Shown here: piece after piece, positions 1-64,000 of the stretch
Layout of the letters: every line of letters starts with the position of its first letter
Numbering within the stretch: the first letter of the stretch is position 1
Assembly: GCA_022842185.1 (NCBI GenBank)
Contig: JALHQB010000013.1
Coordinates: 1-64,000 of the forward strand
Direction of reading: 5' to 3'
Length of the DNA stretch: 64,000 nt
From: Acetobacteraceae bacterium
Lineage (GTDB): Bacteria; Pseudomonadota; Alphaproteobacteria; Acetobacterales; Acetobacteraceae
Position numbers and translations under genes: made by a program
The notes under the pieces: model-generated
Database searches by the model: none
Told to the model about the DNA's origin: nothing
The model's input: the letters and a program-made list of their open reading frames with translations, nothing else

Positions 1-2
1 CC

Positions 3-308
3 GCCACGGTGTCGCTGCGCCTGCGGCCGGAAGCCGGCGCGCCGGAGATCGGCCGCGTCGCCGCCGGCCAGGCGGTCAGCGTGCGCCCCGCCCAGTCCGG
101 CTTCGCGCTGGTGGAAGGGCCGGGGGGACTGCGCGGCTATGCGCCGTCCGGCGCGTTCCAGATCGCGGAGCGGCAGGTCACGGCGGCAGGACCCCCGACC
201 GCGGTACGGCAGTTGGTTGCCACCAACATCGCGCGGCGGGACAATTTCGCCGAGAGCCTGGGGCTGGCGCGCGAGGCGGCTGTTTCCGGTTTCGAATTGG
301 GGGCATGA
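3..308 (+). CDS. SH3-like domain protein, C-terminal part (gene cut by window start)
   Basis: The reading frame is open from the first bases of the window and stops at a TGA at 306-308, so only the last ~100 residues are seen; an internal GTG at position 9 is unlikely to be the true start. The pattern SLRLRPEAGAPEIGRV, then a Gly-rich turn and GLRGYAPSGAF, resembles a bacterial SH3 (SH3b) repeat, which usually sits in periplasmic or envelope-associated proteins. The last ~40 residues match nothing I recognise. A hairpin at 345-369 follows. The SH3 call is family resemblance only and the full protein is unknown. Confidence 0.5.
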   Translation, partial: ATVSLRLRPEAGAPEIGRVAAGQAVSVRPAQSGFALVEGPGGLRGYAPSGAFQIAERQVTAAGPPTAVRQLVATNIARRDNFAESLGLAREAAVSGFELGA

Positions 309-344
309 CAGCCCGACTCGCGTGACGCGTTGTTTCCCGCCGCC

Positions 345-369
345 CTGGCCGGTATTCTCAGCCGGCCAG
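345..369 (+). terminator. Hairpin after the SH3-like gene
   Basis: CTGGCCGG (345-352) pairs with CCGGCCAG (362-369) around a 9-base loop. It lies 37 bases after the stop codon and upstream of parE. There is no T-run, so it may act as a processing or Rho-assisted 3' end; termination is inferred. Confidence 0.45.
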
Positions 370-485
370 GAGCGTGATGGCTGGAGGTGCGACGGCACCG
401 GAGGTCTGAATCACGCGATCAAACAATGGGCTCGAGTGAGATCGGTGAACGACTGTAAACCGACTGCACGCCAAGGGAACAAGAC

Positions 486-2468
486 ATGAACGATCTGTTC
501 GGCCGGGGCGGCGCAGGGAAAGGCGCCGCCGGGCAGGGCGAAGGGTATTCGGCGAAGGATATCGAGGTGCTGGAGGGGCTGGAGCCCGTCCGCCGGCGCC
601 CCGGCATGTATATCGGCGGCACCGACGAAAATGCCCTCCACCACCTCGCCGCCGAGGTCATCGACAACGCCATGGACGAGGCGGTGGCCGGCCATGCCGA
701 TCGCATCGACGTCACGCTGTCCGCCGGCAACTGGCTGACGGTGCGCGACAACGGCCGCGGCATTCCGGTCGACCCGCACCCGAAATTCCCAAAGCTCTCG
801 GCGCTGGAGGTGATCCTCACCACGCTGCATTCAGGCGGGAAGTTCTCTGGCAAGGCCTACGCCACCTCGGGCGGCCTGCACGGCGTCGGCTCCTCGGTGG
901 TGAACGCCCTGGCCGAACGGCTGGAGGTGGAGGTCGCGCTCGACCGTGTACTGCACACCCAGGCCTATGAACGCGGCAAGCCGGTCACCAAGCTGAAGAA
1001 TGCTGGCCCGGTGCAGAACCGCCGCGGCACCACCATCCGCTTCAAGCCTGACCCCGAGATCTTCGCCACGCAGGAATTCAAGCCGGCGCGGCTGTACCGC
1101 CTGTGCCGGTCCAAGGCCTATCTGTTCCGCGGCGTCGAAATCCGCTGGTCCTGCGACCCCGCGCTGATCAAGGACGAGACGCCGGCCGAAGCCACGCTGC
1201 ATTTCCCCGGGGGGCTGTCGGACTTCCTGGCCTCCGCGATCACCGGCCAGGCGACGGTCGTCGCCACCCCCTGGAGCGGCCAGGCGGAATTCCCCGATGG
1301 CGCCGGCCGCGTCGAATGGGCCGCGACCTGGATGGAACGCGCCGAGGGCTTTCTCAACACCTACGCCAACACCATCCCGACCGGGCAGGGCGGCACCCAT
1401 GAAGCCGGCTTCCGCGCCGCGCTGGTCAAGGGCCTGCGCGCCTATGGCGAGTTGAAGAAGGAAAAGCGCGCCGCCGCCGTCACCGCCGAGGATCTGTTCG
1501 GCGGCCTCGCCGGCATGCTCTCGGTCTTCGTGCGCGACCCGCAATTCCAGGGCCAGACCAAGGACAAGCTGACCAGCCCGGAAGCCGCGCGGCTGGTGGA
1601 GAACGCCCTGCGCGACAATTTTGACCATTGGCTGGCTGGCGACCCGGCGACGGCCGACAATCTGCTCGCCTTCGCCATCGAGCGCGCCGAGGACCGTATC
1701 CGCCGCCGCGCCGAGAAGGACACGCCACGCAAATCCGCCACGCGCAAGCTGCGCCTGCCGGGCAAGTTGGCCGATTGCTCGCGTGCCACCTCGGAAGGCA
1801 CCGAACTGTTCCTGGTGGAAGGCGATTCGGCCGGCGGTTCGGCCAAGCAGGCACGCGACCGCGAGACGCAGGCGGTGCTGCCGCTGCGCGGCAAGATCCT
1901 CAACGTCGCTTCCGCCAGCACGGAAAAGCTGCGGCAGAACCAGGAACTCAAGGACCTGATCGAAGCGCTGGGCTGCGGCGTCGGGGATCGCTTCGACATC
2001 GCCCGCCTGCGCTACGGCCGCGTCGTGATCATGACGGACGCCGATGTGGACGGCGCGCACATCGCCGCCCTGCTGATGACCTTCTTCTACAAGGAACTGC
2101 CGGAACTGGTGCGGCAGGGGCGCGTCTTCCTGGCGCAGCCGCCGCTGTACCGCCTGCAGGCCGGCGGCGTGTCGGTCTATGCGATGGACGATGCCGATCG
2201 CGAACGCGTGCTGAAGCAGCGCTTCAAGCCGAACCAGAAGGTCGAGGTCAGCCGCTTCAAGGGCTTGGGCGAGATGCCGCCGGCCTCGCTGAAGGAAACC
2301 ACCATGGACCCGAAGAAGCGCACGCTTCTGCGTGTGGTACTGCCGCCCGAGGACCGCGCCTACACATCGGAACGGATCGAGGCACTGATGGGCCGCAGGC
2401 CGGAGCTGCGCTTCCAGTTCATTCAGGAAAACGCGGCAAGTCTTGATGTGGAGGCCGTTGACGTCTGA
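486..2468 (+). CDS. parE: DNA topoisomerase IV subunit B
   Basis: ATPase subunit of topoisomerase IV, which with ParC decatenates daughter chromosomes. The 660 residues carry, in order, a GHKL ATPase domain (EGLEPVRRRPGMYIGG near 30-45, EVIDNAMDEA near 57-66, DNGRGIP near 88-94, GGLHGVGSSVVNAL near 129-142), the transducer, and a TOPRIM domain (ELFLVEGDSAGG near 441-452, DADVDG near 518-523). The tail with FKGLGEMPPASLKETTMDP and the absence of a large insertion fit ParE better than GyrB. ATG at 486 is the first start that keeps the whole ATPase lid; the SD is weak (AAGGGAAC). The stop codon lies inside a small palindrome (2465-2481). parC is not in the window. Confidence 0.95.
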   Translation: MNDLFGRGGAGKGAAGQGEGYSAKDIEVLEGLEPVRRRPGMYIGGTDENALHHLAAEVIDNAMDEAVAGHADRIDVTLSAGNWLTVRDNGRGIPVDPHPKFPKLSALEVILTTLHSGGKFSGKAYATSGGLHGVGSSVVNALAERLEVEVALDRVLHTQAYERGKPVTKLKNAGPVQNRRGTTIRFKPDPEIFATQEFKPARLYRLCRSKAYLFRGVEIRWSCDPALIKDETPAEATLHFPGGLSDFLASAITGQATVVATPWSGQAEFPDGAGRVEWAATWMERAEGFLNTYANTIPTGQGGTHEAGFRAALVKGLRAYGELKKEKRAAAVTAEDLFGGLAGMLSVFVRDPQFQGQTKDKLTSPEAARLVENALRDNFDHWLAGDPATADNLLAFAIERAEDRIRRRAEKDTPRKSATRKLRLPGKLADCSRATSEGTELFLVEGDSAGGSAKQARDRETQAVLPLRGKILNVASASTEKLRQNQELKDLIEALGCGVGDRFDIARLRYGRVVIMTDADVDGAHIAALLMTFFYKELPELVRQGRVFLAQPPLYRLQAGGVSVYAMDDADRERVLKQRFKPNQKVEVSRFKGLGEMPPASLKETTMDPKKRTLLRVVLPPEDRAYTSERIEALMGRRPELRFQFIQENAASLDVEAVDV

Positions 2469-2595
2469 CCGCCGCGGTCAGGCGGACAGGAACCGGCGAA
2501 CCTCGGCCTGGCCCTGCGGTTGAAAGCCTGTGGGGAATGCGGCGGCGCCCCGCGCCGAAGTTTTCCATGGGCCGCCCGACACGGGGAGAGCGGTG

Positions 2596-2928
2596 ATGCA
2601 TCACCTTCCGGCCGACATGGGCGCCTGCGTGGAGGCGTGCCTGCGCTGCCACGCGACCTGCCTCGGCACCGCCATGCACCACTGCCTGGAGGCAGGCGGC
2701 AAGCACCTGGAGCCTGCGCATTTCCGGCTCATGATGGCCTGCGCCGAAATCTGCCGGACCTCGGCCGCCTTCATGCTGATCGGCACCGACCACCATCGCC
2801 ACACCTGTAGCGAATGCGCCGAGGTCTGCGAGGAATGCGCCCTGAGCTGCGAGCAGGTCGGCGACATGGATGACTGCGTCCAGGAGTGCCGCCGCTGCGC
2901 GGAGCAATGCCGCAAGATGGCGGCATGA
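2596..2928 (+). CDS. Cys-rich four-helix-bundle copper storage protein (Csp/DUF326 type)
   Basis: A 110-residue protein with 16 cysteines (11, 15, 18, 22, 30, 49, 53, 71, 74, 78, 81, 85, 94, 98, 101, 105), mostly spaced i/i+3/i+4 as in the four-helix Csp proteins that bind many Cu(I) ions inside the bundle. His residues at both ends (HH 28-29, DHHRH 65-69) could guard the entrance. No signal peptide is visible, so it would be cytosolic like Csp3 proteins. The ATG at 2596 has GGGGAGAG 5 bases upstream; a longer in-frame start at 2530 adds only low-complexity sequence and no SD. Copper storage or buffering is inferred from the family; no copper exporter or regulator is adjacent. Confidence 0.82.
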   Translation: MHHLPADMGACVEACLRCHATCLGTAMHHCLEAGGKHLEPAHFRLMMACAEICRTSAAFMLIGTDHHRHTCSECAEVCEECALSCEQVGDMDDCVQECRRCAEQCRKMAA

Positions 2929-2929
2929 C

Positions 2930-2977
2930 GATTGGAGCGGGATCGGTTTGCATCCGCGCACCGATCCCGCTCCAATC
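2930..2977 (+). terminator. Perfect 18-bp inverted repeat, bidirectional terminator candidate
   Basis: Bases 2930-2947 are exactly complementary to 2960-2977 around a 12-base loop, starting directly after the csp stop codon and followed by TTATACTTTA. It lies between convergent genes (csp and the acyl-CoA-dehydrogenase-like gene). Its sequence is unlike the other intergenic palindromes here. Confidence 0.65.
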
Positions 2978-3038
2978 TTATACTTTACCGTGTGATTCAG
3001 GCCTTGGGTTCATCCGCACCTGCGGCCATCACGCTGTA

Positions 3039-3063
3039 GGTGGCGGCAGGTCCCGCCGCCACC
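3039..3063 (-). terminator. GC-rich hairpin at the 3' end of the flavoprotein gene
   Basis: GGTGGCGGC (3039-3047) pairs with GCCGCCACC (3055-3063) around a 7-base loop. It lies 21 bases beyond the stop codon of the minus-strand gene. No clear T-run on either side. Confidence 0.4.
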
Positions 3064-3083
3064 CGACGTCACGCCGATCACGG

Positions 3084-4223
3084 TCAGGCGTCGATGCCGA
3101 GCCCCAGCGCCAGCCGGCCGCTGAGTTCCATCTGCGGCAGTTCCTGCAACGGATGGAAGCGCGCGCCCTGCACGTCACGGAAGGCGCGTTCCAGCCCAAG
3201 GTCGCGATAGAATGAACCGCCGCCGACCAGCTCCATCGCGCGTTCCACCGTCTCGATCGCCGCCTTGGCGGTCAGCGTATGCGCGATGGCGGCGCGGCTG
3301 GTGCGTGCCGGGCCGGGCGCTTCTGTCTCCGCGATTCGGATCATCCGGTCGAGCGACATCTCCGCGGCCATGAAGGCATTCTCCATCCTGCCCGCCATGG
3401 CGGTCAGCGCGTGGCTGCCCGGCTTGCGCCGCGCGATGTCCAGCGCCCGCCCCCGCGCGCCTTCGGCGACGCCGACATAGGCCGCGTAGACCAGGGGAAA
3501 GGCGAGCACGAAGATGTGGTGGAACAGCATGTGCCACTTCCCCGGCTCACGCCGCGCGACGATCGCCGCATCGGGCACGAAGACATCCTCCAGCATCACG
3601 TCATGCGACCCGGTGCCGCGCATGCCCATGACATGCCAGGTGTCGAGCCGCTTCACGCCCTCCGCCTTGAAGGGCACGGCGAAGTGCAGGACGGTCGGGC
3701 CCTTGTCCGGGTCGTCATGGATGGCGCTGGTCACCAGCAGGTCGCCCATCTCGCACCCGCTGGAGAACACCTTCTTCGCGGTGACGCGGAAGCCGCCTTC
3801 GACCTTCATCGCCTGGCCGTTGCTCGGCAGCCAATCGGACCCGCCGCTTGATATCAGCACGAGATCCTCATGCGCCACGCGTTTCAGCATGCCTTCGACA
3901 GGCGCCTGTTCGTGCCGCCAGCGCCATGCGGGAACCGCGACCAGATGCGAATGCATGGAGAAGGCGAGGGCGGTCGATCCGCAATGCGTGGCGAGCCGGC
4001 GAATGGCGTCGCAGATCATGCGGTAGTCGGCGCCCGCGCCGCCGAGTTCCGCAGGCACCAGCGCCTTGAAGAATCCCGCCGCCTTCAGCGCCCGGAATCC
4101 TTCCTCGACGAAGCTGTCATCGGCGTCGTGGCGCAAGGCGTCGGCAGCGATCTGCTGCCCGATCTGGTCGGCGCGCGCGACCCAGTCGATGGTCGGCAGG
4201 TCGGTGGTCAATGCGTCCGGCAT
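3084..4223 (-). CDS. Acyl-CoA dehydrogenase family flavoprotein
   Basis: 379 residues of the acyl-CoA dehydrogenase fold: helical N-domain (roughly 1-110), beta-barrel middle domain with KKVFSSGCEMGD and WHVMGMRGTGSHDV, and C-terminal helical domain ending FRDVQGARFHPLQEL. It would bind FAD and either dehydrogenate an acyl-CoA or, as in the DszC/SfnB-like branch, act as a flavin-dependent monooxygenase; I cannot tell which. ATG at 4223 is chosen for its SD (GGGAGG, 5 bases away). It is divergent from an HxlR regulator 72 bp away, an arrangement typical of a regulator controlling its neighbour. An FAD monooxygenase lies beyond the regulator. Confidence 0.8.
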   Translation of the reverse strand: MPDALTTDLPTIDWVARADQIGQQIAADALRHDADDSFVEEGFRALKAAGFFKALVPAELGGAGADYRMICDAIRRLATHCGSTALAFSMHSHLVAVPAWRWRHEQAPVEGMLKRVAHEDLVLISSGGSDWLPSNGQAMKVEGGFRVTAKKVFSSGCEMGDLLVTSAIHDDPDKGPTVLHFAVPFKAEGVKRLDTWHVMGMRGTGSHDVMLEDVFVPDAAIVARREPGKWHMLFHHIFVLAFPLVYAAYVGVAEGARGRALDIARRKPGSHALTAMAGRMENAFMAAEMSLDRMIRIAETEAPGPARTSRAAIAHTLTAKAAIETVERAMELVGGGSFYRDLGLERAFRDVQGARFHPLQELPQMELSGRLALGLGIDA

Positions 4224-4295
4224 GGGTGCCTCCCGGCATGTCGTTGCGATGCGCGGACGGTGCTCCGTCGCCGAAGCCAGCTTCAAGGACAGAAA

Positions 4296-5057
4296 ATGGA
4301 CTTGCTTTCACCTGCACCGAGGCACGATGGTTCGGGGATGCCCGGATATGGACAATTCTGTCCCGTGGCGAAAACCTGCGAATTGTTCGCCGAACGCTGG
4401 ACACCCTTGATCCTGCGCGAGCTCTGCGGAGGGCCGGCGCAGTTCAACGACATGCGCCGACGGCTGCCGCTGATGTCCAAGACGCTGCTGGCGCAGCGGC
4501 TGCGCGATCTCGAACATCATGGTGTGATCTCGATCACCACCAAGCCCAGCGGTCCCGGCAACGTCTATGCGTTGACGCCGGCGGGCGAGGATTTTCGCCC
4601 GATCATCGAGGCATTGAGCCTGTGGGGCCAGCGCCACACGCAGGCCATCCTGCGACCGGAGGATTTCGACCCGCATTTCCTGCTGATGAGCGTCCGCAGC
4701 CAAATCCCGCGTTCGGCCTTTCCCGCAGGCCGCTTCGTCATCCGCTTCGACTTCCGCAACCTGCGCCAGGCGCGCACGGTGACGCGCAGCTGGTGGTTCG
4801 TCTTCATGCATCCGCATCTGGATCTGTGCATGAAGGATCCGGGGCATCCGGTGGACGTCGTGATCGCCGCGGACCTCGAAACCTTCACCCGCGCCTGGAT
4901 GGGGTATCTCGGCCTGGCCGATGAAGTCACGCGGCGTGGCGTCGCTTTCGACGGTGCCGCGGATGCGGCCGAACGTGCCAAGGCGCTGCTCGGCCTGTTC
5001 GATCGCCCGCGCGAACGGCGGCTGGTCTATGGACCGCCGGAGATGCTGGAGGCGTAG
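4296..5057 (+). CDS. HxlR-type winged-helix regulator with C-terminal SCP2-like domain
   Basis: 253 residues. The N-terminal ~120 form an HxlR/MarR-like winged helix (FCPVAKTCELFAERWTPLILREL, then FNDMRRRLPLMSKTLLAQRLRDLE), with the Cys near the start that is typical of HxlR sensors. The last ~120 residues resemble an SCP2 sterol-carrier-like domain, as in other long HxlR proteins, perhaps sensing a hydrophobic ligand. Start at 4296 has AAGGA 6 bases upstream; an ATG at 4338 is an alternative. It is divergent from the acyl-CoA-dehydrogenase-like gene and probably regulates it. Its TAG stop is the first triplet of a family-1 palindrome. Confidence 0.82.
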   Translation: MDLLSPAPRHDGSGMPGYGQFCPVAKTCELFAERWTPLILRELCGGPAQFNDMRRRLPLMSKTLLAQRLRDLEHHGVISITTKPSGPGNVYALTPAGEDFRPIIEALSLWGQRHTQAILRPEDFDPHFLLMSVRSQIPRSAFPAGRFVIRFDFRNLRQARTVTRSWWFVFMHPHLDLCMKDPGHPVDVVIAADLETFTRAWMGYLGLADEVTRRGVAFDGAADAAERAKALLGLFDRPRERRLVYGPPEMLEA

Positions 5058-5128
5058 AGCAGAGCGCGTCTGGCTGGGCTGAGCCAAGCGCGTGAAGATG
5101 CCTGATCATAGCAAGGCGCAGAGCTTTT
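5055..5128 (+). repeat. Family-1 intergenic palindrome, copy A
   Basis: TAGAGCAGAGCGCG begins on the HxlR stop codon, followed by an imperfect stem (cgcgtctggct / agccaagcgcg) and the conserved flank GCGTGAAGATGC. It lies between convergent genes. Homologous to copies at 8685, 9881, 14757, 39835, 50318 and 54798. Confidence 0.65.
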
Positions 5129-5153
5129 CGTCGGCGGTCCGGCTCGGAAAATC

Positions 5154-6650
5154 CTAGGCCGCAGCAACCGCGATCGCGTCCAGGTAGGTGGCAATGGCTG
5201 AATGATCGCCCGCACGGGCGACCAGCGCGACATAACCATCCGGGCGCACCAGCCACATCGCACCGGCCGTCACCGGCGGGCGCGGCGCGGGTTCGATCAG
5301 CGTGCCGTATCGGACGAGGAGTGCGGTGAGGTCGGGCGAGCCTTCAGCATACAGCGCGAAGCGGGGCGCGTCGCCGGCGCCAACGGGCGGTTCGCCGACA
5401 GTCGGTGGCATGCGGTCCCCGGCGGCCGGGCCGCCGCTGTGCCGCCCACCGCGGATGGTCAACGGGCTGTCAGGATAGGCGATGTTGAGCTCGGTCAGTG
5501 TCTGCCCCATCGCGCGTTGCACCATCGGCAGTTGCAGCACGACCGACGCGACCAGGTTCCGCACGCCCTGCTTGAATTCGCCGCGCAGGGTGGCTGCCGC
5601 CGTCATCCGCCCGGCATTGGCCAGCACGATGTCGCCGATGGCGCTGCGCTCGATGCCATAGCTCGGCAGCAGCGACTCCGCGGCCGCATGGCCATGCGCC
5701 ACCAGCGCCAGTTTCCAGGCCAGGTTGAAGGCATCCTGCATGCCGGTATTCATGCCTTGGCCGCCCGCGGGGCTGTGGATATGCGCGGCATCGCCGGCCA
5801 GGAACACGCGCCCGGCGCTGTAGTCGCGGACCTTGCGTTCATTGATGCGGAAGCCGGAGAGCCAGATCGGATCGGAGGCCTGCATGCCGGCACCAGCGCG
5901 GCGGTCCAGCAGGACCTGGACTTCCTCCAGCGTCGGGTCGTGGCGTGCATCGGTGTCGGCGGTCTCGCCGATATCCGCGATCATGCGGAAGCGGCCGGGA
6001 GAAATGGGGAACAGCACCAGCACGCCATCGGCATGCCAGAAGATCGAGAGTTCATCCGGCGGCGTCGGCACATTGGCGATGTGGACGTCCGCCAGCACCC
6101 ATTGGCTGGGCAGGGTGTCGCCCTGAAAGGTCATGCCCAGCCCGTGGCGGACGATGGAATGGGCGCCGTCGCACCCCAGCAGCCAGGGCGTGCGCACCGC
6201 CTCCTCGCGTCCATCGGCGTGGCGTAGCGTGGCGTCCACGCCGTCGGCGCCGGGCGTGAATGCGGTCAGTTCGACCTGGCGTTCCACGCGAATGCCGCGG
6301 CTTGCCAGGTGGTCCTCCAACAGGCGCTCGGTGTCGCTTTGCGGGATCATCAGGGCATAGGGATACGGCGTGCCCTCGGCGGCGAAGCCGACATGGCCGA
6401 TCCGCCGGCCTTCGGCGAGCACGCTGGCCCCGCTGACCTTCAGCCCCGCGGCGACGAAGGTGTCGGTGCAGCCCAGCCGGTCCATCAGTTCCAGGCTGCG
6501 CGACCACAGCACCAGCGCCTTGGACTTGTCGGTGCGCGCGGCGGCGCGGTCGATGATGCGGACCGGCACGCGGTAGCGCGCCAACTCCGCAGCCATGGTC
6601 AGGCCGACCGGCCCGGCGCCCACGATGAGTACGGCGTTGTTCATCGGCAT
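5154..6650 (-). CDS. FAD-dependent aromatic-ring monooxygenase
   Basis: 498 residues of the p-hydroxybenzoate hydroxylase / PheA-TfdB group. Seen: N-terminal dinucleotide motif VLIVGAGPVGLTMAAEL, DG motif LLGCDGAHSIVR near 160-170, GD motif RVFLAGDAAHIHSPAGGQGMN near 280-300, and a thioredoxin-like C-terminal extension as in phenol hydroxylases. It would hydroxylate an aromatic or polyketide-like substrate with NAD(P)H and O2 in the cytoplasm; the substrate is unknown. ATG at 6650 has GGAAG 4 bases upstream; an ATG two codons later is possible. The HxlR and acyl-CoA-dehydrogenase-like genes are near but transcribed separately. Confidence 0.85.
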   Translation of the reverse strand: MPMNNAVLIVGAGPVGLTMAAELARYRVPVRIIDRAAARTDKSKALVLWSRSLELMDRLGCTDTFVAAGLKVSGASVLAEGRRIGHVGFAAEGTPYPYALMIPQSDTERLLEDHLASRGIRVERQVELTAFTPGADGVDATLRHADGREEAVRTPWLLGCDGAHSIVRHGLGMTFQGDTLPSQWVLADVHIANVPTPPDELSIFWHADGVLVLFPISPGRFRMIADIGETADTDARHDPTLEEVQVLLDRRAGAGMQASDPIWLSGFRINERKVRDYSAGRVFLAGDAAHIHSPAGGQGMNTGMQDAFNLAWKLALVAHGHAAAESLLPSYGIERSAIGDIVLANAGRMTAAATLRGEFKQGVRNLVASVVLQLPMVQRAMGQTLTELNIAYPDSPLTIRGGRHSGGPAAGDRMPPTVGEPPVGAGDAPRFALYAEGSPDLTALLVRYGTLIEPAPRPPVTAGAMWLVRPDGYVALVARAGDHSAIATYLDAIAVAAA

Positions 6651-6713
6651 GTCTTCCGTCCGGGGCAAGGCCGGCATGTCCGCAACGCGGAACCGCTCTG
6701 CCTTGCGCGTGTT

Positions 6714-6750
6714 GGCGCATCTTCACCTGTTCGGGCCAGGACGCCCAGCC
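6714..6750 (-). repeat. Possible degenerate family-1 fragment
   Basis: GCGCATCTTCAC at 6717-6728 equals the conserved flank of copy E, followed by GGGCCAGG, but no good stem is present. It could be a decayed copy or chance. Confidence 0.25.
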
Positions 6751-6779
6751 GACGGCGGCAGGATCCCGCCACCGAAGGC

Positions 6780-6806
6780 GCCGCCGGACCCTGGCTGTCC
6801 GGCGGC
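6780..6806 (-). terminator. Hairpin after the XRE regulator
   Basis: GCCGCCGGA (6780-6788) pairs with TCCGGCGGC (6798-6806) around a 9-base loop, 50 bases past the XRE stop codon on the minus strand. No T-run. Confidence 0.4.
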
Positions 6807-6855
6807 GGGTGCCGGCGCTGGAAACGCGCCGGCAGGCGCGCTTCCATTCAGCCTC

Positions 6856-7236
6856 TCAGTGCTGAATCTGGTCCGCGCCGGTGGCGGCGATGCGCAGCGC
6901 CAAGGCCTGCGCCCAATGGTCATGGGCCTGCTGGACGCTGATGCCGATGGCCTGGGGCATGGCCGCGGCATCGACCCCGAGGAACCACCCCGCCGGCATG
7001 TCCAGCGCCGCGCCCAGGCTGAGCGCGAGGCGCAGCGTCAGCGGCTCCAGCCCCAATTCGAGCCGCGACATCCGCCGCTGGGTGATGCCGACGCGACGCG
7101 CCACCTGCGTCGCCGTCAGGCCAAGCCGGCGGCGGCGGTGGTGCAGCGCCGCGCCCACCTGTCCGTCGAAGGCGAGATCGGCCAGCGGCAGGTCTTCGGC
7201 CGCGATCGTGTCGGCGGGCTCCATGTGGTGAGACAT
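6856..7236 (-). CDS. XRE-family helix-turn-helix regulator
   Basis: 126 residues with one XRE/Cro-type DNA-binding domain (LHHRRRRLGLTATQVARRVGITQRRMSRLELG near 38-70, then LTLRLALSLGAALDMPAGWFLG). The C-terminal ~40 residues form no recognisable ligand domain. ATG at 7236 is chosen because AGGA lies 8 bases upstream; an ATG 11 codons earlier lacks an SD. The regulated gene is unknown: a PLP enzyme starts divergently at 7483 with a 246-bp gap. Confidence 0.75.
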   Translation of the reverse strand: MSHHMEPADTIAAEDLPLADLAFDGQVGAALHHRRRRLGLTATQVARRVGITQRRMSRLELGLEPLTLRLALSLGAALDMPAGWFLGVDAAAMPQAIGISVQQAHDHWAQALALRIAATGADQIQH

Positions 7237-7336
7237 TTTGTCATCCTCATCGCTCGTGTTCGCCGTCATGGCACCAGCCGGGCCGGCCCCTCGGGCGCCA
7301 CAGGACTGGGGCCGATTCGGCTAACGAAAGGTAAAA

Positions 7337-7450
7337 ATGCGCGACATCTGGGGAAATTCCGACGTGGCGGCACGACATGTGGGGGGCAGGCGGATGACAG
7401 CGCGGCGCCGAGGCCCTTCGCCATGTTGCCCTGCGGGCCGGCTGGTCTAG
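7337..7450 (+). CDS. Possible 37-residue small protein
   Basis: Within the 246-bp gap between the divergent XRE regulator and the PLP enzyme, an ATG follows a clean AAAGG (5-base spacing) in a locally A-rich stretch. It opens a 38-codon frame beginning MRDIWGNSDVAARHVGG and ending at TAG 7450. I recognise no family. It could be a small ORF paired with the regulator, a leader peptide, or noise. Confidence 0.2.
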   Translation: MRDIWGNSDVAARHVGGRRMTARRRGPSPCCPAGRLV

Positions 7451-7482
7451 GCTCACCGCCAGCCCGTCCAAGGATGCCCGCG

Positions 7483-8643
7483 ATGCTCGGTTCCCAACGC
7501 CACCTCTTCGACATCCCGCGCGATGTCGCCTACCTCAACGCCGCCGCCTGGTCGCCGCTGCCGCTGGCGGTGCAGGAGGCGGGCCGCATGGGCGTCGGGC
7601 GCAAGGGCCGGCCGTGGGATGTCGATGCGGCGCTGCCGGGGCGCGTGATCGAACGCTGCCGCGCCGCCGCCGCGGCGCTGATCGGCGCGGCGGCCGAAGA
7701 CGTCGCGATCATCCCCTCCGTCTCCTACGGCGTCGCCGTGGCGGGCAAGATCTTCGCCCCGCCCGCCGGGTCGCGCGTGCTGGTGTTCGAGGACGATCAT
7801 TCCTCACCGGTTCTGGAATGGCTCGCCCGCGCACCCGCGCAAGGCTTCACGGTCGAGACGGTGAAGCGCCCGGCCGATGGCGACTGGACCGCGGCGATGG
7901 AGGAGGCGATCGCGGCGCCGGGTGCGCCGATCTCGATCGCCTCGATCTCCAACCTGCATTGGGCCGATGGTGCGGTGCTGGACATGGACAGGATCGCGAA
8001 GGCGCTGAAGGCCAAGGGGGCGGCGCTGCTGATCGATGCGACGCATGGCGCGGGGATGATGGACCTCGATGTCGCGCGCATCGATCCGGATTTCCTGATC
8101 TTCCCGACCTACAAATGGGTGCTCGGTCCCTATGGCCGCGCCTTCATCTACATCGCCAAGCGTCACCAGGACGGCGTGCCGCTGGAACAGACCGGCTTCG
8201 GCCGCCGTGGCGTGCTGAACGACCGCACGCCGTATCTGTCCGACCTGTCCTACGCCCCCACCGCCCGGCGGTTCGACATGGGCGAGCGCGACCATTTCGT
8301 CGGCCTGGAGATGTCGGCTGTGGCGTTGGAACTGATGGCATCCTGGGGGCACGCGGCGGTCGCCGAACGCTGCGCGATGCTGACGGCGCGGCTGGAGGAC
8401 GGCCTGGCCGCAGCGGGTGCGGTGCTGCCGAAGCGCGGGCTGCGCGCGCCGCACATCCTGTGCGTGTCCTTCCCCGCCGGCATGCCGGCAGGATTCATCG
8501 ACGCGCTGGCCGCCGAGAAGGCCTTCGCCGCGCCGCGGCTGGGGCGGCTGCGGATCAGCCCGCATGTGTACAATGACGAGGAGGATGTGGATCGCTTCGT
8601 CGCGGCCTATGCGCGCTGCATGTCGGCGCGGGCGGCGGCCTGA
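7483..8643 (+). CDS. PLP-dependent aminotransferase class V-like enzyme
   Basis: 386 residues of the class V fold shared by kynureninase, cysteine desulfurase and isopenicillin N epimerase. Seen: FDIPRDVAYLNAAAWSPLP at the N-terminus, LIDATHGAGMMDLD (cofactor Asp), and FPTYKWVLGPYG with the PLP-binding Lys. The reaction is not determinable from sequence. Start at 7483 has AAGGA 8 bases upstream; an ATG at 7474 lies too close to that SD. A family-1 palindrome separates it from the convergent rsgA. Confidence 0.78.
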   Translation: MLGSQRHLFDIPRDVAYLNAAAWSPLPLAVQEAGRMGVGRKGRPWDVDAALPGRVIERCRAAAAALIGAAAEDVAIIPSVSYGVAVAGKIFAPPAGSRVLVFEDDHSSPVLEWLARAPAQGFTVETVKRPADGDWTAAMEEAIAAPGAPISIASISNLHWADGAVLDMDRIAKALKAKGAALLIDATHGAGMMDLDVARIDPDFLIFPTYKWVLGPYGRAFIYIAKRHQDGVPLEQTGFGRRGVLNDRTPYLSDLSYAPTARRFDMGERDHFVGLEMSAVALELMASWGHAAVAERCAMLTARLEDGLAAAGAVLPKRGLRAPHILCVSFPAGMPAGFIDALAAEKAFAAPRLGRLRISPHVYNDEEDVDRFVAAYARCMSARAAA

Positions 8644-8684
8644 AGGGAGCGCGGCGCAGAGCGCACGCCCCGTCGGGGCTTAGC

Positions 8685-8755
8685 TTGCCTGGCCGCATGC
8701 GGCCAGGCGCGTGAAGATGCCCGCTCAAACCAAGGCATCGAGCGTCTTGCGCAGG
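8685..8755 (+). repeat. Family-1 intergenic palindrome, copy B
   Basis: A perfect 22-base palindrome at 8687-8708 followed by GCGTGAAGATGC and CCGCTCAAACCAAGG. Upstream, 8654-8680 holds a diverged copy of the GCAGAGCGC arm with its own short stem. It lies between the convergent PLP-enzyme and rsgA genes. Confidence 0.7.
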
Positions 8756-8777
8756 ACGCTCCAAGTGTCGCGAGGGT

Positions 8778-9866
8778 TCAGCCCTCCGGGTCCAGCAGAT
8801 CCTTCTTCGTCGAACGATACGCCCGCTGCAACGACGCCAGCCGACGGCGTTCGACCTCCTGCGCCATGCGGTCCTTTGTCACGCCCAGCGCCGCCAGTTC
8901 CCGGCTCAGCTTCTGGAAATGCGCCCATCGTTCGGCATCGAGCAGGCCGGAATCCAGCGCGCCACGCACCGCGCAGCCGGGTTCGGTGTCGTGTCCGCAG
9001 TCGCGAAACCGGCAATCCTGGGCGAGCCGCTCAATGTCCTCGAACACCGTGCTGAGCCCCGCATCGGCATCGATCAGGCCGACTTCGCGGATGCCCGGCG
9101 TGTCCAGGATCAACCCGCCGCCAGGCAGCAGGATCAGCTGGCGATGGCTGGTGGTGTGACGGCCCCGCGCATCCGCCGCGCGGATGTCCTGGGTCGCCAT
9201 CCGCTCCTCGCCCAGCAGGGCGTTGACCAGCGTCGATTTCCCGACGCCCGAGGAGCCGATCAGCACACAGGTCTCACCCGGCGTGATGTGTTCCATCAGG
9301 CTGCCGAGCCCGACACCCTGGCGCACGGAGACGATGATCACGGGGCAGCCGGCCGCCAGGGTGGCGATCTCCGCGGCCTGGACCTCGGGTTGATCGGACA
9401 GGTCGGCCTTGGTCAGCACCACCACGGGCCGCGCGCCGCTCTGCCAGGCAGCGGCGAGGAAGCGTTCGAGCCGGCGCGGATTGAGATCGGCGTTCAGCGA
9501 GGTGACGACGAAAACGACGTCGATATTGGCGGCGATGACCTGCAGGGTCTGCACGCTGTCGGCCGCCCGACGCACGAAGGCCGTGCGGCGAGGCAGGACG
9601 GCATGGAGGGTGGCGGTACCGGCGCCGGCATTGGCCGACAGAGCCACCCAGTCGCCGGCGGCGGGATGGCCCGCCTCCCGGGCCTCGTGACGCAGGCGCC
9701 CAGACAGCCTGGCGCTCAGGACGCCGACATCGGTGGCCACCAGGTTTTCCAGGCGCTGCTGGACGATGATGCGCCCGGGGGTGTAGCCGGCGCGCGCATG
9801 CGGCTCGAACGCCAGCCGCAACGCATCCGACCACCCATACTGCTCGATCAAAACTGGCACCCTCAC
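8778..9866 (-). CDS. rsgA: Ribosome small-subunit-dependent GTPase A
   Basis: Late 30S-subunit maturation GTPase. The protein has an N-terminal OB fold, then a circularly permuted GTPase core in which VVLTKADL (G4) precedes GSSGVGKSTLVN (G1) and LDTPGIRE (G3). A C-terminal zinc module follows (CRFRDCGHDTEPGC: Cys, Cys, His, Cys ligands). The start is uncertain: a GTG at 9866 is used because upstream sequence (9881-9937) looks like an intergenic repeat. An ATG at 9947 would extend the frame through that repeat, and neither start has a convincing SD. From 9866 the length is 362 residues, normal for RsgA. Confidence 0.9.
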   Translation of the reverse strand: MRVPVLIEQYGWSDALRLAFEPHARAGYTPGRIIVQQRLENLVATDVGVLSARLSGRLRHEAREAGHPAAGDWVALSANAGAGTATLHAVLPRRTAFVRRAADSVQTLQVIAANIDVVFVVTSLNADLNPRRLERFLAAAWQSGARPVVVLTKADLSDQPEVQAAEIATLAAGCPVIIVSVRQGVGLGSLMEHITPGETCVLIGSSGVGKSTLVNALLGEERMATQDIRAADARGRHTTSHRQLILLPGGGLILDTPGIREVGLIDADAGLSTVFEDIERLAQDCRFRDCGHDTEPGCAVRGALDSGLLDAERWAHFQKLSRELAALGVTKDRMAQEVERRRLASLQRAYRSTKKDLLDPEG

Positions 9867-9880
9867 AAGGAGGGAGCACC

Positions 9881-9937
9881 CTAAAGCAGATCGCCCTGAG
9901 TGTACGCAGTCAGGCGGGTGAGAACGCTCGATCCGGT
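9881..9937 (+). repeat. Family-1 intergenic palindrome, copy G (diverged)
   Basis: CTAAAGCAGATCGCCCTGA, a 10-base spacer, then TCAGGCGGGTGAGAACGCTCGATC. The right half aligns with copy D (gtcaggcgcgggacgatgctcgatc). This copy lies just upstream of rsgA. Confidence 0.45.
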
Positions 9938-9959
9938 GCCGTCGCATCTGCGGCCATCA

Positions 9960-9983
9960 CGCTCTCAACACGGGCTGAGAGCG
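9960..9983 (-). terminator. Hairpin after the DUF6973-like gene
   Basis: CGCTCTCA (9960-9967) pairs with TGAGAGCG (9976-9983) around an 8-base loop, about 95 bases beyond the minus-strand stop at 10078. No T-run on the transcribed strand. Confidence 0.4.
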
Positions 9984-10077
9984 TTTCGCGCCGGGTGTGT
10001 TGGAACCCGACCTCAGCGGGGGCATGGCCCGGGCAGCCTGATGGGTGAATCAAAGGCGCCGCCGCAGGCGGCCCGCG

Positions 10078-10611
10078 TCACCGCCCGAAGGTCAGCGACC
10101 GCGTCGGCACCAGCTTGTCGCCGTCATTGTGATCCAGCACGCGAAGCCGGCCTTGCAGGAAGGCGTCCAGCGTCGCGACCTGCAGGTCCGCATCGGATGC
10201 CGCCTTCATCCGCGTCCCGATCTCGAGCCCGACGGCATTGTTGTGCAGGTCCATCCGCGAGGCGGGCGTTCCCCAGTCGGCGTTCATCTCATGCGCCACC
10301 AGCACGTCCATCGCATCGGTGTAGCCGATGTCGCGCGCCAGCATGGCGGCGAGGTAGCAGTGCCGCAGCGCATCCGCGGGCCCTTCCTGGGCGCGGGAGG
10401 CGTAGGCGACGGCCTCGGCTTGCGGACCCTCCATGTCGGAGGTGAAGGCGTAGGACACGTTGCGCGACCAGCGCGTCGCTTCATCCTTCGCGGCCATCAA
10501 CTGCGGCAGGCTGGTCGCCTTGCTGACGATGGTCGCCACTTCGGCGAGGTTGCTGCCCCGCTTGCCGAGGGCTTCGTTGGCGAGGGCGACGAGGTCTTCC
10601 ATGAACGACAT
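10078..10611 (-). CDS. DUF6973-like protein of unknown function
   Basis: 177 residues. The centre, DALRHCYLAAMLARDIG then AHEMNADWG and SRMDLHNNAVGLEIG, matches the pattern of DUF6973-type domains (His-rich helix, HE, MDLxNNxxG), sometimes found in toxin-like proteins. I infer a possible enzyme or binding fold with His and Asn/Asp active residues, but no function is established. No signal peptide or membrane segment. ATG at 10611 has GGAG 8 bases upstream. It is transcribed alone, after the convincing terminator of glnA. Confidence 0.6.
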   Translation of the reverse strand: MSFMEDLVALANEALGKRGSNLAEVATIVSKATSLPQLMAAKDEATRWSRNVSYAFTSDMEGPQAEAVAYASRAQEGPADALRHCYLAAMLARDIGYTDAMDVLVAHEMNADWGTPASRMDLHNNAVGLEIGTRMKAASDADLQVATLDAFLQGRLRVLDHNDGDKLVPTRSLTFGR

Positions 10612-10728
10612 TGGTGCTGGTCTCCGTGCGACAGCGTTGATGGCGCGCTGTCTAGGACCGGTCGGACGTTACGAACAGGAAGCGTTTCACCATCGCGGGC
10701 CGGCGTGAGACCTGGATCACAGGCGACG

Positions 10729-10762
10729 AAAAAAGGGCCCCGCGCGATGCGCGAGGCCCCTT
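10729..10762 (-). terminator. Intrinsic terminator of glnA
   Basis: On the minus strand a 14-bp stem (with one T-G and one G-T pair) closed by a 3-base ATC loop runs into a run of Ts (A-run 10729-10734 on the plus strand). It begins 23 bases after the glnA stop codon. This is the best textbook Rho-independent terminator in the window. Confidence 0.85.
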
Positions 10763-10785
10763 CGAAGCGTCCGATCCGGATGGGA

Positions 10786-12225
<1,440 letters not shown>

Positions 12226-12425
12226 GATGTGCGGTCCTGTTGCCTGACTGCGAAAACCCGAAACCTTGATCCGTGCCGCGGCTTCGGAACCCGCGGCATG
12301 GCCCGGCGTGCGGGGCGGTGCGGCCGATGCCGCGCCATCCCCGTGTTCCAGCCCGACCGGCGCGCAGGCGCCGTCGTCGAACCAGGCACCGCCCCCCGCC
12401 AGGGGAAGGGCGGCGTAGCGCGCGG

Positions 12426-13111
<686 letters not shown>

Positions 13112-14308
13112 ATGCAGCCGCAGAACGCGCTTCTCTCCGCCACCGGCACCACGATCTTCACGGTCATGTCGGCCCTGGCGAACCAGCACCAGGCCATCAA
13201 TCTCGGCCAGGGCTTTCCCGATTACGATGGGCCGGAGGACGTGGTGCGCGCCGCCGCCGATGCGCTGCTGGACGGCCGCAACCAATATCCGCCGATGACC
13301 GGCCTGCCGGAACTGCGCCAAGCCGTCTCCGCCCATGCCAAGCGGTTCTACGGCATCGATGCCGACCCGAATGCCGAGGTCATCGTCACCTCGGGCGCCA
13401 CGGAGGCCATCACCGCCTGTCTGATGGCGGTGCTGAACCCCGGCGACGAATGCGTGCTGATCGAACCGCTGTACGACACCTACCTGCCGGTGGTGAAGCT
13501 GTTGGGCGCGATCCCGAAGCTGGTGCGCCTGTCCCCGCCGCACTGGGAATTGCCGCGTGCCGAACTGGCCGCCGCCTTCGGCCCCAAGACCAAGGCGATC
13601 CTGTTCAACACGCCGATGAACCCGACCGGCAAGGTGTTCACAGCCGCCGAACTCGCCTTCATCGCCGACCTGATCGCCCGTCACGATTGCTACGCGATCT
13701 GCGACGAGGTGTATGAGCACCTGACCTTCGATGGCTGGAAGCACATCCCGCTTATGACCCTGCCGGGCATGCGCGAACGCTGCATGCGCATCGGCTCCGC
13801 CGGCAAGACATTCAGCCTGACAGGGTGGAAGGTCGGCTACATCACCTGTGACAAGTCGCTCGCGGGCAATGTGACGAAGGCGCACCAGAACCTGACCTTC
13901 ACCACGCCCCCCAATCTTCAGCGCGGCGTGGCGGTGGGGCTGATGAAGGATGACGCGTATTTCGCCGGCCTTTCGTCCCATCTGGAGCACAAGCGGGACC
14001 GGCTGGCCGCGGGCCTCGCACGGCTGGGCTTCGGCGTGCTGGAGACCAAGGGGACCTATTTCATCACCACCGATGTCCGCCCGCTGGGCTGGAACGGCGA
14101 TGACGTGTCCTTCTGCCGCACGCTGACCGAGGAAGCCAAGGTCACGGCGATCCCGAACACCGCCTTCTACGCCACCGAAGGCGCGCCCAACCACTATGTC
14201 CGCTTCGCCTTCTGCAAGGGCGATGCGCTGCTGGACCAGGCGCTGGCGCGGATGGAGGCGTGGCTGGCCGCGCGGGGGCGCGCACCGATGGCGGCTGTCG
14301 GCGGCTGA
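13112..14308 (+). CDS. Class I/II pyridoxal-phosphate aminotransferase
   Basis: 398 residues of fold type I. Seen: INLGQGFPDYDGPEDV at the N-terminus, VTSGATEAI, NTPMNPTGKVF, CDEVYEHLTFDG, and SAGKTFSLTGWKVGY with the PLP Lys. The sequence most resembles the methionine / kynurenine aminotransferase branch (YbdL/KAT-like), so transamination of Met, Phe or kynurenine-type substrates is likely; exact specificity is not visible. ATG at 13112 has GAGG 4 bases upstream. It is divergent from glnB-glnA. A GC-rich hairpin follows. Confidence 0.88.
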   Translation: MQPQNALLSATGTTIFTVMSALANQHQAINLGQGFPDYDGPEDVVRAAADALLDGRNQYPPMTGLPELRQAVSAHAKRFYGIDADPNAEVIVTSGATEAITACLMAVLNPGDECVLIEPLYDTYLPVVKLLGAIPKLVRLSPPHWELPRAELAAAFGPKTKAILFNTPMNPTGKVFTAAELAFIADLIARHDCYAICDEVYEHLTFDGWKHIPLMTLPGMRERCMRIGSAGKTFSLTGWKVGYITCDKSLAGNVTKAHQNLTFTTPPNLQRGVAVGLMKDDAYFAGLSSHLEHKRDRLAAGLARLGFGVLETKGTYFITTDVRPLGWNGDDVSFCRTLTEEAKVTAIPNTAFYATEGAPNHYVRFAFCKGDALLDQALARMEAWLAARGRAPMAAVGG

Positions 14309-14319
14309 ACGCGAGAGAA

Positions 14320-14345
14320 GGCGCCCGCCGCGATCGGCGGGCGCC
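14320..14345 (+). terminator. Bidirectional GC-rich hairpin between convergent genes
   Basis: GGCGCCCGCC (14320-14329) is perfectly complementary to GGCGGGCGCC (14336-14345) with a 6-base loop. It lies between the aminotransferase stop (14308) and the DUF3297 gene stop (14352). No T-run on either strand. Confidence 0.55.
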
Positions 14346-14351
14346 GGCCGG

Positions 14352-14606
14352 TCAGGCGCCCGGCGTTTCCGGCGTGCGGATATAGGCCTCGACCGTCCCG
14401 GTCAGCTTCAGCGTCAGCGGCTTGCCGCGGCGGTCCACCGCCTTGCCCATGCTGACCCGCACCCAGCCTTCGGAGATGCAGTACTCCTCGACATTGGTCT
14501 TTTCCTCCCCGCGGAAGCGGATGCCCACGCCGCGCTGCAGTAGCTCCTCATTGAAGAAGGGGCTCGAAGGATCGGTCGAGAGCCGGTCGGGAAGCGTGTC
14601 GGCCAT
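14352..14606 (-). CDS. DUF3297 family protein
   Basis: 84 residues matching the DUF3297 pattern almost end to end: MADTLPDRLSTDPSSPFFNEELL, GVGIRFRGEEKTNVEEYCISEGWVRV, KAVDRRGKPLTLKLTGTVEA. The family is small, soluble, widespread in Alphaproteobacteria, and of unknown function (a possible glutathione-related role has been suggested for similar proteins, which I cannot support). AGAGG lies 9 bases before the ATG. Confidence 0.85.
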   Translation of the reverse strand: MADTLPDRLSTDPSSPFFNEELLQRGVGIRFRGEEKTNVEEYCISEGWVRVSMGKAVDRRGKPLTLKLTGTVEAYIRTPETPGA

Positions 14607-14756
14607 GGGGTGTTGCCTCTGCGATTGACGGCCGCCGGACCTGTCCGGCGCGGAGCGGCGTGCCGACCATGCCGCCGGCGCAATCCGCTCAATACTGTTG
14701 ATGGAACAAGCGTCCTGCTGCGCCCGACGGGTGACGACCGGGCGCAGCCCGCTCTA

Positions 14757-14820
14757 CACCTTGGTTTGAGCGAGCATCTTCACGCGCCCGACTGATTCCA
14801 GGCAGGCGCGACCTGCTCTA
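14757..14820 (-). repeat. Family-1 intergenic palindrome, copy C
   Basis: Read on the minus strand: TAGAGCAGGTCGCGCCTG, an imperfect stem (gcgcctgcctggaatcagtcgggcgc), then GCGTGAAGATGCTCGCTCAAACCAAGG. A second half-copy (CTGCGCCCG ... CGGGCGCAG, then GCTCTA) lies immediately to the left at about 14717-14756. It lies between the lysR-type gene and the DUF3297 gene, both on the minus strand. Confidence 0.7.
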
Positions 14821-14858
14821 AGCCAGCTTGCCGCCAAAGCCAAGAAGGCCGGCGCCAA

Positions 14859-15737
14859 TCACGGCGCTTCCATCGCCGCCTGGTCCACCAGCCATCCGCG
14901 CAGCGCCGCCATCGCCGCGGTTTCTGGCCGCGCCTGCAACCTGGTCAGCCAATAGGCACCGAGCGTGACCTCAGCCGCGAAGGGCCGCACCAGCCGCCCC
15001 TGGCGCAGATCGCGGTCGAACATGCGGGCGGGCAGCAGGCCGACGCCGGCGCCCTGCGCCGCCGCATCAGCCATCGCCAGGGACGAATCGAACACCAAGC
15101 CGCGAATGGTCGGCGCGGCGATCCCGGCTGCCGCACACCAGCTCTCCCATTCATCCACGCGATAGGACCGCAGCAATGTCTCGCCGAGCAGGTCGGCGGG
15201 GCCGCGCAGCCGCCTTGCGACCTCCGGCGCGCAGAGCGGGCACAGCGGCGCGGCCAGGATGCGCGTGGCCGCGGTGCCGTGCCAGGCGCCGTCGCCGAAG
15301 CGGATCGCGGCGTCCAGCCCCTCGCCGGCAAGATCCACGCGGTTGTTGTTGGTCAGCAGCCGCAGGTCGATGAAGGGGTGGGCGGCGCGGAAGCCGGGCA
15401 GTCGCGGCAACAGCCAGCCGGTGACGAAGGTGCTGACGGCCCCAAGGGTCAGGATTTCCTGCGGACGCCCCCCCTGGAAGCGGTTCAGCGTCGTCCCGAT
15501 GCGGCGGAAGGCGTCGGTCAGCACCGGCAGCAGGGCCTCGCCTTCCTCGGTCAGTGCCAGGCCGCGCGGCAGGCGGCGGAACAGCCTCACCGCCAGGATG
15601 TCCTCCAGCCCCTTCACTTGGTGGCTGACCGCGGCCTGCGTTACGCGCAGTTCAAGGCCAGCCCGGGTGAAGCTGAGGTGGCGGGCGGCGGCCTCGAAGG
15701 CCCGCAGCGCGTTGAGGGGCAGCGGCGGCAGGGTCAT
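14859..15737 (-). CDS. AmpR/GcvA-type LysR regulator of the adjacent beta-lactamase
   Basis: 292 residues. The N-terminal winged helix reads LPLNALRAFEAAARHLSFTRAGLELRVTQAAVSHQVKGLEDIL, the hallmark of the GcvA/AmpR branch of LysR regulators. A LysR substrate-binding domain follows. It is divergently paired with a class A beta-lactamase, the same layout as ampR-bla, penR-penA and L2 systems, where the regulator senses cell-wall muropeptides; that mode is inferred. ATG at 15737 gives the standard family start; the SD is weak. Autorepression from the shared 104-bp intergenic region is expected. Confidence 0.88.
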   Translation of the reverse strand: MTLPPLPLNALRAFEAAARHLSFTRAGLELRVTQAAVSHQVKGLEDILAVRLFRRLPRGLALTEEGEALLPVLTDAFRRIGTTLNRFQGGRPQEILTLGAVSTFVTGWLLPRLPGFRAAHPFIDLRLLTNNNRVDLAGEGLDAAIRFGDGAWHGTAATRILAAPLCPLCAPEVARRLRGPADLLGETLLRSYRVDEWESWCAAAGIAAPTIRGLVFDSSLAMADAAAQGAGVGLLPARMFDRDLRQGRLVRPFAAEVTLGAYWLTRLQARPETAAMAALRGWLVDQAAMEAP

Positions 15738-15746
15738 GGCACTGGC

Positions 15747-15760
15747 ATTAGAAAATCTAG
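15747..15760 (+). promoter_or_regulatory. Candidate AmpR-type operator in the regulator/beta-lactamase gap
   Basis: The dyad TTAGAAAATCTAG (15748-15760) is the only A+T-rich inverted repeat in the 104-bp divergent gap. It sits upstream of a possible beta-lactamase -35 (TTGGCA, 15766-15771). LysR-type regulators bind short interrupted dyads like this. No footprint data; position and symmetry are the only evidence. Confidence 0.4.
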
Positions 15761-15841
15761 GGGCTTTGGCAAGGATTGATCGTTTGTGGTGACCCGCGCC
15801 GCCGGCCATGTCTCCGCCCACCACCAACGAAGGACGAGGAC

Positions 15842-16723
15842 ATGATCGGCAGACGACACGGCATCATCGGCGCGGCGGCCGCCTTCGCGCTGGGGCACGC
15901 GGCACGTGCCGCCGCCGCGGCGGGCCTCGACGCCCTGCCGGCCGAATTCGCGCGCATCGAGTCTGCGTTCGGTGGCCGGCTCGGCGTCGGCGTCCTGGAT
16001 ACCGCCACGGGGCGCGAAGCGGGGCACCGCCTGGCTGAACGCTTTCCGATGTGCAGCACCTTCAAGGCGCCCCTGGCTGCGGCGGTGCTGGCGCGGGTCG
16101 ATGCCGGGCAGGAACGGCTCGACCGGCGCATCCGCATCGAACGATCCGACCTCATCGCCTGGTCCCCGGTTACCGAGAGGCGTGTGGGCGAGGAGGGCAT
16201 GACGGTCGCGGAACTCTGCGACGCGACCATGACCATCAGCGACAATGCCGCGGCCAACCTTCTGCTTGCGACCATCGGTGGGCCGGCGGGGCTGACCGCC
16301 TGGCTGCGCCGCACCGGGGATGAGGTGACGCGGCTGGACCGCGTCGAACCGGCGCTCAACGAGGCAACGCCCGGCGACCCGCGCGATACGTCGACACCCG
16401 GCGCCATGGCGGCGACGCTGCGGCGCCTGGCACTGGGCGATGCCCTGTCACCGGCGAGCCGCACCCTGTTCGTCGGTTGGCTGCGGGCCAATCGGACCGG
16501 GGATGCGCGCCTGCGTGCCGGGTTGCCGGCGGGCTGGCAGGTGGGCGACCGCACCGGCACCGGGTCACGCGCCACGAGCAACGTGATCGGCGTGATGTGG
16601 CCGCCGGCCGGGCGGCCGCCGCTGGTGGTGACCGCCTTCCTGACCGACGGGTCGCCGCAGGCGGCGCGGCGCGATGGCGCCCTGGCCGCGGTGGGCGCTG
16701 CCGTGACGCGCGCCATGACCTGA
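15842..16723 (+). CDS. Class A serine beta-lactamase
   Basis: 293 residues. Catalytic motifs in own numbering: CSTFK 71-75 (nucleophile Ser72, Lys75), SDN 133-135, EPALN 169-173 (general base Glu169), and RTG 237-239 where most class A enzymes have KTG. The Arg at the Ambler 234 position recalls carbenicillinase-type enzymes. Cys71 equals Ambler Cys69, but no partner Cys exists at 238, so the disulfide of KPC/SME-type carbapenemases is absent. The N-terminus MIGRRHGIIGAAAAF looks like a Tat-type signal, so export to the periplasm is likely. ATG at 15842 has AAGGA 8 bases upstream. It is divergent from an AmpR-type regulator and probably inducible. Confidence 0.9.
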   Translation: MIGRRHGIIGAAAAFALGHAARAAAAAGLDALPAEFARIESAFGGRLGVGVLDTATGREAGHRLAERFPMCSTFKAPLAAAVLARVDAGQERLDRRIRIERSDLIAWSPVTERRVGEEGMTVAELCDATMTISDNAAANLLLATIGGPAGLTAWLRRTGDEVTRLDRVEPALNEATPGDPRDTSTPGAMAATLRRLALGDALSPASRTLFVGWLRANRTGDARLRAGLPAGWQVGDRTGTGSRATSNVIGVMWPPAGRPPLVVTAFLTDGSPQAARRDGALAAVGAAVTRAMT

Positions 16724-16848
16724 GTGTCTGTCTGATACGTCCGGCACCGGCTCGGACCCCCCCCCCGCCACCCGCGTCAGTATCCTGGCATGGATGGCCG
16801 GGCCGATGCCGGTCCTTCCAAACGGGCTCTGAACGCCGGGCCGCGCAA

Positions 16849-18108
16849 TCAGGCCGCGATGGTCGCCCCATCGCGCGCCATCAGCGCCAGCCCTTCGGCC
16901 ACGGAGACGAATTCGCCGCCCGAGACGATCCGACCGGCGCCGAAGCGGTCCTCGAACAGGCGGCGCACCGCCGGCACCAGGGAGGTGCCGCCGGTCAGGA
17001 ACACCCGGTCCACCGCCGCCGCATCCAGCCCTGCATCGACCAGCGCCGCATCCACGGCCGCGCCGATGCGGCGCAATTCGGGGTCGATCCAGGTCTCGAA
17101 ATCGCGCCGCGCGATCTCGGCCTTCAGGCCGAAATCCCCATGCGCGAAGTCGAGCGTCGCGGCCTCGTTGCCCGACAGCGCCGCCTTTACACCCGACACG
17201 GCGCGGTACAGCGCATAGCCGGCGTCATCCTCGATCAATTGGATCAGCTGGTGCAGCCGCTCGGGGTGGTCGGCGGTGCGCGCCACGGCGGCGATGTCGC
17301 GCAGCGTGCGTGGTGCGCGCATCATCGAAAGCTGGTTCCAGCGCGCGAAGGATGCGTACCAGGCCGGCGGCACCGGCAGTGGTTCGCCACCCATGATGGA
17401 ATAGGCCGTGCCCTTACCCAGCAGCGGGGAGACGACATTGTCGATGATGCGGTAGTCGAAGGCATCGCCGGCGATGCCCACGCCGGCATGGCCCAGCGCC
17501 GTCACGCGCCGCGGCGGACCGGGGTCGAACCGCAGCACCGAGAAGTCGGATGTGCCGCCGCCGAAATCCGCCACCAGCACGGTCGCGGCCTGCTCGAGGT
17601 CGCGGGCGAAGCGATGGCCGGCGGCCGCCGGTTCCAACCCGACCCCGACCTGCGGCAGCCCGGCCTCGGCGAATGCCCCGCGCAAGCGTGTCTCGCCAAA
17701 GCCGTCATCGGCGCGTTCGCCGACGAAACGCACCGGCCGGCCGACCGTCACCCGCGCATCCGCGAGTTCGGCGGCGAAGGGGCCGAGCAGCTTGCGCAGG
17801 AAGACCGCGACGAGCCCTTCCAGGCCCCAGGCGCGGCCGAAGATGCGCGTCTCGGTAAAGCTGCGCTGCGCAAGATAGGATTTCATCGACATGATCAGCC
17901 GACTCTCAAGCGGTTCCTCGAGATAGGCGTCGATCGCCGCCGGCCCGGCGGCGTTGTGGGGGCGGCCATCGGCACCGGCCCAGAAGCACAGCACCGAGCG
18001 GAAGACGTCGCCGGTCGCATGGCGAAGTGTGCGCACCGAACCGTCGGCGCCGACGATGGCGACCACACTGTTGGTCGTGCCGAAATCGATACCGATGGCG
18101 GGGCGCAT
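16849..18108 (-). CDS. YegD-like Hsp70-family ATPase
   Basis: 419 residues comprising only the actin/Hsp70 ATPase fold: GIDFGTTNSVVAIV (phosphate 1) at the N-terminus, VLVADFGGGTSDFSVLRF (phosphate 2) near 190-207, and RVFLTGGTSLVPAVRRLFEDRFG (adenosine) near 375-397. The substrate-binding and lid domains of DnaK are missing, and the length matches the YegD group. The cellular role of YegD is not established; a specialised chaperone or cytoskeletal ATPase is possible. ATG at 18108 fits the family start, with no clear SD. It is transcribed alone; a C10 tract (16757-16766) lies past its 3' end. Confidence 0.85.
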   Translation of the reverse strand: MRPAIGIDFGTTNSVVAIVGADGSVRTLRHATGDVFRSVLCFWAGADGRPHNAAGPAAIDAYLEEPLESRLIMSMKSYLAQRSFTETRIFGRAWGLEGLVAVFLRKLLGPFAAELADARVTVGRPVRFVGERADDGFGETRLRGAFAEAGLPQVGVGLEPAAAGHRFARDLEQAATVLVADFGGGTSDFSVLRFDPGPPRRVTALGHAGVGIAGDAFDYRIIDNVVSPLLGKGTAYSIMGGEPLPVPPAWYASFARWNQLSMMRAPRTLRDIAAVARTADHPERLHQLIQLIEDDAGYALYRAVSGVKAALSGNEAATLDFAHGDFGLKAEIARRDFETWIDPELRRIGAAVDAALVDAGLDAAAVDRVFLTGGTSLVPAVRRLFEDRFGAGRIVSGGEFVSVAEGLALMARDGATIAA

Positions 18109-18293
18109 GGGGAACCGGTCCGGGAGGGGGGCGCGCCTTGAAGCCGGTTTGGGGCCGGATGGCAAGTTGCTCGCCGGGACCAGGCGCATCCTTCGTAAAG
18201 CGGTATGGTCAGATCGTCACAATAGGACAGTTCGAAGCCCCGGATCTCCGTAGCCTTTGGGCGGTCACCCTTAGCGACGACGCAAGGCGCGTC

Positions 18294-18313
18294 GCGCCGG
18301 TATGTCCCGGCGC
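18294..18313 (-). terminator. Hairpin after the GH130 gene
   Basis: GCGCCGG (18294-18300) pairs with CCGGCGC (18307-18313) around TATGTC, 23 bases beyond the minus-strand stop at 18336. The rest of 18109-18335 holds no gene. Confidence 0.4.
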
Positions 18314-18335
18314 CCGAGCGGGGGCGCTCCTGGGT

Positions 18336-19631
18336 TCAGCGCATCGCGGCGAGCAAGGCCGAAACGGGGATCACAGCAAAGCGTGTCGCGGTGTCCGACG
18401 ACGCGTAGGGGAGGATCAACATCCCGGCATGGACGATCGACCCACAGGAATAGACGACGTTCGGCACATAGCCATCCCGCTCATCTCCAACCGCTGTGAG
18501 CAGCGGCGTGACCAGCCGAGCGATCATGCGGCTCGGATCATGCAGATCGAGCAGGGCGGCACCGATGCAGTATCGCCGCATCGGCCCGACGCCATGCGTG
18601 ATGATCAGCCAACCTTCAGGCAATTCGATCGGGCTGCCGCAATTGCCGATCTGCACGAACTCCCACGGTTCCGACGCGGCAAGGATCTCCTTCGGGTCGT
18701 TCCAGACATGCAGATCATCGGATTGCACGTACTGAAGCGTCTCGCCGTCCGACCGCGCCAGCATCGCGTAACGGCCGCCAACGCGGCGAGGGAACAGCGC
18801 CATGCCCTTGTTACTGACCGAGTCCCCACGCAGCGGGACAAAGGAAAAGCGCCGGAAATCCTCCGTCCGCAGCATCTCGGGCGCGATCTCCCGACCGGAA
18901 TAGGCGGTGTAGGTGGCGAAGTAGCAGGCCTCGCCGTCATCTCCGACGAAGCGAACCAGCCGCGCATCCTCGATGCCGTTGCGCTGCTGCTGCGTGATGG
19001 GAAAGATCACGCGTTCATTCAGCGCCGTCGCAGGGCCAAAAGTGACGTCGTAAGCGTCCTCCAACCGCATTGCGGTGCTGCGGCGAGGCGTTGTCGCGAA
19101 GCGCCCCGGTGGATCGAGCTGGATGTCCCCCGCCCCGTCAATCACGCCCGAACAGAAACAGATCGAGCTGATGTGTCCCTCGCCCGTGGCGCGCAGGCTC
19201 ATGATGACGCGCAACTCGCCTTCGCCCAGCCCCGTCTGGTCCGGGTGCTGGACAATGGATGGGTTGAACAGCGCGGTGGACTGGAAGCTGTACTCATTGC
19301 TGAAATACGCGCCGATGAGGAGGCGCCGCGCCTCGACCGGATCCTCCTTCAGACCCACCAGATCGCGAATCTGGGCGTAGCGTTCGGCCAGCGTGGTTGG
19401 AAGATCGGCGTGGCGCGGGCCGAAATCGCGCAATGTCACCGCAAGCTCCGCCTCGATCGTCGCAACGTCGGTCGCAAGGATTCGATCGATCAGGCGCGTC
19501 GCGCGCATCAGGTCTGAGCGGTGCAGGTCGCGGGGGTCGAGTGCGGAGAGGAACGGCCGCAGGATGACGCGAGAGGGATCGGGTTCGATCAGTATCGAAA
19601 GACGGCGCAGGTCGCCCGCGGTACCCGTCAC
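18336..19631 (-). CDS. Glycoside hydrolase family 130 protein (mannoside phosphorylase-like)
   Basis: 431 residues with the five-bladed beta-propeller pattern of GH130: ALFNPSIVQH near 120, YDVTFGPATALNE near 200, the NGIEDARLVRF signature near 225 carrying the catalytic Asp, and GNCGSPIELPEGWLIITHGVGPMRRYCIGAALLD near 340. GH130 enzymes phosphorolyse or hydrolyse beta-mannosides; phosphorylase or hydrolase activity cannot be told here. The first ~110 residues are an N-terminal extension seen in proteobacterial members. Its ATG overlaps the stop of the upstream glycosyltransferase (ATGA, 19628-19631), so the two are translationally coupled. Confidence 0.85.
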   Translation of the reverse strand: MTGTAGDLRRLSILIEPDPSRVILRPFLSALDPRDLHRSDLMRATRLIDRILATDVATIEAELAVTLRDFGPRHADLPTTLAERYAQIRDLVGLKEDPVEARRLLIGAYFSNEYSFQSTALFNPSIVQHPDQTGLGEGELRVIMSLRATGEGHISSICFCSGVIDGAGDIQLDPPGRFATTPRRSTAMRLEDAYDVTFGPATALNERVIFPITQQQRNGIEDARLVRFVGDDGEACYFATYTAYSGREIAPEMLRTEDFRRFSFVPLRGDSVSNKGMALFPRRVGGRYAMLARSDGETLQYVQSDDLHVWNDPKEILAASEPWEFVQIGNCGSPIELPEGWLIITHGVGPMRRYCIGAALLDLHDPSRMIARLVTPLLTAVGDERDGYVPNVVYSCGSIVHAGMLILPYASSDTATRFAVIPVSALLAAMR

Positions 19632-21952
19632 TCGGCCACCTGCACGATGTCGCTGGCGGCGGCCGTGGCCAGGGCGGTGCGAAGCTCCGCGGCCGCCATC
19701 AGGTAGGCCAGTGTCGACTCCGCGCCCTGGTTTCGGTTCACCCGGTCACACAGCAGACCGTCGCAACATCCGCCGGTGTCCGCGTCGAACAGCGACTGTC
19801 CCAGGTCATTGTCGCCGAGGAACCAGGCGAAGGCGCGCTGGGCCTCCGTCAACCAGGTGCCATCGTCGGTGGCCCGCCAGGCCGCGACGCAGGCACCGAC
19901 AGTCGCTGCGGCTTCCAGCGGCTGCTGGTCGTGCACGGCACGTTCGCCACCGCGACGCCAGAATCCTTCAGAGCCGATGGGTCGAAAATGACCGGCCTCG
20001 GCCCGCTGCGCCTTGCACAGCCATTCCAGCGCGGCGATCCCCAACGACGTCCACTCCGCCCGCCCGGCCTGATGCCCAGCGGCGATCAGCGCCTGCGGCA
20101 GCCGCGCATTGTCGTAGGACAACACGCCCTCGAACCAGGTCCAGCCTTCCCGACGATTGCCGCGCAGGTGGTCATACAGACGTTCCGCGAGGACCGTGCG
20201 CAACCGTATCAGCCGCAAATCCTCCGCGCGTGTCGCCAGGCATTCCAGAACGCCCAGCAGGGCAAAGGCCCAGGCGCGTTGGGACGTCAAGGTCAGGACA
20301 GGTGGCGCGGCCTTCTCCATAAGACGGTACGCCCAGGTCCGGTGCGACGGATCGGCCGCCGCCGCTGCGACGGTTCCGATGGCCCAGACGGCGCGGCCAT
20401 GGCTGTCATCGGAGCCGGCGGCTTCGAGCCAATGACGGTCATAGGACATGAAATTGCGGAACCGCCCCAGTTCTCCATCCCAGGCGTGCTGCACGAAGGC
20501 CGTGGCCCTGTCGCACAGATCGGAAGCTGGCGACTGAGACGCGCGACCGGCCATCAATTGCGTGGCGAGGATCAGCCCGCGCGCATTGTCGTCGAGACAA
20601 TAGCCATGCGCCCGGTCCGGGACCGACAACGTGGCATGCTGCGCAAGCCCCGTGGAGTCCAGCAACTTGGTCAGATGACGGAGGTTCAAGGACGGGACCA
20701 TGGGGACCGCATCCGTCGTCGCGGGCCGCAATGGCGCCACGACGCCCGGAACGGCCGCCGTCCCCGCAACCGATACCAACCGCGGACCGGAGCGACGGGA
20801 CGCATCAAGCCTCGCGCGCTGGAACAGGTCCCGATAGCGTTCCCCGATTCGCGACCACCGCATGTCCCGTCCGAGCGCGTAGGCCCTTTCTCGCATGGCT
20901 TGCAGCCGATCAGGATCGTCGAGAAGATCGATCACACTGCTGGCGATGGCAGCAGGATCGGCGAAGGGCACCAGGACGCCGCGATCATCCGCCAACAATT
21001 CGGCTGCGTGCCAATACGGCGTCGAGACCACCGCCTTGCCCATGCCGAAGCTGTAGGCCAGCGTGCCCGAGACGCTTTGAGCCTCGTTCAGATAGGGGGT
21101 CAGGTAGATGTCGGCCGCGGCGATGGCGCGCGTGAGGGTCGGCAGGTCGACGAAGCGATCCACGAAGCGGACATGGTCGCTGACACCAAGTTCCGCAGCC
21201 AGTTGCTTGAGTGAATCCCTGTGCGCCTCACCTTCGCGGCGAAGGATGTTCGGGTGCGTGGCGCCGACGACGAGATAGAGCGCATCCGGCCGGCGCGCGA
21301 CGATCGCGGGCATGGCGCGGATGGCCTGTTCGATCCCCTTGCCAGGTGAGAGCAACCCGAAGGTGAGCAGGACGGTGCGCCCGATCGCATCGAATTCGGC
21401 CTTGCTGCCGGATGGCGGGGTCTCCGGAATGCCGTGCGGGATGACGGTGATTCTGTCGGCACGGACATCATGGACGCTGGCCAAAATCCGCTTGGACCGT
21501 TCGGTCATCACCACCAGGTGCCCGGCATGGCGAATCACTTCGTCCATCACGCGGCGCTGTCCACGAGTCGGGTTGTCGAGCACCGTATGCAGGGTGGCGA
21601 CCACCGGCATCGTGGCGCCTTCGAGAAGGGTCAGTACCCGTTCCCCGTCGCGGTCGCCATAAATGCCGTATTCGTGCTGGACGCAAAGCACGTCTGCGTT
21701 GACATCGCCCAGGAATTCCGCGGCGCGACCATAGGCGCGCGCATCGTTCTCCGGAATCTGCAGCCACACGTCGGATGGATACTGGTAACTGGCGCCGGCC
21801 TCCGACATGGCGATGACGAAGCATTCGGCATCTGGCAACGCGCCGGCCACGGCGTTGCGGAGATCGCCGGTGAAAGTGGCCAAGCCGCACATCCGCGGTG
21901 GGTGATTGCCGAGAAATGCAATGCGATGCAGCGGCGGGGCCGACGACGTCAT
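19628..21952 (-). CDS. GT4 glycosyltransferase fused to an alpha/alpha-barrel-like domain
   Basis: 774 residues in two parts. Residues ~1-390 are a GT-B glycosyltransferase of family 4: HRIAFLGNHPPRMCGLATFTGDL, HEYGIYGD, FGLLSPGKGIEQAIRAMPAI, and the donor-site run LNEAQSVSGTLAYSFGMGKAVVSTP. Residues ~420-770 are helical and Trp-rich (HGYCLDDNARGL, WTWFEGVLSYDNARLPQALI, HDQQPLEAAATVGACVAAW), like an (alpha/alpha)6 glycosidase or epimerase barrel; its activity is unknown. ATG at 21952 has AGGAG 10 bases upstream. It is coupled to the GH130 gene, suggesting synthesis and turnover of a mannose- or glucose-containing glycan. Confidence 0.82.
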   Translation of the reverse strand: MTSSAPPLHRIAFLGNHPPRMCGLATFTGDLRNAVAGALPDAECFVIAMSEAGASYQYPSDVWLQIPENDARAYGRAAEFLGDVNADVLCVQHEYGIYGDRDGERVLTLLEGATMPVVATLHTVLDNPTRGQRRVMDEVIRHAGHLVVMTERSKRILASVHDVRADRITVIPHGIPETPPSGSKAEFDAIGRTVLLTFGLLSPGKGIEQAIRAMPAIVARRPDALYLVVGATHPNILRREGEAHRDSLKQLAAELGVSDHVRFVDRFVDLPTLTRAIAAADIYLTPYLNEAQSVSGTLAYSFGMGKAVVSTPYWHAAELLADDRGVLVPFADPAAIASSVIDLLDDPDRLQAMRERAYALGRDMRWSRIGERYRDLFQRARLDASRRSGPRLVSVAGTAAVPGVVAPLRPATTDAVPMVPSLNLRHLTKLLDSTGLAQHATLSVPDRAHGYCLDDNARGLILATQLMAGRASQSPASDLCDRATAFVQHAWDGELGRFRNFMSYDRHWLEAAGSDDSHGRAVWAIGTVAAAAADPSHRTWAYRLMEKAAPPVLTLTSQRAWAFALLGVLECLATRAEDLRLIRLRTVLAERLYDHLRGNRREGWTWFEGVLSYDNARLPQALIAAGHQAGRAEWTSLGIAALEWLCKAQRAEAGHFRPIGSEGFWRRGGERAVHDQQPLEAAATVGACVAAWRATDDGTWLTEAQRAFAWFLGDNDLGQSLFDADTGGCCDGLLCDRVNRNQGAESTLAYLMAAAELRTALATAAASDIVQVAE

Positions 21953-22609
21953 GGTGGCGCTGCTCCTGTTGGTCACCCGCGCGGATCCCGCGGGTAAGCC
22001 GTTGAGTCCATCAGTGGCCGACACCCGAAGCTGCCGGCCGTCAGGCGGCACGCGCCCATGACATTTTCAGACCTCGCCGGTTGCCGTTGACGCGGCAAAC
22101 AGCAGTCGGCGCTGTCCGAAACCATCCTGTTCTCGTGACGTGTCGTGGCAGCCAAGAATTCGCCTAGCCAATGCAGCCGAACCCGGTGACGAGCCATCGC
22201 GCTGGCAATCAAAACGCCAATTGCTCGTTCGGGGTTGCAGCGGACCGCTGCGGCTTCGCCGAATCTCGCCCGTCGCCTCGGTGCACACCGCGTGATTCCC
22301 GCGCGCTGCCCGTTCGACGCTAAACGAACGCCTTTTTGGTACGCTGCGTTGCCGCGGCGCCGACGCCTCGTTTAGTCACGGTGCTGGGAAACATACGATG
22401 AGGGAGGAAGTGGTGCCGCGAGAGGCGCCCTGCAACCCTGGGCGCTATCAAAGCCGGCCGGCGGTCTGCGGGCGCCGCGCGTGCCGAAACCGCCGTGCCA
22501 ACGACGTGCCGCATTGGCAACAGGAAACACGCCTGGCAATTCGATCTAGCGTCGTCTGCGCGGACGGCAACACGGCGTGCCGCCATCCGCTGCTGGTTTC
22601 AGCCGAAGA
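21953..22609. other. 657-bp intergenic region upstream of the GT4 operon
   Basis: No supported gene. A 7-bp hairpin (ACCCGCG 21975-21981 / CGCGGGT 21989-21995) sits just ahead of the GT4 SD. CGTTCG (22311-22316) pairs with CGAACG (22325-22330), followed by CCTTTTTGG, resembling a plus-strand terminator although no plus-strand gene precedes it. The region is long for this gene-dense window and may hold the operon promoter or a small RNA. Confidence 0.35.
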
Positions 22610-24763
22610 TCACGCCGCGGCCTTGGCTTCCCGCCGCCGCCTCGTGAGCACGAACTCGGTGTACCCGTTCGGCTGCTTCGCCCCTTCGAAGACCAGGTCG
22701 CAAGCCGCCCTGAAGGCCGATCCATCGAACCCCGTCGCCATCGGCCTGTAGGCCGCGTCGCCGGCGTTCTGCCGGTCCACAACGGCAGCCATGCGCTTCA
22801 TCGTCTCCATCACCTGCACCGAGGTGACCACGCCATGGCGCAGCCAATTGGCGATGTGCTGGGAGGAGATGCGCAGCGTCGCGCGGTCCTCCATCAGCCC
22901 GACATCGTTGATGTCGGGCACCTTCGAACAGCCCACGCCCTGGTCCACCCAGCGCACGACATAACCGAGGATGGACTGGACGTTGTTGTCCAGTTCCGCC
23001 TGCACGTCGGCGGGGGACCAGTTGGTGTCGGTGGCCAGCGGCACGGTCAGGATGTCGTCCAGCTTCGCGCGGCGGCCGCCCGCGACCAGTTCCTCCTGCC
23101 GCGCCGCCACGTCGATCTGGTGGTAGTGCAGCGCATGCAGCGTGGCCGCGGTGGGCGAGGGCACCCAGGCGGTGTTCGCACCCGCCTTGGGATGCCCGAC
23201 CTTCTGTTCCAGCATCGCGGCCATCATGTCGGGCATGGCCCACATGCCCTTGCCGATCTGCGCGCGCCCGCGCAGGCCGCAGGCCAGGCCGGTATCGACG
23301 TTCCAATCCTCATAGGCGCCGATCCAGGCCGCCTTGCGCATGTCGTTCTTGCGCACGACCGCGCCGGCTTCCATCGCGGTGTGAATTTCGTCACCCGTGC
23401 GGTCGAGGAAGCCGGTGTTGATGAAGACCACGCGGTCCTTCGCCGCGGCGATGCAGGCCTTGAGGTTGACGGTGGTGCGCCGTTCCTCGTCCATGATGCC
23501 CATCTTGAGCGTCCCGGGCTTGATCCCGAAGGCGTCCTCGATGCGCGAGAACAGCGTGTTGGCCCAGGCCACTTCCTCCGGCCCGTGCATCTTCGGCTTG
23601 ACGATATAGACGCTGCCGGCACGGGAGTTGAGGCGCTTGCCGCGGATATCGTGCAGCGCGATCACCACGGTGCACAGCGCGTCCAGGATCGTCTCCGGGA
23701 TCTCCGCGCCGTCGAGCATCACCGCATCGGTCATCATGTGGTGCCCGACATTGCGCACCAGCATCACCGACCGGCCATGCAGCGTCAGTTCGCCGCCGCC
23801 CGGCTTCTGGAAGACGCGGTCGGCGTTCAGCCGGCGGACCATGGCCTGGCCGCCCTTGTCGAAGGATGCAGTCAGGTCGCCCTTCATCAGGCCAAGCCAA
23901 TTGCGATAGACCTCGACCTTGTCCTCGGCATCGACGGCGGCGACGGAATCCTCGCAATCCTGGATCGTCGTCAGCGCGGCTTCCATCACCACATCGGCGA
24001 TGCCGGCGGCATCGGTGGACCCGATCGGATGGGTCCGGTCAAAGACGATTTCGACATGCAGGCCATAATGGACGAAGAGCAGCGCGGTCGGCGCAGCGGC
24101 ATCGCCGAGATACCCCACGCATTGCGCCGGGTCCGCCAGGCCGGTGCTGGACCCGTCCTTCAACGTCACCGCCAGTGTCCCGCCCGTCACGGCGTAGCCC
24201 GTGGCATCCGCGTGGCTTCCGGTGGCGAGCGGTACCGCCCCGTCCAGCACGGCACGCGCCTTGGCAATGACCAGCGCGCCGCGTGCCGGGTCATATCCCT
24301 TCACCTTCGGCCCCGTCTGCGGGATGGCATCGGTGCCGTACAGCGCGTCGTACAGGCTGCCCCAGCGGGCATTCGCCGCGTTCAGCGCATAACGGGCGTT
24401 GGAGACCGGCACCACCAGCTGCGGACCGGCCATCGAGGCGATCTCGGCATCCACATCGGAGGTGCCCACCGCGACCTCGGCGGGTTCATCGAGCAGGTAG
24501 CCGATGTCCTTCAGCATGTCGGTGTAGGCGCCCAGGTCGATCGGCCGGGCGGGGTTGGCACGATGCCAGGCGTCGATCTCGGCCTGCAGCCGGTCGCGCT
24601 TGGCCAGCAGGGCGGCATTGGCCGGGGCGAGTTCGCGCAGGATGCTTTCCATCGCGGCCCAGAAGGTCGCGGGCGCGACGCCGCTGCCCGGCAGTGCCTC
24701 GGCATCCATGAAGCTACGAAGCGCCGGCGCCACCTGCAGGCTCGTGCTTGCTGCCATATCCAT
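22610..24763 (-). CDS. glcB: Malate synthase G
   Basis: Condenses glyoxylate and acetyl-CoA to malate. The 717 residues match the G isoform in length and sequence: [27 protein letters not shown] near 120, [13 protein letters not shown]-like segment near 235, [18 protein letters not shown] near 375 with the active-site region, [14 protein letters not shown] near 425, and [22 protein letters not shown] near 630 bearing the catalytic Asp/Glu area. ATG at 24763 has GGAG 4 bases upstream. Isocitrate lyase is not in the window, so glyoxylate may come from elsewhere (glycolate, purine or allantoin breakdown). It is divergent from the GGT-like gene by 180 bp. Confidence 0.96.
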
Positions 24764-24943
24764 TCTCTCCCACCGGTATGTCGCGACCCCCAAGTGGGGC
24801 GATTTTCCATTCACGCTGTCTAGTGTGTTTTCCGCGGATGCCAAATCAGCGAGGCGTCGCGATGAAATGCCCCGGGGGGTTGCCCCGCGCCACCGCTGGC
24901 GCGAGGCTGCCGCCTGATCGCCGCGCAAGATAAGGATGCCACC

Positions 24944-26515
24944 ATGGCCTGGACGCCGCCCCCGCATGTCAGCCAGCACTGGCAGGTGACCAAGCCTGGC
25001 GCCACCGGCAAGCGGGGCATGGTCGCCTCCCAGGCGCGTGACGCCGCCGAGGCCGGCATTGCCATCCTCGATGCCGGCGGCACGGCGGCCGACGCGGCCG
25101 TCGGCACCGCCTTCGCGCTGGCGGTGGTGGAACCTTGGAATTCCGGCCTGGGCGGCATCGGCTTCACCCAGGTCGCCGGGCCCGGCTTTGCCCCGCAGAC
25201 CTTCGATTTCGGCCCGGTTTCGCCGCATGCGCTCGACCCCGGCGCCTTCCCGATGACCGGTAAGATGAAGAACGACCTGTTCACCTGGCCGGAGGTGTTC
25301 GAGGACCGCAACGTCCATGGCCCGCTGTCCTTCGCCATCCCGTCCTCCGTCGCGGGATACGCGGAACTGCATGCACGGCATGGCAAGCTGCCGCTGTCGG
25401 TGGTGATGGAACCGGCGATCGCGCTGGCCAGGCGGGGTTTGGCGCAGGATTGGTTCACCACGCTTAAGGTCGCCAACAGCGCGGCGGTGTTGCGGATGTA
25501 TGCGGAATCGGCGCGCATCTACCTGCCGAACGGCCTGCCGCCGGTGCCGCCATACCAGGGCGCGCCGGGCTTCTTCCGCCAGGGCCGCCTGGCCGAGACG
25601 CTGGAACGCCTCGCCTCCGCCGGGCTGCGCGATTTCTACGAAGGCGGCATCGCCAGCGATCTTCTGGCCGATTTCCGCGACATGGGATCGCCGATCAACG
25701 CCGCCGACCTCGCCGGTTGCAAGGCGGTCGTCAAGCCGGCGCTGGAGGCATCCTGGCGTGGCAAGCGGCTTTACCTTGCCAATGGCCTGACCGCGGCACC
25801 GACCCTGCTGCGCGTGCTGGAAGGCATGCGCGGGGCTGATTTCTCGGGTGCGGCGCCATCGGCCGGCTGGTACGCGCAGCTGGCCCGCGTGCTGCGTGAC
25901 GCCTATGCCGAGCGCCTCGCCGGGCTGGGCGATGCGGAACCCAAGGCCGCGGAATCCTGCACCACCCACCTGACCGTCTGCGACAAGGATGGGATGATGG
26001 TGGCGATGACCACCACCCTGTTGTCGTCGATGGGCAGCCGGGTCGTGCTGCCGCGGTCGGGTGTGCTGATGAACAACGGCATCATGTGGTTCGACCCGCG
26101 CCCGGATGCGAAGAACGCGCTGGCGCCGGGCAAGCGCCCACTGACCAACATGTGCCCGGTCATCGCCGCCGAGGGCGATACCCCGTCCATCGCGTTGGGT
26201 GCATCGGGCGGCCGGCGGATCATGGCCTCGGTGTTCCAGACGCTGTCCTACGTGGCTGATTTCGGGATGTCACCGGAACAGGCCGCGCATCATCCGCGGC
26301 TCGATGTCTCGGCACCCGAAGGGGTCACGGCCGATATCCGCCTGGGTGCCGAAACCCTCGCCGCCCTGGCGGCGGACGATACGGTGACGGAGGTGGAGCA
26401 CGCCGTGCTGCCGGTGAACTTCGCCTGCCCCAACCTGATCCGCATTTTGCCGGATGGGACGCGCGAAGGCATCACCGATGCGATGAGCCCCTGGAGCGCA
26501 GCGCTGGCACAATAG
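24944..26515 (+). CDS. Gamma-glutamyltransferase-like Ntn-hydrolase, no signal peptide
   Basis: 523 residues of the GGT family. The large-subunit half shows [30 protein letters not shown] and [12 protein letters not shown]. The small subunit would start at the autocleavage Thr in [16 protein letters not shown] near 345, followed by [11 protein letters not shown] and GASGGRRIM. Unlike periplasmic GGT it has no signal peptide, suggesting a cytosolic member acting on gamma-glutamyl or other acyl-amino compounds. ATG at 24944 has AAGGA 7 bases upstream. Divergent from glcB. Confidence 0.8.
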
Positions 26516-26547
26516 TCGCCAACCTCGGATCACATCTCCAGGACGGC

Positions 26548-26760
26548 ATGGTGCGCGACCTTTCGACGGGTGGCGCCATGCTGGAAGGCATCTGCGGGCG
26601 TTCGGCCAGGGGCAGTGGCGATGTCCTCCCCACGGTCGATCGTCTCGTGGCCGCGATGCACGGCGAGAGTCTGATCGGCGCGCATCGCGCGATGTCGGGC
26701 GAGATCGACCTGGCACGCAGGGCGATAGCCATCCGCGACCCGATGACTGCGTGGCATTGA
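26548..26760 (+). CDS. Short frame with PilZ-like opening motif, possible gene remnant
   Basis: 70 codons beginning MVRDLSTGGAMLEG, which recalls the DLSxGGA motif of PilZ domains at the C-termini of alphaproteobacterial chemoreceptors. The following residues do not continue as a normal PilZ barrel, and no SD or full-length gene precedes it. It may be the decayed end of a PilZ or chemoreceptor gene, or chance. The rest of 26516-26968 (453 bp) holds only a sigma-54-like site. Confidence 0.25.
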   Translation: MVRDLSTGGAMLEGICGRSARGSGDVLPTVDRLVAAMHGESLIGAHRAMSGEIDLARRAIAIRDPMTAWH

Positions 26761-26854
26761 AGCGCGCTGGCGCCACCCGCGACTGAGCGTGCGGCGGCCT
26801 ACCGTCTCCCCAAACCCTACGTATCTTCATCCCTCCGAACCGTTTCGCCCCCGC

Positions 26855-26868
26855 GGCACGACGCTTGC
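26855..26868 (+). promoter_or_regulatory. Candidate sigma-54 (-24/-12) promoter
   Basis: CGGCACG-N4-TTGCG: GGCAC at 26855-26859 and TTGC at 26865-26868. The invariant GG and GC are exactly 10 bases apart and the G after CAC is also conserved. It points at the Bug-family gene starting at 26969, giving a leader of about 90 bases. Mismatches are the first T (here C) and the base after TTGC. No enhancer-binding protein gene is nearby. Confidence 0.5.
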
Positions 26869-26968
26869 GATGCCCTGCGCCATGCCGGATGTCCGGCCGG
26901 AAGTCGGGCTGTTTTGCCCGTTTCCTGGTCATTCGGCGCCATGACCGCCTGGACAGGGAGCAACATTG

Positions 26969-27961
26969 ATGAATCGTCGCGCAATCCTTGGGCTGACCGC
27001 CGCCAGTACTTTGGGCGCGCTCGCCACGCCTCGCCTTGCCACCGCGCAGTCAGGTGCCTGGCCGACCCGCGGGTCGATCCGCCTGGTCGCGCAGTTTCCG
27101 CCAGGCGGGCTGGTCGATACCGTCAGCCGCCTGATTGCACCGATCATGGCGCAACAGCTCGGCCAGACGGTGGTGGTGGAAAACCGCGCCGGCGCCGGCG
27201 GCGTCATCGGCACCGATTTCGTCGCGAAGCAGCCGGCCGATGGCTATACACTGCTCGTCAGCCATGCCTCGGTGCATGTGTTCTCGGCGGCGACGATGCC
27301 GACCCTGCCGTTCCTTCCGGTGACCGACTTCACCCATGTCGGGATGATGGTGGAAGCGTCGAACGTGCTGCTGGTGAAAGGGGATTCGCGTTACCAGACG
27401 CTGGACCAGTACATCACCGCGGCGCGCACGCGGCCGGTGCGCTACGGGTCCTCCGGCATCGGTTCCGCCCCGCATCTGCTCGGCGCGATGCTGACGGGGG
27501 AGACCGGGGTGACCAACCTTGACCACGTTCCCTATCGCGGTTCGGCGCCGGCGATGCAGGATCTGATGGCGAACCAGATCGAATCGATCATCGATCCCAT
27601 CACGACCAATGTGCAGTTGATGAAGGATGGCGTGCTGCGCGCCCTGGCGGTGTCCACCCCGCAGCGGCTGGCGGCCTTCCCGAACGTACCGACTTTCGCC
27701 GAACTTGGCTTTCCGAAGCTGACCTCGGCGCAGTGGCTCGGCCTGTCGGCGCCGAAGAACCTGCCGGCGCCGATTGCCGCGCGGTTGGCGGCGCTGATCC
27801 CGACCCTGGTGCAGCGCCCCGAATTGATGGCGCGATTCGAGGAATTGCAGACCCTGCCGCGCAACCCGCCGCCGATGGGGGCGGATTTCACGGCGATCAT
27901 CAATCAGCAGATCGGGGAGTGGACGGCCGTGGCACGGCAGTTCGATATCGTCGTGACGTGA
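26969..27961 (+). CDS. Bug/TctC-family solute-binding protein
   Basis: 330 residues: an N-terminal signal (MNRRAILGLTAASTLGALATPRLATAQ), then [78 protein letters not shown], the standard Bug landmarks. Bug proteins are periplasmic binding proteins of tripartite tricarboxylate transporters; ligands are small carboxylates or amides, and the one here is unknown. GGGAG lies 9 bases before the ATG. No TctA/TctB membrane genes are in the window. A sigma-54-like site lies upstream and an imperfect hairpin (about 27970-27999) follows. Confidence 0.88.
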   Translation: MNRRAILGLTAASTLGALATPRLATAQSGAWPTRGSIRLVAQFPPGGLVDTVSRLIAPIMAQQLGQTVVVENRAGAGGVIGTDFVAKQPADGYTLLVSHASVHVFSAATMPTLPFLPVTDFTHVGMMVEASNVLLVKGDSRYQTLDQYITAARTRPVRYGSSGIGSAPHLLGAMLTGETGVTNLDHVPYRGSAPAMQDLMANQIESIIDPITTNVQLMKDGVLRALAVSTPQRLAAFPNVPTFAELGFPKLTSAQWLGLSAPKNLPAPIAARLAALIPTLVQRPELMARFEELQTLPRNPPPMGADFTAIINQQIGEWTAVARQFDIVVT

Positions 27962-27982
27962 TGCGGTGCCGGGGAGGGGGCC

Positions 27983-28774
27983 ATGCCCTCTCCCCGGTGC
28001 TCTCTCTCGCCTATGCGTATCGAGACGAAACGGCTGACCCTGCAGCCATCACGCCTGGATGATGCGCCGGCGCTGTTTGCGTTTCTCGGCGATCCGCTAG
28101 CCATGTCGTACACGCATGTCGATGTGTCGCTGCGTGCTTGCAGGCGCCGCATCGCGGTGCACGAGAGGCGCCGAAGGCATGATGGTTTCGCGCCCTGGAG
28201 CATCGTCAGGAAACATGATGGCCGGATCATTGGATGGGGCGGGATCTACGAGGACCCATTCGAGCCGGGATGGGGCGCCGAGGTTGGCTACTTCTTCCAC
28301 CCGGACGCTTGGGGGCGTGGCTTCGCCTCGGAATTGCTGTCGGCTGCTCTCGCGCACGCCGACGCGGCGTTGGAACTTCCGGAGATATGCGCCTTCGCTC
28401 ATCCGGAAAATTGCCGTTCACGCCGGGTGCTCGAGAAGGCCGGCTTTGAGTGCCTTCGATATGTCCCCGAGATGAACCGCTACTTGTTCGGCCGCCGGCC
28501 GCCGGCGGCCGGGTGGGCGCTAGGCGCGCACGCGTTGCATCCCTGCCTGCTCGGCGCACCAGCGCGCCACTTCCTCATGCGTGCCGAACCACACGCCCGG
28601 CGTGCCCTTCATCAGCGTCACCAGCCGGTCCAACAGCGCGATGCGGCTGCGGTGGCCGATGACATGCGGGTGCATGGTCAGCAGGAACAACCCGCCTTCC
28701 TCGACCGCGCCCTCGAATTCGGCGCAGAAGATTTCCTCGACGGCCGATGGCGGCGTGTAGGGGCGCAGGCCTGA
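27983..28774 (+). CDS. GNAT-family N-acetyltransferase with read-through C-terminus
   Basis: Residues ~11-170 are a RimJ/RimL-type GNAT domain: MRIETKRLTLQPSRLDDAPALFAFLGD, IIGWGGIYEDPFEPGWGAEVGYFFHPDAWGRGFASELLSAAL (acetyl-CoA loop), ENCRSRRVLEKAGFE. It would acetylate an amine or protein N-terminus. The frame does not stop at the domain end (~28500) but runs 255 bp into the convergent deacetylase gene; a TAG one frame over at 28521 suggests a small indel in the GC-rich palindrome at about 28484-28511, or a real antisense overlap. ATG at 27983 has a strong SD but lies in a hairpin; ATG at 28013 fits the domain better. Confidence 0.65.
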   Translation: MPSPRCSLSPMRIETKRLTLQPSRLDDAPALFAFLGDPLAMSYTHVDVSLRACRRRIAVHERRRRHDGFAPWSIVRKHDGRIIGWGGIYEDPFEPGWGAEVGYFFHPDAWGRGFASELLSAALAHADAALELPEICAFAHPENCRSRRVLEKAGFECLRYVPEMNRYLFGRRPPAAGWALGAHALHPCLLGAPARHFLMRAEPHARRALHQRHQPVQQRDAAAVADDMRVHGQQEQPAFLDRALEFGAEDFLDGRWRRVGAQA

Positions 28775-29434
28775 GAAGCGCAGCATGTTGAAGTACACGG
28801 CGTCGTCGCGGATCCATTCGGGCGGCAGTTCCACGATGCCGGTCGGCTTGCCCTGGACTTCCAACTCGTAGGGATCGTCATCGGCCATCAGCGATGAATC
28901 ATACAGCAGGCCCAGTTCCTGGATGATGCCCATCGTATCGACGGAAAAATCCCAAGACGCGGTGCGGATGCCGACCGGGCGGCGTCCGGTCAGTTGTTCC
29001 AGCGCGTCGGCGGCACGGAAGGTCAAGTCGCGTTCGACCCCCGGCGGCAACTGGGTGTTCGCCTCATGAATCCATGAATGGATGCCGATCTCGTGGCCTT
29101 CATCGGCAACCGCGCGCACTTCGTCCGGATGCAGCAGCGCCGAGACGGCGGGGTAGAAGAAGGATGCCCGCACGCCGTGGCGGTCCAACAAGCGACGGAT
29201 GCGCGGGACGCCCTGGCGCGCGCCGTATTGCCCCTGGCTGATGCGCATCGGGCTTTCGTCGGCATCGCGCAGCGGGATCGTCTCGTGATCGGCATCGAAG
29301 GACAGCGACACGGCGCAGCGTGCGCCACCCGGCCAGATGGATGGTGCCAGCGATCGCCCGGCGCGCGCGCGGCCGACGATCTGGCGCCACTCCGGCTCGC
29401 TCCAGTCCCAGGGCTTGGCCGTGCCGTCACTCAT
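28520..29434 (-). CDS. Polysaccharide deacetylase family protein (NodB-like)
   Basis: 304 residues of the CE4/NodB fold: [11 protein letters not shown] carries the metal/catalytic Asp pair, [11 protein letters not shown] the metal His residues, then [12 protein letters not shown] and [18 protein letters not shown]. This branch, with no signal peptide and a [10 protein letters not shown]-like segment, often acts on small amides or imides in catabolic operons rather than on polysaccharide. The position next to a RutA-like gene and amidases supports that, but it is inference. ATG at 29434 has GGAG 8 bases upstream. It starts 97 bp from the divergent rutA-like gene. Confidence 0.82.
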
Positions 29435-29531
29435 TGGTGCTCTCCGTGCAACCGGGGATGGCACGGTACTTGCGGTGTCTGCGGCGTCAATCGGCGGTCA
29501 TTGCGCCGGTCAACCTGCCGCGGAGCGCACC

Positions 29532-30617
29532 ATGGATATCGGCGTCTTCATTCCGATCAACAACAATGGCTGGCTGCTCTCGACCACGTCACCGCAATAC
29601 ATGCCGAGCTTCGAGCTGAACAAGGCGGTGGTGCAGAAGGCCGAGGGCTTCGGCTTCGATTTCGCCCTATCAATGATCAAGCTGCATGGCTTCGGTGGCA
29701 AAAGCGAGTTCTGGGACCACGGGCTGGAATCCTTCACGCTGATGGCGTCGCTCGCCGCCGTGACGAAGCGCATCAGGCTGTTCGCCTCTACCGCCGTCTT
29801 GACGCTGCCACCGGCGATGGTGGCGCGCATGACCAGCACGATCGACGACATCTCGGGCGGCCGCTTCGGGGTGAACATCGTCTCGGGCTGGCACAAGATC
29901 GAATACAGCCAGATGGGGCTTTGGCCGGGTGACCATCATTTCGGCAGGCGCTACGACTACAGCACCGAGTATGTGCGGGTGCTGCGCGACCTTTGGGAGA
30001 CGGGCAAGTCGAACCTGAAGGGCGAGTATTTCCAGATGGACGATTGCGTCCTCTCGCCGCGCCCGAAGCAGCCGATCAAGGTGGTCGCCGCCGGCCAATC
30101 CGATCGCGGCATGGAATTCGCCGCGGAGCTCTGCGACTACAATTTCTGCCTGGGCGAGGGTGTCAACGAACCGACCCGCGCCGCCGCCGTGCCCGCCCGC
30201 GTGCTGGAAGCGGGGAAGAAGACCGGCCGCGATGTCGGCGCCTACATGCTGTATATGATCATCGCCGAGGAGACCGACGAAGCCGCGATGGCCAAGTGGG
30301 ACCTGTACAACCGGGGCGCCGACAAGGAAGCGCTGGCCCATCTGCTCGGCAAGGCGGCCGAGGACACCACGGCGGCTGACACATCGATGGCCGCGGCGGT
30401 GCTGCGCTCGCCCTCGCCGATCAACTTCAACATGGGGACGCTGGTGGGGTCCTTCGCCAATGTCGCGCGGATGCTCGATGAGGTCGCGGGCATGGCCGGC
30501 GTGAAGGGCATCATGCTGACCTTCGACGATTTCCTCGAAGGGCTCGACAAGTTCGGCGAGCGCATCCAGCCGCTGATGGAATGCCGCAAGGACCGCCTTC
30601 CGCTGGCCGCGGAATGA
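29532..30617 (+). CDS. rutA: RutA-like pyrimidine monooxygenase (LLM flavin enzyme)
   Basis: 361 residues closely following E. coli RutA throughout: [123 protein letters not shown]. RutA uses FMNH2 and O2 to open the uracil ring. The other Rut genes (B to F, G) and the flavin reductase are not adjacent, so it may use an unlinked reductase or act on a related amide/ring substrate. ATG at 29532 has GGAG 7 bases upstream. A large hairpin follows. Confidence 0.85.
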
Positions 30618-30664
30618 CCGGCAATTGAGACCCTGCCTCGAAAGCCGCCGCACAACGTGTTTCC

Positions 30665-30720
30665 GGCCCGCCCACCCACTCCAGGATGCTGACATGGGTG
30701 GCTGGGTGGGGGTGCGGGCC
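30665..30720 (+). terminator. Long bulged hairpin after the rutA-like gene
   Basis: GGCCCGC (30665-30671) pairs with GCGGGCC (30714-30720), and CCACCCA (30672-30678) pairs with TGGGTGG (30703-30709), with a 4-base bulge. It begins 47 bases after the stop codon. No T-run. Confidence 0.5.
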
Positions 30721-30784
30721 GGTGCCGGGTTATCACCTCGGGCCCTGACTTGAACGGCGCGGGCTGGGGGGACATGGTGGCCCC

Positions 30785-32197
30785 ATGCCTGACACCGACC
30801 CCGCCCTGATGTCCGCCGAGACGCTGCTCGGCCTCTATGCCCGCCGTGCCCTTTCACCGGTCGAGGCGCTGATGGCCGTGATGGAGCGCGTCGCGCGCTA
30901 CAACCCCTGGGTCAACGCCTTCGCGGTGATGAACCCGCGCGCGCTGCAAGCCGCTGGCGAAAGCGAGGCACGCTGGGCCGCCGGCCGCCCGATGGGGCTG
31001 CTGGATGGCGTGCCCGCGACGGTCAAGGACCTGCTGAACCTGGCCGGCTTCCCGACGCGCCGAGGCAGCCGCACGACCGACACCACGGCCGCGACCGAAG
31101 ACGCGCCATCCGTGATGGGCCTGAAAGAATCGGGCGCCGTCATCCTGGGCAAGACCACCACCACGGAATTCGGCTGGAAATCGCCCGGCGACTGTCCGCT
31201 GCACGGCATCACGCGCAATGCGTGGAACCCGCAGCGCACGGTGGGGGGGTCGTCCTCCGGCGCCGGTGCCGCGGGGGCGGCGTGTTTCGGCCCGCTGCAT
31301 ATCGGCACCGATGCCGGAGGGTCCATCCGCATCCCGGCGGCCTTCTGCGGGCTGGTGGGGGTCAAGCCATCCTTCGGGCGCATTCCACAATGGCCGCTCG
31401 GCGCCTTCGGCCATGTCGCGGTGGCGGGGCCGATGACGCGCACGGTGCGCGATGCGGCGCTGATGTTCTCGGCCATGGCCCGGTTCGACCTGCGCGACCC
31501 CTATTGCCTGCCTGACGAACCGCGCGATTGGCGGCAGGGAATCGAAGACGGCGTGGCCGGCATGCGTGTGGCCGTGGTGCGGCGGATGGGCTTCGAGCCG
31601 CCGCTCGACGCCGATGGCGATGCCGTGCTGACAGGCGCGGCGCGGATGCTGGAAGAACAGGGCGCGCTGGTGGAGGAGGCCGATCCCGGCCTGCCCGACA
31701 CCCGCGCGATCTTCGGACGGGTCTGGGGCGTGGCGCTGTCGCGCGTGTTGGCGACCATCCCGGAGGACCGTCACGCCTTGCTCGATGCCGGCATGGTCGA
31801 GGTCGCGCGGAAGAATGGCGCGATGTCCGCGGTGGACTACCTGGCGGCCGAGGCGATGCGCCTGGAAGCCGCCCACGCCATGGCGCGCTTTCACCAGAAA
31901 TACGACCTGGTGCTGACCGCCTGCACGCCGACTGCCGCCTTCGCCGCGGACCAGCCGACGGTGCAGGCGGACCTCGCCTTGTGGCGCGACTGGGCGCCCT
32001 GGACCTTCGCCTTCAACCTGACCCGCCAGCCTGCGATCTCGGTGCCGGTGGCACTGGATGGCGATGGCATGCCGCGTGCGGTACAGGTGGTCGCCGCTCT
32101 GTATCGCGACGACCTGGCCTTCCGTGGCGCGCGGGCGCTCGAACGCGCGGCGACCATCCCACTGGCCGACCCGGCCACGACGGCACCGGTGCGTTGA
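30785..32197 (+). CDS. Amidase signature family enzyme
   Basis: 470 residues of the amidase signature family (Ser-cisSer-Lys). Seen: the Lys in DGVPATVKDLLN near 80, VGGSSSGAGAAG near 155 (cis-Ser), and GTDAGGSIRIPAAFCGLVGVKPS near 175 with the nucleophile Ser. It hydrolyses an amide to acid and ammonia; GatA is unlikely because no gatB/gatC are nearby. The context of deacetylase, RutA-like enzyme and FAH-family hydrolase suggests catabolism of amides or ring-opened pyrimidine-type compounds. Its TGA overlaps the ATG of the following PhnA-like gene. Confidence 0.85.
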   Translation: MPDTDPALMSAETLLGLYARRALSPVEALMAVMERVARYNPWVNAFAVMNPRALQAAGESEARWAAGRPMGLLDGVPATVKDLLNLAGFPTRRGSRTTDTTAATEDAPSVMGLKESGAVILGKTTTTEFGWKSPGDCPLHGITRNAWNPQRTVGGSSSGAGAAGAACFGPLHIGTDAGGSIRIPAAFCGLVGVKPSFGRIPQWPLGAFGHVAVAGPMTRTVRDAALMFSAMARFDLRDPYCLPDEPRDWRQGIEDGVAGMRVAVVRRMGFEPPLDADGDAVLTGAARMLEEQGALVEEADPGLPDTRAIFGRVWGVALSRVLATIPEDRHALLDAGMVEVARKNGAMSAVDYLAAEAMRLEAAHAMARFHQKYDLVLTACTPTAAFAADQPTVQADLALWRDWAPWTFAFNLTRQPAISVPVALDGDGMPRAVQVVAALYRDDLAFRGARALERAATIPLADPATTAPVR

Positions 32198-32493
32198 TGC
32201 CCGACGATGACTACATCTATGACGAGACGACGGGTGAGTGGCGCCCATCATCGGAATCTGCGGCCGTGCAAGTCCCGGCGCGCATCGTGCGCGATGCATC
32301 GGGCAATGCGCTGGCCGATGGCGATGCCGTCACCCTCATCAAGGATCTGAAGGTGAAGGGTGCGGGGCAGACGCTGAAGCAGGGCACCGTGATCCGGTCG
32401 ATCCGCCTGACCGACAATGACGATGAAATCGACTGCCGGCACGACACGATCAAAGGGTTGGTCTTGCGCACCGAATTCGTGCGCAAGCGCTAG
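32197..32493 (+). CDS. PhnA-like (YjdM family) protein lacking the zinc ribbon
   Basis: 98 residues. The C-terminal ~70 are typical PhnA/YjdM: VRDASGNALADGDAVTLIKDLKVKGAGQTLKQGT and IRLTDNDDEIDCRHDTIKGLVLRTEFVRKR. The family's N-terminal Cys4 zinc ribbon is absent; the first 20 residues (YIYDETTGEW) keep the spacing of that segment without its cysteines. YjdM proteins are linked by name, not by proof, to phosphonate metabolism; no C-P lyase genes are here. ATG at 32197 overlaps the amidase stop (TGATG), so it is translationally coupled. Confidence 0.8.
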   Translation: MPDDDYIYDETTGEWRPSSESAAVQVPARIVRDASGNALADGDAVTLIKDLKVKGAGQTLKQGTVIRSIRLTDNDDEIDCRHDTIKGLVLRTEFVRKR

Positions 32494-32507
32494 AAGCGAG
32501 GGACGAT

Positions 32508-33377
32508 ATGCGACTGGTCACGTTCAAGGACGGCAATGGCACGCGCATCGGCGCGCTGGATGACACGGGGCAGGTGCTCGACCTTGCCGCCGCCGATGCG
32601 TCTCTGCCGCGCGACATGCTGGCGCTGATCGCCGGCGATGCGCTGGCCGCCGCCCGCGCTGCCGCGGCCACGGCGCCGGTGGCCGCAGGCGCCACCATCC
32701 TCGCCCCGATCCCCCGCCCGGCGAAAAACATCTTCTGCGTCGGCAAGAACTATCATGAACACGCGAAGGAATTCGCCTCCTCCGGCTTCGACGCCACGGC
32801 CAAGGAAGTCGTGCCGGAAGCCCCGGTGGTGTTCTCCAAGCCGCCGACCAGCGTCATCGGCCCGCATGACCCGATCCCGTCCTATCTCGATTCGTCCAAC
32901 AGCACGGATTACGAAGGTGAGATCGCCGTCGTCATCGGCAAGGGTGGCCGCGGCATCAGCGAGGCCGACGCCTACGCCCACATCTTCGGCTACACCATCG
33001 TCAACGACGTCACGGCACGCACGCTGCAGCACAAGCACCGGCAATGGATCCTCGGCAAGGGCATCGACGGCTATTGCCCGATGGGCCCGGCGATCGTCAC
33101 GGCCGATGCCGCGGGCGTGCCGCCGAAGCTGTCGATCTCGACCTGGGTCAATGGGGAATTGCGCCAGCGCGCCAGCATCGATGACCTGATCTTCGGCATC
33201 CCGACGCTGATCGCGACGATCAGCGCCGCCATCACGCTGGAACCGGGCGACATCATCGCCACCGGCACGCCGGCGGGGGTGGGCATCGGCTTCACGCCGC
33301 CGAAATTCCTCAAGCCCGGCGACCGCATCCGCATCGAGGTGCCGGGGATCGGCGTGCTGGAGAATACCGTCGCGTGA
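32508..33377 (+). CDS. Fumarylacetoacetate hydrolase family protein
   Basis: 289 residues with the FAH C-terminal fold: PAKNIFCVGKNYHEHAKEF near 75, DSSNSTDYEGEIAVVIGKGGRGI near 130 with the metal Glu residues, FGYTIVNDVTARTLQ, and PGDIIATGTPAGVGIGFTP. Members hydrolyse or decarboxylate acylpyruvates and oxo-acids from ring or amide breakdown; the substrate is not defined. SD GAGGGA lies a few bases before the ATG. It is 14 bp after the PhnA-like gene and followed after 40 bp by a Bug protein gene, so one operon with the amidase is likely. Confidence 0.88.
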   Translation: MRLVTFKDGNGTRIGALDDTGQVLDLAAADASLPRDMLALIAGDALAAARAAAATAPVAAGATILAPIPRPAKNIFCVGKNYHEHAKEFASSGFDATAKEVVPEAPVVFSKPPTSVIGPHDPIPSYLDSSNSTDYEGEIAVVIGKGGRGISEADAYAHIFGYTIVNDVTARTLQHKHRQWILGKGIDGYCPMGPAIVTADAAGVPPKLSISTWVNGELRQRASIDDLIFGIPTLIATISAAITLEPGDIIATGTPAGVGIGFTPPKFLKPGDRIRIEVPGIGVLENTVA

Positions 33378-33417
33378 CCTGAATTCGCCGACAACCACCC
33401 GGGGAGGAAACACAACA

Positions 33418-34389
33418 ATGAAACGCCGCGTCCTGATCGGTTCCGCCGCCGCTGCCGCCTTCATGCATGGCGCCGCGGCGCAGGAGGTCTTCCCGACCCG
33501 CTCGGTCTCGATGGTCGTCGCCTTCCCGCCGGGTGGCCAGGCGGATGTCGTGGGCCGGCCGGTCGCCGCCGCGCTGGAACGCATCTGGCGCGTCGCGGTG
33601 CCGATCGTGAATCGCGGCGGTGCGGCGGGCGCGATCGGCAATGCCGCGGTCGCCCGCGCCGCGCCCGATGGCTACACCCTGCTGATGGCGCTGTCGTCCA
33701 TGGCACTGCTGCCAGAAGCCGCGCGGGTGAATGGGCGGGAGCCGACCTATGCGACCGAACAGCTCACGCCCATCGCGCTGTTCGCCGCCGACCCGACCGT
33801 GCTGGTGGTGCCCGCCGCATCGCCGATCCGCAGCATCGACGATTTCATCGCCGATGTGCGCGCGCGCCCGGGGCAGGTGTCTTACTCCTCGGCGGGCAAC
33901 TACTCCGCGCTGCATGTGCCGATGGCGCAGCTGGCGCAGGCGGCACAGCTCGACATGCTGCATGTGCCATTCCAGGGCGGCGGGCCGGCGCTGACGGCGC
34001 TGTTGGCGGGGCAGGTGCAGGCGCTGGCCTCGGGGCCCGGCCCCGTCGCACCGCATATCCGCGCCGGGACGTTGCGACCATTGGCGACCTGGGGCCGCAC
34101 GCGGCTGGCGGGCTTCGAGGATGTGCCGACCCTGATCGAGAAAGGCTTTCCCGACTGCGAGTTCTACATCTGGGTCGGCGTCTTCGCACCGACGGGCACG
34201 CCCGCGCCGGTGATCACGCGCATTCGTGACGCGTCCCGCCAGGTAGCCGCCGATCCGGAATTCCGCCGTGTGATGGCCGCCAGCGGCAATACCCTCGACT
34301 TCCGCGAGGGCGAGGCTTTTGCCGCCTTCTATGCGGATGATGCGGCGCGGCTGGTGCGCGTGGTGCGGGCGCTGGGGAAGATCGAGTAG
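33418..34389 (+). CDS. Bug/TctC-family solute-binding protein
   Basis: 323 residues: signal MKRRVLIGSAAAAAFMHGAAA, then FPTRSVSMVVAFPPGGQADVVGRPV, VNRGGAAGAIGNAAVARAAPDGYTLL, MLHVPFQGGGPALTALLAGQV. The loop NRGGAAG replaces the usual ENRAGAGG. Preceded by GGGAGGAAAC. As the last gene of the amidase-phnA-FAH operon it probably binds the operon's substrate outside the cytoplasmic membrane. Only 7 bp separate its stop from the end of the convergent frameshifted Bug gene. Confidence 0.88.
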   Translation: MKRRVLIGSAAAAAFMHGAAAQEVFPTRSVSMVVAFPPGGQADVVGRPVAAALERIWRVAVPIVNRGGAAGAIGNAAVARAAPDGYTLLMALSSMALLPEAARVNGREPTYATEQLTPIALFAADPTVLVVPAASPIRSIDDFIADVRARPGQVSYSSAGNYSALHVPMAQLAQAAQLDMLHVPFQGGGPALTALLAGQVQALASGPGPVAPHIRAGTLRPLATWGRTRLAGFEDVPTLIEKGFPDCEFYIWVGVFAPTGTPAPVITRIRDASRQVAADPEFRRVMAASGNTLDFREGEAFAAFYADDAARLVRVVRALGKIE

Positions 34390-34396
34390 CGGCGCG

Positions 34397-35375
34397 TCAA
34401 CCCGGCCGCGCGCCGCTGCTGCGCACGGCCTCGGCCCAGCGGGTGCGTTCGCGCGCCAGGAACCCGTCCAGCCCGCCATCGCCGATCGCGACCGGCGTCG
34501 CACTGCGTGCGCGCATCAAGGTGCGGTAGGACTCGGACGCTGTAACCTCCGCCAGCGCGGCCGACAGGCGTTGTGCGACGGGCGCTGGTGTCGCCGCCGG
34601 GACGAAGATTCCGAACCAGTTCGGCACGTCGGGACTGGGAAAGCCTGCCTCGACCAGCGAGGGCACGTCTGGCAGTTCGGCCGCGCGCTCACGCGTCGCG
34701 ATGCCGACGATGCGGACCTGGCCGGATTGATGCAGCGGCAGCGCGGTGGTCAGCGCATCGAACAGCATCGCCACCTGGCCGGAGATCAGGTCGGCCAACG
34801 CGGGCGGGCTGCCGCGATAGGGCACATGCACCATGTTCAGCCCGGCATCCTTGGCGAACAGCTCCGCGGTCAAATGCGTGAGCGAACCGCTGCCGGATGA
34901 TGCAAAGGCAAGCTCGCCGGGCTTGGCGCGTGCGGCAGCGACCAATGCGGCCAAGGTCGGTTGCGGCAATGCGCGGGGACTGACCAGCAAGACATTGGCC
35001 TGAGCGCCCAGCATGCCGAGGCATTTGAGATCGCTGTCCGGGTCGTAGGTCAGCTGCCCGTAGAGCGGCTTCGCAATGCCCATCACCGCGGGACCAACCG
35101 CGAGCATCGTGTAGCCGTCCGGCGCAGCTTTCGCGACCGCTTCCGACCCGACCGCCCGCCCCGGCGCGGTTCTCCACGACCACCGGCTGGCCGAGCACGC
35201 GCGACAGGCCTTCCGCGGCGGCGCGCGCCAGGATGTCGGTGATGCCACCCGGCGCGAAGGGCACCACGACCCGCAAGGGCCGGTTCGGGAAGCCGGCCGG
35301 CTGCGCCGCAGCGATGCCTGGCGCGGCAAGCGCCGCGGCGAGCAGCAACGCACGGCGTGAAGATGGCAGCGGCAT
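34397..35375 (-). pseudogene. Bug/TctC-family solute-binding protein, frameshifted
   Basis: The N-terminal part (signal [24 protein letters not shown], then [20 protein letters not shown] and [14 protein letters not shown]) is in one frame. The rest ([15 protein letters not shown] through [20 protein letters not shown] to the stop) is in another. The break lies at about 35150-35162 in a GGTCGGGTCGG stretch. Adding one TCGGG unit would restore [17 protein letters not shown] exactly, so loss of a 5-base repeat by slippage is the simplest explanation; sequencing error is possible. Start ATG at 35375 has GGAG 6-7 bases upstream. Otherwise about 327 residues, normal for the family. Confidence 0.82.
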
Positions 35376-35516
35376 CGCAATCTCCGGACCTGTCGTCAGC
35401 GCCGTGATCCTGCTGCGAAACACTTCGGCATGAAAGATGCTGACCAGTGCCTCCCGCACGGCTTTTCGGGCGCCGGATACGCGTTGAGAGTGAAGATGAG
35501 GCATCGGAGCGTGAAC

Positions 35517-37088
35517 ATGCGAACGCATTGGGCAGCGGCATTCGCGATCTATGCACTCACCGCAACAAAAGTCGCAGTCGCGCAATCGCTGACGCTGGCG
35601 CTCGCGGCGACTCCCACCGCGGTGGATCCGCATTTCCACAACCTGGTGCCGAACAATGCGATCGCCGCGCATGTCTTCGATCGCCTGGTGCATCAGGATG
35701 AACGCCAGGCGCTGACGCCGGGCCTCGCGGAATCCTGGCGTGCGGTGTCGGACACCGTTTGGGAATTCCGCCTGCGTGCCGGCGCGCAGTTCCATGACGG
35801 ATCGCCGGTCGAGGCCGAGGACGTCGCCGCCAGCCTGCGGCGCATCTCCGCCGTGCCGAACAGCCCGGGGCCCTTCACGCAATTCGTGCGCGGTATCGCC
35901 TCGGTCGATGTGGTGGATGCGCGCACCCTGCGCATCACCACGCGCGGGCCGCAGCCGCTGCTGCCGACCGACCTGTCGGTCATCGCCATCATCCCGCGGC
36001 GGTTCGAGGCTGCGCCGACGGCCGATTTCCGCGCCGGCACGGCGATGATCGGCAGCGGCCCGTTCCGCTTCGACGCCTTCACGCCAGGCGATCGCGTCGT
36101 GCTGACGCGCAACGAAGCGTATTGGGGCGGTGCGCCGCACTGGGCGCGCGTGACGCTGCGCATCGTGCCGAATGACAGCGCGCGCGTCGCCGGTCTGCTG
36201 GCCGGCGACGTGGATGGCATCGAGGCGGCACCGATCTCCCAACTCGACGCGTTGCGGCGGCGGCCGGACATGCGGTTGTGGCGCACCACCTCCAACCGCG
36301 TGATGTTCCTCAGCTTCGATACCTTCCGCGAGGTTACGCCGCATGCCTCTGCGCGCAACGGGCAGCCGTTGCCGGCGAATCCGCTGCGCGATGTCCGCGT
36401 GCGGCGCGCCATCGCCATGGGCATCAACCGCCAGGCGATCGTCGAGCGGCTCATGGGCAATGAGGCGATCGCCGCCGGCGGCTTGCTCGCCGAAGGCTTC
36501 TTCGGCGCCAGCCCGCGCTTGCCGCCGCCGGCCTTCGACCCCGATGGCGCGCGCCGCCTGCTGCGGGAAGCCGGCTATCCCGACGGATTCCGCCTGACCA
36601 TCAACGGCCCCAACGACCGTTTCCCAAATGATGAGCAGATCCTGCAGGCGGTCGCGCAGATGCTGACGCGCATCGGCATCGAGGTGCGGGCCGAGGCGAT
36701 GCCGTTCAACATCATCCTGTCGCAGGGCGGGCCCCCGAACCATGCCTACTCCGCCATGCTGCTCGGCTGGGGAAGCAATACGGGGGAGGCATCCTCGCCG
36801 CTGCGCGCGCTTGTCGCTTCCGTCGATCGGGACCGCGGCCTCGGCGTGGGCAATCGTGGTCGCTATTCCAATCCCGCACTCGACGCCATCATCATCCGAG
36901 CCCTCGGCACCGTCGATGACGGCAGCCGGCGTGCGCTGCTCGAGCAGGCGCAGGAACTTGCCATGTCCGACCAGGCCCTGGCGCCGATCCTCTATCAGGT
37001 GAATATCTGGGCGACGCGCAGCGGCCTCGCCTATGTCCCGCGCGCGGATGAATTCACCCTGGCGCGCTTCTTCACACCGGCGAACTGA
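35517..37088 (+). CDS. ABC transporter solute-binding protein, peptide/nickel type (SBP_bac_5)
   Basis: 523 residues like DppA/OppA: N-terminal signal ([22 protein letters not shown]), [113 protein letters not shown]. It would capture oligopeptides or similar solutes in the periplasm. No cognate permease or ATPase genes are adjacent. ATG at 35517 has GGAG 7 bases upstream; an ATG seven codons earlier is possible. It is 17 bp before an amidase gene, so the pair probably imports and hydrolyses an amide or peptide-like compound. Confidence 0.87.
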
Positions 37089-37105
37089 CGCGGAGACGAT
37101 ACGAC

Positions 37106-38479
37106 ATGACTGACGCAATCTGGCAGCTTCCGGCGACGACGCTCGCCGCGCGCTTTCGCGACGGCAGCCTGACGCCGAGTGCCGCGCTGCGCGCCGTACT
37201 GGACCGCATCGCCGTGGTGAACCCGAAGATCAATGCCTTCGCGACGCTGGACGAGGAGGGCGCGACCAAGGGCGCGGCGGCGGCCGATGCCCGCTTCGCC
37301 GCCGGCACGCCGCTCGGGCCGCTCGATGGCGTGCCGGTGTCGATCAAAGACAACATCCCCGTCGCCGGGCTGCGCTGCGCCTGGGGCAGCGCGCTGTATC
37401 TCGATTTCGTACCGGAACTCGACGAGACACCGGTCGCACGCCTGCGTGCCGGTGGCGCGGTGATCCTGGGCAAGACCAACGTGTCGGAATTCACGCTCGG
37501 CCGCGGCAATGTCGATACGCCGAGCTTCGGCACGACGCGCAACCCTTACAACCTGGCGCTGACGCCGGGCGCCTCGACGGGCGGCGGCGCGGCCTCGGTC
37601 GCGGCGGGCTGCGGGCCGATCACCATCGGCACGGATGGCGGCGGGTCGATCCGCCGGCCGGCGGCGCATTGCGGCCTGGTCGGGCTGAAGCCGTCCACCG
37701 GGCGCGTCGCGCGGCGCAACGGTCTGCCGATCATCCTCGACGATGCGGAGATCATCGGGCCGATCGCCCGCACGGTGGATGATCTCGCCATCGCGCTGTC
37801 GATCATCCAGGGGCCATTGGATGAGGACCGGCTGTCGATCGGCGTGCCGGGTCCGCAGGAGGAACCGCCGCCACCGAAAGGCTTGCGCATCCTTTACGTG
37901 CCGCGCATCGCCCAGTGGGAAGTCGAGCCGGTGGTCGCCGCAACCTGCGCCGAGGCGGCGCGCAAGCTCACCGCGCTGGGGCATTCGGTCACCGAAGGCG
38001 CGCTGCCGGTCGACATCGCGCTGTTCGAGAAGCATTGGCCGTCGATCGGCGCCGCCGGCCTGTCCTGGGCGATCCGCAACAAGGCGTGGAAGGGAAAGAT
38101 CGGCGCGATCTATGAGGAGATGATGGAACGCGCCGAGACGATCTCCGGCGCCGATTACGTCGATGCGTTGAACGCGTTCCGCGAGGTCCAGGCGCAATTC
38201 GCCATCGCCTTCCGCGACTGGGACGTCATTGTGATGCCCTCCGCTGGCGCCATGCCCTGGGATGCAACGAAGTTCGGCCCGCCGTATCACCGTGCCTTCA
38301 CCGGTATCGTCAACGCCGGCGGGCTGCCGGGGCTGAACGTACCGGTCGATCCGGCACCGGATGGGCTGCCGATCGGCGTGCAACTTGTCGGACCCTATGG
38401 CGCGGATTGGAACCTCATCGCGCTGGCGCGGCAGTGGGAGTCCGCGCATCCCTGGGCGCAGCGCTGGCCGGCGATGTGA
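37106..38479 (+). CDS. Amidase signature family enzyme with altered cis-Ser motif
   Basis: 457 residues: catalytic Lys in [15 protein letters not shown] near 80, then [18 protein letters not shown] near 155 where most relatives have GGSSGGSA, and [25 protein letters not shown] near 175 with the nucleophile Ser. The Thr in GASTGG sits at or beside the cis-Ser position, so substrate or rate may differ from typical amidases. It follows the peptide-type binding protein by 17 bp, and an M20 peptidase gene follows after 179 bp. Substrate unknown. Confidence 0.84.
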
Positions 38480-38494
38480 TCATCCCTCAAACGG

Positions 38495-38585
38495 CGGGCG
38501 CCGCACATCCGTGCGGCTTGCCTTCGCGCCCGGCACGCGAGCGCGGAGCATAACGGTCGGTCTGGGCGCGGTCGCGTTTTGCGCC
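38495..38585 (+). repeat. Family-2 intergenic hairpin element, copy 1
   Basis: GCCGCAC-ATCC-GTGCGGC (38500-38517), then TTGCCTTCGCGCC and, 64 bases after the stem start, GGGCGCGGTCGCG. It aligns without gaps over 91 bases to 57741-57831 (66 identities by hand). Stem bases differ between copies but remain paired. It lies between two plus-strand genes. Confidence 0.65.
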
Positions 38586-38658
38586 AACGACGGCCGCCTC
38601 CGCCTCTTTCCCTCCCGACTTGCCGGTGCGACCTTCGCCCCCGGCAAGGAGACACCAG

Positions 38659-39837
38659 ATGAGCACGGAAGCGCAGATCACCGCCTGGCTGGCATCGCAG
38701 AAGGACGCGATGCTGGCCGAACTCGCCGAGATGGTGAACACCGATGGCGGGTCCTACGACAAGGTGGGCGTCGATCGCACCGGGGACCAGGTGAAGCGGT
38801 TCCTGCTCTCGCATGGCATCGCCGCCGAAGTCCTGCCGCAGCGCATGCATGGCGATTGCATCCGCGGCATCGTCGAGGGCGGGCACGCGCTCGGCACCGG
38901 CAACCAGCGGTCCAACATCGTGCTGATGGGCCATCGCGACACCGTTTTCCCGAAGGGCGAGCCCGAACGCCGGCCTTTCACGATCAAGGATGGCCGCGCC
39001 TATGGCCCGGGCGTCGCGGACATGAAGGCAGGCATCGTGATGAACATGTTCGTCCTCGCGGCCTATGCGAAGTTCGGCGGCGCACCAGGACCGCTGGTCG
39101 GGCTGTTCACCGGTGACGAGGAGATCGGCAGCCCCGAGGGCCGGCCCGTCATCGAGGCCGAGGCCAAGAACGCGCGCGTGGTGTTCAACAGCGAACCCGG
39201 CCGCGCTTCGGGCAATGTGGTGAAGGCGCGCAAGGGCGGCGTTTTCTCGGTTGTCGAGATCGAGGGCAAGGCGGCGCATTCGGGCGGCAATTTCGAAGCC
39301 GGCATCTCCGCCATCGGGGAAGCGGCGAACAAGATCGTCGCGATCCATGCGCTGACGGACCTCAAGCGCGGCATCACGCTGAATGTCGGCTTGATCCAGG
39401 GCGGGCAGAGCGTGAACACCACCGCGCCGCACTGCCAGTTCCAGATCGATCTGCGCTATGTCGAACCGGCCGACCGGGACGAGATCATGGGCAAGATCCA
39501 CGACATCATCGGTCGCGCTTATGTGCCGGGCACGAAATCCGCATTGACCATCAAGGGTGAATTCCTGCCGCTGAACCCGACCGCCGCCTCGGACCGCGTC
39601 TTTGCTGTGTATCAGGCAGCGGCGGCGGAAAGCGGGCTGAAGGTCGAAGGCGAATTCACCGGCGGCTGCGCCGATTCCGGCTTCACCGCGGCGATGGGCG
39701 CACCGACGCTGTGCGCGGTCGGCCCCGTGGGTGGCCTGGCGCACAGCCCGGAAGAATACCTCGAGGTGGAAAGCCTGGTGCCGCGCGCGCAGGCGATGGC
39801 GCGGGCGATCGCCCGGCTGGAGCAGGCCGGACTGTAG
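38659..39837 (+). CDS. M20-family metallopeptidase (carboxypeptidase G2-like)
   Basis: 392 residues with the di-zinc M20 layout: VLMGHRDTVFPKG (metal His), AYGPGVADMKAGIVMN (bridging Asp), LFTGDEEIGSPEGRPV (general base and metal Glu), SEPGRASG, the dimerisation lid with IEGKAAHSGGNFEAG, and GLAHSPEEYLEV with the last metal His. Similar to glutamate carboxypeptidase (CPG2) and other amino-acyl hydrolases; cytosolic here, no signal peptide. ATG at 38659 has AAGGAG 8 bases upstream. The TAG stop is the first triplet of a family-1 palindrome. Confidence 0.88.
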   Translation: MSTEAQITAWLASQKDAMLAELAEMVNTDGGSYDKVGVDRTGDQVKRFLLSHGIAAEVLPQRMHGDCIRGIVEGGHALGTGNQRSNIVLMGHRDTVFPKGEPERRPFTIKDGRAYGPGVADMKAGIVMNMFVLAAYAKFGGAPGPLVGLFTGDEEIGSPEGRPVIEAEAKNARVVFNSEPGRASGNVVKARKGGVFSVVEIEGKAAHSGGNFEAGISAIGEAANKIVAIHALTDLKRGITLNVGLIQGGQSVNTTAPHCQFQIDLRYVEPADRDEIMGKIHDIIGRAYVPGTKSALTIKGEFLPLNPTAASDRVFAVYQAAAAESGLKVEGEFTGGCADSGFTAAMGAPTLCAVGPVGGLAHSPEEYLEVESLVPRAQAMARAIARLEQAGL

Positions 39838-39910
39838 GGCAGGAAGCGCCTGACCGGACTCGGTCAGGCGCGGGACGATGCTCGATCGAAGCCGCCGAGC
39901 GTTGTGCGTC
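39835..39910 (+). repeat. Family-1 intergenic palindrome, copy D
   Basis: TAGGGCAGGAA starts on the M20 peptidase stop codon; the perfect stem GCGCCTGACCG (39846-39856) / CGGTCAGGCGC (39861-39871) has a GACT loop, then GGGACGATGCTCGATC. It lies between convergent genes. Confidence 0.75.
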
Positions 39911-39921
39911 AGCTGCGCCGG

Positions 39922-40890
39922 TCAGCCCCGCCAGGGCCGCACCTGCCACAGCCGCTTCAGATTGTCGTCGACGTCTTGTGCGAGGGCCTTGTACTCCGCG
40001 CCGACCAGTGGCCGCAGCGGCATGGATTGCCGCGCGGCTTCCCGCCGGAAGCCTTCGTCGTTCAGCGCATTGCGGAAGGCCGCTTCCAGTCGGGCCACGA
40101 CGGCCGGCGGCATGCCCGGCGGGCCGACGATGCCGCGCGACGCGCTGCCCACCACGTCGAAGCCTGCCTCGCGGAAGGTCGGAATCTGGGCGGCTTCGGG
40201 CTGCCGCTGCGCGGCGCCCTGCGCCAGCATCCGCAGCTTTCCCTCGCGCACCAATTGCAGCGCGTCGTTCACATTCATCACCGCCAGGTCCATGTTGCCG
40301 CCGAGCAGTTGCGGGATGAGCGGCGCCGCGCCGGCGAAGGGCACCTGCACCATGGGTGGGACATTGGCCGCCGATTCGAAGGCCAGCATGAACAGATGGT
40401 CGTCGCTGCCGATGCCCGTGGTGCCGTAGGTGACGTGGTTCGGCCGCGCTCGAGCCGCGGCGACCACATCCGCCACGCTGCGGAACGGGCTTTCGGCGCG
40501 GACGTAGAAACAGTTCGCGTCCTCGACGATGTTGCACAGGAACGTGAAGTCCATCGCGCGATACCGCACCTGACGTTCCAGCGGGATGGCGTTGTGGGCC
40601 GGGATCGTCGTCGCGCCCAGGGTGTAGCCATCGGGAGCGGCGTTGAAGGTGGCCTCCAGACCGATCTGTCCGGCCGCACCGGTGCGGTTGACGATGACCG
40701 GGCGCAGGCCCGGGATCTGCACTGCGACCAGCGGCATCACCAGCCGCGTCATCACATCGACGCCGCCGCCGGCGGGGAAGGGGACGATGACCTCGACAGG
40801 CTTGTCGCCGGGCCAGGCGGCCTGTGCGCGAAGCGTTGCGGGCATGGCGAGCAGCCCCGCCCCCGCGAGCAGGGTACGACGTTTGGTCAT
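39922..40890 (-). CDS. Bug/TctC-family solute-binding protein
   Basis: 322 residues: signal MTKRRTLLAGAGLLAMPATLRAQ, then KPVEVIVPFPAGGGVDVMTRLVMP, VIVNRTGAAGQIGLEATFNAAPDGYTLG, MVQVPFAGAAPLIPQLLGGNMDLAVMN. ATG at 40890 has the strong SD GGAGGAAGG. The usual YRG motif of the ligand loop is replaced by FAG, so the ligand may differ from the other Bug proteins here. It is transcribed alone, convergent with the M20 peptidase across a family-1 palindrome. Confidence 0.87.
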   Translation of the reverse strand: MTKRRTLLAGAGLLAMPATLRAQAAWPGDKPVEVIVPFPAGGGVDVMTRLVMPLVAVQIPGLRPVIVNRTGAAGQIGLEATFNAAPDGYTLGATTIPAHNAIPLERQVRYRAMDFTFLCNIVEDANCFYVRAESPFRSVADVVAAARARPNHVTYGTTGIGSDDHLFMLAFESAANVPPMVQVPFAGAAPLIPQLLGGNMDLAVMNVNDALQLVREGKLRMLAQGAAQRQPEAAQIPTFREAGFDVVGSASRGIVGPPGMPPAVVARLEAAFRNALNDEGFRREAARQSMPLRPLVGAEYKALAQDVDDNLKRLWQVRPWRG

Positions 40891-41103
40891 GGACCTTCCT
40901 CCCTTGGTTCTTGGCGGCAAGGCTAGGCGCCACCGTGCCGCCGCCGCAAGGAAATCAGTGCCTCGGCGACACGTCAGCAGGGGCCAGCGCGGGCGGGGCC
41001 GACCCTCACGATCCCCTTGGCTGCCCCGCGCCAGGGCGCGATGGCTTTCCCCATACGCGCCGCCGCCGCACAATCACCGGTGATACAGGACAGGACGGCG
41101 GAT

Positions 41104-41550
41104 ATGGATGCAGCGCTGCGCGACCGATATGCGGTCGAGGGGCCATGGGCGATCTGGCAGGAGCACACCATCCGCTGGGCGGAATGCGACATCTACGCCC
41201 ATGTCAATCATGCCGCCTACCTGACGCTGTTCGAGGATATGCGCATCGCGTGGTGGCTCGGCGCCGGCGGCACCTTCGCGCCTGACGCACCCGGCCCCGT
41301 GGTCGGCACGCTGGAGGTGAAATATCACCGACCGGGCCATTTCCAGGACAAGGTGTTGCTGACGGCGCGCACCGCGTCCTTCCGCCGCACGTCCTTCGTG
41401 CATCAATACGGCATGTGGCGCGACGGCTTGCTGTGTTCGGCGCGCGCGCTGTGCGTCGTGGTGGATAACGCGACGGGGAAGAAGGCCGAGATCCCCGAGG
41501 CGATGCGCCGGCTGATGGCCGAACGGGATGGTGCGGTGGCGGAGGGTTAG
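41104..41550 (+). CDS. Acyl-CoA thioesterase, hot-dog fold (4HBT/YbgC-like)
   Basis: 148 residues with the 4-hydroxybenzoyl-CoA thioesterase pattern: TIRWAECDIYAHVNHAAYLTLFEDMR contains the catalytic Asp and following His-Val-Asn, then VVGTLEVKYHRPGHFQDKVLLTART and LCSARALCVVVDNATGK. It hydrolyses acyl-CoA esters; chain preference is not visible. Start at 41104 is the last ATG before the conserved region. It is transcribed alone, convergent with the denD-like gene 54 bp away. Confidence 0.82.
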   Translation: MDAALRDRYAVEGPWAIWQEHTIRWAECDIYAHVNHAAYLTLFEDMRIAWWLGAGGTFAPDAPGPVVGTLEVKYHRPGHFQDKVLLTARTASFRRTSFVHQYGMWRDGLLCSARALCVVVDNATGKKAEIPEAMRRLMAERDGAVAEG

Positions 41551-41604
41551 GACCAGGCCACACCTGGCCGGAACGGGTCCGGTCGCGATCGATTGCGAAC
41601 GGAC

Positions 41605-42588
41605 CTAGATCCCGCGTTCCGCCTTCGTCGCCCCGAGGTCGTCCTCGATGAAGGCCTGCACGAGGTCTTCCATCGATTCCTGCTCGACGAAGCCGAACCG
41701 GCGCGCGCGCGTGGCGGCGAAGGCCGCCGGCCAGCCGACGACGATGTCGTGGACCTCCTTGTCGAAGACGAATCCCACCTTCTCCCGCGCTTCGGCACCG
41801 GCAACCGATTCGAGCGCGGTCAGCATCTTCGCCACCGTGGCGCTGCGCCCCGGCGGATTGATGCCGCGATCGGTGCCCAACGGCGCCGTGTCCATCGTCG
41901 CGGCGTGGAGGAACCATTCCATCGCGCTGCGCGGGGAACAGATCCAGACCGCGAATTCCGGCGGCACCGGGCAGTCGGTGGACAGCCCCAGCAACGGTTC
42001 GCGCACCACGGCGGACACGAAGGACGACGCCGCCTTGTTGGGCCGCCCGGGACGCACCATCACCGTGGGCAGGCGCAGGGAGACCGCATCGAGGAAGCCC
42101 TTGCGCGTCGCGTCCTGCAGCAGCAACTCGCCGATCGCCTTCTGCGCGCCATAGGAATTGGTCGGCACCTGGCGCCCGTCATCGGGCACCACCGCATCCT
42201 GCCCGCCGCCGAAGGATGCGACGGATGAGGTGAAGATCACCCGTGGCTTGGTCCCCAGCGCCCGGCAGGCACCGAGCACGGCCAGCGTGCCGTGCAGGTT
42301 CACCTTCATGCCGAGGTCGAAATCAGCCTCCGCCGCCGCGCTGACCACGGCGGCGAGGTGGAACACCACCTCGGTTCCCGCCGGAATGGCGGCGGCCACC
42401 GCGGCCGGGTCGGCGACATCCCCGCCCAGGCAGCGCAGCGGGAAGGGGGCGGCGATGGGGGCCGGGGCCGCGAGGTCGAACAAGGTCAGCCCGGTGATGG
42501 GCTTGCCGCCCAGCGTGCCGTCCTTGGCCAGTCGCGTCGCCAGCTTGCGGCCCAGGAACCCGCCGCCGCCGAGGATGGTGATCTTCAT
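41605..42588 (-). CDS. denD: NAD-dependent epimerase/dehydrogenase, D-erythronate dehydrogenase-like
   Basis: 327 residues of the extended SDR family: Rossmann motif ITILGGGGFLGRKLATRLA, FHLAAVVSAAAEADFDLGMKVNLHGTL, TSSVASFGGGQ and catalytic SYGAQK, then RLPTVMVRPGRPNKAASSFVS. The latter segments are characteristic of DenD, which oxidises D-erythronate in four-carbon acid-sugar catabolism. The partner genes (denK/otnK kinase, aldolase otnC, isomerase otnI) are not adjacent, so the call rests on sequence only. ATG at 42588 has GGAGGGA upstream. Divergent from the diaminopropionate ammonia-lyase by 64 bp. Confidence 0.78.
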   Translation of the reverse strand: MKITILGGGGFLGRKLATRLAKDGTLGGKPITGLTLFDLAAPAPIAAPFPLRCLGGDVADPAAVAAAIPAGTEVVFHLAAVVSAAAEADFDLGMKVNLHGTLAVLGACRALGTKPRVIFTSSVASFGGGQDAVVPDDGRQVPTNSYGAQKAIGELLLQDATRKGFLDAVSLRLPTVMVRPGRPNKAASSFVSAVVREPLLGLSTDCPVPPEFAVWICSPRSAMEWFLHAATMDTAPLGTDRGINPPGRSATVAKMLTALESVAGAEAREKVGFVFDKEVHDIVVGWPAAFAATRARRFGFVEQESMEDLVQAFIEDDLGATKAERGI

Positions 42589-42652
42589 GCCGTCCCTCCG
42601 ATCTCCGATCCGGTTTGGCGCGGGGCGCCAGCGGGCGCAATATCCACCCGCC

Positions 42653-43828
42653 ATGATCCCCACCTTTCCGTTCCGATTCCTGATCAATCGCCACCACGGC
42701 ACGCCGGGTGTCGTCGTGCTGCCTGACTCCGGCTTCCGACGCGCGAAGGAGGAAATCACCTCCTGGCCCGGCCATGCGGTCACGCCCCTGCTGGACCTTG
42801 CCGACGCCGCCACGGCCGCGCGGGTCGCGCGCGTCCACTACAAGGATGAGGCCGGGCGCTTCGGCTTGGGGTCCTTCAAGGCGCTGGGCGGCGCCTATGC
42901 GGTGATGCGGCTGCTGCAGGCGGAACTCGCCAAGCGCGGCGTGACCAATGCGGCGACGGCCGTGGAACTGATGGACGGCACCTTCAAGGACGCCACGAAG
43001 GCGATCACCGTCTGTTGCGCGACCGACGGCAATCACGGCCGGTCGGTCGCCTGGGGCGCGCAGCGCTTCGGCGCCACCTGCGTCATCTTCGTGCATGAAC
43101 ACGTCAGCCAGGGCCGCCGCGACGCCATTGCGCGCTACGGCGCCGAAATTCGCGTGGTGCCCGGCAATTACGACGATGCGGTGCGGCAGGCGCAGAAAGA
43201 TGCCGATGCGCGGGGCTGGTTCGTCGTCTCCGACACATCCTATCCCGGCTACACCGAGGTGCCGCGCGACGTGATGCAGGGGTATCGCGTCATGGCCGAT
43301 GAGGCGGCCGACCAGATCGGCGCCGCGCCGACGCATGCCTTCATCCAGGGTGGCGTGGGGGGCGTCGCGGCGGCGGTCGCGACGCAGATGCGCGCGCGGT
43401 TCGGGACGGGCGTGCGTGTCATCATCGCCGAGCCGGACAAGGCCGCCTGCCTGCTGGCCAGCGTCGAGGCCGGTGCGCCGACGACGATCCCCGGCGATCT
43501 CGACACGCTGATGGCGGGCCTCGCCTGCGGGGAGCCGTCGCTGCTCGCCTGGCAGGAACTGGAACGCAGCGCCTTCGCCGTCATATCCGTGCCCGATGAC
43601 AGCGCCGTGGCCTGCATGAAGGCGCTGGCGGCCCGCACGCCACGCGTCGTGGCCGGTGAAAGCGCCGTGGCGGGGCTGGCCGCACTGCTGCTTGCGGCGC
43701 GCGATCCCTTCGCGCGTGCAGCATTGGGCCTCGATGAATCGAGCCGCATCCTGCTGTTCGGCACCGAAGGCGCCACGGATCCCGAGGTCTATGCGCGGTT
43801 GGTCGGAGACGCCCCTTCATCAAAGTGA
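42653..43828 (+). CDS. Diaminopropionate ammonia-lyase-like PLP enzyme
   Basis: 391 residues of fold type II. Seen: PLP Lys in RFGLGSFKALGGAYAVMRLL near 78, CCATDGNHGRSVAWGAQRFGA near 125, SDTSYPGYTEVPRDVMQGY near 200, the PLP phosphate loop FIQGGVGGVAAAVA near 230, and LLFGTEGATDPEVYARL at the C-terminus, all as in DpaL. The reaction splits 2,3-diaminopropionate to pyruvate and two ammonia. The insert AVELMDGTFKDATKAIT is typical of the family. Start at 42653 has no strong SD. Divergent from denD; a small hairpin follows. Confidence 0.86.
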   Translation: MIPTFPFRFLINRHHGTPGVVVLPDSGFRRAKEEITSWPGHAVTPLLDLADAATAARVARVHYKDEAGRFGLGSFKALGGAYAVMRLLQAELAKRGVTNAATAVELMDGTFKDATKAITVCCATDGNHGRSVAWGAQRFGATCVIFVHEHVSQGRRDAIARYGAEIRVVPGNYDDAVRQAQKDADARGWFVVSDTSYPGYTEVPRDVMQGYRVMADEAADQIGAAPTHAFIQGGVGGVAAAVATQMRARFGTGVRVIIAEPDKAACLLASVEAGAPTTIPGDLDTLMAGLACGEPSLLAWQELERSAFAVISVPDDSAVACMKALAARTPRVVAGESAVAGLAALLLAARDPFARAALGLDESSRILLFGTEGATDPEVYARLVGDAPSSK

Positions 43829-43853
43829 CACGGAACTGTAGTGTTCCCGTAAA

Positions 43854-43871
43854 GCGGCACGGTTAAGCCGC
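43854..43871 (+). terminator. Small hairpin before the ugp operon
   Basis: GCGGC (43854-43858) pairs with GCCGC (43867-43871). The neighbouring dyad GGAAC (43832-43836) / GTTCC (43843-43847) is a possible operator for ugpB. Both lie in the 73-bp gap after the ammonia-lyase gene. Confidence 0.3.
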
Positions 43872-43901
43872 CGCGACGCCACAACGGGAGAGGATGAGCC
43901 G

Positions 43902-45251
43902 ATGCAACGCCGTACATTGCTGACCGGGGCGATGAGCCTGGGTGTCGCCGCGCCTGCCCTCGCGCAGTCCGCGCCCATCGAGATCCAATTCTGGCACGGC
44001 TTGGCCAATCCGCTGGGCGGGTTGCTGGAAAAGCGCGCCACCGACTTCAATGCGACGCAGACGAAATACAAGATCGTGCCGACCTTCCGCGGGTCCTATC
44101 CGGAGACGATGGTCGCCGCGATCGCCGCCTTCCGCGCCAACAACGCCCCGCACATCGTCCAGATGTTCGAAGTCGGCACCGGCACGATGATGAATGCCGG
44201 CCGCGCGGTGAAACCGGTGCATGAATTGCTCGCCGAAACCGGCGTGAGCATCGATTTCGACGATTATCTCCCTGGCGTGCGCGGCTATTACAGCCTGGCG
44301 GATGGGCGGATGATGTCGATGCCGTTCAATTCGTCCACCACCGTCGTGTGGTACAACAAGGACGCCTTCAGCCGCGCCGGCGTCGATCCGAACAAATTCC
44401 CCGAGACCTGGGAAGGCGTGGCTGAGATCCTGCCCAAGCTGAAGGCCGGCGGCGGCACGCAGGTGCCGATGTCCACCGCCTGGCTGACCTGGGCGCAGAT
44501 CGAGAATTTCTCCGCCATCCACGACATTCCGCTCGCCACCCTGGCGAATGGTTTCGGCGGGCTGGGGACCGAACTGCGCATCAACAACCCGCTGGTGCAG
44601 CGCCACATGGCGGCGCTGGTGCAGTGGCAGAAGGATGGGCTGTTCCGCTACGGCGGACGCAACAATGCCGGCGAGCCCGCTTTCCCGAATGGCGAAGCGG
44701 CGATCATGTTCACCTCCTCCGGCTTCCGCGCCCGCGTGCAGCGGGAAGCGCGCTTCGGTTGGGGCGTGGCGATGCTGCCGTACTATCAGGGCACGCCGCG
44801 CGCGCCGATCAATTCGATCATCGGCGGCGCCAGCCTGTGGGTGATGAACAAGGGTCCGGCCGCCGGCGGCGGGCGTTCGCGCGACGAATTCGTCGGCGTG
44901 GCCGAGTTCTTCAAGTATCTGTCGAACCCGGAAGTCGATGCCCAGTGGCATATGGACACCGGCTATGTCCCGGTGCGCCGTGCGTCCTATGCCATCGCGA
45001 AGGATAAGGGCTTCTATCGCGAGAACCCCGGCGCCGATGTGCCGATCGAACAGCTGCTGCGCGGTGGCGGCACGCTGACCGACAACAGCCGGGGCATCCG
45101 CCTGGGCGGCTTCGTCGAAATCCGCACCATCATGGAAGAAGAGATGGAGCGCGCTTTCCAGGGCCAGCAGACCGCCGAACAGGCTCTGACGGCCGCGACC
45201 ACCCGCGGCAACGTGGTGCTGCGGAACTTCGAACGCGCGAATCGCGGCTGA
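43902..45251 (+). CDS. ugpB: sn-Glycerol-3-phosphate ABC transporter, periplasmic binding protein
   Basis: 449 residues: signal [21 protein letters not shown], then [103 protein letters not shown] and [17 protein letters not shown], collinear with E. coli UgpB. It captures glycerol-3-phosphate or glycerophosphodiesters. The complete order ugpB-A-E-C follows. A Pho-type regulatory box could not be identified. Confidence 0.93.
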
Positions 45252-45268
45252 TCGAAAGGGCCGGCGCC

Positions 45269-46150
45269 GTGCGCAAGAAAGTCATCTTCCGCGGCGTCGC
45301 CCTGCCGTATCTGCTGCTGTTGCCGCAGATGATCATCACGCTGGTGTTCTTCTTCTGGCCCGCCGGCATGGCGGTCTGGCAGTCCGCCCAGCGGGAGGAC
45401 GCCTTCGGCCTGTCCACGCAATTCGTGGCCTTCGAGAACTTCACCGACCTGTTCCACGACGCGATCTATCTGAACGCGGCGTGGAACACCGTTATCTTCT
45501 CGACCGCGGTCGCCGCCTTGGCGCTGGGGTCGGCGCTGTTCCTCGCGGTGCAGGCGGACAAGCACATCCGCGGCGCGGGGGTGTATAAAACCCTGCTGAT
45601 CTGGCCCTACGCCGTGGCGCCCGCGCTGGCGGCAGTGCTGTGGCTGTTCATCTTCCATCCTTCCATCGGGCTGGTCGGGAAGGCCCTCGCCTCGCTCGGC
45701 GTCAACTGGGATTACCGGGTGAATGGCGGGCAGGCGATGACCATGGTCATCATCGCATCCGCCTGGAAGCAGGTGTCCTACAACTTCATCTTCTTCCTGG
45801 CGGGGCTGCAATCCATCCCGAACTCGGTGCTGGAGGCAGCGGCCATCGACGGCGCGCGGCCGATGCGCCGCTTCTGGGGCGTGATCTTCCCGCTGCTGTC
45901 GCCCACCACCTTCTTCCTGCTGGTGGTGAACCTGGTCTATGCCTTCTTCGATACCTTCGGCGTCATCCACGCGCTGACGCGCGGCGGGCCGGGCAATGCG
46001 ACCGAGACACTGATCTACAAGGTCTATGTCGATGGCGTGCAGAACCTCAATTTCGGGTCGTCCGCCGCGCAATCGGTGATCCTGATGCTGATCGTGATCA
46101 GCCTGACCGCCATTCAGTTCCGCTTCATCGAACGCCGGGTGCATTACTGA
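45269..46150 (+). CDS. ugpA: sn-Glycerol-3-phosphate ABC transporter, permease
   Basis: 293 residues with six predicted membrane helices and the EAA loop ([35 protein letters not shown]) that contacts the ATPase. Sequence features such as [26 protein letters not shown] and [22 protein letters not shown]-like segments are those of UgpA. GTG start at 45269, with AAAGGG upstream, is 17 bp after ugpB; the stop shares a base with the ugpE start (TGATG), so the genes are coupled. Confidence 0.93.
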
Positions 46151-47049
46151 TGTCGGGCGCCGCCACCATCGACGTCGAACGCCTCGCCGCCGCATCGCGC
46201 CGTCGTCGCGCGCGGGACCGGGTGTTCACCTATTTCGCGCTGACGCTCGGTGTCCTCATCTTCGCGCTGCCCATCTGGATCACGCTGATCGGGTCCACCC
46301 ACGACACCGACACCATCGGCCGTGGCGACGTGCCGCTGCTGCCGGGGTCGGAGGCCTTCGCCAATTACGCCCGCGCCTGGGATGAAGGCGGCGGCGGACG
46401 CAACACCTTCGCCGTGCCCGCTTCCACCATGCTGTGGAACAGCCTGCTGATGGCGTTGATCATCGCCTGCGGGAAGATCGCCATCTCCCTGCTCTCGGCC
46501 TTCGCAGTGGTGTTCTTCTCCTTCCCCGGGCGCATGGTGTTCTTCTGGATGATCTTCATCACCCTGATGCTGCCGGTGGAAGTCCGCATCATCCCGACCT
46601 TCCAGGTGATGACGGACCTGGCGCTGATCGACACCATGATGGGCCTCACGCTGCCGCTGATCGCATCCGCCACCGCGACGCTACTGTTCCGCCAGTTCTT
46701 CCTGACCATCCCGGATGAATATGTGGAAGCGGCGAAGGTCGATGGCGCCGGGCCGATGCGCTTCTTCAAGGATGTGGTGCTGCCGCTGTCGGTCACCAGC
46801 ATGGCGGCGCTGTTCGTCATCCAGTTCATCTATGGCTGGAACCAGTATCTGTGGCCGCTGCTGATGGTGTCGAACCGCGACCTGGAAACCGTGATCGTCG
46901 GGCTGACCAAGATGATCGGCATCGGCGACACGCAGAATGAATGGAACCTGATCATGACCACCGCGGTCTTCGCCCTGCTGCCGCCGGTGGCGGTGGTGGT
47001 GCTGATGCAGCGCTGGTTCATCAAGGGCCTGACCGAGACGGAGAAGTAA
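46150..47049 (+). CDS. ugpE: sn-Glycerol-3-phosphate ABC transporter, permease
   Basis: 299 residues with six membrane helices: VFTYFALTLGVLIFALPIWITLIGSTHD, IACGKIAISLLSAFAVVFFSFPG, FWMIFITLMLPVEVRIIPTFQVM, and the EAA loop DEYVEAAKVDGAGPMRFFKDVVLPLS. It pairs with UgpA to form the channel. ATG at 46150 overlaps the ugpA stop. ugpC starts 4 bp after its own stop. Confidence 0.93.
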   Translation: MSGAATIDVERLAAASRRRRARDRVFTYFALTLGVLIFALPIWITLIGSTHDTDTIGRGDVPLLPGSEAFANYARAWDEGGGGRNTFAVPASTMLWNSLLMALIIACGKIAISLLSAFAVVFFSFPGRMVFFWMIFITLMLPVEVRIIPTFQVMTDLALIDTMMGLTLPLIASATATLLFRQFFLTIPDEYVEAAKVDGAGPMRFFKDVVLPLSVTSMAALFVIQFIYGWNQYLWPLLMVSNRDLETVIVGLTKMIGIGDTQNEWNLIMTTAVFALLPPVAVVVLMQRWFIKGLTETEK

Positions 47050-47053
47050 GCGC

Positions 47054-48115
<1,062 letters not shown>

Positions 48116-48182
48116 CGGCGGCGGCGGGTCCTCCCGACACTGGCCCCGATGCGGGCGCCGGTCCCGCCGGGAGGAAACCACA

Positions 48183-49154
48183 ATGAAGCGCCGCCACATC
48201 GTCCAGCTCGCCGCCCTCACCCCCTTTGCGGCGCAGGCGCAGACCGCCGCCTGGCCAACCCAGCCCGTCCGCATGGTGATCCCCTTCGCCGCGGGCGGTC
48301 CCACCGACGTGGTCGGCCGCCTGCTTGCCGAGCGCATGGGCGAATTCCTGCCCCAGCGCGTGGTGGTCGAAAACCGCACCGGATCGGGCGTGGTCGTCGG
48401 CACCGAGGTGGTCGCCCGGGCCGCCAAGGATGGGTCGGTGATGCTCTACACCACCATCGCCCATGCGGTGCTGCGCGCGCTGTTCCCCCGCCTGTCCTTC
48501 GACCCGCTGGCCGATTTCACGCCGGTCGCGCTGTGCGGTCAGATCCCGATGATCATGCTGGTGCATCCGTCCCTGGGCGTGTCGAACGCGCAGGAACTGA
48601 TCGCGCTGCTGCGCGCCAATCCTGGCAAGTACGATTACGCGTCGTCGGGCAATGGCGGCGCCGTCCATCTGGCCACCGAATTGCTCTGGCACCAGGCGGG
48701 CCAACTGAAGGTGAACCATGTGCCGTATCGCGGCAGCAGCCAGGCGATGGCGGATGTGCTGTCCGGGCGCATCCCTATCATCATGGATGTGGCGGCCGGC
48801 GCGGTGCCGTATCTGCAACGCGGGGAACTGCGCCCCATCGGCATCTCCGACATGCGCCGCAGCCCGGCGGCGCCGAACGTGCCCACCTTCCACGAACAGG
48901 GCGTGGCGGACTTCGTCGCCTATACCTGGCACATGGTGCTGGTGCCGTCCGGCACGCCGCAGCCGATCATCACGGCGATGAACGCGGCTGTGAACCGCGC
49001 TCTGACCATGCCGGGCGTGAAGGAACGGCTGCAGGATCTGACGATGAACGTTGTGGTGGACAGCACGCCCGCCAGCGCGAAGGCGTTCCTGGATGCCGAG
49101 ATCGCGAAGTGGGAGCCGATCATCCGCAGCGCCGGCATCACCGCCAACGGTTGA
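48183..49154 (+). CDS. Bug/TctC-family solute-binding protein, tandem copy 1
   Basis: 323 residues: signal MKRRHIVQLAALTPFAAQAQ, then TQPVRMVIPFAAGGPTDVVGRLLAE, VVVENRTGSGVVVGTEVVARAAKDG, DYASSGNGGAVHLATELLW, VNHVPYRGSSQAMADVLSG. The NRTG..VVVGTE variant of the ligand loop, and KDGSVML in place of the common PDGYTML, are shared only with the next gene. SD GGGAGGAAAC precedes the ATG. It lies 67 bp after ugpC on the same strand, but a functional tie to ugp is not established. Confidence 0.88.
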   Translation: MKRRHIVQLAALTPFAAQAQTAAWPTQPVRMVIPFAAGGPTDVVGRLLAERMGEFLPQRVVVENRTGSGVVVGTEVVARAAKDGSVMLYTTIAHAVLRALFPRLSFDPLADFTPVALCGQIPMIMLVHPSLGVSNAQELIALLRANPGKYDYASSGNGGAVHLATELLWHQAGQLKVNHVPYRGSSQAMADVLSGRIPIIMDVAAGAVPYLQRGELRPIGISDMRRSPAAPNVPTFHEQGVADFVAYTWHMVLVPSGTPQPIITAMNAAVNRALTMPGVKERLQDLTMNVVVDSTPASAKAFLDAEIAKWEPIIRSAGITANG

Positions 49155-49242
49155 CGCCGCGCGCAGCGTAACAATGGGTTTCTTCCGGTTGACGCGACCG
49201 AACCAGGCCGCCAAGTGTCACGGGATCGGGAGAAACCACATC

Positions 49243-50217
49243 ATGAACCGTCGTGAATTGATGGGCCTTGGCGCTGCCATGGCCCTGTCCCCTGTTGTTG
49301 CCCGCGCCCAGGCCCCGGCCTGGCCGACGCAGCCTGTGCGCCTGGTCGTGCCGTTCGCTGCCGGCGGACCCACCGACATCCCGGCGCGGCTTTTCGCCGA
49401 TGAACTGTCGAAGGTCCTGCCCCAGCGCATGATCGTGGAGAACCGCACCGGTGCCGGCGTGGTCGTGGGCACGGATGTGGTGGCGAAAGCGCCGAAGGAT
49501 GGGCAGACACTGCTCTACACCACGGTTGCCCACTCGGTTTTGCGGCCTCTGTTCCCCACTTTGCCTTTCGACCCGGTGGCGGATTTCGCGCCGGTGTCGC
49601 TGATCGGTGTGATCCCGCTGGTCATCACGGTGAACAAGGATTTCCCCGCCCGCACCCTTGCCGAGCTGGTCGCCAAGCTGCGCGCCGAGCCCGGCAAGCA
49701 TGACTATGCCAGCAGCGGCAATGGCGGCGCGCTGCATCTGGGGACCGAATTGATGCTGCGGCGCGCGGGCGTACGCGCCAACCATGTGCCGTATCGCGGC
49801 ACCTCCGCGGCGATGCCCGATGTGTTGAACGGCGCCGTGCCTATCATCGTCGATGTCGCCACGACCACGCTGCCCTTCGTGCAGCGTGGCGAAACCCGTG
49901 CGCTGGCCGTGATGGACAGCCAGCGCCTGCCGCAATTGCCGGACGTGCCCACCACGGCCGAAGCGGGCTTCCCCGGCCTCGAAGCCTATACCTGGCACAT
50001 GGTGCTGGCACCGGCGGGCACGCCCGACCCTGTGATTGGCGCCGCCGCCGCCGCCTTTGGCGGTGTCGCGAAGGAAGCTTCGGTGCGCACACGCCTCAGC
50101 GACTTGGCGATGCGCATCGTGGACGACCAGTCGCCGGCCTATGCCAAGTCCTGGCTGGAGGCGGAACGGACGAAGTGGGAAGGGATCATCCGCGAAGCCG
50201 GAATCCGGGTGGACTGA
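49243..50217 (+). CDS. Bug/TctC-family solute-binding protein, tandem copy 2
   Basis: 324 residues: signal MNRRELMGLGAAMALSPVVARAQ, then TQPVRLVVPFAAGGPTDIPARLFAD, MIVENRTGAGVVVGTDVVAKAPKDGQTLLYTTVAHSVLRPLFP, DYASSGNGGALHLGTELML, ANHVPYRGTSAAMPDVLNG. Clearly the closest relative of the preceding gene along its whole length, so the pair arose by tandem duplication. GGGAG lies upstream of the ATG. It is followed by a hairpin and a family-1 palindrome. Confidence 0.88.
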   Translation: MNRRELMGLGAAMALSPVVARAQAPAWPTQPVRLVVPFAAGGPTDIPARLFADELSKVLPQRMIVENRTGAGVVVGTDVVAKAPKDGQTLLYTTVAHSVLRPLFPTLPFDPVADFAPVSLIGVIPLVITVNKDFPARTLAELVAKLRAEPGKHDYASSGNGGALHLGTELMLRRAGVRANHVPYRGTSAAMPDVLNGAVPIIVDVATTTLPFVQRGETRALAVMDSQRLPQLPDVPTTAEAGFPGLEAYTWHMVLAPAGTPDPVIGAAAAAFGGVAKEASVRTRLSDLAMRIVDDQSPAYAKSWLEAERTKWEGIIREAGIRVD

Positions 50218-50274
50218 TACCCGCGATTCGTTTCACGGACCGCTGGCATCCGCCCTTCCGACCCTTCAGGTGTT

Positions 50275-50298
50275 TTGCGCCAGCCGGTGCTGGCGCAA
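50275..50298 (+). terminator. Hairpin after the tandem Bug genes
   Basis: TTGCGCCAGC (50275-50284) pairs perfectly with GCTGGCGCAA (50289-50298) around CGGT, followed by TTACAC. It sits 57 bases past the stop. Confidence 0.6.
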
Positions 50299-50317
50299 TT
50301 ACACTACGCTTCTGTTG

Positions 50318-50372
50318 TGATCGCGCATCTTCACGCAGCTGACTGGTCCCAGTCAGCTGCGACCTGCTCTGG
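50318..50372 (-). repeat. Family-1 intergenic palindrome, copy E
   Basis: Minus-strand reading: CCAGAGCAGGTCGCAGCTGACTGG-GA-CCAGTCAGCTGCGTGAAGATGCGCGATCAC. The arms 50335-50346 and 50349-50360 pair perfectly over 12 bases; their sequence (GCAGCTGACTGG) differs from other copies while the flank is conserved. It lies between convergent genes. Confidence 0.72.
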
Positions 50373-50387
50373 TCGCGTCGTGACGAA

Positions 50388-51608
50388 TTACCCGCCCATC
50401 CGCCCGCGCAACGGCGCCACCGCCGCATCCTGCGGCAAGACCGTCACCAGCGTGCCATCCTGCCATTGCAGCAGGAACGGCTTGGCACGCGTGTTCTGCC
50501 CACGCTCGTCGAAGCGCGCGCCCCAGCCGGTCGCCGTCGTCCCTTCCGCGATGTCGCTCGCCAGCACGGCCGTGCGGATCCGATCCTTGTCCGTCCCGCC
50601 TGCGCGCTGCACGGCATCGAGGAAGACCCGCGTGCCGAAATAATTCGCCAGCGAATGCCCCGACCGCGGGTCCGACCCATAATGACGCTTGTACAGATCG
50701 ACGAAGGTCGAGACGCCCGGGGCGAAGCGTTCATTCACGGCGAATTGGGTGAAATCGACATTCAGCACGCCGTTGAAGGCCGGCCCCACGGACCGCGCCG
50801 TCTCGGTCAGCGAATATCCGGCACCCGAACCGATCAGCATGCGCGGCTGCCAACTGGCTTCCTGCATGCCGCGAAACAGCAGCAGGATGTCGTTCTGATA
50901 CCCGGTGTGCAGCACGATGTCGGCATTGGCACCACGCAGCCGCTGGATCGCCGAGCTGAGTTCGGCCGACCGCGCCGAATACCCCAGCTTCTCGACCAAG
51001 TTCAGCCCGCGCGCGCGAAGCTGCTGTTCCTGGAAGGTGGAGACGGTCTGGCCATACAACGCGTCCTCGAACAGCACGGCGATGCGCAGCGTCGTCGGAT
51101 CGACGCCCCATAACGGCGCCAGCGCATCGGGAATCGCCGCGACCGAAACAGCGGCGAAATCCGACGATCGGGGACAACTGCGGAAGACGTAGCGGAAGCC
51201 GCGATCGGTGATGGGGTCGGCGACCGCACCCATTTCGAAATACGGCACACCCTGCAATTCGCTGACCTGCGTCGCGGCAAAGGACAGTGGCGAGGCATAG
51301 GTCCCGAACACGGCCGAGACGCGCTCGGCGGTCATCAGGCGCCGCACCTCGGCGATCGCCTGCGCCTGGTCCACGGCATCGCCCTTGACCAGGCGCACCT
51401 GGCGCCCCAGCACGCCGCCGGCCGCGTTGCGTTCCTCGACCGCGACCTCCAGACCGCGGAAGCTTTCATCGCCCAGCAGGGCCAGGGCGCCGGAGAAGGG
51501 GAACAGCGCGCCGAACCGCAATTCCGCCGCCTGGGCCAAGCCGATCCGCGGTGCCGCGGCCATGGCGGCAAGGCCCGCCAGCAGCGGACGACGACGGATC
51601 TGCTGCAC
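50388..51608 (-). CDS. Branched-chain amino acid/amide-type ABC binding protein (LivJ-like)
   Basis: 406 residues of the periplasmic-binding type I fold: a short signal after the start (VQQIRRRPLLAGLAAMAAAPRIGLAQA), then LRFGALFPFSGALALLGDESFRGLEVAVEERNAAGGVLGRQV and VFGTYASPLSFAATQVSELQGVPYFEMGAVAD, later NADIVLHTGYQNDILLLFRGMQEA. Members bind branched amino acids, amides or urea; no liv permease genes are adjacent. There is no suitable ATG; the GTG at 51608 is chosen for its SD (GGAGGAACCC). Divergent from the quinone reductase by 131 bp. Confidence 0.85.
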   Translation of the reverse strand: MQQIRRRPLLAGLAAMAAAPRIGLAQAAELRFGALFPFSGALALLGDESFRGLEVAVEERNAAGGVLGRQVRLVKGDAVDQAQAIAEVRRLMTAERVSAVFGTYASPLSFAATQVSELQGVPYFEMGAVADPITDRGFRYVFRSCPRSSDFAAVSVAAIPDALAPLWGVDPTTLRIAVLFEDALYGQTVSTFQEQQLRARGLNLVEKLGYSARSAELSSAIQRLRGANADIVLHTGYQNDILLLFRGMQEASWQPRMLIGSGAGYSLTETARSVGPAFNGVLNVDFTQFAVNERFAPGVSTFVDLYKRHYGSDPRSGHSLANYFGTRVFLDAVQRAGGTDKDRIRTAVLASDIAEGTTATGWGARFDERGQNTRAKPFLLQWQDGTLVTVLPQDAAVAPLRGRMGG

Positions 51609-51739
51609 GGGTTCCTCCACAGGCGCGGCCTGTGGGCGATTCTCCCCGCCCGGCCGGCCGCTGGCAAGCCCGCGGCCGCCTTGACGTGCGCCTTGGGCGG
51701 AGAGAATGGTCGCGCGACACGCCAATGGAGAACACGCGC

Positions 51740-52747
51740 ATGGCCAGCCTGCCGCAGGAGATGACGATCATCGACCATGGCGCCGGTGGCGGGCCGGAGG
51801 TGCTGGTGCCTGCGCGCGCACCCTTGCCCGTGCCGAAATCCGATGAGGTGCTGATCCGCGTCATGGCGACCGGGGTGAACCGCCCCGATGTGCAGCAGCG
51901 CAGCGGCAAGTATCCGCCGCCGGCCGGCGCCAGCCCGATCATGGGGCTGGAATGCGCGGGGGAGGTCGTCGCCACCGGCGCGAAGGTTACCCGCTACAAG
52001 GCCGGCGACCGGGTCTGCGCGCTGACCAATGGCGGGGCCTATGCCGAATACTGCGTAGCACCCGAGGCGCAGACGCTGCCCTGGCCGGCCGGCTATGACG
52101 CGACGCGCGCCGCCGCCTTGCCCGAGACCTATTTCACGGTCTGGGCCAACATGTTCGGCCATGGCGATCTGCGGGCCGACGAGACGGTGCTGATCCATGG
52201 CGGCACCTCCGGGATCGGCGTCACCGCCATCCAACTGGCGAAGGCCTTCGGCGCGCGCGTCTTCGCCACCGCCGGCAGCGATGACAAGGTCGCGGCCTGC
52301 CTTCGTTTCGGCGCCGATGCGGCGATCAACTACCGCACGCAGGATTTCGCCGAGGAAGTCCGCCGCCTGACCGACAAGAACGGCGTGGACGTCATCCTCG
52401 ACATGGTCGGCGGCGCGTATTTCCAGCGCAACCTGCGGTCCCTGGCATGGGACGGGCGGCTGGTGCTGATCGCCTTCCTCGGCGGGTTCGAGGTCGAGAA
52501 GGCGGACCTTCGCCCGATCATGATGAAGCGCCTGACGGTGACGGGCAGCACGATGCGCCCGCGCACCACGATGCAGAAGGGCAAGCTCGCCGCGGCGCTG
52601 GAAGCCAAGGTCTGGCCGATGTTGGCCAAGGGGGCGGTCGGGCCGGAGATCTTCCGCGTCTTCCCGCTCGACCAGGCGGAAGCGGCGCATCGGCTGATGG
52701 AAAGCAGCGAGCATATCGGCAAGATCATGCTGAAGGTCGCGGACTGA
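51740..52747 (+). CDS. NAD(P)H:quinone oxidoreductase (zeta-crystallin/MDR family)
   Basis: 335 residues of zinc-free medium-chain dehydrogenase: VLIRVMATGVNRPDVQQRSGKYPPPAGASPIMGLECAG, GDRVCALTNGGAYAEYCVAP, Rossmann motif VLIHGGTSGIGVTAIQLAKAFGARVFATAGSDDK, LIAFLGGFEVEKADLRPIMMKRLTVTGSTMRPRT. It reduces quinones or enones with NADPH in the cytoplasm. ATG at 51740 has GGAG 10 bases upstream; an ATG five codons earlier lacks an SD. Confidence 0.87.
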   Translation: MASLPQEMTIIDHGAGGGPEVLVPARAPLPVPKSDEVLIRVMATGVNRPDVQQRSGKYPPPAGASPIMGLECAGEVVATGAKVTRYKAGDRVCALTNGGAYAEYCVAPEAQTLPWPAGYDATRAAALPETYFTVWANMFGHGDLRADETVLIHGGTSGIGVTAIQLAKAFGARVFATAGSDDKVAACLRFGADAAINYRTQDFAEEVRRLTDKNGVDVILDMVGGAYFQRNLRSLAWDGRLVLIAFLGGFEVEKADLRPIMMKRLTVTGSTMRPRTTMQKGKLAAALEAKVWPMLAKGAVGPEIFRVFPLDQAEAAHRLMESSEHIGKIMLKVAD

Positions 52748-52848
52748 CATGGCGCGACTGACCTGCCGGGTCGCGCTCAGGATGCCCGCGGCCCTCGCGG
52801 TGCGGGACGCGGCCAGCCTGCGGCGTGGGCCGCGGCCGGGCTGACCCG

Positions 52849-53034
52849 GTGTTCTTCACGTTGCTCGCCATCGTCGTGGTCCTGGCGCTGGGTGTGACGC
52901 GCCTGCCGCGCGGTGCGATGCGGGCGCTGTTGGCGGGCGGCGCCGTGCTGGCGTTGTTCGGCGCGGCGCTGGTCCGCTTGCGCGGTGGGCACCTGCCGGG
53001 GCATCGACCGCGCCCATGGCACTCGCCGTCCTGA
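52849..53034 (+). CDS. Possible small two-helix membrane protein
   Basis: 61 codons from a GTG: FFTLLAIVVVLALGVTRL forms one hydrophobic helix, and after RGAM a second, ALLAGGAVLALFGAALV, then a basic tail. Composition is convincing for a small membrane protein, but the start has no SD and I know no family. The remainder of the 422-bp gap 52748-53169 contains nothing else I can support. Confidence 0.35.
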   Translation: MFFTLLAIVVVLALGVTRLPRGAMRALLAGGAVLALFGAALVRLRGGHLPGHRPRPWHSPS

Positions 53035-53169
53035 GCGCTGCCGGCGCAACGCCGCGGTTGAATGTCAACGTTCTGCCGCTTTCCAAAAAGGGTCGTATGC
53101 GCTCAGATTGCGACGGGTGCCGTCGTTTCACGCGCTTCCGCCAACGGACCGGAATTGACTCCCATTCCC

Positions 53170-54027
53170 ATGCGCTCGGCCCTGCATCTCCTGATCGTCG
53201 CGATCTTCCTGTTTGGCGGGGCCTGGCCCGTGACCAAGGCGGCGTTGACCCACGCCACACCCATGTGGTTCGCGGTCGGCCGCGCGGGGCTGGCCGCGAT
53301 CGTCTCGGCCTTGCTGCTGGCGGCGCTGCGCCGGCTGCATTGGCCGCGCCGGGGCGACTGGCCCTCGGTCGCCGCGCTGGGACTGCTGCAACTGGGCGCC
53401 TTCTTCGTGCTGGCACATGCGGCGGTGGCCATGGTCCAGGCGGGGCGAACTGCCATCATCTCGGCCGTCGTGATCTATTGGCTGATACCGCTTTCGGTCT
53501 TCGTGCTGGGGGAGAAGGTGCCGGCGCATCGCTGGGCGGCGGCCGGGCTGGGCCTGGCCGGCGTCGCGGTGCTCGCCGGTCCATGGGCGGTGGATTGGGC
53601 TGATGCGGAACAACTGTTCGGCCATCTGATGCTGGTGCTGGCCGCCCTATTCTGGACGCTGGCCATCATCACCACGCGGCGCTTCCCACCGCGCAGCCCG
53701 GTCTTCGAATTGCTGCCCTGGTGCTTCGCGCTGGCGACGCTGTTCATCCTGCCCTTTGCGCTCCTGCTGGAACCCGATGGCGGGATTTACGGCCCGTCCT
53801 GGCCTTTCATGCTGTATATAGGGTTGATCGTGGCCCCCATCGGAACCTGGTGCGTCATCGAGGTCGGTCGGCGCCTGCCCGGTGCCGTCGCCTCGGTCGC
53901 CTTCCTCCTCGTCCCGGCCTTCGGCGTGCTGGTCAGCGCGCTGTGGCTGCGCGAACCGCTGGGCTGGGACATGCTGGTGGGCGGCGGGCTGATCGTCGCC
54001 TCGGTCGTGCTGGCGGCGCGCGAATGA
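53170..54027 (+). CDS. EamA-family (DMT) transporter
   Basis: 285 residues with ten hydrophobic helices in two EamA repeats: FLFGGAWPVTKAAL and FAVGRAGLAAIVSALLLAAL in the first, AALFWTLAIITTRRF and GAVASVAFLLVPAFGVLVSALWLREPLGWDMLVGGGLIVASV in the second. Exporter of amino acids or other metabolites; substrate unknown. ATG at 53170 fits the first helix. Its stop overlaps the start of the alpha/beta hydrolase (ATGA), so the two are co-translated. Confidence 0.87.
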   Translation: MRSALHLLIVAIFLFGGAWPVTKAALTHATPMWFAVGRAGLAAIVSALLLAALRRLHWPRRGDWPSVAALGLLQLGAFFVLAHAAVAMVQAGRTAIISAVVIYWLIPLSVFVLGEKVPAHRWAAAGLGLAGVAVLAGPWAVDWADAEQLFGHLMLVLAALFWTLAIITTRRFPPRSPVFELLPWCFALATLFILPFALLLEPDGGIYGPSWPFMLYIGLIVAPIGTWCVIEVGRRLPGAVASVAFLLVPAFGVLVSALWLREPLGWDMLVGGGLIVASVVLAARE

Positions 54028-54788
54028 TCCTGTCCGTCACGGAGGCGGGGGAGGGGCCCCCGCTGGTGCTCCTACACGGTCTGTTCGGCGCCGGGCAGAA
54101 CTGGGGCGGCATCCGCCGCGCGCTCGCGCCGCGATACCGAGTCCTGACGCCCGACCTTCGCAGCCATGGCGCCTCGCCCGCCGCGGCGGCGATGGATTAC
54201 GCATCCATGGCGGCCGACGTCGCCGAGACGATGGATGCCGCCGGCGTGCCGCGCGCCGCGGTGGTCGGCCATTCGATGGGCGGCAAGGTGGCGATGGCCC
54301 TGTCCCTGGCGCATCCGGGGCGCGTCGATCGGCTGGTCGTCGCCGACATTGCCCCGGTGCGCTACAAGCCGGCGCTGCGCGGCTATGTCGATGCGATGCA
54401 GGCGCTGCCGCTGACGCCGGGGCTGACACGGCGCGACGCGGATGCCCATCTCGCCGCCACCATCCCCGAAACCGGCATTCGGGCCTTCCTGTTGCAAAGC
54501 CTGCGCTTCGAGACCGATCCGCCGAGCTGGCGGCTGGGCCTGCCCGAACTTGCCGCCGCCATGCCGGTGATCGAGGATTTCGCCCCCCCTGCCGGCGCCA
54601 CCTATGACGGGCCGGTACTGGTCATGGCCGGCGAGACATCCGGCTATGTCCGGCCCGAACACCATGCCGCCTTTCGCGCGCTGTTCCCTCGCGTGGCCTT
54701 CACCACCATTCCGAAGGCCGGGCATTGGCTGCACGCGGAGAACCCGCAGGGCTTCCTCGCGGCTCTGGAGCCGTTTCTCGCCGGTTGA
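54024..54788 (+). CDS. Alpha/beta hydrolase (YbfF-like esterase)
   Basis: 254 residues: oxyanion motif LVLLHGLFGAGQNWGG, DLRSHGAS with family-typical HG, nucleophile elbow AVVGHSMGGKVAMALSLAHP (Ser near 95), and the catalytic His in KAGHWLHAENPQGFL near the end. Resembles YbfF-type esterases that act on short acyl thioesters or esters. It overlaps the EamA gene by four bases. A family-1 palindrome follows before the convergent phosphoesterase. Confidence 0.85.
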   Translation: MILSVTEAGEGPPLVLLHGLFGAGQNWGGIRRALAPRYRVLTPDLRSHGASPAAAAMDYASMAADVAETMDAAGVPRAAVVGHSMGGKVAMALSLAHPGRVDRLVVADIAPVRYKPALRGYVDAMQALPLTPGLTRRDADAHLAATIPETGIRAFLLQSLRFETDPPSWRLGLPELAAAMPVIEDFAPPAGATYDGPVLVMAGETSGYVRPEHHAAFRALFPRVAFTTIPKAGHWLHAENPQGFLAALEPFLAG

Positions 54789-54797
54789 CGCTCCATG

Positions 54798-54860
54798 CCC
54801 TTGTTTGAGCGGACATGTTCACGCGCCTGACCGAGTCCCGTCAGGCGCGGTCTGTCCTAA
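54798..54860 (-). repeat. Family-1 intergenic palindrome, copy F
   Basis: Minus-strand reading: TTAGGACAGACCGCGCCTGAC-GGGACTCG-GTCAGGCGCGTGAACATGTCCGCTCAAACAAGGG. Arms 54823-54831 and 54840-54848. The TAG at its start is the stop codon of the minus-strand phosphoesterase. It lies between convergent genes. Confidence 0.75.
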
Positions 54861-55744
54861 CCGGCGATGTCCACCACCGTGATCTCGGGCGGCACGCCAA
54901 ATCGCACCGGCAGGGTGCTGATGCCGAGCCCTCCGGACACGACCAGGTCGCGCCCATCCTCCCGTACATGCCCCCAGGCATAGCGATTGCCGTAGCGCGA
55001 GGATGTGTAGGGCGACCACCCCAGCAGCCGCACCTGTCCACCATGGGTGTGGCCGCTGAAGGTGACGGCGGCGCGGCCCGGCAGGGTGGCGAAGATGTCG
55101 GGTTCATGGGCCATGACGAGCAAGGGCGCATCGCCCGCCACCTGTTCCAGCAGCCGCGGCACATCCTCGGCGCCACGATAGGCGCCGAAGGCCCATTGGG
55201 ATTCCAGCCCGCCGACCAGCACCGGTCCGGCGCGCATCACCTGGTTTCGCAGCACCGGAATGCCCACCGCTTCAAGTGCGCGCCCCATCGTCGTCACCGC
55301 ACCGGCGCCTCGGCGCATCGCGACGGGGTCTTCCCACCAGTCATGATTGCCGTTGACCGCGAAGGTGCCGAGCGGTGCGCGCAGCCCCGCAAGGCGCCGC
55401 GCCACATCGGCATGGGGGATGACGCGGGTGACGAAGTCGCAGGACGGCCCGAAATCGCCGGTCATCAGCACCAGGTCGGGCGCCAGCGCGTTGGTTCGCG
55501 CGACGATGTGTTCGATGCGCGCCTCATCCATCAGCGGGGCGCCGGCATGCAGATCGGATAGCATTGCCACGCGCAACGACAGGCCCGCCGGCCACCCGGT
55601 CGGGCGCACCGTGTGGTGTTGGATGGTCAGCCGCAGGAACGGTTCGACACCAAAGCCATAGGCGGCAAACCCCGCGCCGGCCGCGACCAAGCCGCCCAAC
55701 CCCGCAACGATGCCGCGCCGTCCGATCATGGGGTCATATTGCAC
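54857..55744 (-). CDS. Membrane-anchored metallophosphoesterase (YkuE-like)
   Basis: 295 residues: N-terminal hydrophobic anchor with twin Arg (MIGRRGIVAGLGGLVAAGAGFAAYGFGV), then the calcineurin-fold metal motifs AMLSDLHAGAP, VLMTGDFGPS, AVNGNHDWWEDP, and FSGHTHGGQVRLLG. Similar to YkuE/UDP-2,3-diacylglucosamine-hydrolase-like phosphoesterases acting at the membrane, possibly on lipids; Tat export is plausible. The start could be the ATG at 55744 or at 55729; neither has a clear SD. TAG stop lies in a family-1 palindrome. Confidence 0.85.
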   Translation of the reverse strand: MQYDPMIGRRGIVAGLGGLVAAGAGFAAYGFGVEPFLRLTIQHHTVRPTGWPAGLSLRVAMLSDLHAGAPLMDEARIEHIVARTNALAPDLVLMTGDFGPSCDFVTRVIPHADVARRLAGLRAPLGTFAVNGNHDWWEDPVAMRRGAGAVTTMGRALEAVGIPVLRNQVMRAGPVLVGGLESQWAFGAYRGAEDVPRLLEQVAGDAPLLVMAHEPDIFATLPGRAAVTFSGHTHGGQVRLLGWSPYTSSRYGNRYAWGHVREDGRDLVVSGGLGISTLPVRFGVPPEITVVDIAG

Positions 55745-55798
55745 CCGCGAAGATGGCAGGGGCGGGGCGATGATGAGGTGCGGGCCGGCGCAGGATTC

Positions 55799-56446
55799 TC
55801 AGATCGCCGTGGGCGCCCGGAACCGACCGTCCTTGGACAGATCCGCCGCCCGCCAGAAATACCACGCCGCGGTGGTGCGGTACGGCGCCCAGGCTTCCCC
55901 GATCATCGTGAAGGCGCGTGGCTTGGGCTGTTCATCCAGCCCCGTGGCGACGCGATACCCCTCCCGCACGCCAAAATCATCGACCGGCAGGATGTCCGGC
56001 CGGCCCAGCGTGAAGATCAGCAGCATTTCGACCGTCCAGCGCCCCACGCCACGCAGCGGCACCAGGCGCTCGATCAATGCGTCATCGGTGAGCCGGCGGG
56101 CGGCGGCACGCGTCGGCACCACCCCGGCCGCAGCCTTTTCGGCGATGTCGCGGATGGCGAGCACCTTGTTGCCCGACAGCCCGCAGGCGCGCATTTGTTC
56201 AGGTGTCAGCGCCAGCACCGTCTCCGGCGCCGGGAAGCCCTCGCAGGCGCAACAGGCGATGAACCGGCCGAGGATGGCCTCCGCCGCGCGTCCATGAACC
56301 TGCTGGTGGGCAATGGCACGCACCAGCGCCTCATAGGGTTGGCGCTTCGCGACGGTCAGCGTGCAGGGGCCGACCTGGCGGATCACAGCTTTCATCATCG
56401 GATCACGCCGAAGGTGCCGAAGCGCCTCCGGCGTGCCGATGGTCAC
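55799..56446 (-). CDS. DNA-3-methyladenine glycosylase II (AlkA/MAG type)
   Basis: 215 residues of the HhH-GPD superfamily: YEALVRAIAHQQVHGRAAEAILGRF near 40, ACGLSGNKVLAIRDIAEKA near 90, and the helix-hairpin-helix plus catalytic Asp segment LRGVGRWTVEMLLIFTLGRPDILPVDDFGVR near 130-160. It excises alkylated purines in base-excision repair. GTG at 56446 overlaps the TGA of the TRAP DctM gene (GTGA), so its translation appears coupled to a transporter gene with no obvious functional link. Confidence 0.85.
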   Translation of the reverse strand: MTIGTPEALRHLRRDPMMKAVIRQVGPCTLTVAKRQPYEALVRAIAHQQVHGRAAEAILGRFIACCACEGFPAPETVLALTPEQMRACGLSGNKVLAIRDIAEKAAAGVVPTRAAARRLTDDALIERLVPLRGVGRWTVEMLLIFTLGRPDILPVDDFGVREGYRVATGLDEQPKPRAFTMIGEAWAPYRTTAAWYFWRAADLSKDGRFRAPTAI

Positions 56447-57720
56447 CGGAACACCAACTGCGGCAGGGTCAGCGTGATGGCCGGCACATAGGTGATCGCC
56501 ATGAGGCAGGCGAAGATGACGGCGATGAACACCGCGAGCGGCTTGATCATCTTGTCCACGCTGCACCCGGCCACCTGCGCCGCGGCGAACAGGTTCACGC
56601 CGAAGGGCGGCGTGATCATGCCCAAGGCCAGGTTCACAACCATGATGGTGCCGAAATGCACGCCATCGATGCCGATGCGCGTGGCGGCTTCCGACAGGAT
56701 CGGCGCCAGCACGATGATGGAGGCCGATGTCTCGACGAACATGCCGATGACGAACAGGCACAGATTCACCACCATCAGATAGGCGGCCGGGTTCTCGAAG
56801 GAGGTGGCGAGCCACGCAACCGCCGCATCGGGCACGTTCTGGCGGTTCAGCAGCCAGGAGAAGAGTGCCGCGCAGGCGATGATGAACATGATCACGCCGC
56901 TGCTGATCACCGATTTGCGGAAGATCGGGTACAGGTCGCGCAGGCCGATCTCGCGATGCAGGAACATGCCCACGATCAGCGCATAGACCACGGCGACGAC
57001 CGATGCCTCGGTCGGCGTGGTGATGCCGCCATAGATGCCGCCGAGGACCACCACCGGCATCACAAGTGCGAAGCCGGCCTGCTTCGTCGCGGTCAGGAAG
57101 GACAGGCGGCCGACGCCGTCCTCCTTGCCCCAGCCCTTGATGCGGCACCAGATCAGCACGGTGGCGATCAGTGCGCCGCCGATCAGGATGCCCGGCCCGA
57201 AGCCCGCGATGAACAATTCGGGGATCGAGGTCTGCGTCGTGACACCATACAGGATCATCGGGATCGACGGCGGGATGATGACGCCCAGTTCAGCCGCCGT
57301 CGCCTGCAGGGCGGCGGCGAAAGCGACCGGATACCCCGCGCGCACCAGCGCCGGGATCATGATGGCGCCAACGGCGAAGGTGGTCGCGACCGATGATCCG
57401 CTGATCGCGGCAAAGATCATGCAGGTGACGACACAGGTGGCGGGCAGTCCGCCCTGCACGCCGCCCACGATCGATCGCGCGAATTCCACAAGCCGGCGCG
57501 AAATGCCGCCGACATCCATCAGGTTGCCCGCAAGGATGAAGAACGGAATGGCCGCGAGCGGGAATTTGTCGAGCGCCACGAACAGCTGCTGCGCCGCGAC
57601 GATCAGCGGGAAGGACGTGAATCCCGCGATGCCGATGACGGCGGCGATGCCGATGGCCAGGGCGACCGGGACACTGATGGCGAACAGCACCAGCATCACG
57701 GTGAGCATGGAAGCGCTCAT
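56443..57720 (-). CDS. dctM: TRAP transporter large permease (DctM)
   Basis: 425 residues with about 12 membrane helices. DctM landmarks: FPLAAIPFFILAGNLMDVGGISRRLVEFA, ATCVVTCMIFAAISGSSVATTFAVGAIMIPAL, ELGVIIPPSIPMILYGVTT, and GMITPPFGVNLFAAAQVAGC. It carries out sodium-driven import with DctQ and a DctP binding protein. The preceding dctQ is separated by 157 bp that contain a family-2 hairpin element on the opposite strand. It overlaps the alkA-type gene by four bases. Confidence 0.92.
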   Translation of the reverse strand: MSASMLTVMLVLFAISVPVALAIGIAAVIGIAGFTSFPLIVAAQQLFVALDKFPLAAIPFFILAGNLMDVGGISRRLVEFARSIVGGVQGGLPATCVVTCMIFAAISGSSVATTFAVGAIMIPALVRAGYPVAFAAALQATAAELGVIIPPSIPMILYGVTTQTSIPELFIAGFGPGILIGGALIATVLIWCRIKGWGKEDGVGRLSFLTATKQAGFALVMPVVVLGGIYGGITTPTEASVVAVVYALIVGMFLHREIGLRDLYPIFRKSVISSGVIMFIIACAALFSWLLNRQNVPDAAVAWLATSFENPAAYLMVVNLCLFVIGMFVETSASIIVLAPILSEAATRIGIDGVHFGTIMVVNLALGMITPPFGVNLFAAAQVAGCSVDKMIKPLAVFIAVIFACLMAITYVPAITLTLPQLVFR

Positions 57721-57740
57721 GGTGTGATGCCCTCAGTCGG

Positions 57741-57831
57741 CGGGCGGGCCGCATCCGCGGCCCTTGCCTTCGCGCCCTGCGCTGGTGCGGGGGCGATGAC
57801 GTGCGGGATGGGCGCGGTCGCGCTGTGCGCT
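57741..57831 (+). repeat. Family-2 intergenic hairpin element, copy 2
   Basis: GGGCCGC-ATCC-GCGGCCC (57746-57763), TTGCCTTCGCGCC, and GGGCGCGGTCGCG 64 bases after the stem start, in perfect register with copy 1 at 38495. It lies between dctQ and dctM, opposite to their direction. Confidence 0.65.
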
Positions 57832-57877
57832 CCGGCCTCGCTTGCCGCGCGCCGGGTTTGGAAGACCGTCGTGCTTG

Positions 57878-58474
57878 TCATACGGCGAGGTCCAGTTCCT
57901 CGGATCGCCGGTCCAGGAAATGCGCGACGGCGCCGAGCATCGCGAAGACCGCCCCGATCGGGATGGCCGCATAGCCCCAGGACATCGAGACCTCGAGACC
58001 CGCCATTTCCTGGAACTTGACGCGTTCGGCCATCATCCAGCCGAACCAGAACATGATGCCCAGCATGGACAGCGCGGCGGCCAGCGTCGCGGCTTCGACA
58101 GCGCGCCGCAGCGCGCCCGATGTGTAGCGATGCGCGACGTCGATCGACACCAGCGCGCCGGCGCGCAGCGCCACCGCGACGCCGAGGAACGCCATCCAGA
58201 CCAGGGCGGTGCGGACCAGCGCCTCGGACCACACGGACGGGGTTTCGGTGGCGAAGCGTGCGACCACCTGCCACATGCCGGCGGCGACCGCGATGATCAG
58301 CGCCAGGCTGGCGAGCAAGGTGGCAATCCCGGTGCCGACCCGGTCCACCGCCAGGATCGCCCGGCGCACGGTGCCGCGCCGCCCATCGCCGGAACCGGCC
58401 CACAGCGCCAGCGCCACGGTGGCAAGCGTCGCCGCCACCGTCACCTGCAGCGGCATCACGTTCATCGCATTCAT
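57878..58474 (-). CDS. dctQ: TRAP transporter small permease (DctQ)
   Basis: 198 residues, four main membrane helices after an extra N-terminal hydrophobic segment. DctQ-like features: ALIIAVAAGMWQVVARF, ETPSVWSEALVRTALVWMAFLGVAVALRAGALVSIDVAHRY, and FQEMAGLEVSMSWGYAAIPIGAVFAML. ATG at 58474 has AGGGGA about 8 bases upstream. It lies 49 bp after dctP copy 1 in the operon dctP-dctP-dctQ-dctM. Confidence 0.88.
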   Translation of the reverse strand: MNAMNVMPLQVTVAATLATVALALWAGSGDGRRGTVRRAILAVDRVGTGIATLLASLALIIAVAAGMWQVVARFATETPSVWSEALVRTALVWMAFLGVAVALRAGALVSIDVAHRYTSGALRRAVEAATLAAALSMLGIMFWFGWMMAERVKFQEMAGLEVSMSWGYAAIPIGAVFAMLGAVAHFLDRRSEELDLAV

Positions 58475-58523
58475 GCACGGTCCCCTTCGGCGGGGCGCGA
58501 TCGCGATCGCGCCCCGAACAGGC

Positions 58524-59498
58524 TCAGTTCGGCTGCCACTCGCGGATGCGGCGCAGCGTCGCGGCATCCAGCGTCCGTTCCCATTCCGCGAAGGCGGGGG
58601 CCAGGGCGGCCTGGAAGGCGGCGGTGTCCACCTGCGTGACGACCGTCATGCCGCGGCGGCGCAATTCATCCACCCCGGCTTCGTCATCGGCCGTGACGCG
58701 GGCGCGGTTGGCGGCCTGCGCCTCGACCGCCGCCTGCTGGAACAGGGCGCGGTCGGCCGGGCTCAGCCGCCCGACCGTCTGCGGATTGCAGATCATCACC
58801 TGCGGCGAATAGACGTGCCGCGTCATGGTGAAATACCGCTGCACCTGATTGATGTTGTTCGCCACAATGACCGAGATCGGGTTTTCCTGGCCATCGACGG
58901 TGCCCTGCTGCAAGGCGGGGATCAGTTCGCTGAACGCCATCGGCGTGGGCAGCGCGCCGAGCTGGGTGAAGGCGCGCATATGGACCTGGTTTTCCATGGT
59001 GCGGATCTTCAGGCCGCGCAGGTCGGCGGGGGTATTAATTTCCCGACGGGAATTGGTCATGTTGCGGAAGCCATTCTCGATCCACACCACGCCCACCAGG
59101 CCGCGCGCATTGAAGCGCTGCAACACCTGCTGGCCGATCTCGGAATCGAGCACGCCGCGCGCATGGGCGGTGTCACGGAACAGGAAGGGCACGTCGAAGA
59201 TGCGGACCTCGGGGACGAAATTGCCGACCGGGCCGGTGGAGGTGAAGGTGCAATCGATCGTGCCGATCTGCACGCTCTCGACCATCTCGCGCTCATTGTC
59301 CTGGCGCTGGGCCACGACCTTGTAGCGGCCATTCGTCAGCCGCTCGAAGGCAGCGGCGAAGGTCGTGGCGCCGACGCCGGTGTGGCTGTTGGCCGGCAGG
59401 GCATGCTGCACGGTGAGCTGGGTCTGCGCGACGGCAGGCGCTGCGGCCAGCGGGGCGGCAAAGGCAGCGGCGAGGGCAAGGCGACGGGTTAGGGTCAC
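58524..59498 (-). CDS. dctP: TRAP transporter solute-binding protein, copy 1
   Basis: 324 residues: GTG start, signal (TLTRRLALAAAFAAPLAAAPAVAQ), then LTVQHALPANSHTGVGATTFAAAFERLTNGRYKV, VRIFDVPFLFRDTAHARGVLDSEIG, DLRGLKIRTMENQVHMRAFTQLGALPTPMAFSELIPALQQGTVDGQENPI. The conserved Arg in IRTMEN and the NPI segment form the carboxylate site. GGAGG lies 10 bases before the GTG. Nearly collinear with copy 2 upstream. Confidence 0.92.
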   Translation of the reverse strand: MTLTRRLALAAAFAAPLAAAPAVAQTQLTVQHALPANSHTGVGATTFAAAFERLTNGRYKVVAQRQDNEREMVESVQIGTIDCTFTSTGPVGNFVPEVRIFDVPFLFRDTAHARGVLDSEIGQQVLQRFNARGLVGVVWIENGFRNMTNSRREINTPADLRGLKIRTMENQVHMRAFTQLGALPTPMAFSELIPALQQGTVDGQENPISVIVANNINQVQRYFTMTRHVYSPQVMICNPQTVGRLSPADRALFQQAAVEAQAANRARVTADDEAGVDELRRRGMTVVTQVDTAAFQAALAPAFAEWERTLDAATLRRIREWQPN

Positions 59499-59640
59499 GA
59501 ACGATCATCCTCCATGTTGTTTGCTTGTCGGGCACATAGCCGTGAGCCGAGGCAACTGGCAATGGTGCCGGTGGCCCGGATGGGCGGTGCCTTGTTTTTG
59601 GGCGGCGGCGCGGTGCCGTCGCCGGACTGAACGGCAAGCG

Positions 59641-59674
59641 CGTGGCGCGAAGGCAAGGCCCGCGGACGGGCCCC
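59641..59674 (-). repeat. Family-2 intergenic hairpin element, copy 3 (short)
   Basis: Minus-strand reading: GGCCCG-TCCG-CGGGCC followed by TTGCCTTCGCGCC (59644-59656). The loop and tail are conserved and the stem differs. It sits in the 252-bp gap between the two dctP genes, which otherwise holds no gene. Confidence 0.55.
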
Positions 59675-59750
59675 ATGCGCGTTGCCTTGCGACGTGCATG
59701 GGTACCCGGGATTCGGGCCGCCCGCCGTTTGGGGGCGCGAAACTACCCTG

Positions 59751-60725
59751 TCAGTTCGGCTGCCAGGCGCGGATCCGGCGCAGCGTCGCTGCATCCAGTT
59801 CCCGCTCATACTGCGTGAAGGCGGCCGCCAGCGCGGTCTGGAAGGCGGCGGTATCGACCTGCGTCACCACCTGCATGCCCCGCCGGCGCAGTTCCTCGAC
59901 ACCCGAGGCGTCATCGCTGCTGACGCGATCGCGGTTCGCCTGCTGGCCTGCGCGCGCCGCCGCCATGAAGGCGGCGCGGTCGGCCGGAGACATCGCCTGC
60001 ATCATCGCCGGATTGCAGATCAGCAATCCGGGCGAATAGACATGGGAGGTCAGCGTCAGGTACCGCTGCACCTGGTTGAGGTTGTTCGCCACGATCACCG
60101 GGATCGGGTTCTCCTGCCCATCCACCGTGCCCTGCTGGAGCGCCGGCACCAGTTCGGAGAACGCCATCGGCGTGGGCAGCGCGCCCAGCGTGGTGAAGGC
60201 GCGCATATGGACCTGGTTTTCCATGGTGCGGACCTTCAGGCCACGCACATCGGCCGGCGAATTCACCTCGCGCCGCGAATTGGTCAGATGGCGGAAGCCG
60301 TTCTCCATCCAGATCACACCGACCAGGCCACGGGCGTTGAACTGCTGCAGCAGCCCCTGGCCGATCTCGGAATCGAGCACGCCGCGCGCATGGGCGTAGT
60401 CGCGGAACAGGAAGGGCACGTCGACCACGCGCACGCCGGGCACGAAATTGCCGACCGGACCGGTGGAACCGATGTAGCATTCCACCGTGCCGATCTGCAC
60501 GCTCTCGACGATTTCGCGTTCGTTGTCGTTGCGCTGGATGTTGACGCGATAGCGTCCGGCCGTGGCGCGCTCGAAGGATTCCTTCAGCGCGGCGGCGCCC
60601 ACGCCATAATGGCTCGCGCTCGGCAGCGGATGCTGGATGGTGATGGTGGTCTGCGCCAGCGCCGGCCCGGCGGTCATGGCGGCGATGGCCAGCGCGGCGG
60701 CGGCCGCGCGACGGGTCAGGGTCAT
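59751..60725 (-). CDS. dctP: TRAP transporter solute-binding protein, copy 2
   Basis: 324 residues: signal MTLTRRAAAAALAIAAMTAGPALAQ, then ITIQHPLPSASHYGVGAAALKESFERATAGRYRVNIQRNDNERE, VRVVDVPFLFRDYAHARGVLDSEIG, VRGLKVRTMENQVHMRAFTTLGALPTPMAFSELVPALQQGTVDGQENPI. Same length and same C-terminus (DAATLRRIRAWQPN) as copy 1, so a tandem duplication with one membrane pair. The differing N-terminal lobes suggest related but distinct ligands. ATG at 60725 is 78 bp downstream of terC, same strand. Confidence 0.92.
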   Translation of the reverse strand: MTLTRRAAAAALAIAAMTAGPALAQTTITIQHPLPSASHYGVGAAALKESFERATAGRYRVNIQRNDNEREIVESVQIGTVECYIGSTGPVGNFVPGVRVVDVPFLFRDYAHARGVLDSEIGQGLLQQFNARGLVGVIWMENGFRHLTNSRREVNSPADVRGLKVRTMENQVHMRAFTTLGALPTPMAFSELVPALQQGTVDGQENPIPVIVANNLNQVQRYLTLTSHVYSPGLLICNPAMMQAMSPADRAAFMAAARAGQQANRDRVSSDDASGVEELRRRGMQVVTQVDTAAFQTALAAAFTQYERELDAATLRRIRAWQPN

Positions 60726-60803
60726 GTCCTGGGTATCTCCCTTGCGGGCGGCTTCCCGTGCCGCCCGTCTGGACAGCCCTCTACGCGAGGGCCGGCCCGC
60801 AGA

Positions 60804-61445
60804 TCAATGCGCCACGTCCGAATGCGGCGCCGGCAGCGGCAGGCCCAGATGCATCGCGGCATTGGCGTTGAGCGTCCCGTCCCAGACCAGTTCAAGGCCG
60901 ATCCAGGCGATCAGGGCCACGCCGACATAGGCGATGATCTTGAAACGATCGAGCAGCTTGGCCAGGAAGCCGCCCAGCAGGCCCATCATCACGATGGAAA
61001 CGGTCAGGCCGATCACCAGCATCGTGATGTCGTTGCGTGCCACGGCGGCGACCGCGAGGACGTTGTCGAGGCTCATGGACACGTCGGCGACGACGATCTG
61101 CCACAGTGCCTGGGCCAGGGATTTCTCCTTCACCTCGCCATGCCCGCCGGCCTCGTCCTCGCCGTGGCTGCGCAGTTCCTTGAAGAAGGTCCAGGCGATG
61201 TAGAGCAGCGCGGCGCCACCCAGGAAGGCGATCCACCAAAGGTCGAGCAGATAGGTCGCGAAGATCGAGAAGATGATGCGCAGCACGGCGGCGGCGATGA
61301 TGCCGAACATCACCGCCTTGTTGCGCATCGCCAGCGGCAGGCCCGCCGCGGCCATGCCGATGACGACCGCGTTGTCGCCCGACAACACGACGTTCAACCA
61401 CAGGATTTCAAGAAAGCGCGGCGCCGCCGCGAACAGGCTGTCCAT
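60804..61445 (-). CDS. TerC family integral membrane protein (YjbE-type)
   Basis: 213 residues with about seven membrane helices. Family motifs: LWLNVVLSGDNAVVIGMAAAGLP (acidic GDN in helix 1) and VADVSMSLDNVLAVAAVARND (SLDN) repeat the metal-binding Asp-Asn pattern. TerC/YjbE proteins export or metallate with manganese. A cytosolic loop carries HGEDEAGGHGEVKEK. The 9-bp stem at 61455-61491 lies just before the start. No yybP-ykoY riboswitch sequence was found. Confidence 0.9.
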   Translation of the reverse strand: MDSLFAAAPRFLEILWLNVVLSGDNAVVIGMAAAGLPLAMRNKAVMFGIIAAAVLRIIFSIFATYLLDLWWIAFLGGAALLYIAWTFFKELRSHGEDEAGGHGEVKEKSLAQALWQIVVADVSMSLDNVLAVAAVARNDITMLVIGLTVSIVMMGLLGGFLAKLLDRFKIIAYVGVALIAWIGLELVWDGTLNANAAMHLGLPLPAPHSDVAH

Positions 61446-61454
61446 GCATCACTC

Positions 61455-61491
61455 CGGGCGCCGCCAGTCATGGGGGCTGCTACGGCGCCCG
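61455..61491 (-). promoter_or_regulatory. Leader hairpin directly upstream of terC
   Basis: CGGGCGCCG (61455-61463) pairs perfectly with CGGCGCCCG (61483-61491) around a 19-base loop. On the mRNA it ends next to the GGAG of the terC SD, 9 bases before the ATG, so it could modulate translation or terminate transcription of the upstream Bug gene (stop at 61555). Confidence 0.4.
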
Positions 61492-61554
61492 AAGCTAGTC
61501 AGGACGGGTCACATCGCAAGTTTCAACCGCGCAATGCGCTGTCCATCTGGTCCG

Positions 61555-62532
61555 TCAGTCGGGGCGTATCGCGCTGTCGCGCGCGATCCGCACCCAGCGC
61601 TCGGCATCCTCGTTCAACCAGGGCTGCAGTTGTTCGGGCGGGATGACCAGAGGCTCGGTGAAGTTCGCGCGCAGACGTTCGAGCATCGCGGCGTCCATGG
61701 ATTTTCCGAAAGCATCCTGCAACCGCGCCAGCACCGGGCGCGGCACGCGCGGCTGCGTCAGGACGCCGTTCCACACGCTGAGGTGGTACCCGGCCACGCC
61801 CGCTTCCACGAGCGTGGGGATGTCGGGCAGGGATTCGATCCGCCGGTTCATGGTGATGGCGAGGCCCTTCAGCGTGCCCCCCTTGATATGCGGGCCGGAC
61901 GTCGCGGAGGCATCGAACAGCAGGTCGAGATCGCCCGCGATCATCGCCGCCACCGCCGGCGAGGACCCCCGATAGGGCACATGCACGACCTCCAGCCCCG
62001 CCAGGCGCGTCAGCATCGCCTGCGACAGGTGGGAGGAGGAACCGTTGCCGACCGATCCGAACAGGATCTTGCCGGGTTCGGCCTTCATGCGCGCGATGGC
62101 CTCCTGGGCGTTCGCCGGGTTCCACCGCCGCGGGTTGCAGACCATGACGTTGGGCATGTCCGCCATCATGCCCACGCCGATCAGGTCCCGGCGCGGATCG
62201 AAGGTGGCATCGGGATACAGCACCGGGTTGACGCCCTGCGTGGCCATGGTCCCGAGCAGCATGGTGTAGCCGTCCGGTTCCGCGAGGGCGGCGACCTTGG
62301 CGCCGATGTTGCCGCCCGCGCCGGCGCGGTTTTCCACCACCACGGTCTGGCCAAGATGCCGCCCCATCGCTTCGGCCGCGAGCCGGCCCATCAGGTCAGT
62401 CACGCCGCCGGGCGGATAGGGGACGATCATCCGCAGCGGCTTGTTGGGGAAGGCCGCCTGCGCGTGCAGGGCTGGTGCTGCGAGCAGGCTGGCGGCCCCG
62501 CCAAGGGCCACGCGACGGGTGATGCGGGTCAT
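61555..62532 (-). CDS. Bug/TctC-family solute-binding protein
   Basis: 325 residues: signal MTRITRRVALGGAASLLAAPALHAQ, then [84 protein letters not shown] at 62532 has the strong SD GGAGGAAC, 7 bases away. Transcribed with the lactate-permease-like gene upstream (127-bp gap) and terC downstream, so it may capture the carboxylate handled by that permease; this is inference. Confidence 0.88.
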   Translation of the reverse strand: MTRITRRVALGGAASLLAAPALHAQAAFPNKPLRMIVPYPPGGVTDLMGRLAAEAMGRHLGQTVVVENRAGAGGNIGAKVAALAEPDGYTMLLGTMATQGVNPVLYPDATFDPRRDLIGVGMMADMPNVMVCNPRRWNPANAQEAIARMKAEPGKILFGSVGNGSSSHLSQAMLTRLAGLEVVHVPYRGSSPAVAAMIAGDLDLLFDASATSGPHIKGGTLKGLAITMNRRIESLPDIPTLVEAGVAGYHLSVWNGVLTQPRVPRPVLARLQDAFGKSMDAAMLERLRANFTEPLVIPPEQLQPWLNEDAERWVRIARDSAIRPD

Positions 62533-62659
62533 GATGTTCCTCCGGTATCTGTTCTTGCTTGAGCGGCAGCCTGTCCGGCTGCGGCGATGCGCGCAAGCCT
62601 GAAGCGGCGGCATGGCGGATCACCGCGGCCGCGCCGCCCGGGCGAGGAACAAAAAGCCG

Positions 62660-64000
62660 CTATGAAAAATATGCGACGGTGGCCCACCCGATCACGATAA
62701 TTGCGCAGAAGGATGGCAGCAGCAGCCGCCACACCTGCGCCGGCCGGGTGCCATCCCCAAGCAGCCCGCACACCAGCGCGGTCACGGCGAAGGACATCCC
62801 CGCCCCGGCGGCACCGGCGAAATTATGCACCGCCGGCGCCAGCAGCGGCGGCAGCCCGGCGGCGGCGCCCAACGCCTGCTGCACCGGCATCATCGCGGCG
62901 TTCGACCCGACATTGCTGCCGGTCACGACGCCGGCCACCAACCCCAGCGCCGGCACCGCATAAGGTGCCAATCCGCCCAACGCGCCGGACGCCGCCTGCG
63001 CCAGCGCCCCGGTCGCGCCGCTGCCGGCCATCCACCGCGCGAACAGCACGTACAACAGCAACACCGCCGCCGGCCGCGCCGCCCGCCGCAGCGCCCCCCG
63101 CACGCGTTGTCCCGCATCGGGGCGCGACAGCAGGATGCCGGCCGCGACCACGATCAGCACAACGGCGACATGCGTGACGGGGAAGGCGGGCAGCCCGTCA
63201 TAGGGATGGAAGCCGGGCGGGTTCGGCACCGCGCGCGCACCCAGCAGCGCGACCGTCAGCAGCGCATAGGGCCACAGCGCCCCCGCAGCGCGCCGCCAGG
63301 CGGCGCCATCGCGCGGCGGGTCCGCCAGCCAGAGCGCCACCAGCAGCGGCAGGCCGGCGGCCAGGATGCCCAGCACTTCGAACGGCAGGACCCAATGGCC
63401 GGCGACGAGGATCGCGGCCATGGCGCTCAGCAACCCCATCTGCGCCGCGCGTTCCTGGCCAGGCACCGGCACCCCCGCCGCCGCGCACAACCGCCAGCAG
63501 ACCGGTCCGAGCACCAGCACCCAGACCGCATTGGGCAGCGCCGTCAGCGCTGCGATCGCCTGCGCCGGCACGCCGAGCAGCGCCGCCCCCAATGCGGTGC
63601 CGGGCCCCAGGCCACCCCACGGGATCAGGCACAGCGACAGCAAGGCGAGAGCGGCCGCCGGCGGCCCGCGCAGCCCCATCCCCCGCAGCGCCGCCAATGC
63701 GAAGACGGCACCCACCGCGAAGCCCGTCACGCTCTCCATGAAGACGCCCATCAGCAGTGTTGCGGTGAAGATCGCCCGCGGCGTCGCCGCCTGCCGGATC
63801 GCGGCATCGCCGCGGCCTTCGACCGCCGCGTGGAACAGCAACCCACCCACCACCACGCCGATCGGCTGCAGCGCGAGGAACACGCCGCGCGCCGCTTCCT
63901 CCGCGAGGAAGGGCGCGAAGGCGGCGCCGCCGGGCAGCGACACGAAGGCCGCCGGCAGCGCCATGGCGAGCGCCGCCAGCACCGCCGCCAGCGGACCCGC
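62660..64000 (-). CDS. L-lactate permease family (LctP/LldP-like) transporter, 5' end cut
   Basis: At least 446 codons, open to the window edge; a GTG at 63982 is probably internal because the frame continues as AGPLAAVLAAL. About 12 hydrophobic helices: FLALQPIGVVVGGLLF, TATLLMGVFMESVTGFAVGAVFALAALRGMGLRGPPAAALALLSLCLIPWGGLGPGTALG, LGLVAGVVTGSNVGSNAAMMPVQQAL (the GSNxGSNAAM signature of LctP), and FAGAAGAGMSF. It imports lactate, glycolate or similar 2-hydroxy acids, which would suit the glycolate/glyoxylate capacity implied by glcB. Confidence 0.85.
   Translation of the reverse strand, partial: AGPLAAVLAALAMALPAAFVSLPGGAAFAPFLAEEAARGVFLALQPIGVVVGGLLFHAAVEGRGDAAIRQAATPRAIFTATLLMGVFMESVTGFAVGAVFALAALRGMGLRGPPAAALALLSLCLIPWGGLGPGTALGAALLGVPAQAIAALTALPNAVWVLVLGPVCWRLCAAAGVPVPGQERAAQMGLLSAMAAILVAGHWVLPFEVLGILAAGLPLLVALWLADPPRDGAAWRRAAGALWPYALLTVALLGARAVPNPPGFHPYDGLPAFPVTHVAVVLIVVAAGILLSRPDAGQRVRGALRRAARPAAVLLLYVLFARWMAGSGATGALAQAASGALGGLAPYAVPALGLVAGVVTGSNVGSNAAMMPVQQALGAAAGLPPLLAPAVHNFAGAAGAGMSFAVTALVCGLLGDGTRPAQVWRLLLPSFCAIIVIGWATVAYFS

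What the first reader, a model, noticed from the sequence alone, without database searches (positions are those of the whole stretch)
38495..57831. Dispersed hairpin family 2 with conserved TCC loop and TTGCCTTCGCGCC tail
38495-38585 and 57741-57831 align without gaps (66 of 91 identical by hand). The stem GCCGCAC/GTGCGGC versus GGGCCGC/GCGGCCC changes in a paired way, and a distal block GGGCGCGGTCGCG is identical. A third, shorter copy is at 59641-59674 (minus strand), with stem GGCCCG/CGGGCC. The element could be a small structured RNA or mobile palindromic unit distinct from family 1.
Basis: seen in the sequence. Interest (0 to 1): 0.65.

Follow-up and report, generated by a model that had tools for sequence, protein, structure and literature searches.

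The report
Hairpin repeat inserted at gene junctions
A bacterial genome is dotted with about a hundred copies of a small hairpin-rich DNA element that sits between genes, at some sites splitting overlapping gene pairs while bringing what looks like its own ribosome-binding sequence, and that in a related genus has the ends of a miniature jumping element.

Summary
The two copies are full members (window 38482-38587 and 57728-57833); the 'third, shorter copy' is a full member with an insert in its first hairpin (59635-59737, minus). A covariance model finds 108 matches in the home genome. The family is abundant in many Neoroseomonas/Roseomonas genomes; diverged members occur in other Acetobacteraceae (9 of 102 sampled genera, home genus included) and on Azospirillum plasmids. 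Its helices show strong paired change. Copies are intergenic (130 of 131), rare between divergent genes, and cluster beside stop or start codons. At three junctions, one of them the window's DctQ-DctM pair, relatives without the element have an ATGA stop/start overlap. The element splits it and usually presents GAGGG 7-9 nt before the start. In another genus the core sits in 120-157 bp units with inverted ends TACCAAC/GTTGGTA and TNA flanks that match in 14 of 15 units: a MITE. Best reading: a MITE-like family tolerated inside operons because one end can serve as a ribosome-binding leader. The transposase, and the insertion chemistry in Neoroseomonas, are not shown.

The parts
38482..38587 (+). 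element copy 1 (core, 106 positions), 2 nt behind the stop codon of an amidase gene and 71 nt before an M20 peptidase gene, all on the + strand
   Evidence: covariance model match 104.4 bits; gene context; Pfam
38484..38489 (+). CCCTCA block of copy 1 (reverse complement TGAGGG)
   Evidence: sequence
38500..38517 (+). H1 of copy 1: GCCGCAC-ATCC-GTGCGGC
   Evidence: sequence and paired changes
38518..38530 (+). constant block TTGCCTTCGCGCC; its CGCGCC is the 5' arm of H2
38564..38570 (+). GGGCGCG, the 3' arm of H2
57728..57833 (+). element copy 2 (core), lying between DctQ and DctM genes that run on the - strand
   Evidence: covariance model match 97.7 bits; empty and filled sites in relatives; Pfam
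57730..57734 (-). GAGGG, read on the - strand: proposed Shine-Dalgarno sequence for DctM, 9 nt before its ATG at 57720-57718
   Evidence: sequence and spacing in filled alleles; function inferred
57746..57763 (+). H1 of copy 2: GGGCCGC-ATCC-GCGGCCC
57764..57776 (+). constant block TTGCCTTCGCGCC of copy 2
57834..57877 (.). stretch between core and DctQ stop codon; absent at empty sites, origin unclear, H0 position
59635..59737 (-). element copy 3, between two DctP genes, with about 45 extra bases in the loop of H1
   Evidence: covariance model match 27.4 bits, E 0.00032; Pfam

Best explanation
This is a family of short non-autonomous mobile elements (MITE-like), built as a chain of hairpins, that spread between genes in Neoroseomonas and relatives. 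SHOWN: dispersed and tandem copies; paired changes in the helices; the same junctions with and without the element in congeners; in another Acetobacteraceae genus (G085; one further unit in G161) the same core inside units with inverted ends TACCAAC/GTTGGTA and TNA flanks. SHOWN: at three junctions the allele without the element is an ATGA stop/start overlap, and filled alleles keep a stop codon on one side and usually have GAGGG 7-9 nt before the start codon on the other. INFERRED: insertion is by a transposase supplied in trans by an insertion sequence that shares the first 36 bases. INFERRED: copies persist inside operons because the end read towards the downstream gene can serve as a Shine-Dalgarno leader, replacing coupled by independent initiation; other copies persist because they lie just behind stop codons, away from promoters.
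For: 108 matches in the home genome and tandem arrays. 12 of 22 same-genus relatives have 10 or more matches. DctQ-DctM: of 30 loci 7 are filled, 20 empty, 2 carry other inserts, 1 lacks DctM; all 20 empty ones are ATGA. hslU junction: of 28 parsed loci 13 are filled and 15 are ATGA overlaps. EVE-gene junction: filled in L140 and L153, ATGA in L077. GAGGG 7-9 nt before the start in 7 of 7 filled DctM and 12 of 13 filled hslU alleles. Placement: 30 of 58 left ends 0-11 nt behind a stop (5.3 expected) and 7 of 22 at 6-10 nt from a leftward gene's start (0.95 expected) in the home genome; 21 of 51 and 21 of 25 in relatives (4.6 and 1.6 expected). MITE form: 14 of 15 two-ended units with identical 3-bp TNA flanks, 14 of the 15 holding the core.
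Against: No duplication or inverted ends are established in Neoroseomonas. Stops beside the element there are not enriched for a TNA target (44 of 57 against 667 of 784 background, p = 0.13), while TAG is enriched (27 of 57 against 136 of 784). The next base after the start is often not A (by reading), so a TGA duplication is not visible in most filled alleles. No transposase was found: all 7 IS-type left ends in G085 stop at contig ends, and plasmids gave no match. Keeping of GAGGG next to starts: home genome 7 of 8 against 41 of 90 elsewhere (p = 0.03), but relatives 19 of 22 against 55 of 60, no difference. One filled EVE allele (L153) has CAGGG, not GAGGG. Site counts include shared orthologous sites. 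No expression data.
Confidence: 0.68

Rival explanations
1. A structured RNA family (leader regulator or sRNA) kept by selection as RNA; copy-number growth by mobility is incidental.
For: Paired changes in all modelled helices across genera (99.5% of cells paired, 12 of 23 pairs with two-sided changes, 0 of 500 shuffles) and long invariant blocks. At the hslU junction H1 differs between species while the flanking blocks stay nearly the same.
Against: Copies lie in both orientations to genes, including convergent gene ends (32 of 98 in the home genome), where one cis-regulatory role is unlikely. Paired change can also come from exchange between copies or template switching within hairpins. No Rfam match. 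No transcript data.
Confidence: 0.17
2. REP-like repeats mobilised by a RAYT (IS200/IS605-type tyrosine transposase).
For: Palindromic, intergenic, mainly between unidirectional and convergent genes, as described for REPs in PMC3733652 (abstract and passages).
Against: No Y1_Tnp match in the home genome, 95% complete; units with inverted ends and duplications in G085 do not fit this mechanism; no GTAG tag noted.
Confidence: 0.05
3. Transcription terminators or attenuators that look alike because of shared ancestry.
For: Many copies start directly behind stop codons, and T-rich stretches precede the left end.
Against: Constant spacing of two blocks, invariant unpaired blocks, tandem arrays and empty sites are not expected of terminators; in operon junctions the element precedes start codons.
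Confidence: 0.06

Closest known systems
Bacterial MITEs and small mobile sequences such as RUP, Correia/NEMIS, YPAL/RU-2 (PMC2229807, passages read)
   Same: Short, no coding capacity recognised here, inverted ends and target duplication in the G085/G161 form, intergenic, foldable
   Different: G+C-rich; core shared with Neoroseomonas copies for which no inverted ends were found; entry into ATGA overlaps with GAGGG before the start was not mentioned in the passages I read
bcr1 repeat of Bacillus cereus (recalled; the papers seen only as a listing)
   Same: As recalled: about 155 bp, dispersed, intergenic, structured
   Different: Different phylum and sequence (not compared here)
GTAG and CGTC REPs (PMC3733652, abstract and passages read)
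   Same: Palindromic, intergenic, mostly between unidirectional and convergent genes
   Different: REPs are 20-40 bp; CGTC REPs have 8-9 bp stems, 4-5 nt loops, mostly CCA tails, and are reported missing in Acetobacteraceae; here a chain of hairpins of about 106 nt or more
TAACTGA direct repeats of Beggiatoaceae (PMC4679880, passages read)
   Same: Repeats lying within a few nucleotides of start codons, proposed to act in translation
   Different: Seven-nucleotide direct repeats, about 10% with an SD; here a structured element carrying GAGGG
Caulobacter CIR repeats (PMC2229807, passages read)
   Same: Intergenic repeats in an alphaproteobacterium, only partly MITE-like
   Different: Carry a GANTC motif; no relation tested

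Membership tests
MITE (G085/G161 form) | Terminal inverted repeats | tested here: met
   TACCAAC...GTTGGTA in 15 two-ended units
MITE (G085/G161 form) | Target-site duplication | tested here: met
   identical 3-bp TNA flanks in 14 of 15 units
MITE (G085/G161 form) | Parent transposase with the same ends | tested here: inconclusive
   7 left ends share 36 bases then diverge, all cut by contig ends
MITE (Neoroseomonas copies) | Terminal inverted repeats and target-site duplication | tested here: inconclusive
   no conserved inverted ends seen by eye; stop-codon types do not favour TNA
MITE (Neoroseomonas copies) | Occupied and empty sites in relatives | tested here: met
   DctQ-DctM, hslU and EVE junctions
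RAYT-mobilised REP | RAYT (Y1_Tnp) gene in the genome | tested here: not met
   0 matches to PF01797 in the home genome; control genomes ring in 5 of 14
CGTC REP | Unpaired CGTC tag, 8-9 bp stem beginning AT, CCA tail | tested here: not met
   by comparing the consensus with the published description
Known Rfam RNA family | Match to a covariance model | tested here: not met
   0 at gathering in the window; 0 at E 0.5 in 5 loci
Structured RNA | Transcribed as a discrete RNA | not testable with these tools
   no expression data held

The most novel reading that the evidence does not exclude
A mobile element that acts as a portable translation-initiation leader: by entering ATGA stop/start overlaps it turns translationally coupled gene pairs into independently initiated ones, and has repeatedly rewired operons of conserved genes in Acetobacteraceae.
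Probability: 0.3. Interest if true: 0.8.

Novelty: new variant of a known kind. Interest (0 to 1): 0.55.

Why it matters
If the leader role is right, the family offers natural before/after pairs for asking what happens to protein ratios when translational coupling is broken: the same junctions exist coupled and uncoupled in congeners (DctQ-DctM, hslU). It would also show how a repeat can colonise the tight spaces inside operons without silencing the downstream gene. Independently of that, it is a structured repeat family seen in Acetobacteraceae and Azospirillum for which no Rfam match was found in the stretches searched.

Tried and rejected
Coding origin: rejected, 130 of 131 copies are intergenic by the improved gene caller. 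A first caller trained on antisense ORFs; its contexts were discarded.

RAYT/REP: no Y1 transposase in the home genome. Known Rfam family: no match.

TNA target in Neoroseomonas from stop-codon type: tested, not supported. Selective keeping of GAGGG next to starts: p = 0.03 in the home genome, no difference in the relatives set.

H0: a perfect stem of 7 bp or more in the 34 nt right of the core in 41 of 96 own copies, shuffled fraction 13%. Some of these stems are not H0, and 55 copies lack such a stem, so H0 is a frequent but not universal part.

Autonomous IS: not found. The unmasked all-against-all flank comparison was swamped by the repeats and replaced by a masked one.

HemJ-like site (Pfam UPF0093): my pattern read the gene end in only 5 of 30 loci: filled in the home genome, empty in 4. 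Not used as a main argument.

Dropped rows: 6 of 40 sequences before the model (3 chance, 1 half copy, 1 truncated tandem copy, and the window's copy 3). 10 of 108 home matches could not be placed because their DNA was not fetched or not mapped. L325 and L331 were misparsed at hslU. L233 lacks DctM, and L215 was missed by my expression and counted as filled by eye. L385, L394 and L399 were left out of alignment A3 as near-duplicates.

Filled state at DctQ-DctM is not monophyletic on a three-gene tree with some weak nodes. Repeated insertion, loss and exchange between species cannot be separated.

Literature: searches listed no paper that I recognised as reporting this element. Only open-licence papers are held, and most listed papers were not opened.
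Full report
WHAT IS THERE. The two intervals match at 66 of 91 positions, against 45-49 for the next best places in the window. A covariance model was built from 34 home-genome copies (alignment, model). It finds three members in the window: 38482-38587 (+), 57728-57833 (+) and 59635-59737 (-), the last with an insert in the first hairpin. The next matches in the window have E of 0.15 or more.

EXTENT. The home genome has 108 matches at E 0.01 or better among the 150 first-look candidates that were scored, so the number is a floor. Of 39 genomes in the relatives search (own genome included in the table), 22 are tallied with a match at E 0.001 or better, at most 101 candidates scored per genome; 12 of the 22 same-genus relatives have 10 or more. 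The 80 listed come from Roseomonas, Neoroseomonas and one Rhodospirillales MAG, and the two blocks span 60-62 bases although the pattern allowed 52-72. Of 299 genomes of the family, 25 have matches at E 1e-6 or better, in 9 of 102 genera, with only 13 candidates scored per genome. Azospirillum plasmids carry the same start, H1 and following block with further hairpins behind.

ANATOMY. Forward strand as in window copies 1 and 2: CCCTCA; an outer stem (GGC/GCC) around H1 with loop ATCC; TTGCCTTCGCGCC; a linker of about 33 nt; GGGCGCG, which can pair with CGCGCC (H2); a short hairpin (H3); then often a terminal hairpin of the type CGGATCGCGG...CCGCGATCCG (H0). In 131 matches outside the home genome 97.7% of cells are paired (shuffles 87.4%), 256 cells show changes on both sides (shuffles 100.6), and slid versions fall to 37-59%. 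That alignment was fitted to the model, which leans towards it, and most of this signal is in H1. In 17 matches from other genera the outer stem is mostly GCC/GGC, the linker may be nearly absent, and H1, H2 and H3 change in a paired way: 99.5% of cells paired, 12 of 23 pairs with two-sided changes (also fitted to the model). Single-sequence folds differ between copies; L393 and L401, two short forms, fold as separate successive hairpins in whole or part. Paired change can arise by selection on RNA or DNA hairpins, by exchange between copies, or by template switching within a hairpin. These data do not separate them.

WHERE IT SITS. With a codon-usage gene caller seeded from window genes, five of six with Pfam support when seeded and the sixth later, 130 of 131 copies in 80 loci are intergenic and 1 lies between divergent genes. 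In the home genome 98 of 108 copies could be placed: 37 +|+, 32 +|-, 21 -|- and 8 -|+ in element orientation. Left ends cluster 0-11 nt behind stop codons (30 of 58, 5.3 expected under uniform placement) or 6-10 nt from the start codon of a leftward gene (7 of 22, 0.95 expected). In relatives the counts are 21 of 51 (4.6 expected) and 21 of 25 (1.6 expected); orthologous sites recur there and the loci were chosen by exact pattern. Read towards the leftward gene, the left end is typically CTGAGGG, a short, often A-rich spacer, then the start codon: a plausible Shine-Dalgarno leader.

EMPTY SITES. At DctQ-DctM, the site of window copy 2, 30 loci were read: 7 filled, 20 empty, 2 with other inserts (intergenic 52 and 67 nt), 1 without DctM. 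All 20 empty junctions are ATGA overlaps; 13 of them are from the more distant congeners (DctQ identity 71-74%), none of which is filled. All 7 filled alleles have GAGGG 7-9 nt before the ATG. Filled species are not one clade. In one clade of four with full support, two carry the GGC and two the GCC form of the outer stem at this same junction. DctQ-DctM-like junctions with the element are also visible in two genomes of another genus (L392, L397, from the start of DctM by eye). At the start of hslU (named from its N-terminus, recalled; Pfam shows AAA), 13 of 28 parsed loci are filled and 15 have an ATGA overlap; 12 of the 13 have GAGGG 8-9 nt before the start, one (L326) does not. A third junction, upstream of an EVE-domain gene, is filled in L140 and L153, has a probably degenerate copy in L175, and is an ATGA overlap in L077; L153 has CAGGG. 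Since the distant congeners have the overlap at the first two junctions, insertion is the simpler direction.

A MITE FORM. In G085, and one unit in G161, the same core lies in units beginning TACCAAC and ending GTTGGTA. Fifteen units with both ends were readable, 120-157 bp long; 14 hold the core; the flanking 3 bp are identical in 14 of 15, and all fit TNA. G085 has 40 such left ends. Seven further-typed left ends share the first 36 bases, run into different sequence, and stop 10-16 nt later at the end of the held sequence, as expected of an unassembled multi-copy IS. TNA includes TGA, so an insertion into the TGA of ATGA with duplication would leave a stop on one side and, with an A from the element, a start on the other. 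That is attractive but not shown in Neoroseomonas: stops beside the element are not enriched for the TNA type (44 of 57 against 667 of 784), TAG is enriched (27 of 57 against 136 of 784), and only some filled starts keep NTGA.

KNOWN KINDS. It works like a MITE; the G085/G161 form meets two defining features, and the parent transposase is unseen. For Neoroseomonas inverted ends and duplications are inconclusive, so there I call it MITE-like. It does not meet the tested feature of RAYT-mobilised REPs nor the description of CGTC REPs in PMC3733652. No Rfam match was found. Placement just before start codons resembles the TAACTGA repeats of Beggiatoaceae (PMC4679880, passages). That ATGA pairs can be coupled by termination-reinitiation is taken from the listing of PMC6728339, which I did not open.

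VERDICT. A real, large, structured repeat family with good evidence of mobility: a new variant of small bacterial mobile palindromic elements. The leader function is the most interesting part and remains an inference.

Noticed in passing
window 59635-59737 (-); L153 1133-1280; L162, L183, L225: Some copies hold about 45 extra bases in the loop of H1. In the window copy and L153 this is itself a hairpin of the type CCCATGC..GTTGC...GCAACG..GCATGGG, perhaps a nested element.
   Followed up: partly
L459-L461 (Azospirillum plasmids): The core is preceded by a long hairpin (GAGCGTAAAGTCTGA and its complement, or close variants) and followed by a related inverted sequence, suggesting another set of mobile ends around the same core.
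   Followed up: no
L206-L209 (IMG/VR contigs): Four contigs classed as viral carry the element; three are nearly the same at the copy. They may be bacterial or prophage DNA.
   Followed up: no
home genome, left ends of elements: TAG stops are over-represented beside the element (27 of 57 against 136 of 784), half of them as TTAG (14 of 27 against 19 of 136); the cause is unknown.
   Followed up: partly
window 58527-59498 and 59754-60725 (-): Two adjacent DctP genes flank copy 3 in the TRAP transporter cluster.
   Followed up: no
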